DNA of 64,000 nucleotides from positions 35,394 to 99,393 of the forward strand of contig JAENRP010000158.1 in the NCBI GenBank assembly GCA_024741835.1. The letters run 5' to 3'. The notes beneath the pieces are model-generated. The model made no database searches. It was not told the DNA's origin and saw only the letters and a program-made list of their open reading frames with translations. Below are positions 1-64,000 of the stretch, one piece after another (positions within the stretch are counted from its first letter, which is position 1; each line of letters begins with the position of its first letter). Source of the stretch: Diplocarpon mali. Its lineage: Eukaryota; Ascomycota; Leotiomycetes; Helotiales; Drepanopezizaceae. The position numbers were made by a program, and so were the translations under genes.

Positions 1-557
1 TGCGCTCCTATTAGAAAGTTAGCGATTAATTTAATATTAATTTAAGTTTAACTTATAATAACTATTACCTAAACCTCCTTTAGTTAGCTTACTATAGCTT
101 TAGCTATAGAATAGAGCTTTATAAGGCTAGCACGCTTAAGTTAAAAGCGGCTAATAGGAGCCTTTGCGCTAGCTATTAGCAAAAGGTTAATAAGGACTTA
201 AGCGCGCTAAACTGCCTTTTAATAAAGCATCTTGCGATTCCTTGCTAAAACTGCCTATATATTATTATTATTACTACTATTATCTTCCTCTTACTATTAG
301 GCAGCCTTCCCTTACTACTTCTTAAGGGCTGCAGATAGCGCTGCAAACTCCTTACTAATATAAGAGGGAAGCTATAGATAAGTATTAGCTCAAATAGAAC
401 TCTAGAGTCGATTTAAAGTACTTATAGGAATATATTCTACCTTTTGCTCTTAGTATTAATAGCACTTTTTACTACGCTCTAATTCGAACTTACATTTATA
501 TATAATATCGCATATAAGGCGCTGCACGCATTAGTAATAATAAACGCGGTAGGCTAT
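1..557 (-). pseudogene. C0 opposite-strand cysteine-bearing ORF, decayed, cut by window start
   Basis: On the minus strand this stretch translates to the same protein as 9847-10760 in C1 (for example KCKFELERSKKCY and EYIPISTLNR), with several CAG/CAA-to-stop changes. The start codon that is ATG in C1 is ATA here (555-557). It runs against the direction of the element's own pol gene. Function unknown; see the C1 copy. Confidence 0.55.
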
Positions 558-625
558 TGCAAAGGCGCCTAATAGCAAGGGAATTGGCACTATACGTATT
601 AGATGCGATTTAACCTTAGACTAAG

Positions 626-797
626 TGTTGCGCCATGAGGAGCCTCAGGCACTGAGGCATCTGAGGACTGGCTTATGTAATGTACCCCTGAAGTGGCCAC
701 GGAGCACTTCTATAAAGGGAGCTCAGGTATATAGTTAGAGTAGAATTTTATAAGCTTCTGCTACTACTGAGAATCCACCTTTAAATATAGCATAATA
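626..797 (+). repeat. Copia-1A 5' LTR
   Basis: Starts TGTTGCGCC and ends CATAATA, a decayed form of the CACGACA end seen in the 3' LTR. It is nearly identical to 7626-7799 and to the LTRs of Copia-1B. Confidence 0.93.
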
Positions 798-808
798 GTT
801 ATTAGTAC
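798..808 (+). promoter_or_regulatory. Copia-1A primer binding site, half-tRNA type
   Basis: The bases directly after the LTR are gttattagtac (gttatcagcac in copy B). They are complementary to an anticodon-arm sequence of the form GTGCTAATAAC, as known from fungal tRNA-Ile, rather than to a tRNA 3' end. The tRNA identity is from memory of the family and not tested. Confidence 0.45.
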
Positions 809-1034
809 TATTCGCGACTCTTAAGAGCAAACGATTAAAAATCTACTGTGTTTAGAGACTTCTTAAAGAGGTTTTACTACCATTTTCATCTATTCTCCCT
901 TGCCTATACGCATTATACGACCTGACTCGACATTCTAACGCTTTTAGCCAACTAATACCATACTCCCTACTATCCTAATCAATATAAGCGAATACTAGCA
1001 AAAAGAAGCTTAGGAGCTTAGCTTTAGTAGAGTT

Positions 1035-4000
1035 ATGCTCTAGGATAGGAAGTCATAGTACATTTGGTACACTAAGCTAGAGTTTCAGGCTGAATTTCTG
1101 CGCCTCTAGAAGCATATAGAGAAGCTAAGACAGGTTAATAATCCTAAACTATATGCTATAAAGATAGGAAACCAAGCTCCGCTCTATAAGAATAAAGCTC
1201 CATATCTGCTAGATTTAAAAATAGAACTACCGCAGCTTGAAAAAATTGTAGAAGGACGGGATTAGAGAGTATTGCAAAGCTACTACAAGTTGTACTAATA
1301 GTAGGAAGCTACTGATTAATAAACGCCAGCTCTACTACTACTTGTAAAGATAATAGCTAAAGACGTAGAGCTGGAGTATAAAATGGCGGTAATGCAATAC
1401 AATCTTATAGTAGAAATGTGGAAAAGGAATAGGAGCTCCTATACTCAATTATACTATTGGATTACTAAGATAGTATACCTTATATTACTTCGAGCAGTAC
1501 AATATGACTATAAGGAAGCGGGGAAACTGTCAATTCAATGGATTGTGGAGCACCTGCGTAGGGAACTAGCCCCTTTTAAGGTTAGTATAACGGAGTTAAT
1601 TTGGGAAGACTATAATACTAAGCTCTTTGAAATAAGAAGCAGTAAAGTGGACCTAAAGACCTGGCTTGCTAGCTTTAGGGAGATCTACTAAGAAGTATAA
1701 ACGTATAGAATCCTAGAGGTTTAAAGCTCCCTTGCGATTACAAAGTTTCTATAGTTAGTTTACTACTAAGCTCCTACTTGGTCCTAGCAGACTTAGGCAG
1801 AGCTTATTAGAGATAATAAGCTAGGTCTAAAGTATAGAAAAGATATAGTCTACTATATTAATTAGTTCTTAAGCTTAATAGAGCAAAGCCTCGCAAGCTC
1901 CTTATTAAAGGCAACCCTTAGAGTATATGCCTCGCTTAAAGGAGTAGGCGATTATACTAATTTAGGAGCATTAAGTAAAGGCAAGGCGAAGAAGACTCTT
2001 AAGGGGAGCATTAAAAAGTGCCCTTGCCCTTAGGTTAAAAATCACTTCTGGAACTTAGAGGAGTGTAATAGGCTGAAATATACCTTAACTAGCGCTAAGG
2101 AAGGTACGCTTTGAAACCTCCCTAGCTATAATAAGGTTAAAAGAACGCGTGAAAACCTTGCTTCCTTAGAATAGAAAGAGCTCTGAGCTAAGCTCTCCTA
2201 TTTCAAATACGCTCCTATAGATTAATTTAAAGAAAGAATATCTGCTGAAGCTTTAGGAAGCGGCAAATCCAAGATTATAGCTACCCTCTTAGATCCAACT
2301 CTCTTCGAAGACTTTACCTTAGGAATATACTCTACCCTTAAAGCTTCCTACGCTCTTTCGAATACAACCCTATTCGATAACTGCGCCGCAATATACCTTA
2401 TTAATTAAGAGGAGCTTCTAGTTCTTAGATTATTGAAAATCGCATATCCCTAGGACTATATAAAGGCAGGGAGCTCGAGTCTGCTAATAAGGGGGAGGGG
2501 TATACATTTAATAAAAGGGGTTCTCGCTAATAGAGGAGACTTGGAGCTTAGGAATATAGCGCTTATAGATAGGTTTAATATTAATATTATCTTAAAGCCT
2601 CTTTTAAAGAAGGCTAGAGTATAGTATATAGGCCTAGACGTAATGCTCTAAAGGGGTATAGTAGATAATAACGTAGTTGTGAAGTAGCTAGAGCGTAGGT
2701 CGAACGTTATAGTGTTTAAATATAAGCCTATTAACTTTTATAACGCTTCTAACTCGCTGTGCTATACTTAACTAACTTGCCTAGCTTTCCCTACTTTATA
2801 ACGGCGTCTGCGAAGCTAATATAAACCCCTAAGGAGCAGCGTATTCCTAAGAGCTAGAAACGATTCGGCAGATATTTAGCACCTTCGATCAGGCTATTTA
2901 AGAGCTAAGGCGCTTAAGAAGCTTATATTAAACGCAAGGGGAGTAAAGATTAAGAGGAAGCTATAAATCAATTATAAAGCTTGCGCTTAGGCAAAAGCTA
3001 AGCAAAAGCCTTTTAAGAGAGAGTCAGATTTTAAGGCTTTAAGACCGTTCTTTAGGTGCTCCTAGGACTTATTTGACTATAGTACGTTAAGCCTCTCCTT
3101 AGAAAGCTGGCTTCTCTTAATTAAGGATAAATTTAGTAGGAAGTTATTTAAATATACTCTACTTTATAAGTCCCTAATACTAGTTCTAAGAGCTCTTTAA
3201 TCTTTTAAAGTATAGGTAAAGCGCTATTATAGCCTCTCCTTATATATTTTAAAGAGCGATAATAATACCTTAATATTCCTCCTATAAGGAGTATTGAAAT
3301 ATAAAGAGTAGTGCGAAGCTAAAGGCATAGAGGTAGAAGTCATTCTATCTTATACTTATAAACTAAATGGAGCTTTTAAGAGAGCGGGAGTAGAGATTAT
3401 TAAAAAGGTACTTACTATACTAATCTCTACTAACCTCCTGGAGTACCTATGGCCTAAAGCTGTACTAGCTGCAATATACCTTTATAATATTGGCCTATTA
3501 AAGCGCAGGAGATGGAAGAGTCCAAATAAGGTACTTTAGCTTTAGTTTAGATAATACTTTAAGTAGTATAATCCGCAGATCACTATAAAGCTTACTACCG
3601 ATTTAAGACTAGAATAGGAAGGTATAAAAGCATATAAAGCGCGCGTATACCTATTAGCAAAGGAGAGGGAAGCTTTAAAGAATAAGAGAGCTTTTAAAAC
3701 CATACTATAAGGGTATATTAGATACCTAATTAGTTACTACGCTACTAATATATATAGGATCTAGGTGCTTAAGCTCCGAAAGGTTATAATCTCTTGAAAT
3801 ATCAAATTCGATAAGTCCAAATTCTACTTTAAGAAGTATGAAAAGGTGGCTGGCCACCTACTCTTAATTATTAAAGAGATTATACAAATAATCGAAAAGG
3901 AGGAAGAGGAAGCTTAAGACGCTAAGTTAATTATTAAAAATATAAAGGGAGCTTTGGATAAGCAGCCTGCGGATAACCTAATAGGAGGTAAGCCTATTAA

Positions 4001-6332
4001 TCTTTTACTAATAGAAGCTCTGAGCTCAGATCTATCGAAGGCTCTTATCCCCTATAAGGCTACTTATAGCGTTTCTACCCTAGCTACTTAAGAGCAGCTG
4101 CCTAGTAGCAAAGGGTTAGACGCTTTAAGACAACTATTAATAGTTAGGAGGAGCGTCGAAAGCGATATTATAAATGCCAGTTCCGCTAAGGAGCGCAATA
4201 CTAGGCCTCTAGTTGCTATATAGACTAAGCAATCGCAAGGGCAGGAGCAGGCCCCTTAATTACTAGAAGCTCTACTATAGGCAACTGGTAAAGAAGTATG
4301 CCAGCTCTTATTAGAAGTACCGATCGATCGAAAGCTACGCCAAGATATGGAAGCTCTTAAGGGTAATACCGAAAGAGGGAGCTCTTTAAAACTAATAGAA
4401 GCTCAGCCTGAAGTACTTAATATAAGGGCCTTCCGAAAACGCAAGAAGCCTAATGAGGAGTAGGAAATAGTACCTATACTACTCTGTAGGTTAAAAAGGA
4501 GAAGAGGGAGCGGGAATACCATATATATAATATGCGTTAGAGATCTCCTGCTAGCCTTTGAAAAACTTAAAACATATTAGTTAAAGTAGGTAAATAGCTT
4601 TATATCGACTTTCTAACTAAGTCAAGAGCCTATAAGAACTGATAGAGAAGAGTATAAAGTAGTATACTGCGTTATTGCTGCGGCGACTTAATCTAAAAGC
4701 TCTAGAGGAAACTCTACCCTTCCAATCCTACCTTAAGATAAGCTTCCTAAAGCGCCAACTTATTAGAAGGAGCTTGCAAATCACCCTTTCGGAGAGCAAT
4801 TTAAAGAGGGAGCCAGAACTGAGATTAGGAACCTAGAAGCGCGCAATTGCTAGAGAGTGATCGATAGAAGCGAGGCTACTATAAGGCCTATACTACTAAA
4901 GTAGGTCTTTAACTATAAGCTAAGCTCCTCTAAGGAGATTAGCCGCTTTAGGTCAAGAATAGTAGTAAGGGGAGATCTTTAAGAGGAAGCTTCTATTTTC
5001 TCTACCTATGCTGCGACGCTCGCATTAAGATCTTTTAGGGTTATAATAGCGATAGTCGCTAAATTCGATATAAAGCTCTAATAGTTCGATGTTGTCAACG
5101 CCTTTATAAATGCTAAGAGAGACCCTTAGAGCGCGCCAGTTGTTTGCTTCTTATTAGATGGTTAGAAGTAGAAAGATAAGGTAGTAGAGCTCGATCGCGC
5201 CTTATACGGCCTTCGAGACTCCCTAGCGCTCTAGTATAGGGATTTCACTAGTACTCTTAAGTCTCTGAAGCTTACCCCTCTTGGTAAGGAGCCTTGCATA
5301 TTCGTTAATAAGGAGAGGACTGTGTTTATAGCCTTTTATATTAATAATATATAAGTAATATACTACTCCTCTTATATAGAAGAAGCTTAAAAGACTATAG
5401 AGGGACTGCGCAAAGCATACGAATTAATAGCTATAGGAGATGTTAAGTAGTTCTTAGGGGTAAGAGTCTCTTGAGATAGGAAGCAGGGTACAATTACTCT
5501 GCTCTATGACGCTTATATCAAGAAGATAGCGAAGAGGTTCGGCCTTAATATAGGGCGTTTCCTTAGTACGCCGCTCCCTTACTTTGAACTTAAAAAGAAC
5601 TACGAAACAGCTCCCTACTTAAGAATTAAGGAGTTCTAGGAAAAAGTAGGCTCCGCCTTATATATAGCTATTATACTGCGCTTAGATATAGCTTTTGCAA
5701 TCGCCTAGCTATCTCATTTCTATATAAACCTAAGCTCCGAATATCTTAAAGCTATCAATTGGATAATTTGCTACCTTTTTAGTATACGCTTCTTAAGAAT
5801 CACTTATAGTCGATTTAGCAGATCAAATAACCTAATAGTATCGTCAGATGCTTCCTTTGCAAATAACCTAGAGATAAGGCGCTCCTCCTATGGTTTTATT
5901 ATATTCCTATTTAGAGGAGCAATCGTTTGGAAGGCCTCGAAGCAACCGACAGTTACTACTTCTACTATAGAGGCTGAGCTCCTAAGAGTAGCGCATATAG
6001 CGAAGGAGATAATAGCTTTAAGAAGGTTCTTTAAGGAAATATAGCTTAAGGTAGAAGCTCTATAGTCTATATTTTACGATAATCAATAGATAATACGGCT
6101 TATTACAGGAGACTCTTAAAGGATTTCTATAAAGCTCTGATACATTGATATATATAATATATAGCTACAATAGGAGCACTAAAAAGGGAGCTTTCAAGTG
6201 GCCTATCTCCCTACTAAGGATATGTACGCAGATGGCCTTACTAAAAACCTTCTTTAACAAAAGTTCGAGAGCTTTATTAAGCTTTTAAACCTCTAAGACG
6301 CAAGAGGTCAAGTCGAAAAGCTAGCATTTTAA
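1035..6332 (+). pseudogene. Copia-1A gag-pol, single frame with many RIP stops
   Basis: One frame of about 1,765 codons. It starts at ATG 1035 (MLxDRKS) and ends at TAA 6330. Gag lies up to about 2100 and includes a zinc-knuckle-like CPCP-VKNHFWNLEEC (2019-2070). Protease follows around 2355-2420 (LFDNCAAIYLIN, the copia active-site region), then integrase (about 3060-3800), RT (about 4940-5460) and RNase H (about 5830-6250, including SDASFANN and TIEAELLRVAHIAKE). The RT box YVDD reads YINN at 5337-5348, so both catalytic aspartates are lost through G-to-A changes. Nearly all in-frame stops are TAA/TAG where CAA/CAG is expected. The only long open stretch is 1383-1691 within gag. It cannot encode a working polyprotein. 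Confidence 0.92.
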
Positions 6333-6493
6333 ATGCTCTACAATCCTTTCATATCTCCTTTATAATAGCAAGTAGGAAGGAAGCGCAAGATAGGGTTCAA
6401 TTTTCTTATACTAATATATAGGAAGGCCTAAAACCAACTCCCTTAGATAATCAGAACCTTTAGCAGCTTTGCAAATAATATAAGGGCGCGTCC

Positions 6494-7220
6494 CTATTGA
6501 GAAGCAATAGACTCCTCCGGTGGCATAACCCTAGGAGCAGCCTGGGAAGCAATAATAGGAGCAGCCGCAGGAGCCTCAAAAGCCTCTGCGAGGCGGGAGG
6601 CGAGGCTAAGAGGTGCTATAATCGGCAGCAGGAGCTCCTAAGCTACTGGTTCTAGGAAGCTATTAGCTATAGTACGAGAAAGCTTATAATAACTTACCTT
6701 CCGACGATACCACCTCCTCTGTCTCTTTCTAGCGCGCCTTTCGAAGCTCCTCTCTTATCTTCCTCTTAGTGGCGGCAAGGCCCTAAACTACTTATTAGTG
6801 GCAAACTACCTAGAGGGAGCTTGAGAACGTACTATAGCATTACTATCGTTCTCCTCTAATAAGAATACGTAGTCTTCCTACGCCTTTAAGGCGCCGACGG
6901 GAAGCTCCTAGCACGCGTGGCCTCCCTTCGCATAACAAAAGCAGCGTACTCCTACTATGCTATTAAAGCATACGCCAGCCGACTTCCTAGCTAGGAAGCT
7001 CCGAACGTACCCCTTATATAGTATATTCCTTATTAGCCTTTGCTCTAGCTTGCGGCGGGAGGAGGGAGCTGCAGAAGGGACCGCCGGTGTTCTAGAAACT
7101 ACGGCCTAAGGGGTAGCAAGGAGGGGAAGGGGCGCGCTCCCTCTTAGGGGTATTACTATATCGAACGTCTTAAGCGCGTTATTATCCTCCTGCTATCTGC
7201 TGCGCTAAGAAGCTCTAAGC
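6494..7220 (-). pseudogene. Copia-1A opposite-strand ORF between pol and 3' LTR
   Basis: The minus strand gives a coherent protein with few stops, opposite to gag-pol. It has a Pro/Ala stretch, a cysteine cluster (VCFNSIVGVRCFCYAKGGHAC, then ELPVGAL, about 6900-6970), an Arg-rich block (RRARKRQRRWYRRK) and an Ala/Pro-rich tail ending near 6494. Copy B keeps the same frame. Indels between the copies in the tail are 3 and 9 nt, as expected if the frame was once under selection. The region is more GC-rich than its surroundings. The cysteine pattern recalls a zinc knuckle but no family is recognised. The start is not resolved. Confidence 0.5.
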
Positions 7221-7625
7221 TATATTTAAGCACAACGACTTTGCTATAAGTCTTTAGCAGGAGTAAGGGAGTACAATTAAGAAGCTTATAATAGTAGCCT
7301 TAGTAGGGCGCTCCTTAGAGTTATTATTACTATTCTCTATTTTAAAGTGATTATTTAAAGAAGTATAAGGAAGGAAAGCTTTATAGGGGAAAAACGCGTA
7401 CTTTTATAGGCGCGCTGCCTTTATTAACTTTCCTTTATCACCTGATTTAGCTTCTATTTCATAGAGGAAGCACTTAGAACGCGCTCCCTCTTTCATTTAT
7501 TATAGCTTTATTAAGTAATTTTCATTATTCTAAAAGCTAAGGAGTATAATAAAGGAGTCTTGTATACTAGATCTGGTGCTAGTTATAGCTAAGCCTAGCT
7601 TAGGAGCTGCTTTTTACCTAAGGGG

Positions 7626-7799
7626 TGTATTGCGCTATAAGGAGCCTTAGGCACTAAGGCATCTAAGGACTGGCTTATGTAATGTACCCCTGAAGTGGCC
7701 ACGGAGCACTTCTATAAAGGGAGCTCAGGTATATAGTTAGAGTAGAATTTTACAAGCTTCTGCTACTACTGAGAATCCACCTCTAAATACAGCACGACA
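7626..7799 (+). repeat. Copia-1A 3' LTR
   Basis: Starts TGTATTGCGC and ends CAGCACGACA. It is followed at once by CTAAG, the copy of the target site. Confidence 0.93.
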
Positions 7800-8082
7800 C
7801 TAAGGTAAACTTACTTATAGTAATTAGTAGTAGTAGTAGTAATTGTTTCTACTACTATGCATTAGCCTTACGCTATAGTAATAGGAGTAAGGGACTTATA
7901 TAAAAGTATATAGTTATTATACTAAAGAAGGAAGATCTTATAAAGGAAAAATAAATTTAAGTATATAATGCGACTTGCGCTAAATCAAATATAAAATGGC
8001 TCTATTTGTATAATAACGCATTAAGTATATTACTATATGAAAATCATCATAACTTACTAACGCTTATAAGTAAGCGTTCTTA

Positions 8083-8096
8083 AAGGGGGGGAGTAG
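8083..8096 (+). promoter_or_regulatory. C0 polypurine tract
   Basis: The purine run aagggggggagtag lies directly upstream of the 3' LTR, where plus-strand DNA synthesis would be primed. C1 and C2 have the equivalent tract on the opposite strand. Confidence 0.75.
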
Positions 8097-8403
8097 TATA
8101 ATAGCTGTACCTCTACTTAATGCAATTACTTAGGAGTACAGCGTTATAAGGTTTTGCAATCTCGATTCGACGTAGGGTTATCTTAAATCGACCCTAAAGG
8201 TGTAAAAGGATATTCTTATATAATATTATATAAACAGATAAAGAGCCTTAAGCTGCTTATATATATAAGGAAGAAGGGTTCTCCCTTAAGGAGGGCTCTC
8301 TAACTTCTTTGTTTCCTTTATATTAGACCTATAGAATACGCCTTTTGCACCACTTCTTACTCCTATACTTGATCTCGCACTTCGGCGGTTCTGTATCGTT
8401 ACA
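8097..8403 (+). repeat. C0 3' LTR
   Basis: 307 bp from TATAATAGCTG (decayed TGTAATAG) to CGTTACA. Its reverse complement matches the LTRs at 9170-9485, 16430-16745 and 24475-24781. Confidence 0.9.
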
Positions 8404-8404
8404 A

Positions 8405-9169
8405 CACCTATCGAGTACCGAATCACTGGCTTTCAACAGGTATATTATTTCCTAAGACAGGGATATAGTATATATGCGACAAAAGGGCCAAGGCCAAAGG
8501 CTAGAACTAGTCGACACTTCTTAAGAGGGCTATAAGCAACAATACCTAGAGCAAAGAGCAAGAGGAGCTTACTTAGCTATAATCTGCCAGCTAAAAGCTT
8601 CCTTCGATTTGTCAGCGGTAGCCTAATACTAGGATCTGATAGTTCAGGATATAGAGAATCTAAATAAGCGACTCAAATGGATCTGAAACAACCTTAAAAG
8701 AGGCCTGACCTACTTTACCATTAATCTATAAAACGCTAAACTATTTGCATTTATTAATAGATCTTTTGCTAATAACAAAGATTTAAGCTTATAGATCGGC
8801 TATATCATTATACTAACTACTAAAGAGGAAGGAGAATCGCAGTTTACTCTAAAAGGCAATATTCTATACTATAGCTCGATGAAGTATAAGAGAGTGACAA
8901 GAGCTGTACTAGCCTCCGAACTGTATGCTATAGTGGCGGGTATTAATATGCTAGTTTCTATGGCTATAACGATCGATATAGTAACAGCTAAGCTAAGTCT
9001 ACCCCGCCTCCTTACTATTATATATACAGATTCCCTCTCTTTATATAAGTGTATTGTCAAATTAGGTACTATAAAGGAGAAGCGATTGATAATTGATATA
9101 ATAGCTATTCGACAATCGTACGAGAACAGGGAGCTTACAAAGATATATTAGATCAATAGCGCCAGTAAC
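8405..9169 (+). pseudogene. Fragment D: copia-type pol, RT tail and RNase H, split by C1
   Basis: The plus strand reads in one frame: DIVYMRQKGQGQR, LNKRLKW, FAFINRSFANNKDL-QIGYIII, SSMKYKRVTRAVLASELYA, TDSLSLYKCIVKLGT, EKRLIIDIIAIRQSYENREL. These match the RT tail and RNase H of a fungal copia-type polyprotein. The frame continues across the Gypsy-C1 insertion into 16751 (SASN then PANAIIKANPNQ), with GTAAC duplicated at the joint. Its 5' part is missing, removed or displaced by C0. It has only six or so stops in 765 bp, including an open run at 8879-9151, so it is far less mutated than its neighbours. That suggests it was low-copy or arrived late. Confidence 0.85.
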
Positions 9170-9485
9170 TGTAACAATACAGAACCGCCAAAGTGCGAGA
9201 TCAAGTATGGGAGCAAGAAGTGGTGCAAAAGGCGTATTCTATAGGTCTAATACGAAGGAAACGAAGAAGTTAGAGAGCCCTCCCTATAGGAGAGCCCTTC
9301 TCCCTTATATATATCAGCAGCTTAAGGCTCTTTGCCTATTTATATAATATTATATAAGAATATCCTTTTGCACTTTTAGGGTCGATTCGAAATAACCCTA
9401 TATCAAATCGAGATTGCAAAACCTTAAAACGCTATAAATGCTATACTCTTAGGTAATTGCATCAGTTGGGGGTACAGCTATTACA
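9170..9485 (-). repeat. C1 3' LTR (left end)
   Basis: From TGTAACAATACAG to GCTATTACA on the plus strand. It is the partner of 16430-16745. Confidence 0.93.
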
Positions 9486-9500
9486 CTACCCTCCCCCTTT
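9486..9500 (-). promoter_or_regulatory. C1 polypurine tract
   Basis: On the minus strand this reads AAAGGGGGAGGGTAG and abuts the 3' LTR. C2 has the identical tract at 24782-24796. Confidence 0.8.
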
Positions 9501-9846
9501 GAGAACGCTTGCCTATAAGCGTTAGTAGGTTATAACGATTTTTATATAGTGATATACTTAGCGCATTATTATGCAAATAGTACTATTTTATATTTGGTTT
9601 AGCGCAAGTTGCATTATGCACTTAAATTTGTTTTTCCTCTCGCAGGATCTTCCTTCCTTAGTATAATAACCATATATAACCGCATAGGTCCCTTACTCCT
9701 ATTACTATAGCGCAGGGCTAATACATAGTAGTAGAAACAATTACTACTACTACTACTAACTACTATAAGTAAGTTTACCCTAATCTAGGGTCGAATCGCA
9801 TCTAATATACGTAGTGCCGATCCCTTTACTATTAGGCGCCCTTGCA

Positions 9847-10760
9847 ATGGCCTACCGCGTTTATTATTGCTAATATATATAGTATCTTATGCGCGATATT
9901 GCGTATAAATGCGAGTTTGAATCAGAGCGTAGTAAGAAGTGCTACTAGTGCTAAGAGCAAAAGGCGGAGTACATCCCTATAAGTACCTTGAATTAAGTCC
10001 AAAGTTTTAATTGCGCTAACACTTATTTATAGCTTCCCTCCTATATTAGTAAGGAGTTCGCAGCGCTATCTGCAGCCCTTAAGGAGTGGCAGGGGGAGGC
10101 TCCCTAGCAGCAAGAGGGGGACGACGATAAAGATAACGATAATGCGCATGCGGTTTTAGTAAGGAACTGTAAGATGCTCTATTAGAAGGTAGTCTAGCGC
10201 GCCTAAATCCTTATCAACCTCCTGCTAATAGCTAGCGTAAAGGCTCCGATTAGCCGCTCCTAACTAAAGCGTACTAGCCTTATAGAGCTCTATTCTATAG
10301 CTAAGGCTATAGTAAGCTAGCTAAAGGGGGTCTAGGCGATAGTTGCTATAAGTTCAACCTAAATTAGTATCGAATCAATTGCTAACTTTCTAATAGGAGC
10401 GCGGTGACTTTATTAAGTCTTGGCTAGTAAGGTTAAAGTAATCCAGCTGAACTATGCTAGGCCTCCTAGGGTCTATCGCTATATTAATAGAGTAGACCGC
10501 TATAGTAGTAGAGTCTCTTATAAAGGGAGGGGGGCTTGCAGTGATAAGGGTGGCATTAGGCGCGGCGGCTAATAGGGCGGCGCCAGCGGTAGCAAAAGGA
10601 GGTTAGGGTCGTTCCAAGTAGGGGCGTAGATAAGAGGCGAGCTCTAGCTCTAAAACGGAGTTAGAGCTTATCTCCCTAAGCGCAAAGGAGGAGGGGTCGG
10701 AGGAGTTATAAAAGGAGGAGGCAGTAGGCCTAGTATTATTATTTTTATATTTTTTATTAT
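9847..10760 (+). pseudogene. C1 opposite-strand cysteine-bearing ORF
   Basis: This frame starts at ATG 9847 and runs against pol. It translates to MAYRVYYC, DIAYKCEFESERSKKCYxC, EYIPISTL, YISKEFAALSAALKEWQGE, an acidic block (GDDDKDNDN), then a long helical-looking middle (LINLLLIASV, ELYSIAKAIVSxL, SIESIANFLIGAR). It ends with a Gly/Arg-rich and then acidic tail. C0 and C2 keep the same frame over the N-terminal half. The end is unclear, because a frame change near 10620-10680 and RIP stops cannot be told apart. No known family is recognised. The cysteine spacing (C, 9 residues, C, 2 residues, C) suggests metal binding. Confidence 0.5.
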
Positions 10761-10779
10761 TTTTCTCCTTTTTTTTTTT

Positions 10780-13700
10780 TTTTATTTATATTTTTAGATT
10801 TATTTACTAACCTGTTTCGCATCTGGCTTATCATCTTCCAAATGACTATAATTATCTATACCGCTTTCTTAAGCCTTTAGCTAAGCTTATAGATTCTAAG
10901 GTGGTCCTAGCTTTATAGGATTAGCTTGATAAAAGTCGCGAATCTTATATAAGGATCCTGCAAAATTTAAAGCGCAATACTAACTTAAATCGAGGTTATA
11001 ACTAATCTATTTGACCTAATACTCTAGTTTCCCTTAAGATAGGCGTATACTTAGTATCTTAGACACTTTATACTCTTTCTATCCTACGATCTTTTCTATA
11101 GTAGGCCAGGGTTATTCCTGACTTAGTAAAGGGTTCTGCAGATCCTTAAATAGTAGTTCTAGCGCGAAGATATTATATATTATAAAACCTATAGGCAGCT
11201 TGATCTAATATAAATTGCCTACCTTCTTAAGAACCTTAAAAGGGCCATCCTATTAATTGGCCAATTTCTAGCTAAGGCGGTAGTTCTTAAGATTTTTTAT
11301 CAAGAGGTAGACTATATCTTTAGGTTTCTAATCAATCTCCCTTTAGTATTGATTTATAAACTTACGCATTTTCTCCTAAGCGCGTTTTATATTACCTTTT
11401 ACTACTTCCTAGGCTAAGTGCATCCTCTCTACTACTAGCCTAGCCTCTGCTTAGTTTAATCTCTCTTATAGACTAGACAGTTTTAAAGAGATCTAGTCCC
11501 AACTTATCTAAGGTGCAACTCTATACTTAAGCTAATATAGGGTTATACTAATAGAAGCGTAAGAGAGGATAGATTGCATATAATCCATTAATAGAATCAG
11601 CTTACTCCAATTATCTTAATAGTAATTAATAAAAGGCCTTAGCCTTAAATCAATATACTTATTTATAATCTCCGTTTGGCCGTCAGTCTCCTTATAGTAT
11701 ACTATAGAGAGTTTAATCTTAATACTAATAATACAGCAGAACTCTCTTTAAAATAAGGAGACGAATTAGGGGCCTCGGTCTAAGGTAATTATCTCTAAAG
11801 TATAGCCGAATTGATAAATCCATTAAATAAACAGTTGGGCAGTTCCTTAAGCATTAATATCTTTTTAATAAGGAATCGTAACGGCGCTCTTATTAAATCG
11901 GTTTATAAAAACTAGGATTTAATTAAAGCTATGCTTATTAGGAGGAAAATCCTTAAAATCTATATACAAGTGCTGCATAGGATAGTTAGGAATAAGGAGG
12001 GGCTATAGGAGACTTAGTTACTTAATTGTCTTCGAATGTAAGAATTGATAAGGTCTGCAGTTCATAACGAATCTTTTATAGTCCGAACCTATCCTAACCT
12101 AATAGTACTTAAGAGCGAGTAGCTAATAGGTCTTTAAGCTATTAAGGTACGCGCTTAAAGGTTGGTTATAAGCTTCTTAGATTAAACGAATGCATAAGGG
12201 AGTATTATAATATATATAGAAATGCTCCTTAAAGCAAAGCAATCCGTCTTTTAAGAAGTAGTTCTTAAGGAGGTCGGCGCGAATCTCTTTAAAGGATTTG
12301 CGATTATCTTAATAAAGCTTCTTAATCAAATTAAAGGAATCCTTAAATCGATTTAAGGTCGAATTAAGAGTATCGGTTGATATTAGGACTAAGGTGCCTT
12401 CGGCAGATTCGGTAAGAAATTTATTAGCTAGTTCGGTATTAATTTAAGTATCTAATTAGGTAGGAGAAAGCAAAACTTAAGATCAGCTATCTAGCTTCAC
12501 TTATTTATAAACTAGCATATCCTACTCTTAGCGGCTAAGAATATCAGCCTTCCGGTTGTCTTTGCTAGAAGTATATATGATTCGAAAATTGAAGTTAAAT
12601 AAAAATTCCATCTATTAGCACTATTTCGCAGTTAGAACCTTAGTAGTTATAAAGTACTTAAGGGAGCAGTGATTTGAGTAAATATCAACTTGCTCTTTAA
12701 GTGATATAAGCTCTGGTCTCTATTTATAGTAGGATTTAATAATAGCAAAGAGTTCCTTATTATATATTTCCTAATTAGGTTCGTAACCTAAGAGTATATA
12801 CGAATAGAAGCCGATAGGGTACTATTGCTTATTAGAGTGTTATTAAGAAAGTACTCCAGCGATAATACTATTAGAAGCATTAGTTTCCAGCTTCGTAAGC
12901 AAGTTAAGGTTAAAATAGTAAATCCGCTAAATTGATAGCAACTACTTACGAAGCTCTTTAAAAGCAATTTAATACTCTTCTATCTAATTCTAAAGCACTA
13001 TTAATTAGGTTAGAATAGAAAGGGGTTTGGCAATTAGCCTAAAGCTGCGAATGAATTATTAGTAGAACCTATAAAATCCTAAGTAGGACTTCACTTTAGT
13101 AATAGTTTTTAAGTACTTCTAATTGCGCAGTAGTTCGACCTTTTTAAGGTCTAATTCGATCTTAATTATTATTAAAACGTATTTGAGATATTGAGTTTAA
13201 ATAATATGAAACTCGCACTTCTTAATATCTGCTTAAAGGCTAGCCTTTAAGAGTTGTTTTAGCACCTTTTTAATATGACCTTAGTACTCCTTAACGTTCT
13301 TAAAGTAAATTAAAATATTATCTAAGTATACTATGTAAAAATTATCTAAGTAATTCAAAAGAATATTATTTATATACTGCTAGTAAGTACTAGGTCTATT
13401 ACAGAGGCCGAATAGGAGAACCTTGCATTTGTAGGATCTGTACCTTGTTTGAAAGGTGGTATATTCCTTTAATTCGGGGTCTATTTGTATTCGATTGAAA
13501 GCAGCCCGAATATCCAGTTTTATAAAAATTTTAGCTTTAGATACTCGCTTTAAAAGCTCGTCTATCCTTAGAATCAGGTAAGCGTCTTTCTAAGTTAGTG
13601 CATTTAGCTTCTAGTAGTCTATGCAAAATCAGAGGCTACCGTCAGCCTTCTTTACAAATAGCATTAGCAAAGCAAAGGGGCTAGTACTTGTCTTAATAAA

Positions 13701-16120
13701 GCCTTTATCTAAATTCTTAAGTAAGTACTCTTTTATAACCTTAAGCTCCTTAGTAGATTGATAGTAGAAGGGCGAATAGGCATTAGGCAAGGGCCCTTCT
13801 AGCTATATCTTATAATCGTAGTACTAATAGGGAGGGAGGGTATCTGCATCCCTTTTTAAAAAGGCTTATCTTAGCGATTAATACTATTTTAAGAGTTGAT
13901 TATTAATTAGCTTCTTAATATTGGGATTCTCTAGCTTATATCTTTCCTTTAGAATCCTATCTACTTTATAAATACTAGTTTAAAAGAACTCAGTCTCCTT
14001 GCACTTTATATTATAATAAAAGGCGTTAGCGCTGATTTTGCAAATAGGAACTGCAGCTTTAGGGCATTTGCGAATAGGGTTAGAATATAGTCGATTCGTA
14101 TTAGACTGTTTTCCTAGGTCTGGCTTAGTCATAGGCAAGGGCGCTGGCCTAGTAATAGCAATAGGGATCTTGCGCCTAGCTAAGACTACTAAATTGATGC
14201 TAGACTGTCTTCTATTAATCTATTAAGCTTTATCTATAACCATTTCCTATTCTTTATAATTAATATTAGCTTAATAATTAGATCAGATCTGAAGTCCTTT
14301 AGAAGGAGGAAGACAAATGACAATTTCCTTTGCAAATCAGGGAGATAAGGGGTAATACAAAGGCTATATAAATTGGTTTTCCTTTAAATTAAGTTTAAGT
14401 CGGAATTAGCGTATCTATTTAATTCTAATAATAGCATTGCGCTAGCTAAGGTTAAGAATAACCTAAGGGCAGTTGTAAATATGCCTTCTATTAATTATTA
14501 AGTAAAAGTATATATAGTATATAGCTTATGCGCAAATAGTATTCTAAAATCCATAGATAGGAATAGGGGCTAAAAGAGGAAGAATTTTAAAGCTAATCGC
14601 TTTTAAAAGATATATAGAAAGAGAATGATTTAAAAATAAGTAACTAAAGGCTTTAGTATCTGCTAAAGCTAATAATAATACTCTAAGTCCATTTATACTA
14701 ATAGTATAAGAGGTTAGGAATTGCTTCCTTCCTATTAAAGAGTTAAGATCTAGCTTTAATAAGTCGCACTTTCGTAAGCTTAAGTAAGAGTCTTTTCCTA
14801 AGCCTCTTTGTTTTCCTAATCTTCTTCTATTTCAACCCTATTTTTAATTAAGTCTAAAGTCGGATTAGCTTCCTTTATATCTTTTAAGGTATTGATCTTA
14901 CTTACAAAAGGAAACTCGGTCTTATAGTAACCAGTTTTGCTATAAGTCTAGTAAGTAGCTTACTTAAGGGGCAAAGCAAGAGAACTAGCCTTAGCTAGCA
15001 TATCTTAGCGAAAAGGGGTAGTTAGCTTTAAGGCTGGCGTCCTAGAAACTCAGGTGGTACTTCTAGCGCTTGGACCGCAAGCGGTCTTATTAAAAAGCGA
15101 ACCGGATATCTTCTAATATAATACTAAGGTCGCCTTGCTTTTAATCAAAGGGTTAAGGAGTTAATTACTTCGACGTTTGGCATTAAAGGCATTTAATTAG
15201 TTAACTATAATAGTATAGTCCTTCTCTTAAGAGGCCTTAGCTAAGGCGCAAGCAGCTTTAAGCTAAGGGGTAATCTTATTCTATATAAAGAAGAATCACT
15301 TAAATCTTAAGACCTTTCCTTAAATCGCAGTAGATTAGAATTAAGCTTGAAACTAAGGGAAAGTTTCTTTAAAATAACCGGCTTCCCTTATATAAAGGTA
15401 GTAGAAAGTAGATTAGAATAGGTCTACCTTTTAGCTAGTTAAAAAGTAACTGCTTAGCAGTTCTACTATTTCTTGATAGTTTTAAAAGAGGTTAGTCTCT
15501 AAGAGGTACTAGGGTTTGAGGTACGTTTAGGCTTATCTTATAGTAAATCCCTAAATAAGGGCTTAATAAGCTCGCTTATTTAGGTATAAGTCCGCATTAA
15601 CTTATAATTAATCTTAGACTAAAGCTAACTACTACTTATATATTAGAGAGGTCCTATTATTAAAGGGGGTGATCTTTTCAATTAGCTGAATTTTCATCTA
15701 TTTTATATCTATATCGACTTTTAAAAGAGGCTAGGTCTTATTTTATTAAAGGTAGGTGGATTCTCGCTTAGTAGTCTAATATATGCGCTAAGCCGTTTCT
15801 TAGCTTTAATAAGCTAGGGTCTTTAAGCTAAAGATAGCCTAGGCAATCCTGCTAATCTCGCTTTATAATTATTAATTAGATTGATCTTAGTATTATAAGG
15901 ATTCCTCTAAACCTAAGACTATTCCTTATAAGACGTTTGGGTTTAAAAAGTCTTAATCATCTTAATTAGCTCAACTATAGCATTATAGTCTCTTGCCCTT
16001 GGCGGCAGAGGAAGGTCCGCCCCTAGGGGCTAGGGTAAGGGTACTCCTTATAAAAGCTAGTTCCTCGAACGAACCAGGTACATTTTATATTTACTAACTT
16101 CCGGCTAATAAGGAATTCAT
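10780..16120 (-). pseudogene. C1 gag-pol with chromodomain-like tail, RIP-decayed
   Basis: The minus strand reads gag from ATG at 16118-16120 (MNSLLAGS, then NVPGSFEELAF), the protease region (about 14200-14800), RT (about 13150-13850; FVKKADGSL-FCIDY-KLNALT), RNase H (about 12600-13100) and integrase (about 11250-12250; YIDFKDFPPNKH, DRGPQFVSLF, YYKETDGQTEIINKYID). After integrase, KEYKVSKILSIR-GKLEYQVK (about 10950-11090) looks like a worn chromodomain, which places the element among the chromoviruses. The RT box reads YLDN (13317-13328), so one aspartate is lost. Many stops sit at former Gln and Trp codons. The exact C-terminus near the T-rich run at 10740-10800 is uncertain. Confidence 0.9.
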
Positions 16121-16429
16121 TTTACCGATTTTGGTTTCAGTAGTAATTCAGTCAAAAAAGGGGTTCTATAGAAAAAGGGTTCTAATAGCGTAGTGCTCTC
16201 CTAACTTCTGCCTATAGTACTTCTACAAAAGGAGTGGTTAAGAAAATCCGGCTAATGAAAGCGTTCTTTAATTATACTAGTTAATAAGCTATACTTAAGC
16301 TCTTAGTTTATCTAAGAGATCTTTAAGATCTTGACTCTATCGAAAGTCGAAATAACCGCAAATCGATTTTCAAAAGGGGTAGGATATTATTAAAAGCCGT
16401 CCTTAGCAAAGAAGAACTTCTTCGTTTAA

Positions 16430-16745
16430 TATAATAATATAGAACCGCCAAAGTGCAAGATTAAGTATAAGAGTAAGAAGTGGTGCAAAAGGCGTATTTT
16501 ATAAGTCTAATACAAAGGAAATGAAGAAGTTAAAGAGCCCTCCTTATAAGAGAGCCCTTCTCCCTTATATATATCAGCAGCTCAAGGCTCTTTGCCCGTT
16601 TATATAATATTATATAAGAATATCCTTTTACACCTTCGAGGTCGATTCGAAATAACCCTATATCGAATTGAGATTGCAAAACCTTAAAACGCTATAAACG
16701 CCGTACTCCTGGGTAATTGCATCAGTTGGGGGTGCAGCCGTTATA
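16430..16745 (-). repeat. C1 5' LTR (right end)
   Basis: 316 bp, partner of 9170-9485, followed by the target duplication GTAAC. The outer end reads GCCGTTATA, a decayed form of CTATTACA. Confidence 0.92.
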
Positions 16746-16928
16746 GTAACCCTGCTAACGCTATAATAAAAGCCAATCCAAATCAGGCCCTTTAGCAACT
16801 GGTAGACACTAATTCGATAACTATTAGAAAGGAGGGATAGGTACAAAGGCCTATTAGGGCACAACCAGACCTAAGAAGGTCCTAGATTGACGATATCCGA
16901 TATTTTGATTGCGAGCTATTAGCAATTT
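16746..16928 (+). pseudogene. Fragment D, C-terminal continuation
   Basis: After the duplicated GTAAC the frame of D resumes: PANAIIKANPNQAL, QLVDTNSITIR, EGxVQRP. This corresponds to the end of the RNase H domain and the usual C-terminus of this copia lineage. The segment ends at 16928, where Copia-1B inserted with duplication AATTT (16924-16928 and 24120-24124). The coding part probably ends around 16840-16864; the rest is a 3' flank. Confidence 0.8.
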
Positions 16929-17100
16929 TGTTGCGCCATAAGGAGCCTCAGGCACTGAGGCATCTGAGGACTGGCTTATGTAATGTACCCCTGAAGTGGC
17001 CATAGAGCACTTTTATAAAGGGAGCTCAGGTATATAGTTAAAGTAGAATTTTACAAGCTTCTACTACTATTGAGAATCTACCTCTAAATATAGTATAATA
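16929..17100 (+). repeat. Copia-1B 5' LTR
   Basis: 172 bp from TGTTGCGCC to TATAATA. The primer site gttatcagcac follows at 17101-17111. Confidence 0.92.
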
Positions 17101-17337
17101 GTTATCAGCACTATTCGCAACTCTTAGAAGCAAACAATCAAAAATCTACTATATTTAAAGACTTCTTAAAGAGGTTTCACTACTATTTTCATCCATTCTC
17201 CCTTACCTATATATATTATATGACCTAACTCGACGTTCTAACGCTCCTAGCTAACTAATACCATACTTCTTACCATTCTAGTTAATATAAGCGAATACTA
17301 GTAAAAAGAAGCTTAGGAGCTTAGCTCTAGTGGAGTT

Positions 17338-20300
17338 ATGCTCTAGGATAGGAAGTCATAGCGTATTTGGTACGCTAAGCTAGAGTTTCAAGCTGAATTT
17401 CTACGCCTTTAGAAGCATATAAAGAAGCTAAGACAGGTTAATAACCCTAAACTGTATACTATAGAGACGGGAAACTAAGCTCTGCTCTATAAAAACAAAG
17501 CTCTATATTTGCTAGATCTAGAAATAGAACTGCTATAGCTTAAAAAAATTGTAAAAGGATAGGATTAGAGAGTATTGCAAAGCTACTATAAGTTATACTA
17601 ATAGTAAGAAGCTACCGATTAATAAACGCCAGCTCTACCACTACTTACGAAGATAATAGCTAAAGATATAGAGCTAGAGTACAAAATGGCAGTAATATAA
17701 TATAATCTTATAATAGAAATATAGAAAAGGAATAAGAGCTCTTATACTTAATTATACTATTAGATTACTAAGACAGTATACCCTACGTTACTTTAAGTAG
17801 TGCAATATAACTGCAAGGAAGCAGGGAAACTATTAATTCAATAGATCGTGGAGCACTTGCGCAAGGAACTAGCCCCCTCTAAGGTTAGCATAATAGAGTC
17901 AATTTAAGAAGACTATAATACTAAGCTTTTTAAAACAAGGAGTAGTAAAGTAGACCCGAAGACCTGGCTTACTAGCTTTAAAGAGATCTATTAAGAAGCT
18001 CGAACTTATAGAATCCTAAAGGTTCAAGGCTCTTTCGCAATTATAAAGTTTCTATAGTCGGTTTACCGCTAGGCTCTTATATAGTCTTAGCAGATCTAAG
18101 CAAAGCTTATTAAAGATAATAAGCTAGGTCTGGAGTATAAAAAAGATATAGTCTATTATATCAATTGGTTCTTAAGCTTAATAGAGCGAAGTTTCGCAAG
18201 CTCCTTATTAAAGGCAACCCTTAGAGTATACGCCTCGCTTAAAGGAGTAGGCGATTATACTAATCTAGGAGCATTAAGTAAAGGTAAGGCGAAGAAGACT
18301 CTTAAGAGGAGCGTTAAAAAGTGCCCTTGCCCTTAGGTTAAAAATCACTTTTAGAATCTAAAGGAGTGTAATAGGCTGAAATACGCCTTAACTAATACTA
18401 AGGAAGGTACACTTTAAAACCTCCCTAGCTATAATAAGGTTAAAAGAATATATAAAAACCTTACTTCTTTAAAATGGAAAGAGCTTTATATTAAGCTCTC
18501 CTATATTAAATAAGCTCTTATAGATCAATTTAAGGAAAGAACATCTGCCAAAGCTTTAGAAAGCAGCAAATCCAAGATCATCGCCGCCCTTTTAGATCTA
18601 GCTCTCTTTAAAGACTTTACCTTAGGAATATACTCTACCCTTAGAGCTCCTTATGCTCTTTCGAATACAACCCTATTTAATAACTGCGCTGCAACACACC
18701 TTATTAATCGAAAGGAGCTTCTAATTCCTAGATCATTAAAAATCGCATATCCTTAGGACTATATAGAAGTAGGGAGCTCGAGTCTGCTAATAAGAAGGAA
18801 GGGTATATATCTGATAAAAGGGGTTCTTGCTAATAAAGGAGACTTAGAGCTTAGGAACGTAGCGCTCGTAGATAGGTTCAATATTAATATTATCTTAAAG
18901 CCTCTTTTAAAGAAGGCTAGGATATAGTATATAAGCTTAGACGTAACGCTCTAAAGGGATATAGCAGATAATAATATAATTATAAAGCAGCTAAAGCATA
19001 GGTCAAACGTTATAGTATTTGAATATAAGCCTATTAACTTTTATAACGCTCCTAACTCGCTATACTATGCTTAATTAACCTACTTAGCCTTCCTTACTTT
19101 ATAATAGCGTCTGTGAAGCTAATATAAACCCTTAAGGAGCAGCGTATTCCTAAGAGCTAAGAACAATTCGGCAAATATTTAGCACCTTCGATCAGGCTAT
19201 TTAAAAGCGGAGGCGCTTAAGAAGCTTATACTAAATGTAAAGGGGGTAAAAATCAAAGGGAAGCTATAAATCAATTGTAAAGCTTACGCTTAAGCAAAAG
19301 CTAAGCAAAAGCCTTTTAAAAGAGAGTTAGATTTCAAGGCTCTAAGACCGTTCTTTAAGTGCTCCTAAGACCTATTTAACTATAGTATATTAAGCCTTTC
19401 CTTAAAAAGCTGGCTTCTTCTAATTAAGGATGAATTTAATAGGAAGTTATTTAGATATACTCTACTCTATAAGTCCCTAATGCTAGTTTTAAGAGCTCTT
19501 TAATCTTTTAAAGTATAGGTAAAGCGCTATTATAGCCTCTCCTTATATATTCTAAAGAGCAATAATAATACCTTAGTATTTCTTCTATAAGGAGTATCGA
19601 AATATAAAGAGTAATGCGAAGCTAAAGGCATAAAGGTAGAAGTCACTCTATCTTATACTTATAAATCAAATAGAGCTTTTAAGAAAGCAAGAGCAGAGAT
19701 TATTAAAAAGGTACTTATTATACTAATCTCTACTAACCTCTTAAAGCACCTATGGCCTAAAGCCGTACTAGCTGTAATATACCTTTATAATATCAGCCTA
19801 TTAAAGCGCAAGAGATGGAAGAGTCCAAATGAAGTGCTTTAGCTTTAGTTTAAATAATACTTCAAGTAGTATAATCCGCAGATTACTATAAAGCTTACTA
19901 CTAATTTAAGACTAGAATAAAAGGGTATAAAAGCGTATAAAGCGCGCGCGTACCTATTAGCAAAGGAGAGGGAAGCTCTAAAGAATAAGAGAGCTTTTAA
20001 AACTATACTATAAGGGCATATTAAATACCTAGTTAGTTACTACGCTACTAATATATATAGGATCTAAGTGCCTAAGCTTTAAAAGGTTATAATCTCTTAA
20101 AACGTTAAGTTCGATAAGTCCAAATTCTACTCTAAGGAGTATAAAAAGGTAGCTGGCCATCTGCTCTTAATTATTAAGAAGATTATACAAATGATTAAAA
20201 AGGAAGAGGAGGAAGCTTAAGACGCTAAGTTAATTATCAAAAACGTAAAGGGAGCTTTAGATAAGCAGCCTATAGATAACCTAATAAGGGGTAAGCCTAT

Positions 20301-22635
20301 TAATCTTTTACTAATAGAAGCTCTAAGCTCAGATTTATCAAGGGCTCTTATCCCTTATAAGGCTACTTATAGCATTTCTACTCTAGCTACTTAAGAGCAG
20401 CTGCTTAGTAGTAAAGGGTTAAACGCTCTAAGATAACTATTAATAGTTAGAAGGAGCATCGAAAGCGATATTATAAATGCTAGTTCCGCTAAGAAGCGCA
20501 ATACCAGGCCTCTAGTTACTATACAGACTAAGCAATTGTAAGGGTAGGAGCAGGCCCTTCAATTACTAAAAGCTTTACTATAGGCAATTGGTAAAGAAGT
20601 ACGCCAGCTCTTATTAAAAGCACCGATCGATCGAAAGCTATACCAGGATATAGAAGCTCTTAAGGATAATACTAAAAGAGGGAGTTCTTTAAAACTAATA
20701 AAGGCTTAGCCTAAAGTACTTAATATAAGGGCCTTCTAAAAACGCAAGAAGCCTAATAAGGAGTAGGAAATAGTACCTATACTGCTCTATAAGTCGAAAA
20801 GGAAAAGAGGAAGCAGGAATGCTATATATGCAATATACGTTAAAGATCTCCTATTAGCTCTTAAAGAACTTAAAACATATCAATTAGAGCAAGTAAATAG
20901 CTTTATATCGACTTTCTAGCTAAGTTAAGAGCTTATAAGAACTGATAGAGAAGAGTATAAAGCGGTATACTGCGTTATAGCCGCAGCGACTTAATCTAAA
21001 AGCTCTAAAGGAAACTCTACCCTTCCAATTCCACCTTAAGATAAGCTTCCTAAAGCGCCAACTTATTAGAAGGAGCTTGCAAATCACCCTTTTAGAAAGC
21101 AATTTAAAAAGGGAGCTAGAACTAAGATTAAGAACTTAAAAACACGCAATTACTAAAGAGTGATCGATAAAAGCAAGGCTACTATAAGGCCTATACTACT
21201 AAAGTAGGTCTTTAACTATAAGCTAAACTCCTCTAGGGAGATTAGCCGCTTTAGGTCAAGAATTATAATAAGAGGAGATCTTTAAGAGGAAGCTTCTATT
21301 TTCTTTACCTATACTATAACGCTTATATTAAGATCTTTTAAGGTTATAATAGCAATAGCCGCTAAATTCGATATAAAGCTCCGATAGTTCGACATTATCA
21401 ATACCTTTATAAATGCTAAGAAAGACCCTTAGAGCGCGCTAGTTATTTGCTTCTTACTAAATAGTTAAAAGTAAAAAGATAAGGTAATAGAGCTCGATCG
21501 CGCCTTATACAGCCTTTAAGACTCCTTAGCGCTTTAGTACAAGGATTTCACCAGTACTCTTAAGTCTCTGAAGCTTACCCCTCTTAATAAGGAGCCTTAT
21601 ATATTCGTTAATAAGGATAGGACTATATTTATAGCCTTCTATATTGATAATATATAAGTAATATACCACTCCTCCTATATAGAAGAAGCTTAGAAGACTA
21701 TAGAAGGACTGCGCAAAGCATACAAATTAACAGCTATAGGAGATATTAAGTAGTTCTTAAGGGTAAGAGTCTCTTAAGATAGGAAGCAAGGTACAATTAC
21801 TCTACTTTATAATACTTATATTAAGAAGATAGCAAAGAGGTTCAGCCTTAATATAAGGCATTTCCTTAGTACGCTGCTCCCTTACTTCAAACTTAAAAAG
21901 AACTACGAAACAGCTTCCTACTTAAGAATTAAGGAGTTCCAGGAAAAAGTAGGCTCTGCCTTATATATAGCTATTATACTACGCCTAGATATAGCTTTTG
22001 CAATCACCTAGCTATCTCATTTCTATATAAACCTAAGCTCTAAATACCTTAAAGCTATTAATTAAATAATTCGCTACCTTTTTAATATACGCTTCCTAGG
22101 AATCACTTATAGTCGATTTAATAGATTAAATAACCTAATAGTATTATCAAATGCTTCTTTTACAAATAATCCAAAGATAAAGCGCTTCTTTTATAGTTTT
22201 ATTATATTCCTATTTAAAGGAGCAATCGTTTAAAAGGCCTTAAAGCAACCGACAGTTACTACTTCTATTATAAAGGCTAAGCTCCTAAGAGTAGCGCATA
22301 TAACAAAAGAGATAATAGCTTTAAAAAGGTTCTTTAAAGAAATACAGCTTAAGGTAAAAGCTCTATAATCCATATTTTACAATAATCAATAGATAATACA
22401 GCTTATTATAAGAGACTCTTAAAGGATTTCTACAAAGCTCTAACACATTAATATATATAATATATAGCTATAATAGGAGCACTAAAAAGGGAGCTTTTAA
22501 ATAGCCTATCTCCCTATTAAGGATATATACGCTAATAGCCTTACTAAAAACCTTCCTTAATAAAAGTTCAAGAGCTTTATTAAGCTTTTGAACCTCTAAG
22601 ACGCAAGAGGTCTAGTCGAAAAGCTAGCATTTTAA
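17338..22635 (+). pseudogene. Copia-1B gag-pol, heavily stopped
   Basis: The single frame runs from ATG 17338 to TAA 22633, collinear with 1035-6332. The zinc-knuckle-like CPCP-VKNHF, protease (LFNNCAATHLIN), integrase, RT and RNase H blocks are all recognisable. The RT box reads YIDN (21640-21651), so one of the two aspartates survives here while copy A has lost both. Open stretches above 60 codons are absent in the sense frame. Confidence 0.9.
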
Positions 22636-22797
22636 ATGCTCCATAATCCTTTCACATCTCCTTTATAATAGCAAGTAAGAAGAAAGCGCAAAACAAGGTT
22701 CAATTTTCCTTATACTAATATATAAGGAGGCCTAAAACCAACTCCCTTAAATAATCAAAACCTCTAATAGCTTTACGAATAATATAAGGGCACATTC

Positions 22798-23530
22798 CTA
22801 TTAAGAAGCAACCGACTCCTCCGATGGCATAGCCCTAAGAGCCGCCTGGGGAGCAACGCTAGGAGTAATAATAGGAGCAGCCGCAAGAGCCTTAAAAGCC
22901 TCTGCAAGGCGGGCGATAAGGCCAAGAGGTGCTATAATCGGCAGCAGCAAGAGCTTCTGACCGACTGGTTTTAAGAAGCTATTAGCTATAGTATAAGAAA
23001 GCTTATAATTAATATACCCTTTAATAATACCACTTCCTTTATCTCTTTCTAGCGCGCCTTCTAAAGCTCCTCTCTCACCTTCCTCTTAATAGTAGCAAGG
23101 CCCTAAACTGCTTATTAGTAGCAAACCACCTAAAGGGAGCTTAAGAATATACTGCAAAGTCACTATCGTTCTCCTCTAATAAGAATATATAATCTTCCTA
23201 CGCCTTTAAAGCACTAATAGGAAGCTCCTAGCACGCATAGCCTCCCTTTGTATAATAAAAGCAGTATACTCCTACTATACTATTAAAGCATACGCCAGCC
23301 GACTTCCTAGCTAAGAAGCTCCAAACGCACCCCTTATATAGTATATTCCTTATTAGCCCTTACTCCAGCTTGCGATAGAAGGAGGAAGCTATAAAGGGGA
23401 CTGCTGGTATTCTAAGAACTATAGCCTAAGGGGTAGCAGAAAGGGGAGGAGGCGCGCTCCCTCTTAAGGGTATTACTATATCAAACGTCTTAAGCGCATT
23501 ATTATCCTCTTACTATCTACCGCGCTAAGA
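22798..23530 (-). pseudogene. Copia-1B opposite-strand ORF
   Basis: Same minus-strand frame as 6494-7220. The tail reads LPIIAPLGLIARLAEAF and AAAPIITPSVAPQAAL. Relative to copy A it has one extra codon and three extra codons in that tail, both in frame. The cysteine cluster region is worn. The shared terminal TAG at 22798-22800 fits a true stop. Confidence 0.45.
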
Positions 23531-23945
23531 AGCTCTAAGCTATATTTAAGTATAACAACTTTACTATAAGTCTTTAGCAAGAGTAAAGGAGCATAATTAA
23601 AAAGCTTATAGTAGTAGCCCTAGTAGAGCGCTCCTTAAAGTTATTATTGCTATTCTCTATTTTAAAGTAATTATTTAAAGAAGTATAAAGAAGGAAAGCT
23701 TTATAAGGGAAAAACACATACTTTTATAGGCGCGCTGCCTTTATTAACTTTCCTTTATCACCTGATTTAGCTTCTATTCTATAGAGGAAGCACTTAAAAC
23801 GCGCTCTCTCTTTCATTTATTACAACTTTATTAAGCAATTTTCATTATTCTAAAAGCTAAGGAGTATAATAAAGGAGTCTTATATACTAGATCTAGCGCT
23901 AGTTATAGCTAAGCTTAGCTTAAGAGCTACTTCTTACCTAAGGGG

Positions 23946-24119
23946 TATATTGTGCTATAAGGAGCCTTAGGCACTAAAGCATCTAAGGACTAGCTTATAT
24001 AATATACCCCTAAAGTGGCCATAGAGCACTTCTATAAAGGGAGCTTAGGTATACAGTTAGAGTAGAATTTTACAAGCTTCTGCCACCACTGAGAATCCAC
24101 CTCTAAATACAGCACGACA
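23946..24119 (+). repeat. Copia-1B 3' LTR
   Basis: 174 bp from TATATTGTGC (decayed TGTATTGCGC) to CAGCACGACA, then AATTT. Confidence 0.92.
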
Positions 24120-24474
24120 AATTTTTTTATTTATTTTTTATTTTACTACGAGATATATTCCTACACTTGCTATTACTACCTTTTTTTTTATCTTTTCTTG
24201 CTATATTCCTACATTTGCTATTACTACCTTCTTTTTATCTTTTCTTACTTACCTACGCGTACTTGCATTTTTTTTATCACTTAAGCAGTACTAGAGAAGG
24301 AGGTTATAGTAAAGTAGCGATTATTATATTGCTAAAGATAACGATCTACTAACGATTCCACCCTTAATAAGCACCTATCCTAAGTACTAGGATTTCTAGG
24401 GCGTAGATCCCTAAACCCCTAAGGCCCAGAAGCCTCACTACCCGAAGCAGCAGCCAAGTTGGCCCGCTCCTCTT
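24120..24474. other. 355-bp relic between Copia-1B and C2, with a 48-bp tandem repeat
   Basis: No gene is seen. The left part is T-rich and holds two copies of a 48-bp unit beginning tatattcctac (24154-24201 and 24202-24249). The right part (24360-24474) is GC-richer and little mutated. By position it is the sequence that once followed fragment D, either the D 3' end or host DNA. The bases ctctt (24470-24474) would be the C2 target site. Confidence 0.6.
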
Positions 24475-24781
24475 TGTAACGACACAGAACCGCCGAAGTG
24501 CGAGATCAAGTATAGGAGCAAGAAGTGGTGCAAAAGGCGTATTCTATAAGTCTAATACAAAGGAAATGAAGAAGTTAAAGAGCCCTCTTTAAAGGAGAAC
24601 CCTTCTTCCTTATATATATAAGTAGCTTAAGGCTCTTTGTCTATTTATATAATATTATATAAGAATATCCTTTTGCACCTTTAGGGTCGATTTAAGATAA
24701 CCTTATATTAAATCGAGATTGTAAAACCTTAAAACGCTATACTCTTAAGTAATTGCATTAAGTAGAGGTATAACTGTTATA
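24475..24781 (-). repeat. C2 3' LTR (left end)
   Basis: 307 bp from TGTAACGACACAG to CTGTTATA. The polypurine tract follows at 24782-24796. Confidence 0.93.
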
Positions 24782-25141
24782 CTACCCTCCCCCTTTAAGA
24801 ACGCTTGCCTATAAGCGTTAGTAGGTTATAATGATTTTCGTATAGTAATATACTTAGTGCGTTATTATACAAACGGAGCCGTTCTATATTTAATTTAGCG
24901 CAAGTTGCATTATATATTTAAATTTGTTTTTCCCTTATAAGATCTTCCTTCTTTAGTATAATAATTATATACTTTTGTATAGGTCCTTTACTCCTACTAC
25001 TATAGCGCAGGACTAATGTATAATAGTAGAAACAATTACTACTACTACTACTAACTACTATAAGTAAGTTTGCCTTAGTCTAGGGTTGAATCGCATCTAA
25101 TACACGTAGTGCCAATTCCCCTGCTGTTAAGCGCCCTTGCG

Positions 25142-26030
25142 GTGGCCTACTGCGTTTATTATTACTAATGCGTACAGCGCCTTATATACGATATTGCGTA
25201 TAAATATAAGTTCGAATTAGAGCATAGTAAAAAGTGCTATTAGTGCTAGGAGCAGAAGGCGGAATACATCCCTATAAGTACCCTAAATCGACTCTAGAGT
25301 TCTATTTAAGCTAATACTTATTTATAGCTTCCCTTTTATATTAGTAAGGAGTTCGCGGCACTATCCGCGGCCCTTAAGGAGTAGTAGGGGAAGGCTGCTT
25401 AATAGTAAGAGGAAGATAATAGTAGCAATAATAATAATACGTAGGCAGTTTTAGCAAGGAACCGCGAAATGCTTTATTAAGAGGCAGTCTAGCGCGCCTG
25501 GGTCCTTATTAACCTTCTACTAATAGCTAGCGCAGAGGCTTTTATTAGCTGCTCTTAACTTAAGCATATTAGCCTTACGGAGCTTTGCTTTATAGTTAAG
25601 ACTATAGTAAGCTAGCTAAAGGGGGTTTAAGCGACAGTTGCTATAAGTTAAACTTAAATTAGTATTAAATCGATTACTAACTTTCTAATAAGAGCGCAGC
25701 GACTTTATTAAGTCCTAGCTAGCGAGGTTAAAGCAATCTAGCCGAATTATACTAGGCCTCTTAAGGTCTATTACTATATTAGCAAAGCGGACTGCTATAG
25801 CAGCAGAGTCTCTTATAAAGGGAAGGGGGCTTATAGTGATAAGGGTAGCATTAGGCGCAGTAGCTAATAGGGCAGCGCCAGCGGCGATAAGAGGAGGTTA
25901 GGGTCATTTTAAGCAAGGGCGTAGAAGGGAGGCGAGCTTTAGCTTTAAAATAGAGTTAGAGCTCATCTCCTTAAGCGCAGAGGAGGAGGGGTTAGAGGAG
26001 TTATAAGAAGGGGAGAGGGAGGCAGTAGGC
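25142..26030 (+). pseudogene. C2 opposite-strand ORF
   Basis: Homologous to the ORF at 9847 in C1. The start is GTG at 25142 where C1 has ATG. It reads VAYCVYY, CVQRLIYDIAYKYKFELEHSKKCY, EYIPISTLNR and YISKEFAALSAALKE, then an Asn-rich block in place of the C1 acidic block, of equal length. Near the end the copies differ by 6 nt, which keeps the frame. Several stops fall at former Gln codons. Confidence 0.45.
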
Positions 26031-29000
26031 CTAGTATTATTGTTTTTCTATTTTTATTATTTTTTTCCTTTTTTTTTTCTATTTATATTTTTAAATTTAT
26101 TTATTAACCTATTTTACATTTGGCCTATTATCTTTTAAGTAATTGTAATCATCTATGCCACTTTCCTAAGCCTTTAGCTAAACTTATAGGTTTTAAGGTA
26201 GTCTTAGCTTTATAAGATTGGCCTAATAAAAGTCGCAAATCTTATATAAGGATCTTAAAAAATTTAAGGCGCGATACTAACTTAAATTAAGGTTATAATT
26301 AGTCCATTTGACCTAATACTTTAGTTTCCTTTAAGATAGGCGTATACTTAGTATCTTAAATACTTTATACTCTTCCTACCTTACGATCTTTTCTATAGTA
26401 GGCTAGGGTTGTTTCTAACTTAGCAAAGGATTCTACAGATCTTTAAATAGTAACTCTAATATAAAGATATTATATATTATAAAACCTATAAGTAGCTTGA
26501 TTTAATATAAATTGCCTACCTTCTTAAGAACTTTAAAAGGACTATCCTATTAATTAGCTAGTTTCCTATTAAAGCGGTAGTTCTTAAGATTTTTTATTAA
26601 AAGGTAGACTATATCTTTAGGTTTTTAATTAATCTCCTTTTAAGATTGATTTATAGACTTTTGCATTTTCTCTTAAGTGCGTTTTATATTGCCTTTTACT
26701 ACTTCTTAAGCTAAGTATATCCTTTCTACTATTAGCTTAGCCTTTACTTAGTTTAATCTTTCTTATAAGCTAGACGGTTTTAGAAAGATCTAGTCTTAAC
26801 TTATCTAAGGTGCAACTTTATACTTAAGCTAATATAGGGTTATACTAATAGAAGTATAAGGGAGGGTAGATTGCGTACAATTTATTAATAGAATTAGCTT
26901 ACTCTAATTATCTTAATAGTAATTAATAAAAGGCTATAGCCTTAAATTAATATACTTATTTATAATTTCTATTTAGCTATTAGTCTCCTTATAATACGCT
27001 ATAGAGAGTTTAATCTTAATACTAATAATATAGTAGAACTCTCTTTAAAATAAGGAGACGAATTAAAGGCCTTAGTCTAAGGTAATTGTCTCTAAAGTAT
27101 AATTGAATCGATATATCTATTAAATAAATAATTAGGCAGTTCCTTAAGCGTTAATATCCTTTTAATAAAGGATCGTAATAGCGCTCTTACTAAGTTGGTT
27201 TATAAAAACTAGGATTCGATCAAAACTGTACTTATTAAGAGGGAAATCCTTAAAATCTATATATAAGTGCTATATAAGATAGTTAGGAATAGGGAAGGGC
27301 TATAAAAGGCCTTATTATTTAATTGTCTTTAAATATAAGAATTAATAAGGTCTATAGTTTATAATAAATCTTTTATAATCCGAACCTATCCTAACCTAAT
27401 AGTACTTAAGAGTAAGTAGCTAATAGGTCTTTAAGCTACTAGGGTGCGCGCTTAAAGGTTGATTATAAGCTTCTTAAATTAGATAAGTATATAATAGAGT
27501 ATTATAATATATATAAAGACGCTCCTTAAAGTAAAGCAATTTGTCTTTTAAAGAGTAGTTCTTAAGAAGGTCGGTATGAATCTTTTAAAAGGATTCGCAA
27601 TTATTTTAATAAAGCTTCTTAATTAAATTAAAGGAATCCTTAGGTCGATTTAGGGTCGAATCGGGTATATCAGTTAATATTAGGGCTAAAGTGCCTTTAG
27701 CAGATTCGGCGAGAAATTTTTCGGCTAATTCGGTATTAATTTAAAGGTCTAATTGGGCTAGGGAAATCAAAACCTAAGATCGGCTATTTAGCTTTGCTTA
27801 TTTATAAACTAGTATATCTTACTTTTAGCGGCTAAGAATATTAGCCTTTTAATTATCTTTATTAAAAGTATATACGATTCGAAAATTGAAGTTAGATAAA
27901 AATTCTATCTATTAGCACTATTTTACAATTAGAACCTTAGTAGTTATAAAGTACTTAAGGGAGCGGTAATCTAAGTAAATATTAACTTGCTTTTTAAGTG
28001 ATATAAGCTTAGGTCTCTATTTATAATAGGATTTAATAATAGTAAAGAGTTCCTTATTATATATTTCCTAATTAGGTATATAGCTAGAGAGTATATATAA
28101 ATAGAAGCCGATTAGGTACTATTGCTTATTAGAGTATTATTAAGAAAGTACTTTAGCGATAACGCTATTAGAAGCATTAGTTTCTAGCTTTATAAGTAAG
28201 TTAAGGTTAAAATGGTAAATCTGCTAAATTAAGAGTAACTGCTTATAAAGCTCTTTAAAAGCGATTTAGCACTCTTCTATCTAATTCTAAGATACTATCG
28301 GTTAGGTTAGAATAGAAAGGGGTTTAGCAATTAGCCTAAAGTTGCGAATAAATTGTCGATAGAACTTGTAAAATCCTAAGTAAGACTTTACTTTAGTAAT
28401 AGTTTTTAAGTACTTTTAATTATATAGTAGTTCGACCTTTTTAAAGTCTGGTTCGATCCTAGTTGTTATTAAAATATATCTAAAGTATTGAATTTAAGTA
28501 ATATAGAACTCGCACTTCTTAATATCTACTTAAAGGCTAGCCTTTAAGAGTCGTTTTAATACTTTTTTAATATNATGACCTTAATGCTCTTTAATATTCT
28601 TAAAGTAAATTAAAATATTATTTAAATATACTATATAAAAATTATTTAAGTAATTTAAAAGAATATTATTTATATACTGCTAGTAAGTACTAGGTTTATT
28701 ATAAAGGCTAAATAGGAGAACCTTGCATTTATAGGATCTGTATCTTATTTGAAAGGTAGTATACTCCTTTGATTCGAGGTCCATTTGTATCCGATTGAAA
28801 GCGGCTTAAATATCTAGTTTTATAAAAATCTTAGCTTTAAATACTTACCTTAAAAGCTCATCTATCCTTAGAATTAGGTAAGCGTCCTTTTAAGTTAGTG
28901 TATTTAGCTTTTAGTAGTCTATGCAAAATCAAAGGCTACTATCGGCCTTTTTTATAAATAGTATTAGCAAAGTAAAAGGGCTAGTACTTATCTTAATAAA

Positions 29001-31158
29001 GCCTTTGTTTAAATTCTTAAGTAAGTACTCCTTTATAACCTTAAGCTCCTTAATAGATTAATAGTAAAGGGGCGAATAGGCGTTAGGTAAAGGCCCTTTT
29101 AGCTATATCTTATAATTATAGTACTAATAGGAAGAGAGGGTATTTGCATCCCTTTTTAAAAAGGCTTATCTTAAAGATTGGTACTATTTTAAGAGTCGAT
29201 TGTTAATTAGCTTTTCGATATTAGGATTCTTAGGCTTATATCTTTCCTTTAAAATCCTATCCACTTTATAAATACTAATTTAAAAGAACTCTATCTCCTT
29301 ACACTTTATATTATAATAAAAGGCGTTAGTACTAATTTTGTAAATAGGAACCGCAGCTTTAAGGCATTTGCAAATAAGATCAGATTATAGTCGATTTGTA
29401 TTAGACTATTTTCCTAGATCTAGCTTAATTATAAATAGGGGCGCTAGCTTAATAATAGCAATAGGGATCTCGCGCTTAGCTAGGATTACTAAATTAACGC
29501 AAGACTATCTTCTATTAATCTATTAAGCTTTATTTATAGTTATTTCCTATTCTTTATAATTAATATTAGCTTAATAGTTAGGTCGGATCCAAAGTCCTTT
29601 AAAAGGGAGAAGATAAATGACGATTTCCTTTGCAAATTAGGGAGATAAGGGGTAATACAAAGGCTATATAAATCGGTTTTCCTTTAGATTAAGTTTAAGT
29701 CGGAATTAGCGCATCCATTTGACTTTAATAATAGTATCGCGCTAGCCTAGGTTGAGAATAACCTAAGGGCAGTTGTAAATACGCCTTTTATCAATTATTA
29801 AGTAAAAGCGCATATAGTGCATAGCTTGCGTGCAAATAGTATTTTAAAATTTATAAATAGGAATAGGGGCTAGAAGAGGAAGAATTTTAAAGCTAATTGC
29901 TTTTAAAAGATATATAAAAAGGAAATGATTTAAAAATAGGTAACTAAGGGCTTTAGTATCTATTAAAGCTAATAATAATACTCTAAGTCTATTTATACTA
30001 ATAATATAAGAGGTTAGGAATTGCTTTCCTTCTATTAAAGAGTTAAGATCTAGCTTTAATAAGTTATACTTTCGCAAGCCTAAGTAGGAGTCTTTTCTTA
30101 AGCCTCTTTATTTTCCTAATCTTCTTTTGTTTTAACCTTATTCTTAATTAAGTCTAGAGTCAGGTCAGATTCCTTTATATCTTTTAAGGTATTAATCTTA
30201 CCTATAAAAGGGCACTTAGTCTTATAATAACTAGTTTTACTATAAGTATAGTAGGTAGCTTGCTTAAAGGGCAAAGTAGGAAAACTAGCCTTAGCTAGCA
30301 TATCTTAGTAAAAAGGAGTAATAGGCTTTAGGGCTAATGACTTAAAAACTCAAGTGGTACTTCTAGCGCTTAGACCGCAAGCAGTCTTATTAAAAAGCGA
30401 ATCGGATATCTTTTAATATAATACTAGAGTTGCCTTGCTTTTAGTTAAAGGGTTGAAAAGTTGGTTACTTTAGCGTTTAGTATTAAAGGCGTTTAATTAG
30501 TTAATTATAATAGTATAGTCCTTTTCCTAAGAGGCCTTAGCTAAGGCGCAGGTAGCTTTAAGCTAAGGGGTAATCTTATTCTATATAAAAAAGAACTACT
30601 TAGATCTTAAGACCTCTCTTTAAATTATAGCAAATTAGAATCAGGCTTAAAACTAAGGGAAAGTTTCTTTAGAATAACCGGCTTCTCTTATATAGAGGTA
30701 ATAGAAAGTGGATTAAAATAGGTCTACCTCTTAGCTAATTAAAAAGTAATTGCTTAGCAGTTCTATTATTTCTTAATAGTTTTAAAAGGGGTTAGTCTCT
30801 AAGAGGTACTAGGGTTTAAGGTACATTTGGGCTTATCCTATAGTAGATCCTTAAATAAAGGCTTAGCGAGCTCGCTTATTTAAATATAAGTCGGCGTTGA
30901 CTTGCAATCGGTCTTAGACTAAAGCTAACTACTGCTTATATATTAAAGAGGTCCTATTATTAAAGGGGGTGATCTTTTCAATTAGCTGAGTTTTTAGCTG
31001 TTTTATATCTATATCAACTTCTAAAGGAGGCTAAGCCTTATAAGGGTAGGTAGAATCTCGCTTAGTAGTCTAATATATACGCTAAGCTGTCTCTTAGCTT
31101 TAATAAGCTAGGGTCTTTAGGCTAGAGATAGCTTAAGTAATCCTGCTAATCTTGCTTT

Positions 31159-31353
31159 TATTAAGATGGGTGATACAGCTATCACTCTGATGTATTATCA
31201 TATGACCCTACTGCTTAGTCAGTAGGATATTAATACGTATATAGCTATAGGGAAGAAAGGGGTAACCTTCCTTCCCTAACTCTTACTAATATATCGACCA
31301 TCGACCTTTAGAAGCCTCCTTTACCTACTGCGCCGACTTACTTAAGCTTAATA
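31159..31353 (+). repeat. G 5' LTR
   Basis: From TATTAAGATGGGTG (decayed TGTTAAG) to CTTAATA, 195 bp, matching 32671-32865. Confidence 0.9.
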
Positions 31354-31366
31354 GGTTATAAGCCCC
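31354..31366 (+). promoter_or_regulatory. G primer binding site, initiator-Met half-tRNA type
   Basis: The bases ggttataagcccc follow the LTR. With one G-to-A change reversed they are complementary to the initiator tRNA-Met anticodon arm (GGGGCTCATAACC). This is the half-tRNA priming site known from Drosophila copia and yeast Ty5. Confidence 0.6.
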
Positions 31367-31476
31367 AGATAGACCGATAATAGATTATTAACTTCCCTTA
31401 GAAAGCACTTGCGCCGCAACTGTTAGTAGGAAGTTGAACGAGACTTATAGTAAAAGGCGAGCAATCGGCGAATAGG

Positions 31477-31600
31477 AGGTATGATTCCCTATTTAGCTAA
31501 CCTGTATTACAAAAGGTGTGATTCCTTGCTCTATAACCCCTTTGGTACTATAAGAGGTATAATTCCTTGCTTTACTATATTTTATAAGAGGTATAATTCC
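31477..31600 (+). repeat. G leader: four spaced copies of AGGTRTRATTCC
   Basis: The motif starts near 31477, 31514, 31555 and 31589, at spacings of 37, 41 and 34 bp, between primer site and gag. Function unknown; it could be a leader or packaging region. The small open frame at 31481-31678 is a by-product of this repeat. Confidence 0.5.
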
Positions 31601-31760
31601 CTGCGTTATAGCCTAAAAACCCTTTTCAATAAGAGGACTTCCTCCCTATTTAATACTTCTATAACACCTGCTATTTAATCATTTCAACTTTTCGATAAGA
31701 GGAGTGCCTTCAATTATTTAATTTATTTGATTTTTTAACGCAATTCTATTCGAAACGGCA

Positions 31761-31960
31761 ATGGCTTCCGATTCCGATCGAAATACCAGACCTAAAGACC
31801 TCCAATTCTCTTGAAAGAACTGGCAATAATAGTTTAACAATTTAAAGCTTTACTTCAAGAGCAAAGGCATAGAAATGGCGATTCAAAAGACACTTATTAA
31901 ATACGCGAGAACAGCCCCTTATACTCCCTCTACCTAGAAGCGTAGCAGTACTATATAGCG
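31761..31960 (+). pseudogene. G gag, N-terminal remnant
   Basis: ATG 31761 opens MASDSDRNTRPKDLQFS, NNLKLYFKSKGIEMAIQKT, LIKYARTAPYTP. This is the style of a copia gag N-terminus. It breaks off where the RNase H remnant starts in another frame, which marks the internal deletion. Confidence 0.6.
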
Positions 31961-31980
31961 GACCTATATCGTAGGGAAGT

Positions 31981-32361
31981 AGGAAGCAGAAATCAGTAGC
32001 TACCGCAAGCACTAAGGCCGAATATATATCGATATTATCAAATTGCAAGTAAGGATTATAGATCGCCTAAGTTCTAAAAGATATAGGTTTCGCTAAGTAT
32101 ATTAGATAAGATAGGAACTATATTAATCTTTAAGTAGATAATACAAGGGCGATTGCACTTGTAAAGAATCTATACTTGTATAAGCGATCGAAATATATTA
32201 ATATTACTTACTACTTTATCCGCGACCTTATTGCAAAGAATAAGTTATTAATTACCTATATCCCAATTGATTAAATGGTAGCAAATGGATTTATAAAGCT
32301 ATTAAAGATAGTTGTAAAGTTCGAAGCGTTTAAAGATATACTAGGGTTATAGAAGATAGTA
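31981..32361 (+). pseudogene. G RNase H C-terminal remnant
   Basis: One frame reads RKQKSVATASTKAEYISILSN, VDNTRAIALVKN, KRSKYINITYYFIRDLI, LITYIPIDxMVANGFIKLL and FKDILGL. These are the hallmark C-terminal blocks of Ty1/copia RNase H. Stops are at Gln positions. No RT or integrase precedes it. Confidence 0.85.
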
Positions 32362-32383
32362 GGGGCTTAGTAGGCTTAAGGAC

Positions 32384-32408
32384 GACTCCTAGGCCCGCCC
32401 TATAAGTC
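32384..32408 (+). repeat. 25-bp palindrome, copy 1
   Basis: Arms gactcctaggc and acc-type right arm ending ataagtc. Non-coding, in the 3' part of G. Confidence 0.75.
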
Positions 32409-32444
32409 AGGTCATATAGTCTTATAAAGGAAAGTTTTTAGATT

Positions 32445-32469
32445 GACTCCTAGGCCTAGACTGTAAGTC
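32445..32469 (+). repeat. 25-bp palindrome, copy 2
   Basis: Begins gactcctaggc, loop cta, ends gtaagtc. Second unit of the tandem in G. Confidence 0.75.
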
Positions 32470-32508
32470 AAGTCATATAGTCTTATAAAGGAACGCTTTT
32501 AGAAATTT

Positions 32509-32533
32509 AACTCCTGGTCCTACCCCGCGAGTA
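32509..32533 (+). repeat. 25-bp palindrome, copy 3
   Basis: Begins aactcctggtc and ends cgcgagta. Third and most divergent copy in G, non-coding. Confidence 0.6.
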
Positions 32534-32670
32534 AGATTAGTGATTTCAATAGAAGTTGCTATTGATTAATTGTTTTTAATTTAGAAAGATACTTAAGAGT
32601 TGGATTAGCGCAAAAGGATAGTTATTATTTTCCTAACTATAGGTTAATCAGAGTAAGGTCTAAGTAGGGG

Positions 32671-32865
32671 TATTAAGATAGGTAATATAGCTATTACTCT
32701 GATGTATTATTATATGACCCTACTGCTTAGTTAGTAGGATATTAACACGTATATAGCTATAGGGAAGAAAGGGGTAACCTTCCTTCCCTAACTCTTACCA
32801 ATATATCGACCATCGACCTTTAGAAGCCTCCTTTACCTACTGCGCCGACTCACTTAAGCTCAATA
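32671..32865 (+). repeat. G 3' LTR
   Basis: 195 bp, preceded by a purine run (aagtagggg) and followed by the target duplication GCTTT. Confidence 0.9.
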
Positions 32866-33435
32866 GCTTTACAATTATCGATTAGATTGATCTTAGCGTT
32901 ATAAGGATTCCTTTAAACCTAAGACTATTCCTTATAAGATATTTAGATTTAAAAAGTCTTATTTATTTTAATTAGCTTAGCTATAGCGTTATAGTCTCTT
33001 GCCCTTGGCAGTAGAGGAAGGTCTGGCCCTAAGGGCTAGGGTAGGGGTACTCCTTATAAAAGCTGGTTTCCCAAACAAACTAGGTACGTTCTAGGTTTGC
33101 TAACTTCTAGCTAGTAGGGAATTCATTTTACCAATTTTGGTTTTAGTAGTAATTCGGTTAAAAAGGGGTTCTATAGAAAAAGGGTTCTAGTAGCATAGTG
33201 CTCTCTTAACTTCTGCCTATAGTACTTCTATAAAAGGAGTAGTTAAGAAAATCCAGCTAATAAAAGCGTTCTTTGATTATACTAGTTAATAAGCTATACT
33301 TAAGCTCCTAGTTTGTTTAAGAGATCTTTAGGATCCTAACTCTATCGAAAGTTAAAACAACTGCGAATCGATTTTTCAAAAGGGGTAAGATATTATTAAA
33401 AGCCGTCCTTAGTAGAGAAAAACTTCTTTATTTAA

Positions 33436-33576
33436 TATAACGATATAAAACTGCTAAAGTGCAAGATCAAGTATAAAAGTAAGAAGTGGTACAAAAGGCG
33501 TATTCTATAGGTCTAATACAAAGGAAACGAAGAAGTTAAAAAGCCCTCCTTAAGAGAGAACCCTTCTTCCTTATAT
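33436..33576 (-). repeat. C2 5' LTR, first 141 bp only
   Basis: Matches 24475-24615 base for base apart from RIP changes, then stops at ccttatat, where unrelated sequence begins. Confidence 0.88.
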
Positions 33577-33900
33577 TATAGAGACCTAAGATGGATAGGT
33601 CTTATAACATATATCATATGATCGGCGCAGGCCGGTAGGAGGATAAAAGGGCCACCTTCTATATATAGAGACAGCGCGTATCGCTATAGTACTAAATATA
33701 CCCTATACTTAGGACTTGTTCTTAATATCTTATCTAAGAGAGCCCGCTTATAGTGCTTCCTCCTCTTGTTTTTAAGTCTTCCCTTAGGCCTATTCTTATA
33801 TTATCTCCCCTTTGTTTTATATTAGTAACCTACGCAAGGACCGATTTCTTAAGATTTCTATCCTTATACAACCTTATCAATCTCTTAATTTGCAGTTAAA
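33577..33900 (+). repeat. Candidate 5' LTR of E, right boundary unknown
   Basis: Starts exactly where the C2 LTR is broken. It contains a TATA-like ataaaagg followed by tatatatagagacag, and a long pyrimidine-rich run (33740-33820), as in an LTR with a promoter. No primer site or second copy fixes the end. Confidence 0.4.
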
Positions 33901-34530
33901 AGACCGGCCTTTGAAATACGTCTTTAAAACACTTATAGCATTTTGATCAACTCTAAAACCCTTATCCTTAATCACCTAGTTATTTAGAACTATCGATTTT
34001 CGTTTAGCAACTATTAATAACCTCAGACTTTCCCTTTTCAACTCTGCTTCGAAAACCCCTATTCTCTTCCTTAACTTTAAGATTTTCGGAATTTTCAGCT
34101 TCTTAGTATAAAAAGTTTAGCAAACCTTATAATAGCAATCTCAAATAGCAGTAGTTTTAAGTACTTAAGTAATACCAAGCGCAAACTCCAATTGGAAGTG
34201 CCTCCTTAGAATCCTTAGAAATCCGAATCTAATAATTTAACTGCCTTAGCTTAATAAAACTTTAAAAATTGCCCTAGAATCGTCTTTAAAGACCCCTTTA
34301 TTCTAAAGACCAATAGGAATTAGCCTAAAGGCTAAGAAGAATCTTAGATATAAACCTTATCTTAGAAATTAGTCTTAGATTAAGTAAACCTTATCTTATT
34401 ATAATTAGTTGCAACGCTCCTATTAATTATTTAGTACTTACTTAGAATCTTTTAGCAAACTTAGATTAAACTTTTAATAGAATCCGGAATTCTACTCCTA
34501 GGCTTAGCCTATAAGTAGAAGGATAAAAAG
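33900..34530 (+). other. E leader, no gene seen
   Basis: AT-rich sequence between the candidate LTR and the gag ATG without a coherent frame. It ends with a 25-bp palindrome 13 bp before the ATG. Confidence 0.6.
34493..34517 (+). repeat. 25-bp palindrome, copy 4, upstream of E gag
   Basis: Begins tactcctaggc, loop tta, ends ctataagta. It lies 13 bp before the gag start codon, so the mRNA would have a hairpin just before the start. Confidence 0.75.
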
Positions 34531-37389
34531 ATGTCCTTAAACAACTTAGGACTACTACCTACTTTTTTAATATCAATACTTAAAAATACTAATAATAATA
34601 ACAATTTTAAACTTTTCACTAACCCTTTATCTAAATCTTTTTAAACTTGTCCTAATCACTCTAAGATTGACTCAGATTCTGAATGCTCTTTAAGCCCTTT
34701 TGAATTTCGAAGTACTCCTTTTAGCAATCAATCTTATAATATTAAAGCTTCCCCTTTACCCCCTATAGATTCTATCAACTTAAACGGTTAGTATAAAATA
34801 ATAATAGCTGCATTTAAGGCTATTACTAGTCACTTTCCCCTCCCTAGTTCCCCTAGCGCTCCTTACTTTATAAGCACTAATATTACTAATTTCCTTAAGC
34901 AATATAAGGAAACTTATTACAATTTTAATATTATATAAGAGGATATGATTTCTCGACTTCCTTACTACTATAATTATACAAGTAAGGATATTATTAAATC
35001 CCTTCTCAAATAGAAAACGCATAGTTTATAAGAACTCCTTATTAAGGCTCTTAAGTCTGAATTTTAAGAATTTAATAGATAGCAGATTCGCAATACCCTA
35101 GCTTTCTTAAAGGAATTTGTTTTAATTACTTATACTCTTAAGGAACTTAAAAACTACTATCGGACTTTTACTTATATATCAAATACCTTAATCAGTTAGA
35201 AAATACTTAGCAAAGTTGAAAGAGGCCGCCTTTTCTTACTTAGATTACCTACTAGCCTTTGAAATAAGATCATTAAGCATTTTAGGATTAATGAGCAAGA
35301 CCTTATAACCTTTGTCTTATTTAAGGAATTCTTAGCCTTTGCTTTGAAATCAGATCTTAGTAAAAGAACTATTAATACTATAGAGTAGGAAAAAGCCCCT
35401 ACTCCCTCTTATACTAAAGACCTTAAGAGCCTGGTCTAAGAATACTTAAAAGCTTTAAAAGTTACAGAAGAGGCAAAGAAGAACCTAGTAGTTATACCTT
35501 TTACTCGCAGGCCCGACCTAAGAGTAAGATCCAACCTTAAAATTAAGGAACTTAAGACCTAATTTGCAAAACTCTAAATTTAAAGCTTAGAAATTAAGAT
35601 TAATAATCTCTTATAAGAAAAATAGCATATTCCTTAATTTAATAATAGATAAAACTCGACTATTATAAGCCAACCTAGTAGTTCCTATTATCAGACTCCT
35701 GCTTCTTATCATTTAGAATAACTAGCTAATATAAGAATGCAACAGCTAGCTAAAGAAGGAGGAATTGATTCTAATTAGCACTCTGCTAATATTAATGCTA
35801 TAAAGTACTAAGGAAACGGCAATAGAAGATAACTAACTTACAACTTTTGCAATAATAAAGAACCTAACTGCGCTCTATATAAGTATCGCAACGATTGCCC
35901 TCTTTTCCTTTGTTTTATTAATACTAGGGTTATATATATTAATAAGTATAGGATGCTTTATATTAGGGATCTTAGGCTAGAAGCTATCCCTATTAAAAAG
36001 TACTAGAATCGCTTATAGTTATAAACTATTCGAATAATAATATATAGTATAAAATAGGACGAGAATTTGGTCGAACAATAGCGTATTATAGATATAAATG
36101 CTAAAATTCCAACTTATATATATATAAGTCTAATTAGCAATCTACCTAAGGGAGTTCTTAAGGACTTAGCTTCTAATCAAATAGCTATAGAAGTTAGAGG
36201 CATCTCTATCTTAGGATAAGTTAATAATAATATTTCAGCTGATATTAATGCTACTTCTATATCTAAGAACCCTTGGAATTCTTAGCGTCCTTTTAGATCT
36301 TCTACTCCATTAATACTAATAAAACTAGCCAAAGTCCAGAAATCAGCATATGCAACTTAAGAATCTTAATATAGAGTTTAAACGCTAAAAGATACCTAAT
36401 AGTCTAGAACTATAATAGACAAAGATAAAGCCGATATAGCAGACGAATTGATTAAAGATATAATAGACGAAGATGGCTTTAAGCTTAAAGATTAAGAAGT
36501 TGAAGTTATTGCGCAGACCCTTAACCTTAAGCAAAAGAGACAGATATTAAAATAAGAGAAATTCATTAACAAATACGCTAGTTCAACTGTAATAGAAAAA
36601 GCTATAGAGAATATTATAGCCTAGCAAATTAACCTTATATTTAAAGACCTATTTAGTTTGATTAGACGCTTTAATAAAGTGCTAGGAAAGCATATCTTAG
36701 TTACTTTTAAAGATTTGAATAATAATAAGGAAATAGAAATTGTAATACAAAAGAACTTTAAGAAGCACTTAGCCTTGATCAAATATCTCTAAATTACAAA
36801 AGATAAAAGAACCTAGAGGTACTATAATATTATAGCGATAGTTTTAATATCTTAGAATATCAATCGAAATTGTTTAGCAATTGTAATAAAAAGCCCTATT
36901 ATTATTTATTTTATAAAAGAATTAGTTAAAGCAAAGGCTCTGATCGATTATAGTTTAAAAGTTAATATAATAATTAGAAAAGTGGTAGAAATAGCTCGAT
37001 TGATAATTATTAGCAATCGACTCCTTATTTATTCGACTGTCTCTAGATTAAAACACAATTTTAATAAATAGGTGAAAAACGTAAAGGTTAAAGTTAAAGG
37101 AATCGTTAATTATACTAACTTTCTAATAATAGAGAATTCTTTAAACGATATTCTTTTAAAAATGCCCTTTATTTTAAAATCTCAGCTAATATTTAACTAT
37201 CCTAAAGATAGGCTTATAAAAGCTAGCCTTTAAAATATAGATTGATCTTTAAAAGGATAAATAGTTATCGCAAGAGATATAGTCGAATTCTAAAATAAGG
37301 TTTTAAGAAACAATTAGCTAGTATAAGGGCTAGGCTTAATACTAGTAAAGGAAGGCACTTAGCAAGGAGTTATAGTAAAAGAAAGGTGA
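34531..37389 (+). pseudogene. E gag and protease, RIP-decayed
   Basis: ATG 34531 (MSLNNLGLLP) opens one long frame. An Asn/Ser-rich N-terminus leads to a capsid-like part (AAFKAITSHFPLPSSP, FLKQYKETYYNF, RLPYYYNYTSKDIIKSLL, VERGRLFLLRLPTSL, FKEFLAFALKSDLSKRTI). A zinc-knuckle-like segment follows (NFCNNKEPNCALYKYRNDCP, about 35840-35900). The aspartic protease region is around 36930-37200 (KALIDYSLKVNIII, from an ancestral DSG-like site; LLKMPFIL). Stops are at former Gln/Trp codons. This lineage of gypsy gag is common in ascomycetes. The frame ends near 37380, where pol continues in another frame. Confidence 0.85.
35502..35526 (+). repeat. 25-bp palindrome, copy 5, inside E gag
   Basis: In frame, encoding TRRPDLRV in the linker between capsid and zinc knuckle. 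Starts at a third codon position. Confidence 0.8.
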
Positions 37390-37417
37390 GTTTGCCGATT
37401 TTGAATAATAGCGATTT

Positions 37418-37442
37418 GACTTGCAGTCCTAGACTAGGAGTT
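37418..37442 (+). repeat. 25-bp palindrome, copy 6, in E pol
   Basis: Encodes TCSPRLGV in the pol frame, just after the frame junction. Third-position phase. Confidence 0.75.
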
Positions 37443-37579
37443 AAATCTGGAATTTTGAAAATTGGTATAATTAGAGTTTTATCGACTTAATAATTAAGAA
37501 AAAAGAAAAATAAGATAGAGAAGAGAGTTCGTTTTACAAATTTCAATAATTTACTAATTATTTTAAAAAACCTAAAAAC

Positions 37580-37604
37580 CACTTATAGGCCAGACTTGCA
37601 AGTG
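37580..37604 (+). repeat. 25-bp palindrome, copy 7, in E pol
   Basis: Encodes TYRPDLQV, only 137 bp after copy 6. Third-position phase. Confidence 0.75.
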
Positions 37605-39546
37605 AAAAATAATAAAATTACTAATAATATTTCTATCTACGCACTTTAAATTGACGACTTAGAAAATCTTTTATTTGTTTTTAAAAAGGAAAATTCGGAC
37701 TGTTTTATAGGATTTGATAAAAAAGGAAAGAAGTAAAGAAGTATAATACTAGCCAATATTCGAACTATATATAAAAGTAAGGCTAATAAAGTACAACTAG
37801 TAGATTAGGGAATCTCTAATAGCTTAAAGCCTAAAGGACTGGACGATTGGTTTAAATAAGATAAGAAGCTTCGACCTTTGAAGCCAGGTGGCAAATTCGA
37901 TAAGTTTATTATAGGTAGATTTTCTAATAAACCTATTAGATATTAGCTAATAAAAGAACATTTCGATATATTGAAAATTGGAGATAACTTAATAGAATAA
38001 GAATGCGAACTACTCTATAAAACCTTAACAAATCGAGAAGACGCCTTAGCTTTTGATTAGATAGAACTTAGCCAGATTTAAGAAGAGGTTACGCCTTATA
38101 TTAAAATTAAGATAATACCCTATAAAGCCTAGCAAGAGAAAACATTTAGGGTCCCTAAAGCTCTTTAAGAAAAGGTAATCGAAATATTAAAGGATAGGCT
38201 AAAGCAAGGAGTTCTTAAGTTCTGTAATAGCCCTTATAGAAACAAATGGTTCTTAGTTGCTAAGAAAGAGAAGGGAACTTATAGACTAATAATAGTAATA
38301 GTAAAGATGAACTGAGTAACTGTTAAAGACGCTAACGTTCCTCTAAATATAGATAAGTTCTTAAATGAATTCGCAGGATTAACCTATAGCTCTTTTATTA
38401 ACTTCTTCTTTAGATATAACCAATTTATTCTTAATATTAAATCGAGAGATATAATAGCAATTCAAACCCCTCTTAGGCTACTTCAGATAATAAGATTACC
38501 TTAAGAGGCTATAAATTCGATCGCTCAATTTGTTTAAGTAATCTATAAGATACTAATAGATTATATACCTAATATTACGCTCCCTTATATAGATAATATA
38601 GGAGTAAAAGGATTAAAATTATTTTATAACTATAAAGAAGTTCTTCCTAGTATATAACGATTTATAATAGAATATATTTAAAACCTAGACTAGGTGCTTA
38701 TATAATTTAAAAGGGTAAGAGCAATAGTTAGTCCGAAGTTATAATACTATCTTCTATTAATGGAAATTATTAGTTTTATTACTAATTCCAATGGCCGAAG
38801 TCCTTAGAGGGCTAAAGTACTTAAAATCGATAAATAAAAGAGGTATAACGATATAGCAAAAGCTCGCGCGTTTATTAGCGTTATAGTATACTATCGCATT
38901 TAGATTAAGGATTTCGCTAAAAAGGCAGCGCCTATTTACGCCTTATTTTAGAAAAGGGCTGAGTTTCAATAGGAGGAACCTTAAATAAAGGCTATAAAAC
39001 AACTGAAGCAAGCGTTGCTTAAAGTGCTATATCTGATCAAAATAGACTATAGAGCTAATGCTAGGCCAATTCTACTAATAGTTAACGTAAGCTTAATTAG
39101 ATAGGGTGCTATCCTTTAATAAGCTGATAGCTAATAGAAAAGATATTTAGCTCGCTTTAAAAGTGGTCTTTAAAATCTAGTAAAGATAAAGTATAATACT
39201 ATTAAATAGGAATGCAAAGGAGCTTTAAAAGTAATAAAAAAGATAAGAAGCGACCTTTATAGCACTTACTTTATCTTTGAAACTGATGCTAAAGTGTTAG
39301 TAAAACAACTAAATAGAGCTATAAGCAACCTACCTAGAGCTTTACTAATAAAATGGATTGCTTAAATAAGACTAATGGACTTTAAAGTCAAATACATTCT
39401 AAGAATAAAAAACACTATTATAGACGGCCTTTTAAGAAGAACTCGCCCCTACCCCTTTGATTTAATTAAAGAAGATAAAACAGATATTAATAAGTAGGTA
39501 GAGAACGAAGTTAGTTATCTATTGATATATTACCTTAAAGGGACTC

Positions 39547-39571
39547 GACTCCTAAGCCTAGCCCGCAAGTT
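39547..39571 (+). repeat. 25-bp palindrome, copy 8, in E pol, off-phase
   Basis: Lies in the linker between RNase H and the integrase zinc finger. It is read as LLSLARKL, the only in-ORF copy in a different codon phase. Confidence 0.75.
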
Positions 39572-40981
39572 AAATAAGAGAATTTTATCACCTAACTACT
39601 TAGGTAATTCTAAAGAAATCGCAAAATTTTTAATCATACTTAGATAACTAAAGACAATTGCTCTTAAGGATTTTTAGAAATTCAAAGCTAAAGCTTTAAT
39701 TTATCTAATATAAGGAAGACGATTGTTCAAAAGGAGTAATAACTTATTCCCTATATAACTCTACTTAGATAATAAAAAACTAAGGGCTAAGGCTATCTAG
39801 GATATTTATAAGGAAACTGGCCACTAAGGAGCTAAGTCTACTTACTACTAACTCTTAAGAAAATTCTTTTAGAAAGGCTCTTTTAAAGACTGCAAAGCTT
39901 TTGTAAAGAGTTGCATCCCTTATTAGAAACGAAAACCTAATTATAAGGAAAATCCCTTATTCTTAACCTAGCTATTAGGCCTTTTTTACAAAGTCAGCCT
40001 TAATATTATATAAGTACTAACTACTAAGAATAAGATAATATATTTTACTTTAGTAAAGGAAAACCTATTAGGATGGCCTAAAGGACGACCTTTAAGATCT
40101 GCTAACTTTGAATCTATTGTAAAGTTCCTTTAAGAAGATATAATCTATTACTATAGACTTTTTAATAGATTAACTATTAATAGAGGCCTTGAAAATAAAG
40201 GAGTAGTTAAAGCTTTCTTGCGAAAATATAGCATTAAATAGGTTCAAATCTTAGCGTATAATTCGAAAGCTAATAGAGTAGTAGAATAAGGATATTATAA
40301 TATTCTTAATAGTCTATCTAAAGTTACTTATAAAGGATTTAAGGATTAGATAAAACGCTTTTATAAAATACTCTTTACTTATTAAACGATAATCTATAAA
40401 CCGATTAAAGTTATACTATTCTTCCTTATCTATAGCAAAGAGGCATAGCTCCCTCTTAAATCCTAATAGCCTATTTAAAGATTATTCGACTATAGTCAAA
40501 TTCGGAACCGTTCCAATTTGCTTGTAATAAGATGCTAATAACTTAAGCTTTAAGATATAGATATAAAGGAAATCATTTTGCAAAAGAAACAATATTAGGA
40601 AAAAGCTAAGGAAGCGTAGGCTGCTTCTAAAGTATTTAAAACGCACCCTATTTGAAAAGATAATCTTATCTTAGTTTATAATATTGCAAGAAGTATTAAT
40701 ATATTAGCAAATATTAAACTTAACTATTAATAGCTTAATCTATTTAAGGTTAAATCCGAGTAGAAAGAAAAGGGATACTATTCTCTTTAAGAACTTAATA
40801 GAGTCGATATTAAGGGAACCTTTGCAGCTAACCAACTAAAGCGCTTTTATTAATGCGACTAGACCTTATTCCCTTTAAAAGACGAATTAGAAATTGATAT
40901 AACCTCCGAATCCTCTATAGGAACCGATAGCAATATAAGCAATTTTGAACCCTTAAATAAAGACTAAGATTTTTCCAATTT

Positions 40982-41006
40982 AACCTATAAGCCGGTCCTA
41001 TAAGTA
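40982..41006 (+). repeat. 25-bp palindrome, copy 9, in E pol tail
   Basis: Encodes TYKPVLQV after the integrase core. Third-position phase; right arm intact, loop worn. Confidence 0.7.
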
Positions 41007-41399
41007 AAGAATATTAAAATACTTAACTAATCGCAACCTTAAGTTATTATTCCTAAAATATCTAAAGAATGCAAGTAGGAATACTAAACGATTTCCTAGC
41101 CTATCAATTGTCTTACCTTCCTTTAATCCTTATTTTTACATTTTTAGCAAGGTCGCCTCCTTTATTATTTAAGATATAGATCTTTTAAGATCACTTTAAA
41201 TTCTTGCCTACTTTGACTTATTTTACATTCTTAATATTAGCCTTTAATTATAATATTCCTATTACTTTCCTTAAATAATAAATAAAAAGTCCAATTTCCT
41301 TAATATATATATAGTAAACCTATTGCAGCTTATATGCCTTTTTAATTCTTATACCCTATTAAACTCTCTTATTTATACTACCTATCTTTTATAAGCAAT

Positions 41400-41867
41400 A
41401 TGCCTCTAAAGAACTTATAAATGGTTTTATCTATTGCAATAAGGGATAAATAAGCACTAGTTATAAACTTCTCTTAAGATAGTAGAGCTATTGCATTATT
41501 AAAGAGCTTCAAATCGACCTATATAGCCTTAGGAGATATAAAGCAATAAAAACTCCTTTTAGCTTATGCGAATGCTATTAGTAACCTTTCAACCTAAGTA
41601 GCCCTTAGAATTCTCTAATTTAATAACTTCCTAACCGAAGAATTAAGACTAAAGGGAATCTCTAAAGAGGAATTCTTAGCTGACGCAGATTAATATATAA
41701 CCTTGGCTAACACTTTTAAAACGGACTAAGACAAAAGAGAAGAATCTATTTAATAATTAGATAATTTAGCTACTAATAAGAGAGGACTCCTATTTCGTTT
41801 GCGCTTTCTAACAAATATTAATTCTAATAATAGAAGACAAGTGTTATTAAAAATTCTTAAGGAAAAT
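41400..41867 (+). pseudogene. E ORF2, exon-like part 1 of 3 (split by F1 and F2)
   Basis: ATG 41400 opens a frame (MPLKNL, VLSIAIRDK, INFSxDSRAIALLKSF, LRLKGISKEEFLADADxYI, TNINSNNRRxVLLKILKEN) that runs in phase into F1. Leaving out F1 and F2 with one target copy each, the pieces 41400-41867, 49474-51296 and 58874-59945 add to 3,363 nt, exactly 1,121 codons with the stop. All internal stops are of the RIP type. The product is paralogous to ORF3. The N-terminus is charged and helical-looking, with no signal peptide or membrane segment. The middle has a conserved block (LYN-SLIQQ-HYRLYL). The C-terminus is basic (KRRRL), like a nuclear signal. No known family is recognised. Confidence 0.7.
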
Positions 41868-42065
41868 TGTTGTGCAGAATGGGCGGAGTCTCCACTTATT
41901 CTGGAGACCCTCCACGTGACTCCTGCTAAGTCATAGACTCTCCCTTTTCTTTCCGAAGTCTCCTTACTATATATATATTAGATAATAATATAATCAATCA
42001 TCTTTATCTATATTAGCAAGCCTCTTAAGCGACCTAATAAAGGCCCTTTAGCCGACCGTACTATA
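41868..42065 (+). repeat. F1 5' LTR
   Basis: From TGTTGTGCAG to GTACTATA (ancestral end probably CACCACA), 198 bp. Confidence 0.9.
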
Positions 42066-42076
42066 GTTATAAGCCC
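42066..42076 (+). promoter_or_regulatory. F1 primer binding site, initiator-Met half-tRNA type
   Basis: gttataagccc follows the LTR directly. Undoing one G-to-A change, it pairs with the initiator tRNA-Met anticodon arm, as in element G. F2 has the same site (complement at 58660-58670). Confidence 0.6.
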
Positions 42077-42270
42077 TATAAGCATTTTAATATGCTTTCT
42101 CTTTGCATATAACCGGCTAAAGGGCCCTTTGAGCTCTTAACCGACTTTTCGAGTATTTATAATAACTCGAAGGACCTTCATTTTCAATTAATAAATCTCC
42201 AATTTCCGATCGAACCTCATTTGCAAACTTCATTTATATACCTAACCTTTTTCATTAGACTCTATTTAAT

Positions 42271-45200
42271 ATATCTAACTCTTCGAGTATCTCTAAGCCT
42301 CGCTTTAATACCTTTGCCTTTTAGGTAAAGTGGTTTAGTAAATATATATTCTTCGCTAAGCTCTATAATATTACCATTTTTGCTAATCTGAGACTCTTAT
42401 TTAAATCAATTATAAAGACCGAGCCTTAAGCTCCCTTTATATAGGAGCTTAAGGAATTGGAAATAGCTAACCTCTGTATAGCATACGCGAGGTTATATAA
42501 AGAGTATATAGCGACTCTATCCAAATAGATTTACGCCCGCTTTCCCTTAGGAGATCTATTAAAGGCTCCTCTTCTATAGGCTTTTTATAAAGACATTAAG
42601 GATGAGTATAAAATCCTAATAAAGGAGTACTATATGCATAAGGAAACTTAGAAGACCTAATGCAAATACTATAAGCTACTACTTAAATAGGTCTCTAAGA
42701 CCGTCGACAGAACGCTCTTAGCTTCTGCGATAGCTTAAGTATAAATCCAAGCTAAGAAGCTCTCCTCCTTAATACCTAATAGAGATACTCTTATAAGTGG
42801 AACTACTACTAATAACCCGCATTCCATTTTAGTAAACTAGCAACTCTTACTCTAAGGCCTAGTATCCATTTTAAAGTGTAATATTGCGCCTTCTAATAAG
42901 GCTATTCAGTCTCAGACAAGGCTTTAGTATTGCAACGTATTACGTTAAGGCAAGACTAAGAGAACTAATACTTAGCAGTAGATTCGGGAGTAGTAGGAGG
43001 CGTACCGCTTAATAGAATAATATAATCTTCTTAAGATCAAAGGGAGATTAAGAGTTACTAACTTTTTAGATTTAATTATAGTAAAGATCAATCTAAGTTA
43101 GGCGACTTACTTAAAGGAGGAAATCATTACTAATAAGCAGATAGGAACCTTATATAAGTATAACCTAATATAGCTAAGCCGCGCCCTAGCAGGCATTGAA
43201 TCTAATAGAGCGATTGATAATAAAGGGCTAGCAGTTTTTGCTACTTAAGAGTCTCTCTTAGATGCCGAAACCCCTTCGCAGGCTTTAGCGAGCAGCTCTT
43301 AAAATCGCTCTATAAGTTTTAAAAGGAAGATCAGGCCTAAGTGCCCTTATAAAGGCTTTAAAAATCACTATTAGAAGCCCTAGGACTGTCGGAAACTATT
43401 ATATGCTATAGACGGGCGCAAGGAAAATATAAAGGTTCTCCCCTTGCAAAAGGAGGTCCTACGAATACAAAAGGCGTTAAACGCAAGAGACCAGTTCAAG
43501 GGTCTTTAAGCATAGCTTAAGGAGAATAATATTATAGTAATAGCGATTGATAAATTCAAGGGAAAGGCTTTAGCCTCTAAGGAAGACGGTTTAAGTAATA
43601 AAAGGGAGAACTTACTAGTCTTTATAATAATAGATCCCTCTGCCTTTAACGCTTTTAAAGAATCGTTTAACGTCTACTACCTCTTTAAGCTAGAACGCTA
43701 CCTACTCTCCTTAAGTACGCTCCTTAATAATTGCGCGGCCACTTATATCGTTAATTTAAAGGATTTACTTATCGTAAGCACCTTTAAGCCTTTTAGCGAC
43801 TCATAGCAATATATGGAAGTAGGTACCTTAAGACTCCTAATTATTAAAAGAGGTAATAGATATATAGCAGACTCTCTTCTATAGCGTAATAGCTCTCCTA
43901 TAGGGATAACGCTTTGCAACGTTGCTATTATAAAGGAGTTTACTACTAATATTATCTTAAAGAGGCTCCTTACGAATAAGGGTTTTTAGTACTCTAGAGT
44001 AGACCTTACTTTACGCTTTAAGAGTATTAGAGATTCTATAAAGCGAGCTTAGTTAAAGCGTTACTATAATCTCATTTTCTTTAAATATAAGCCTATTAAC
44101 TATTTGGATCTCTTAAATATGCTTTAATATAACTTCTTTGCCTTAATAGCGTTCCTTATAGCTAAGATAACGCTTTATAATAGGTTCCAGTCTAGCTATG
44201 CACCTACTAAGGTATAGGATAATAATGCATATACTTAGTACCTTTGCGCTAGCTACTTAGGCGCAGAGGCTCTCTAAGTGCTAGTTAAGTGCGCTAAGAG
44301 AGTAAAGATCAGGGGAATACAAAGGCTAGAGTACCCTATATGCGTAGTAGCATCTATTAGGTAAGTTATTTCTCGCGCTACCTTTAAGAACCGATCTTTA
44401 AGGCCCTTCTTTAAGATCTCCTAGGATCTCTTTAACTTTTTAAATAACTTATATAATAGTTGCTTATAGGTTCTTTTAATTAAGGATAAGTATAGTAGTA
44501 TGCTTTAAACGTTCTTACTAAGATCGAAGGGTAAAGACGTAGTTATAAAGGTCCTTTAGGCCTTTAAAGCATAAGTAAAACGCTAATATAGGCTTTCAAT
44601 TTGCAAGATTAGGCAAGATAATAATACTTTAATAATCTCCTTAAGGGAAGACTCTTTTATAGAGTACTAGAAATAGGTAAAAGAGGAAGGAATCGATTTA
44701 GAGCTTACTCTTATTTATATATACTAACCGAATAGAGGCGTAAAGCGAGTAGGAAAGGAGTTGATTAAACGCTTTATTAAAATAAGAATCTATACTAGGC
44801 TTTTAGTAAGCCTTTGGCTAAAGGTTATAAAGGCTACTATATACCTTTATAATATCTCCTTACTCATTAAGAAGAAGATGATCTTATTAAGCAAGGCTCT
44901 CTTTAGTTGGTTTAAGTAGTATTTTCAATTCTATAAGCTGCTACTTATTAAGTAGATAATAGCAAGCTTAAAGCCTGATTGGAGTCGCGTTTATACGTAT
45001 AACGCTTGCGCATACCCTTTAATTAAGAAGAGGAAGGCAAGAAGGGACCGCCGAACCTTTAAAATTGAACTATAAGGGCACTTAGGTTACTTAATTAAAT
45101 ATATTACCTTTAATATTTATAGAATCTGGGTTCCTATGCTTTAGTAAGTAATAATAACTTATAATATCGAATTTGATAAGTCTCTCTTTTATAATTTAAA

Positions 45201-47793
45201 AGCTAAGCGCGCAAATCCTATATTACGCTAAGAACTTAAGATAACCCTCTAATTGATCGAAGAAGGAGAGGGAGCTTAAGACGCTAAGTTCGAAGGCATT
45301 TTCAAGGAATCGGAGCTTATTGTAAAGCTGAACGCAATCGCTGCAGAAGAAGCCGCTATATAGGAAGAGCTTATATTATAGACCGACGCTGCTTTATAGC
45401 CTTTAACCAATGATATAAAAGGCCTTAACTTAAATCCAAATTCTTTAAGAGACCCGCTTAGAAACTTAAGGGTAAAAGCAAGCAAACTAAAAGCTACTTT
45501 GCCAGTTTTTAAAAAGGCAAATGGCAATTAGAGCTTAAGGGTAATGATTCCTTATAGAGGCCCTACTAAAGAAGGAACTATAGACGACTCTAAGGGAATC
45601 TTTAGAGACGAGTTCTATAGGGCGATCGGCAGATCTTTAGCTGCTATTTTGCATAAGAATAAAGATAGCTTAAGGGCTTTAAGATAAAGTCTTCAGTTAT
45701 AAAGGTAGGCCTTAGTAAACTCTAGTAGAAGGCTAAAGGTACCGCTACTAAGATCTGGGAGGAGCTCTAATAGTCTTATAAAAAGCGATTTAGTAAAAGG
45801 AGTAGGCCTTAATAATATAATACCTTAAGTTATAATACTAGCTTAAAGACTATAGATTTAAGAGATAGAGCCACCTAAACTCTTAAAGGAACCTCTAGTA
45901 ATAATAAAAATAGAAGAGGAGACCTATAGAGAAAAGCGTAAGGAGGAACTCCCTCTTTTTAAATAAAAGAGGATAAGACGCTTAAGTATTAAGTAATAAG
46001 AGACTTTAAAAGTATACGCTACTGCTTTAAAGTATATACTCTTTTAAAGCAATATTAATTTACCTTACTTCTTATATACGCAAGAGTTTATATCAACTTT
46101 TTAAGCGAACGAATAGATAAGAGAGGATAGGAAGGACTATTTGACAATTTATACAATTATTAAAGCTGCAATTAATAGTTGGGCAAAGGACGGAGCGCAG
46201 TCTCTTAACCGCCTATAGTACTAAGGCTCTTTACCAAAGCCTTTAAAAGGATAGCTAGACTTAGAGAAGTACCCTTTTAGCAAACAATTTAAGGAAGGAG
46301 GGCGCTAGGAGATTAGGAATTTAGAATTTCGGAGTTGCTAAAGAATTGTGCAAAGGGATTACTCAAAGCCCTTGCCGATATTATTAAAATAGGTTTTTAC
46401 CTATAAGGTTAATAGCTCTAGCGAGCTTCTAAAGTGCCGATTATAGCTAATTATACAAAGGGATCTTTAAAATAAAGCTTTAATTTTCTCAACCTATACA
46501 ACTACGCTTGCAGCAAGGTCTTTTAAAGTACTAATAGCGCTTGCTATATACTTTAATATAGAAGTAAAGTAGTTTAATATTATTAATGCATTTGTTAACG
46601 CTCTTAAAGACTTAAGGAGTGCTTTAATCATATGCTTCCTACTAAATGGCTTTAAGCGCCTTAGTATAGTAGTAGAACTGGACCGCGCGCTCTATAAGCT
46701 AAAAGACTCTCTAGTGCTATAGTATAAGAACTTCGCAGGAACGCTCAAAGGCCTTTAACTCAAGCTATTAGGTAAGGAGCCTTATATTTTCATAATAAAG
46801 GATCGTATAGTCTTTATAGCGTTTTATATTAACGATATTTAAGTATTATATAAGGCCTTTAACTTAAATCAGGCGACTTATCTGATTAAAGACCTAAAGA
46901 GAGCGTATAAGCTTACTATTATAGGAAATATCTCCTAGTTCTTTAGAATAAGGATTATTTAAAATAGGAAGGTAAAGAGGATCTCCTTAGTTTATAATAC
47001 TTATATTAAGAAGATCGCTTAAAAGTTCGGAGCTAATATAAGGAGAGTGCCTAATACTCTACTACTAAAGAAGGAGTTTATTAAGAACTTAAGGCAAGCT
47101 TTCTTAGAAAAGGTAAAAGAGTACTAAGAGAAAATAGACTCTATTCTTTATATAGCAATTATAATATGCCTAAACGTTGCGTTTGCAGCCTTTTAATTGT
47201 CTTTCTTCCTAACTAATCCAAGCTTTAAGTACCTTTTAACCGCGGATTAAACGCTTTAATACCTATATAGTATGCGCTTCTTAGGAATTGCCTATAGCTT
47301 TAAGGCTAAGGAATACCAATTGGTCGCTTCTTTAGATGCTTCTTTTAAAGATGACTAAGAGACCCGCAGATCCTTTTAAGGATACGTCTTCTTCCTATTT
47401 AAAAGACCGATTATTTAAAAAGCGAATCGCCAAGCGACTATTACGCTCTCCTTTATTAAAGCAGAACTCTATAGTATAGTTTCTATTGCGAAAGAGATAA
47501 TAGCTATAAAACGCCTCTTTAAGGAGATTCGCATAGACTCCCTTTTTAAATAGAATATATATTATAATAACTAATAGATGATTTAGCTAATTATTATAAA
47601 AAATAAAAAGATTAAGACAAGCCTTTAATATATCGAAATTAGCAATATATAAATCTACTAAAAGTACTAAAAAGGAAGCTTTTAAATAATCTACCTCCTT
47701 ACTAAGGAGATATACGCAGATAGGCTTATTAAAAATCTAAACTGCTAAAAGTTTAAAAGCTTTATTCATTTATTAAACCTTTAGAGCTTTTAA
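42271..47793 (+). pseudogene. F1 gag-pol, RIP-decayed
   Basis: One frame. The start codon is ATA here but ATG in F2, followed by SNSSSI-KPRFNTFAF. Gag includes a zinc-knuckle-like CPYKGFKNHYxKPxDC (about 43342-43390). The protease region is LLNNCAATYIVNLKDLL (about 43715-43770). Integrase is about 44400-45300 (LQGHLGYLIKYITFNIYRIWVP) and RT about 46540-46960 (FNIINAFVNA, ELDRALYKLKDSL). The box reads YIND (46825-46836), with the first aspartate lost. RNase H is about 47330-47740 (SLDASFKDD, FIKAELYSIVSIAKEIIA). It ends near TAA 47791. It is a Ty1/copia family distinct from Copia-1 and D. Confidence 0.9.
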
Positions 47794-48053
47794 ATAATCG
47801 TTTAGCAACTTGCACTTACTAGCAAGTAGTTACTTATTACTAAGAGACTTATACTTATAAGCTCTTACTCTCTTATAATTACGTTTATTTATTTTCTCTT
47901 ATAAAGCGTATTATAGAAGCTTTTCCTTTTTTAAAAATATAGAATAGGTAACGTTCTTAAGCTGCTATTATAAGGCGCGACCCTCTCTCAGATTCTCTTA
48001 GCTAGGGCTAAGAGCTGAGACGCTATAGCCAAGAGCTCCGCACAGATCTCCTC

Positions 48054-48830
48054 TTAAGAGAGGCCTACTAGCACTCCCTCGGCCAAAGGCCTACCGGCAA
48101 ATATACTAGCGATAGCAGGAGCAAAGGCAAGGGGTGCAGTAAAGGCGATAGGAGTAAGGGCAGCAAGGGCGGCGGCAAGGATAGGCGCGGCGATAGCAAA
48201 GGCTAAGGAGACAAACGGGAAGACTATAGCAGCGGCTGCAATAGCAGAGGCAAAGGGGATAGGAGCGGCGGCGGCGATAGGGGCGAACGGGTCCGAGCCA
48301 AAGGGGCTAGGAGCGAATAGGAACGGTATACTAGGAGTAAAGGAGGCAGCGATACTACCACTTGCAAAAGTAGCAGGCCCTCTTAGCACTAGGGTCTGAT
48401 CGCTCCTATCTTTTAAAATCAGCCTAGAACTTAATAAGACTTGATAAACATACTATAAAAGCTTTAAAGCGTACCCTTTACTATATTAAGTAGTAGTGCT
48501 ACCTCCTCTTTAGAGTTGCTGCAGGCGCAGGCCGATATAATAGCCTCTTAAGAGGCGAAAAGAGGTCCGCTAGCCTACTAGCAGCTATTGCTTAATACTA
48601 TATAATAAACGTAATACGTACTAAAGGTGCTATTAAAGCACTAATAATCGAAATTGCCAGTACTCTTATACGCGATATAATGCACGCATATATCGTCGCG
48701 CTCTATTATAAGCTTAGGTATATAGCGCGCAGCAAGGGCAGGGCTCTTAAGTAGCGGCGGCGGCAGTAGGGGCGGCGGCGGCGGCAGGGGCAATAGCAGC
48801 AGCGGCTTATTACCTAGCAGGCGCTAGGAT
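48054..48830 (-). pseudogene. F1 opposite-strand spliced ORF: Cys-bearing exon plus Ala-rich exon
   Basis: Exon 1 (to 48454) reads CVHYIAYKSTGNFDYxCFNSTF, VYYIVLSNSC, QASGP and EEVALLLNIVKGTLQSFY. A 44-nt intron (48410-48453) has GTATGT at the 5' end, a CTGAT branch-like box and an AG end. Exon 2 (48409-48054) is open, Ala/Pro/Phe-rich and ends GRPLAEGVLVGLS with TAA 48054-48056. F2 has the same two exons. Their introns differ by 2 nt in length while both exon frames are kept, which argues for a real spliced gene. The original cysteines probably formed several CxxC pairs, now partly Tyr by RIP. The exon 1 start is not resolved. Function unknown. Confidence 0.6.
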
Positions 48831-49270
48831 AATCGCGCTAGGGTTGCAGCTCTTAAAGGAGCGCTAGCGACCTAGCGTAAAGTTAATATAATATAGGGTA
48901 TAGGGACTCTAAGGGTCTTACTTTGCAAGGGCGGCCAAGGCTATAATAAGCAAAAGTTCCTTCTATATTTAAAAATTATTAGTATAAAGACGATATTTTT
49001 AAATAATAAAGGAGGGTTATTTTTAAAAGAAGGGAAGGAGAACTTCTATAATGGAAATACTTTATAAGAAGCCTAATAGAGCACTAATATAGAATTGCAA
49101 AGATTCCTAAGCGCACTTATTACCTATAGCAACCCTTCTTATTTTAAAAGGAATAACCTTTAAAGAAGCAGTATATAAGATAGAGCCTCTTTTCCTTATA
49201 ACTGCTATTCTTTCTTTTATTTTATCTATATAGTTAAGCAATTCTAAGAGCATCGCCTAATTAAGGGGTA

Positions 49271-49468
49271 TATTATATAAAATAGGCGGAGTCTCCACTT
49301 ATTCTAAAGATCCTTTACGTAACTCCTACTAAGTTATAGACTCTCCCTTTTCTTTCCGAAGTCTCCTTACCATATATATATTAGATAATAATATAATCAA
49401 TTATCTTTATCTATATTAGCAAGCCTCCTAAGCGACCTAATGAAGGCCCTCCAGCCGACCGCACCATA
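49271..49468 (+). repeat. F1 3' LTR
   Basis: 198 bp from TATTATATAAAATAGG (decayed TGTCGTACAGAATGGG) to GCACCATA, preceded by ttaagggg as the purine tract. Confidence 0.9.
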
Positions 49469-49850
49469 AAAATACTCCTACTGCTAAAGCTATTTAGATT
49501 CTCAATTTCTTTATCATTTAAGAAGGAGTAGTAAAATTCTAAGGCAATCGAATTCGCAGTTGCAGATTTATAGGCCTATCTAATGCAGTACTTATAGCAG
49601 CTAATAGAGCTATAAAAAGATCAAATTAAGCTATAGATATTACCCTACCTAATAGCACTATTATTAATATACTAAGGCTCTGCGCTTCTGCTTATAGTTT
49701 ACTTGTTTTAAAAGAGAACTGGACTCCTATAATAGGGTTTAAATAAGATTTCTTTAATAATAAAGAAGGGAATTGGTTATTTATAATCAAGCCTGCCTTA
49801 AAATTCGCTTCTTAACCTAAAGATATAATAAGTGCTGAACTATATAATTT

Positions 49851-49875
49851 AACTTATAGTCCTAGATTAGGAGTT
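49851..49875 (+). repeat. 25-bp palindrome, copy 10, in ORF2
   Basis: Encodes TYSPRLGV. Third-position phase. Confidence 0.75.
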
Positions 49876-51236
49876 AGAAATAAGAATTTTAAAACTGGAC
49901 CTAACCTGCCTTTTATTAAAATAATTCTAAAAACCGCTGCTAAACAAACTGCCCAAACGCTTAGCGCAGCCTCTTTAGAATTTTCAGAATCTTCAAAGGA
50001 CTCTCCTTTAGCTAAACAGCCTATTTTAGCTTAACCTTTAAAAAGGATAGATCATTTAATAGCTACTTTAGCTGATTTGCAATTTAAAACCAAAGGATTG
50101 CGCGCTCGCTTAGACTCTTTCCTTAATAACTTAAAGGAGCTAGTTCTTAACTTCTTTATATTTATATATAACTATTTTAAAAATAATAATATAAGGGAAG
50201 ACCCTATTCCTACTACTCTAAAGACGACTAAGAGAGCCATCAAACAGATTCAATAGCTTATCTTAGATGAGTTCGCCTCTATAGATATTATTCAATTCTT
50301 TAATAATTATAAAAGTTAAGAACTTAGTCTCTTAGATGCTAAGCAAGACTATTTTATCTTATAAAAAAGAGAACGCAAAAAGGAATCTATTAATTAAGAC
50401 ATTTGTAATTATAGCAATATGCCTCAATCGGTCATTCTTAACCTCGAGCTTAGAGAATAATATAACATTTAAGTGTCCTTTATAATAAAGACTCACTTTC
50501 GATAGTATCTTCCTAGCGCAAGAACCAAAGGAAGAAGACTTTACGACCTTTATATTCGCTCTCTTTCAGTTTACTATAGTCTTAATTATAAAGGATTTAA
50601 TATTAATAAAACTATTAAATACCTTAAACTTCTCTATATAGTAGAAGATATTAATCTTTTTCTAATCTACTTTAATAATTAGTTCTTTATCTCTTTAAGG
50701 ATATGCAAATCCAACTTATTAATAATAGAAGCATCTTTAAGTGCTGTAAAATTCAAGGCTAATCCCAAAGCCTTAAAGGCGTTAGAGCCGATTGAATGGA
50801 ATAATTCTTTCTTTTCGATATTATTAAGCAATGAATAGTAAGAGGAAATAGAGGAAGAAGGGTCAATTGTAATGCCTAAACCCTTTGGATACCGCTTCCT
50901 AACCGACAATTTTACTACTAATAATAGTGCTTTTATAAGTACATTCCTCTCTATTATAAGATAAGAAGTAGAGATATACCTTTATCACTTCCGCCCTATA
51001 GATAACGCAACCTCTATACCTTCTTATTTTCTCTATAATATGATATTTAGCCTTATTTAATAAGTCCTTCAAATACATTATAGACTCTACCTCTTAGCTA
51101 TAATAGTAAAAAGTAAAGGAGCCTATTAGCTTATAGCCTACCCTAAACCTCCCTAATTGATTGGCCTTAGTCTTTATAATTAAGTTATTTTAATAAAGAG
51201 AGATGCAAGTGCTACTAATAAAGAAATTCCGATTTT

Positions 51237-51261
51237 CACTTGCAGTCCTAGCCTGCAAGTC
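51237..51261 (+). repeat. 25-bp palindrome, copy 11, in ORF2
   Basis: Encodes TCSPSLQV. Arms cacttgcagtc and gcctgcaagtc with loop cta, one of the best kept. Third-position phase. Confidence 0.8.
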
Positions 51262-51296
51262 AATTTTATTAAAAAGCAAGTCTTAGATTATCAGAT

Positions 51297-51494
51297 TGTG
51301 GTACGGTCGGCTGGAGGGCCTTTATTAGGTCGCTTAGGAGGCTTACTAATATAGATAAAGATAATTGATTATATTATTATCTAATATATATATGGTAAGG
51401 AGACTTCGGAAAGAAAAGGGAGAGTCTATGACTTAGCAGGAGTTATATAAAGGGTCTTTAAAATAAGTGGAGACTCCGCCTATTCTATATAATA
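51297..51494 (-). repeat. F2 3' LTR (left end)
   Basis: Starts TGTGGTACGG on the plus strand. The purine tract (minus strand ctagggggta) follows at 51495-51505. Confidence 0.9.
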
Positions 51495-51959
51495 TACCCC
51501 CTAGTTAGGCGATACTCTTAAAATCGCTTAGCTATATAAATAAAATAAAAGAAAGAATAGTAGTTATAAAGAAAAGAGGCTCTATCTTATATATTGCCCT
51601 TTTAAAGGTTATTCCTTCTAAAATGAGAAGGGTCGCTATAGGCAATAAGCGCGCTTAGGAATCTTCGCAATTCTATATTAGTGCTCTATTAGGCTTCCTA
51701 TAGAGTATTTCCATCGCAGAGGTTCTCCTTCCCTTCTTTTAAAAACAACCCTCTTTTATTATTTAAAATATTATTTTTATACTAATAATTTTAAATATAG
51801 AAGGAACTCTTACTTATTATAGCCCTGGCCGCCCTTGCAAAGTAAGACCCTTAGAGTCCCTATACCTTACGTTATACTAACTTTGCGCTAGGTCGCTAGC
51901 GCTTCTGCAGGAGCTAGAACCCTATCCTAGTCCTCTTAGCGCCTATTAGGTAATAAGCC

Positions 51960-52681
51960 GCTGCCGCCATCCCTATTGCCGCCGCCGCCCCTACTGCCGC
52001 TACTGCTACCTAAGAGCCCTGCCCTTACTGCGCGCTATATGCTTAAGCCTATAATAAAGCGCAACAACGCATGCGTGCGTTATATTATACGCAGGAGTAC
52101 TAGCAATCTCGATTATTAGTACTTTAATAGTACCTTTAATACGCATTGCATTTATTATATAATATTAAGTAATAGCTGCTAGCAGGCTAGCGGACCTCTC
52201 CTCGCCTCCTAAGAGGCTATTGTATCGGCCTACGCCTGCGGCGCCTTTAAGGAGGAGGTGGCGCTATTGCTAAATATAGTAAAAGGTGCGCTTTAGAGCT
52301 TCTATAGTATATCTTATCAAGTCTTATTAAGTTCTAAGCTGATTTTTAAAAGATAGGAGCGATTAGACCCTAGTACTAGAAGGGCCTGCTACTCTTATAA
52401 GTAGTAGTACTGCTGCTTCTCTTGCTCTTAGTATCCCGTTTGCGTTTGCTGCCGGCCCGTCCTCTGCCGCCCTATTTCCCCTGCTTGCTACTGCCGCTAC
52501 TCTTATTCCTACTGCTACTGCCGCCGACCCCTTTATATCTCCCTTTATCTCCTTAGCCCTTGCTATTGCCGCTCCCGCCTTTGCTACCGCCCTTGCTATA
52601 CCTCCCGCCTTCGCCCCTACTATCGCTAGTATATTCACTAATAGGCCTTTGGCCGAAGGAGTGCCTCTGGGCCTCTCTTAA
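51960..52681 (+). pseudogene. F2 opposite-strand spliced ORF
   Basis: Homologue of 48054-48830. Exon 1 reads CVRYIIRRSTSNLDYxYFNSTF, HCIYYIILSNSC, QASGP and EEVALLLNIVKGALxSFY. The intron is 46 nt (52307-52352; 5' end decayed to GTATAT, CTGAT box kept, AG end). Exon 2 is Ala-rich and ends NRPLAEGVPLGLS with TAA 52679-52681. The open minus-strand run at 52363-52638 is only a shadow of exon 2. Confidence 0.6.
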
Positions 52682-52942
52682 GAGGAGATCCGTGCGGAGC
52701 TTATAGCTATAGCTTCGCGGCTCTTAGCCTTAGCTAAGAGGATTTAAAGAAGGGTCGCGTCTTATAATAGCAGCTTAAGAATATTACCTATTCTTATATT
52801 TTTAAAAAAGGAGAAGCTTTTGTAATACGCTTTATAAGAGAAAACAAATGAATATAATTATAAGAGAGTAAGAGCTTATAAGTATAAGTCTCTTAGTAAT
52901 AAATGACTACTTACTAGCAAGTGCGAGTTATTAAATAATTAT

Positions 52943-55900
52943 TTAAAAGCTCTAGAGGTTTAATAAACAAACAAAGCTTTTAAACTTCTAGCGGTCTAGG
53001 TTCTTAATAAGCCCATTTGCGTATATCTCCTTAGTAGGGAGGTAGATTATCTAGAAGCTTCCTTTCTAATACTCCTAGCAGATTTATATATTACTAATTT
53101 CGATATATTAAAGGCTTATCTTAATCTTCTTATTCTTTATAACAATTAGCCGAATCGTTTGTTAATTATTATAATATATATTCTATTTAAAGAGGGAGTT
53201 TATACAAATCTCCTTAAAGAGGCGTTTTATAGCTATTATCTCCTTTATAATAGAAACTATACTATAGAGTTCTGCTTTAGTAGAGGAGAGCGTAATAGTC
53301 GCTTAGCGATTTGCTTTCTAAATAATCGGTCCTTTAAATAGGAAGAAGACGTATCCTTAAAAGGATCTGCGGGTCTCTTGGTCATCTTTAAAAGAAGCAT
53401 CTAAAGACGCGACCAGTTGGTATTCCCTAGCCTTAAAGCTATAAGCAATTCCTAAGAAGCGCGTGCTATATAGGTATTAAAGCGTCTAGTCCGCAGCTAA
53501 AAGGTACTTAAAGCTTAGATTAGTTAGGAAGAAAGACAGTTAGAAGGCTGCGAACGCAATATCTAAGCGTATTATAATCGCTATATAAAGAATAGAGCCT
53601 ATTTTCTCTTAGTACTCCTTTACCTTTTCTAAGGAAGCTTGCCCTAAGTTCTTAATAAACTCCTTCTTTAGTAATAGAGTATTAAGCACTCTCCTTATAT
53701 TAGCTCCGAACTTTTGAGCGATCTTCTTAATATAGGTATTATAAATTAAGGAGATCCTCTTTACCTTCCTATCTTAAATAATCCTTACTTTAAGGAACTA
53801 GGAGATATCTCTTATAATAGTAAGCTTATACGCCCTCTTTAAGTCTTTAATCAAATGAGTCGCCCGATCTAGGTTAAAGGCCTTATATAATACTTAAATA
53901 TCGTTAATATAAAACGCTATAAAGACTATACGATCCTTTATTATAAAAATATAAGGCTCCTCGCTTAGTAGCTTAAGTTAAAGGCCCTTGAGCATTCTTG
54001 CAAAGTTCCTATACTATAGTACTAGAGAGTCTTTTAGCCTATAGAGCGCGCGGTCCAGTTCTACTACCATATTAGGGCGCTTAAAGCCATTTAATAAGAA
54101 GCATATGACTAAAGCACTCCTTAGGTCTTTAAAAGCGTTGACAAATACGTTAATAATATCGAACTGCTTTACTTTTATATTAAAGTACGCAGCAAGCGCT
54201 ATTAGTACCTTAAAAGACCTTGCTATAAGCGTAGCTATATAAGTTGAGAAAATTGAAGCTTTATCTTAAAGATCCCCTTGCACAACTAGCTATAATCGGC
54301 ACTTTAGAAGCTCGCTAGAGCTATTGACCTTATAAGTAAAAACCCATTTTAATAGTATCGGTAGGGGCTTTAAGTAATCCCTTTATATAATTTTCTAGCA
54401 ACTCTGAGATTTCAAATTCCTAATCTCCTAGCGCCCTCCTTTCTTAAATCGTTTGCTAAAAGGGTGCTTCTCTAGGTTTAGCCATCCTTTTAAAGGCTTT
54501 AGCAAAGAGCCTTAGTGCTATAGGCAGTTAGGAGACTGCGCTCTATCCTTTGCCTAACTATCAACTGCAGCTTTAACAATTATATAAACTATTAAATAGT
54601 CCTTCTTATCCTCCTTTATCTATTCGTTTGCTTAAAAGGTTAATATAAACTCCTATATATATAAGGAGTAGGGTAAATTAATATTGCTTTAAGAAAGCAT
54701 ATGCTTTAAAGTAGTAGCATATACTTTTAAAGTCTCCTATTACTTAACGCTTAAGCATTTTATCCTCTTTTATTTAAGAAGAGGGAGTTCCTCTTTGCGC
54801 TTTTCTCTATAGGTCTTTTCTTCTATTTTTATTATTACTAAAGGTTCCTTTAAGAGTCTAGGTAGCTTTATCTCTTAAGCCTATAGTCTCTAAGCTAGTA
54901 TTACAACTTGAGGTATTATATTATTAAGGCCTACTCCTTTTACTAAGTTGCTTCTTATAAGACTGTTAAAGCTCTTTCTAGATCTCAGCGGTAGTGCCTT
55001 TAGCCTTTTACCAAAGTTCACTAGGGCCTGCCTTTATAACTGAAGACTCTGTCTTAAAGCCCTTAAGCTATTTCTATTCTTATATAGAATAGTAGCTAGA
55101 GATCTGCCGATCGCCTTATAGAACTTGTCTCTAGAGACTCCCTTAGAGTTATCCATAGTTCCTTCTTCGGTAGGGCCTTTATAAGGAATTATCACCCTTA
55201 AGCTCTAGTCGCCATTTGCCTTCTTAAAGACTGGCGAAGTAGCTTTTAGTTCGCTTGCTTCTACCCTTAAGTTTCTAAGCAGGTCTTTTAGAGAATTTGG
55301 ATTTAAGTTAAGGCCTTTTATATTATTAGTTAGAGGCTATAGAGCAGCGTCGGTCTATAATATAGGCTCTTCTTATATAGCGGCTTCTTCTGCAGCGATT
55401 GCATTCGGCCTTGCAATAAGCTTTAATTCCTTAAAAATGCCTTCGAACTTAGCGTTTTAAGCTCCCTCTCCCTCTTCGATTAATTAGAGGGTTATCTTAA
55501 GTTCCTAGCGCGATATAGGGTTTGCGCGCTTAGCTTCTGGACTATAGAAGAGAGACTTATCAAATTTGATATTATAAGTTGTTATTACTTGCTAGAGTAT
55601 AGGAACCTAGATTCTATAAACATTAGAGGTAATATATCTAACTAAGTAACCTAGGTACCTTTATAGTTCAATTTTAAAGGTTCGGCGGTCCCTTCCCGCC
55701 TTCCTCTCTTTAATTAAAAGGTATGCGCAAGCGCTATATATATAAACGCGACTCTAGTCAGGCTTTAAGCTTATTATCATCTGCTTAATAAGCAGCAGCT
55801 TATAAAATCGAAAATACTACTTAAACTAATTATAAAGAGCCTCGCTTAATAAGATTATCTTCTTCCTAGCGAGTAAGGAGATATTATAAAAGTATATAGT

Positions 55901-58465
55901 AGCCTTTATAACCTTTAGCCAAAGGCTTGCTAAAAGCCTAGTATAGATCCTTATTTTAATAGAGCGTTTAATCAACTCCCTTCTTACTTGCTCTGCGCCT
56001 CTATTGAGTTAGTATATATAGGTAAGAGTAAGCTCTAAATCGATTCCCTCCTCTTTTACCTATCTTTAGTACTTTATAAGAGAGTCTTCCCTTAGGGAGA
56101 TTACTAAAGTGTTATTATCTTATCTGATTTTGCAAATAGAAAGCCTATATTAGCGTTTCACTTATGCTTTAAAGGCCTAGAGGACCTTTATAACTACATC
56201 TCCGCCCTTCGATCTTAATAAGAACGTCCAAAGCATACTACTATATTTATCCTTAATTAAAAGAACTTATAAGCAACTGTTGTATAAGTTATTTAAAAAG
56301 TTAAAGAGATCTTAGGAGATCTTAAAGAAGGGCCTTAGAGATCGGTTCTTAGAGGTAGCGTAAGAAATAACTTACTTAGCAGACGCTATTGCGTATATAA
56401 GGCACTTTAGCCTTTATATTCCCTTGATCTTCACTCCCCTAGCGCACTTGACTAGCGCTTAAAGAGCCTTTGCGCTTAAGTAGCTAGCGCAAAGGTGCCA
56501 AGTATACGCGTTATTATCCTATACCTTAATAGGTGCATAGCTAGACTAGAACCTATTATAAAGCATTATCTTAGCTATAAGAAACGCTATTAAGGTAGAG
56601 AAGTCATATTAAAGTATATTTAAGAGATCTAAATAGTTGATAGGCTTATATTTAAAGAAAATGAGATTATAGTAACGCTTTAACTAAGCTCGCTTTACAG
56701 AATCTCTAATGCTTTTAAAGCGCAAAGTAAGGTCTACCCTAAAGTACTAAAAACCCTTGTCCGCAAGGAGCCTTTTTAAAATAATATTAGTAGTAAACTC
56801 CTTTATAATAGCAATATTGCAAAGCATTATCCCTATAAGAGAGCCGTCACGCTATAGAAGAGAGTCTACTATATATTTATCACCTCTCCTAATGATTAGG
56901 AGTCTTAAGGTACCTGCTTCTATATATTACTATAAGTCGCCAAAAGGCTTAAAGGTGCCTGCGATAAGTAAATCCTTTGAATTAATAATATAAGTAGCTG
57001 CGCAATTATTAAAGAGCGTACTTAAGGAAAGCGGGTAGCGTTCTAGCTTAAAGAGGTAATAGATATTGAACGATTCTTTAAAAGCGTCGAAGGCAAAGGG
57101 ATCTATTACTATAAAGACTGGTGAGTTCTTCCTTTTGCTGCTTAAACCGTCCTCCTTAAAGGCTAAAGCCTTTCCTTTGAATTTGTCAATTGCTATTACT
57201 GCAATGTTATTCTCCTTAAGCTATGCTTAAAGACCCTTGAACTAGTCTCCTACGTTTAAAGCCTTTTGTATTTATAGGACCTCCTCTTACAAGGGGAGAA
57301 CCTTTATATTTTCCTTACGCCTATCTATAGTATATAATAGTTTCCGACAGTCCTAGGGCTTCTAATAGTGATTTTTAAAGCCTTTACAAGGGCACTTAGG
57401 CCTGATCTCCCTCCTAGAGCTTATAAAGCGATTTCAAGAGCTGCTCGCTAGAGCCTGCAAAAGGGTTTCAATATCTAAGAGAGACTCTTAAGTAGTAAAA
57501 ACTGCTAGCCCTTTATTATCAATCGCTCTATTAGATTCAATGCCTGCTAAGGCGCGGCTTAGCTGCATTAGGTCGTACTTACATAAGGTTCCTATCTGCT
57601 TATTAGTAATAATTTCCTCCTTTAAGCGAGTCGCCTAACTTAGATTAATCTTTACTACAACTAAGTCTAAAAAGTCAATAACTCTTAATCTCCCTTTAAT
57701 CTTAGGAAAACTATGTTACTCTACTAGGCGGTACGCCTCCTACTACTCCTAGATCTACTATTAAGTATTAGTTCTCCTAGTTTTACCTTAGCGTAGTATA
57801 TTACAGTATTAAAGCCTCGTCTAAGACTGAATAGCCTTATCAGAAGGTGCAATATCATACTTTAAAATAGATACTAGGCCTTAGAGTAAGAGTTGCTAAT
57901 TAACCAAATTAGTATACAGGTTGTTAGCAGTAGTTCCACTTATAAGAGTATCTCTATTAGGTATTAAGGAAGAGAGCTTCTTAGCTTGGATTTATACTTA
58001 AGCTATCGCAGAAGCTAGAAGCGTTCTATTAACGGTCTTAAAGACCTATTCTAAGAGTAGCTTATAGTATTTGCATTAGGTCTTTTAAGTTTCCTTACAT
58101 AGGTAGTACTCCTTTATTAGGATTTTATATTCATCCTTAATATCCTTATAAGAAGCCTATAGAGGAGGAGCCTTTAACAGATCTCCTAAGGGAAAGCGGG
58201 CGTAAATCTATTTAAATAAAGTCGCTATATACTCTTTATATAACCTTGCGTATACTATACAGAGGTTAGCCGTTTCCAATTCCTTAAGCTCTTATATAAA
58301 GGGAGCTTAAGGCTTAATTTCTATAATTGACTTAAATAAAAGTCTTAGATCGGTAAAAATAGTAATATTATAAAGCTTAGCGAAGAATATATATTTATTA
58401 AACTATTTCACTTAAAAGGCAAAGGTATTAAAGCAAGGCTTAAAGATACTCGAAGAGTCAGACAT
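52943..58465 (-). pseudogene. F2 gag-pol, RIP-decayed
   Basis: The minus-strand frame runs from ATG 58463-58465 (MSDSSSIFKPCFNTFAF) to the stop at 52943-52945, collinear with 42271-47793. It keeps the start codon that F1 lost. Gag, protease, integrase, RT and RNase H lie in the same order at mirrored positions. The sense frame is broken by many TAA/TAG codons. Confidence 0.88.
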
Positions 58466-58670
58466 TTTAAATAGAGTCTAATGAAAAAGGTTAAGTATAT
58501 AAATAAGGTTTGCAAATAAGGTTCAATCGGAAAATAGAGATTTATTAATTGAAAATAAAGGTCCTTTAAGTTGTTATAAGTACTTGAAAAGTCGGTTAGG
58601 AGCTCAAAGGGCCCTTTAGCCAATTGCATGCGAAGAGAAAGCATATTAAAGTGCTTATAGGACTTATAAC

Positions 58671-58868
58671 TATAGTGCGGTCGGCTGGAGGGCCTTTATT
58701 AAGTCGCTTAGGAGGCTTACTAATATAGATAAAGATGATTGATTATATTATTATCTAGTGTATATATGGTAAAGAGACTTTAGAAAGAAAAAGGAGAGTC
58801 TATGACTTAGCAAGAGTCACGTAGAGGGTCTCCAGAATAAGTGGAGACTCCGCCCATTCTGTACGACA
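58671..58868 (-). repeat. F2 5' LTR (right end)
   Basis: 198 bp ending GTACGACA on the plus strand, followed by the target duplication CAGAT. Confidence 0.9.
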
Positions 58869-59945
58869 CAGATCCTATTGATTAGATAAGGGCCAGCTTC
58901 TAAAAGCCTTAATAGGTAGGTCGGCTCTTAATTGATTATAAAACTCACTCCATCTATAAAGAAGATAAGTCGATAGACTTCCTAAGCACTCGGTTCAAAA
59001 TCTCAATTAGCTCAAATGACTATAAAGTTAAAGCGAAAGGAGATCTTACGACCTATTACTAATAATAGCAATCTAATTATAATAATAATAAAATAAGGAT
59101 ACCTTCTTAAAATGCTTTTGGACAATTCTTATAAGACTAGTAGTTTTATAGCCTTTTATAATAACTATATAGCCGTCTTTAATAAGAATACCTTAGAAAA
59201 TAAGACTCGAATCTCCAATTTTATCTTTTCAATCTCTACTCTAAAGTAACCTTTAGTACCTTAATAGATTAATATAAATAGAACTACTGCACCTTTTAAG
59301 GCAGCTTTTCATCTTAAGAACTGCAGTAGCCTCTCTAAAGCTATTATTAGTTAATGCTCTTAGACAGATCTATTAATTATAATCGAAGTATAGGAGTTAT
59401 TTCTTCTTAATAAAGACGAATTGAAAATCCACCTTATAAAATATAATCAAAAGCTCTTTAATGCCCTTATTAAGGCTTAGACGAATGTTATAAATACTAA
59501 GTCGCTTCTTTATAGACTCAAGTCTTAGGAATAGCATAATAAAGTAAATGCTATCTAAGAGCCTAATGTACTAATTAATAAAGGCATTATTATAAGAAAA
59601 TTCGGAAAAGAGACAAACTGAGACTTTAGTATAGTATCAGACCCTAATTTAGGAACTAATCCCCTATTTTTATCCTTAAGCTTAGAAACGCTAAGACTGA
59701 CTTGCGAGCCTGGCCTGCAAGTAAGGTTGGACTCGGCTAGCTTAAGCCTATAAGATAGTTCGGATGAACCTTAATTACTAAATCTAAAGGTACTAATAGA
59801 AGATCCTTTAAAAGAGGTCCCTAAAGCTGAGAAATCGCTAAAAGATAAGAACTAATGTAAAAGAAGAAGACTCTAAAGTGATAATAGAACTAACAATTGA
59901 GTCGACTTAAGCTTAGAGAATCGAGTCTACCACCTCCCCCTTTAA
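58869..59945 (+). pseudogene. E ORF2, part 3 of 3
   Basis: Resumes in phase at 58874 and ends with TAA 59943-59945 (ENRVYHLPL). It contains LKRKEILRP, LKMLLDNSYKTSSFIAF, DELKIHLIKYNxKLFNALIKA and, near the C-terminus, CKRRRL, which resembles a nuclear localisation signal. The segment DELKIHLIKYN aligns with DMTQLTIYLKKYK of ORF3. Confidence 0.7.
59699..59723 (+). repeat. 25-bp palindrome, copy 12, in ORF2
   Basis: Encodes TCEPGLQV. Third-position phase. Confidence 0.8.
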
Positions 59946-60462
59946 AAACCATTTAAAGAGATTGCAAATTAGAAGTTGAAATTTTTAGGAATTATCTACT
60001 TTCTATATACCTATACCTTTTTATTCTTAACCTATTGTTCTATTCTATATATATTCTTTATTTACTTTACTCTTTATATAATTCATTCTTTAATTATTCC
60101 CTTTGTATGCAACTTTCTAATACTTACCTTTGAAATATCTTCCTTACCTTTGATAATTATCATTTACCAATTATAGGTCCTTATATACGTTATACCCTAC
60201 TTTTATTCCTACTTCCAAGCTTATTATATCTACTTTTCCTATATGCACTAGCGCGATTTTAAACTCTATAAATAAGCCTCTCCCTGCACTACGATTTTAC
60301 TTTTTTTACTTTTTCTATAACCCTACTAGACCTATAATACTAGCACTACTACTATTATCTTTTATTATTAATCTTTTCTAATATAAGCCTCTTATATTAT
60401 TAATCTTTTCTAAATAATTATCTCTTTGTTTAAAACTACTCCCTCTTATTAAATAATTCATT
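59946..60462 (+). other. Spacer between ORF2 and ORF3, pyrimidine-rich, no gene seen
   Basis: 517 bp of C/T-rich, A/T-rich sequence with no coherent frame. The short open run at 59976-60176 is low-complexity (Phe/Leu/Ile/Tyr). A similar but shorter pyrimidine-rich stretch precedes ORF2 (41217-41399). It may hold the promoter or leader of ORF3. Confidence 0.6.
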
Positions 60463-61349
60463 ATGGCACTACTAAACTCAAGCAAGAGAGCTATACCTAA
60501 GAAGAATATATCAGTTATAGCTTTAGGTAGCAAACCCTTAAATACTACTAATAACGAACTAATATTAGAGGGTAACTTTTCATAAGATAGAAAAGCTCTA
60601 AGATCATTAGAAGATATAGTAAGCACCTATAGAATATTAAATAAAATAGAATAGTAAGTATTCTTAAACTCATTTATAAAAGTATTAAACTATAGAATTT
60701 CTACTATAGAAGAAGGATTTTTAGGCTTTGATAATTTTCTTAAGAATAAGCTTAAGATAAAAGGGATCAATTATGAAAAATTTCTATAGGAATATTAGAG
60801 GTATGCTAATTCTATGGATTTATTTTAAAAAAATCGAAATAAGAAGAATAAGTATATGAAAAGATTATTGCAATTTATAGGTAGCACCTATAGTACACTT
60901 TTCCAGACCTACTTTATAACTAATATCACTACTAATAATACCTTATAAGGGCTTAGTAAAATCTTTAAGATATACTAACCTATAGCAAAGGCTATATAAG
61001 TATTGAATTATTTCACTATTTAAGAAGGTATGAAAAAGCTATAAGGAAATAGCATTAAAGGTAGAAAATTTATTAGGTTCTTAAGCACTATTATATACTC
61101 TACTATTTAGACTATAAAAGATGAACCCTTATAGTATAATAATTTTGCACTTTCTAATTAAACTATTCTAAATACACTTAGCCTTTAATAGTTGCAATAT
61201 AGTCTACTTATTATAAAAGAAAAGATGACTTATCTTATTAAGTATATTATAAATTACTTTAATAATAAGTTAGAGAGATAGGAGTTTATTATCCCTATCA
61301 CTTTAAAAATGCTGCCACCCTTAATAGGAATAACTAATAAGGAGAATTT

Positions 61350-61374
61350 GACTTATAGGCCTGGCCTATAAGTA
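61350..61374 (+). repeat. 25-bp palindrome, copy 13, in ORF3
   Basis: Encodes TYRPGLQV (Gln codon now TAA). Third-position phase. Confidence 0.8.
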
Positions 61375-61535
61375 GAATCAGTATATAAGGAGAATATCCC
61401 TAAGCTAGAGGTACTTATAATACTAGGAACTTAAGCAATTGACCTGCCCGATTACCATTCCTCTAACTCAAACGAATTTGAGTTACTATCCCCAGAAATA
61501 CCCTAAATACCCTAAATACTAGTAGCAAAGAAAAT

Positions 61536-61560
61536 GACTCGTAGGCCTAGCCTACGGGTT
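61536..61560 (+). repeat. 25-bp palindrome, copy 14, in ORF3
   Basis: Encodes TRRPSLRV. Arms gactcgtaggc and gcctacgggtt, loop cta. Third-position phase. Confidence 0.82.
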
Positions 61561-62765
61561 AATATATATAATATTATAAACTTAGAAGATGAATTGTCTA
61601 ATAAAGAAATAGGCACTATCACTAATATGCTAGAAATTTTTAATAATACTAAGAAGGATACCGCTAATATTATACAATCTTTCCCTAATAACCTGCAAAA
61701 ATTTGTTCTCAAATTCTATAAGTTAATAATAAAGCATTTAAAAAAAGAAGGTTAGAGAGAAGTCTTATTAGCATAGGAAGGGATAACAAAAGCCATTAAG
61801 CAGATTATAAAACTGCTATAAGACGAATTTTCTATAGATAATATTATATAGTTCTTTATTAAGTATAAGAAATTAAAAGGTAACTTCTATATTCTTAAGG
61901 AGAAATCCGAAGTCAATACAAATATCATCTCTATAGAATGTTATTAGGTTCCCCTTAATATAAAGATAATACTATAGTATAGCGATAGTTTTAAGATAGT
62001 AGTAATACTAGAAATAAAGATAAGACTTGCAAAGTTTATAATAGGAATGTTTAAAGACTTCAATTTTGAAAAGTTCTATACCCTTTATAAATGCTAATAT
62101 GCGCAGTACTATGGATTGGCAATAATAGGCCTTACTAACGAAGATATATCATCTAATATTTATAAATTTTGCACCGCTCCTAACCTAACCTTATTTTTAT
62201 TACATTTAGGAAATCATGCAATTATGGCCACTAGCAATAGAATAGCAAGCTAAGTTAAAAAGGATATGTTATTAGGCTTCTCCAAGTTCAAAGTGGCACC
62301 TAAAGCTCTTAAATTATTCTATAATATCGCATAGACCCTTGCCTAGTATAATATTATACTAACTATTGACAACTTTACATTATTCCGCAGCAAAGGCTTT
62401 TTAAATATGCCTAAGTTGTTTAGCTGCGCCTTTTTAAGCGCTATGCGCACGCATAGTTATAGTAATTATAAAAAGAATTCATTTTTAATATTAGTATAAG
62501 AAGAACTAAAAATGTACTAATACCACTTCCAGACCTTAAATAAGAAGCCAAACCCCCCTTTTGCCTACCTCTATAATATAACTTATAGCTTAATATAATA
62601 AATACTAAGGATGCATTATAGATTATACCTAAGTGCTCTACTAATTTAATATAAGTCTTTATATAAACTAGTAATATATCCTAAGCCTATATAGTTTATT
62701 AAAATTGACTACCACTTAAGAGTTATTGCTACTAAGATTAATACTAATATAAGATTTATAAGATT

Positions 62766-62790
62766 AACTCCTAGGCCTAGCTTGCAGGTC
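62766..62790 (+). repeat. 25-bp palindrome, copy 15, in ORF3
   Basis: Encodes TPRPSLQV. Third-position phase. Confidence 0.8.
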
Positions 62791-63587
62791 AATCCACCTA
62801 ATAATAGAACTATTAACTACTATATGATTTTAGCAGCCAAACAATCGACTAGAGAATTTGCTATTTAGGAAAAATCCTATGAATTATTAAATCTCATACC
62901 CTAACGCCTTAAGAATGCTTAATAGATCTTACTAAATCTGGCTTAAAATATAGTATAATAGAAAGAATTGAATACTAGAGAGAAGACACTTCTAAAGGAG
63001 TATATCTCTAATAAGACGACTCTATTCTTTATATTTATTAGATAAGGCATATTCGTTAATATAGAATCTGCTAAAGAACTAGGAAAAGGTAGCTTTCTTA
63101 CTATTAGTAACAACTATATAGAAGTTATTAGTAATAACTTACTAAAGAATAGTATAGACCTAGAAGATTTTCTTATCAATTCTATTAGTATAAAGAGACC
63201 TAGCACTATAAGATAGAGTATTACTAAAGAATCGTTAGCCAAATTTTGTATAACGCTTAATATAATAAAAGGAGGCCTACTATCAAAGGCACTTATAAGG
63301 AAACGGCTATAGAATAATCCATTAGTAGTAATAATAGTAAAGGAGTTATTCTCTAAAGATATGACTCAGTTGACAATATATCTAAAGAAGTATAAGTAGG
63401 AACTTTTTAATAATTTCACCTATACTTAAAAGCTGATTTAATAGTTAGAGCTATAACTATATAGGGATAAGTCCTAGACTAAGATAAAAGGCACTAATAA
63501 TAATATTAAGGCTAATAATATAATCGATAAGACGATCCTTTTCGAAAAGTATAGCATTAAGAAACCTTATACTAAACCCTCTAATAT

Positions 63588-63612
63588 AACTCCTAGGCCC
63601 AGCCCGCAACTT
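63588..63612 (+). repeat. 25-bp palindrome, copy 16, in ORF3
   Basis: Encodes TPRPSPQL. Third-position phase. Confidence 0.75.
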
Positions 63613-64000
63613 ATATCAATTAAAGGCAAAGAAAAGGAAGTATTATCTATTAAATTGCCCGCCTTATCCCCCTTTATAGCAGAAGACTCTTTAAAGGATA
63701 ATAATAATAATAAAGAGGATAATAATAATAATGCTATAATATAAGTCTCCCTTCTTATTAGCAGAAGCCGTCAAACTATACTAGCATCTTTATAAAACAC
63801 TAAAGCTCTTATAATACTAAGACCAGACTCTTCTAATACTAATAATAAACTATTAAAAAGAAGTAGGCGCTTTATAAAGAGAGTATTATCTAGTAATAGT
63901 TCTCCCTATCCCTTAAAGAGAACTAAGGAAAATTGACATCTAGGTTAATACTATTTTTAATTGTTTTTATAACTCTATAGCTTATTTATTTGTTTTGCTA

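Follow-up and report, generated by a model that had tools for sequence, protein, structure and literature searches.

A family of 23–25 bp GC-rich palindromes in several unrelated LTR retroelements of Diplocarpon mali

Near-palindromes of 23–25 bp in this Drepanopezizaceae-like fungus probably go back to one DNA ancestor that was copied into several unrelated LTR retroelements; we give this reading, including its mechanism, a probability of about 0.6. The window, meaning the whole 64,000-nucleotide stretch of Diplocarpon mali DNA analysed here, contains all 16 of the 25-bp sites of the original prediction, one of them (40982) weak, and a degenerate search found the family to be dispersed across the genome, with zero control matches. 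This pattern points to the copying of a tiny DNA segment between mobile elements, and it is from sequence comparison that we infer mobility of the palindrome.

The palindrome unit and its copies in the genome

The unit is a GC-rich near-palindrome of 23–25 bp with the pre-RIP form ACTC[C/G]CGGGCC-N-GGCCCG[C/G]GAGT; the hairpin arm given originally is a RIP-mutated version of it. The assembly searched comprises 49.4 Mb, in which a strict pattern for the RIP form gave 460 + 458 strand matches and 405 sites were found within two mismatches of ACTCNCGGGCCNGGCCCGNGAGT, with zero matches for the controls of either search. Palindrome copies lie in RIPed retroelements on many contigs. With indices of 1.57 and 0.63 the window itself shows strong RIP, and look-alikes might be supposed to arise by chance or as an artefact of AT-rich RIPed DNA, but consensus-like copies are GC-rich, RIP degrades the unit rather than building it, and the zero-match controls refute this origin, to which we assign a negligible probability.

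Together the window and the fetched loci hold 192 palindromes (one site counted twice) in 21 flank contexts: 13 in the giant Ty3/gypsy element E, three in a distant gypsy, Z, three (probably four) in a Ty1/copia element and one in the short-LTR element G. All sampled copies are within retroelements; the sample consists of the window together with 20 long loci and 25 distinct short sites. The latter are near-consensus sites hand-picked, non-randomly, from the genome-wide match lists, and all fall in the same repeat contexts; L001–L019 (3 kb each) were inspected cursorily. The unit was absent from IMG/VR and GTDB genome contigs, neither database holding fungi as such, and an ORF of the copia array had no matches in the protein collection.

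Two un-RIPed copies fold as hairpins (−13.9 and −13.2 kcal/mol), and the window copy at 39547 gave no hairpin on folding. The arms show borderline covariation at most (164 of 231 paired vs 154.7 shuffled; 257 of 5000 shuffles). Third-codon positions 10 and 16 show G/T and C/A. The position-6 pair is mostly unpaired, being paired in 25 of the 192 palindromes and in 4 of the 21 representatives vs 8.0 when shuffled, where 1986 of 2000 shuffles reach the observed value; this mismatch fits a common non-palindromic mark, although RIP may contribute. Palindrome and neighbouring spacer form local tandem units of 45, 48, 39, 54 and 61 bp, variable in number, with one to about eight copies per array.

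Folding bears on a rival explanation that we consider unlikely, namely that the unit is a functional cis-acting signal in DNA or RNA (for protein binding, dimerisation or packaging, or silencing evasion) which came about by recombination or convergence, is kept by selection and does not move by itself. The two folding copies, the conservation of the unit above its flanks and the presence of sampled copies in retroelements only would all agree with such a signal. However, compensation keeps pairing weakly at best, 39547 does not fold, the related element gypsy D lacks the unit, and the layout is unlike that of one signal, with up to 13 contexts per element (gag, pol, extra ORF, non-coding) and tandem numbers from one to about eight.

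Host elements and positions

Element G (31157..32868, no strand assigned) consists of terminal repeats of ~200 bp (31159-31357 and 32671-32869, 94% alike) around a 1.3-kb interior. Its three palindromes, likewise without assigned strand, are outside ORFs, at 32384..32408, at 32445..32469 (61 bp from the first) and at 32509..32533, the last with four mismatches to the strict pattern. Counterparts of this third copy, L024:1028 and L036:4352, fall in G context.

Element E occupies the + strand in three parts: 33574..41867, with a Ty3/gypsy-type pol (RNaseH, H2C2); 49469..51296; and 58869..64000, with an extra ORF of ~1150 aa that continues beyond the window. Its palindromes are on the + strand except for the one on the 5′ side (34493..34517), for which neither strand nor frame is fixed. 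Stop counts alone give the frame at 35502..35526, in the presumed gag of the 5′ half, and at 49851..49875 and 59699..59723, and the frame at 51237..51261 is not fixed. Upstream of RT are two copies in codon phase 3, 37418..37442 (TCSPRLGV) and 37580..37604 (TYRPDLQV); another lies in the RNaseH–integrase linker (39547..39571), and the weak one (40982..41006) towards the C-terminus of pol. D. coronariae proteins bear the octapeptides as well. At the four sites of the extra ORF, the D. coronariae homologues read TRGPGPRV in all four (61350..61374), [ST]RGPGPRV in all four (61536..61560), TPGPGSRV in three of four, the stretch being absent from the fourth (62766..62790), and TPGPGP[RQ]L in all four (63588..63612).

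Copies were originally thought to occur only in E and G, but they are also present in gypsy Z and copia; the claim that the host element types are unrelated is supported (gypsy E, gypsy Z, copia and G). Copia and gypsy are separate superfamilies. The copia hosts have RVT_2 domains and the gypsy hosts RVT_1 / RT_RNaseH, and the best local match between E and Z proteins has ~24% identity. The gag-pol palindromes sit either at the beginning of gag or in linkers next to the RT, RNaseH and integrase domains.

Gypsy D, in the same window, is without the typical form, and the two copia-type elements of the window have no palindrome. Three of 24 aligned Z homologues, all from D. coronariae, have T[PR]GPGPRV in the RNaseH–integrase linker and the other 21 are without the typical motif. 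Homologues P0018 and P0007, known as protein only, have look-alike octapeptides in linkers, which weighs against our preferred explanation. The linkers of gypsy D and of Z homologues without the typical motif are not alignable base by base.

Positions of the palindrome are fixed within each element family. This, with the varying number of local tandem units, is what would be expected if an ancestral LTR element had already carried the unit, which was then duplicated locally by tandem slippage only. Such a history seems improbable to us, as it demands near-identical descent from before the copia/gypsy split and leaves gypsy D and the two copia-type elements of the window without the unit.

Codon phase, peptide and empty sites

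Because phase calls by stop counts are strand-ambiguous for many contexts, only those were counted whose frame is anchored in a domain, in a protease motif or in a protein of D. coronariae. Eleven of the 12 firmly framed contexts are in the same codon phase. The exception is the RNaseH–integrase site of E at 39547, which is in codon phase 2 in all three E copies (3–4 stops vs 15–17) and departs from the others in phase only; in line with the original description, the family is mostly in frame. Stop avoidance cannot explain the phase bias, because the un-RIPed unit has no stop in any phase. Neutral insertion does not predict so strong a bias, which counts against our preferred explanation.

Among D. 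coronariae paralogues the octapeptides are 95% identical vs 76% for their flanks and 84% elsewhere, a difference that could reflect selection on the peptide. A second rival explanation, which we hold to be doubtful and somewhat less probable than a cis-acting signal, builds on this: selection would act on a motif T-[PR]-G-P-G-P-R-V that serves at domain boundaries as a flexible linker or for polyprotein processing, and its palindromic coding would be incidental. The common phase of 11 contexts and the location of the pol copies at domain boundaries (upstream of RT, between RNaseH and integrase, before the copia protease and between copia SH3 and RT) agree with it. Against it, third-codon positions 7 and 19, both free in the search pattern, have a pyrimidine and a purine, respectively, in all 21 context representatives and are thus conserved across unrelated elements. 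Positions 4 and 22 are likewise kept up to transitions, although these are demanded by the search pattern. Since non-coding copies are present in G and in the 3′ region of copia, since third-codon bases are kept and since one site is off-phase in all three E copies, we argue that what is shared is DNA and not peptide. The unrelated hosts and non-coding copies also uphold the view that the palindrome is not a shared protein domain.

An insertion of 27 bp with a 2-bp target duplication had been proposed, which is not supported: the family copies examined include no empty site, a point that also counts against our preferred explanation, and the excess of direct repeats is weak, with inconsistent lengths. 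According to the original prediction, a shared domain repeat would lack empty sites, have the octapeptide in all homologues and be confined to E and G. The first of these was seen, but the Z and copia copies and the 21 of 24 Z homologues without the motif do not fit the others. Flank-pair spacing in 144 copies (those without 80-bp flanks dropped) gave 554 pairs 25 apart, self-pairs included, and none below 10. Row lengths gave no vacancy at the copia 3′ site among the at least 40 matches listed (40 of 180 candidates scored), nor at the pre-PR site among the at least 55 listed (40 of 174 scored). Split alignments of Z pol and protein alignments with homologues gave no base-exact empty site. Length differences of 45 and 54 bp were attributed to tandem units rather than vacancies; L039/L035, 15 nt short, were likewise taken to have lost part of a third unit.

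Short direct repeats at the flanks are weakly over-represented and vary in length. The target-duplication test was unstable: it gave p values of 0.001, 0.003 and 0.034 with GC-rich representatives, 7 of 21 contexts having no repeat at all; with random representatives the median p was 0.057, and 48% of 120 draws fell below 0.05. A constant-length duplication, a trait of MITEs and class II elements, was not seen, insert ends being undefined without an empty site.

Proposed mechanism and known systems

The family is best read as a selfish or hitchhiking palindrome of 23–25 bp that moves among nuclear LTR retroelements in the manner of Rickettsia palindromic elements (RPEs) or mitochondrial GC clusters. 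The unit would pass between elements by short-patch transfer, most likely in reverse transcription or repair; template switching and hairpin-primed copying are candidate routes between co-packaged RNAs, and break repair from another copy is a further one. Retrotransposition would then multiply it by hitchhiking, in ORFs it would be retained mainly at flexible linkers between domains, which can accommodate eight more residues, and RIP would finally mutate the units. We advance more tentatively, as having perhaps one chance in three, a stronger version in which a self-spreading palindrome parasitises nuclear LTR retroelements of Ascomycota, jumps in reverse transcription between co-packaged RNAs or cDNAs and becomes part of polyprotein linkers, in most cases in a single codon phase. 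It would then be among the smallest mobile DNA units.

Organelles are known to have mobile palindromes of this size, and bacteria longer ones. Finding such a family in coding sequence of several nuclear retrotransposons unrelated to one another would suggest that ultra-short units can spread by way of reverse transcription, and the palindromes would then also document, in nature, the exchange of sequence between copia and gypsy elements. With hundreds of RIP-scored copies, movement of the shortest selfish DNAs is directly testable in sequenced Diplocarpon assemblies. Among the papers listed by searches of open-licence PMC text none was seen to describe such a palindrome, and the string 'palindrom' is absent from the main text of the D. 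coronariae and D. rosae genome papers.

RPEs are ~150 bp long, bacterial and found in host genes (PMC10969869). The analogy with them, drawn originally, is good for dispersed, short palindromic repeats lying mostly in frame in unrelated ORFs and adding a tolerated extra peptide: here the family is dispersed in ORFs of gypsy E, gypsy Z and copia, and D. coronariae proteins carry octapeptides presumably acquired by insertion. It fails in length, host and host genes, the fungal unit being 23–25 bp, eukaryotic and nuclear, with all sampled copies in retroelements.

Fungal MUSEs and double-hairpin elements are mitochondrial, very short GC-rich palindromes. The GC clusters of yeast mitochondria are polymorphic for presence/absence and have AG/ACT direct repeats at their flanks, and a title cited in the same source refers to tandem arrays of such mitochondrial palindromes (PMC4478555). 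Like all of these, the Diplocarpon units are tiny, GC-rich palindromes with AT-rich surroundings, sometimes in tandem; unlike GC clusters, they lie in nuclear RIPed retroelements, where no presence/absence polymorphism was found among the copies examined and the excess of direct repeats is weak, with inconsistent lengths.

The CHS hairpin of GalEa has 9-bp sequences just after the 5′ LTR, replacing the primer-binding site (PMC5445492). It too is a conserved palindrome with a fixed mismatch in a fungal Copia, but the Diplocarpon unit differs in sequence, occupies many internal positions and is also found in gypsy. Nematomorph mitochondrial genes contain perfect repeats that form palindromes of up to 284 bp, many of them species-specific (PMC6649704), and share with the present family the location of palindromes within protein-coding sequence.

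Occurrence in the window and the genome

All 16 copies of the 25-mer that had been reported are present in the window (32384-63612), and 15 of the 16 pass a RIP-tolerant score; the site at 40982 is a weak match, yet it recurs in a second copy (L030:240) of the giant Ty3/gypsy element E. A sample made up of the window and 20 further 9.9-kb loci of this genome gave 41, 57, 90, 84 and 81 matches at 0 to 4 mismatches (both strands), against 0, 0, 0, 0 and 7 in a reversed-sequence control. The whole assembly (49.37 Mb, 676 contigs) holds 460 forward and 458 reverse matches to a strict RIP-form pattern and 405 sites within two mismatches of ACTCNCGGGCCNGGCCCGNGAGT (self-complementary, hence 405 per strand), with zero matches in the control for each search. 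Since GC-rich ACTCNCGGGCCNGGCCCGNGAGT recurs genome-wide with controls at zero, the arm originally reported, GACTTGCAGGC, is a RIP-mutated version of the GC-rich unit; window RIP indices are 1.57 and 0.63.

The family is real, an ultra-short palindrome common to unrelated nuclear retroelements, and the claim that it was undescribed stood: in the open-licence literature searched, we came across no report of a coding palindrome carried by nuclear retroelements. Parts of the accounts of Rickettsia palindromic elements, yeast GC clusters, GalEa CHS, nematomorph coding palindromes and Fusarium mitochondrial palindromes (PMC7218506) were compared. The string 'palindrom' does not occur in the main text of the genome papers of Diplocarpon rosae (PMC5628827) or D. 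coronariae (PMC11527701), the latter giving 20.74% Copia and 5.67% Ty3 for DC1_JKI.

Shared DNA and codon phase

In coding contexts the un-RIPed unit translates as T-[PR]-G-P-G-P-R-V. We argue that DNA, rather than peptide, is what the copies have in common, because third-codon positions are kept, copies in the short-LTR element G and in the copia 3′ region are non-coding, and the RNaseH-integrase copy of E (39547) lies in another phase (codon position 2 in 3/3 E copies, in a frame with 3-4 stops versus 15-17 in the others). Third-codon positions 7 and 19, which the search did not constrain, hold a pyrimidine and a purine, respectively, in 21/21 representatives, one for each distinct flank context; positions 4 and 22 are conserved up to transitions, as the search pattern itself required, and 10 and 16 vary (G/T and C/A).

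A bias to one phase, also reported originally, was recovered, with starts at codon position 3 in 11 of 12 contexts of independently fixed frame, tallied over E, the distant gypsy Z, copia and the extra ORF of E. The probability of at least 11/12 in one phase is ~1.4e-4 assuming independent contexts and equal phases, and sites within one element may be dependent. Stop avoidance does not account for the bias, because the un-RIPed unit is free of stops in all phases on both strands. Palindromes occupy the gag N-terminus (Z), the stretch upstream of RT and the RNaseH-integrase linker (E and Z), and in copia the region upstream of the protease and the SH3-RT linker; no domain boundary is assignable to the four sites of the extra ORF.

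Of 192 copies, just 25 form pair 6 of the hairpin; among the 21 representatives 4 do so, versus 8.0 expected with shuffled arms. Total pairing is 164/231 versus 154.7 shuffled, and 257 of 5000 shuffles reach 164. Arm compensation is thus at best borderline, and with pair 6 deficient and total pairing near the shuffled value, the copies look like descendants of one imperfect ancestor. Computed folds were -13.9 and -13.2 kcal/mol for two un-RIPed copies and -12.9 kcal/mol for window copy 61350; window copy 39547 does not fold.

Relatives and mobility

Z pol has its best matches in P0002 and P0003 of D. coronariae (74%), which carry the octapeptide at the RNaseH-integrase linker, as does P0014, with a further one close to its gag N-terminus. 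The remaining 21 homologues in an alignment of 24 show no T[PR]GPGPRV at this linker; they include P0004-P0013 (48-59% identical) and Drepanopeziza brunnea P0015 (42%). Two gypsy proteins have look-alikes, TREPGPRV at residue 240 of P0018 (linker upstream of RT) and TPEPSPQV at residue 904 of P0007 (RNaseH-integrase linker); known as protein only, these could be distant members, or convergence and counter-evidence. The palindrome was not found in either window copy of gypsy D (13900-11101 and 29200-26401, minus strand), which is RIPed and Z-related (32-34% identity to P0003), nor at score <=2 in the two inverted copies of a copia-type element (RVT_2) inserted in E (41868-49468 and 51297-58868, ~88-89% alike).

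A check for empty sites by flank spacing in copy pairs gave no clean vacancy: 554 pairs, a count that includes self-pairs, have their homologous flanks 25 apart, no copy pair has a spacing <10, and many other spacings, among the first 80 pairs listed, are consistent with tandem units or partial deletions. The third unit is 15 nt short in L039:6381-6392 and L035:2838-2849 relative to L021, L024 and L029, which suggests a deletion within the hairpin. With GC-rich representatives, direct repeats flanking the unit exceed expectation (p 0.001, 0.003 and 0.034 across three window sizes); random representatives give a median p of 0.057. The proposed 2-bp target duplication is not supported, the repeats having no constant length (0 to 7, none in 7/21 contexts). 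Because vacancies are lacking and the direct-repeat p is unstable between representative sets, it is only from the distribution over unrelated elements that we infer transfer as a separate unit. The favoured explanation, at a probability of roughly 0.6, is that the palindrome spreads as a unit in its own right.

The extra ORF of E and palindrome arrays

The extra ORF (~1150 aa; 60464-63936 in the window and L020:3701-7195) has no Pfam match, and among matches listed its relatives are in D. coronariae only. The octapeptides are kept in four homologues, site 3 lying within a stretch missing from P0124; their identity, for octapeptides picked by motif in P0123, is 160/168 (95%) versus 76% in flanks and 84% elsewhere.

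Palindrome arrays occur at L023:7321-7768, L033:8598-9045, L036:728-1088, L024:8767-8860 and L027:2747-2843, the last two in the copia SH3-RT linker. Their step is mostly 48 and 39 bp, and they amount to a minisatellite in coding sequence whose repeat is the palindrome and whose copy number varies.
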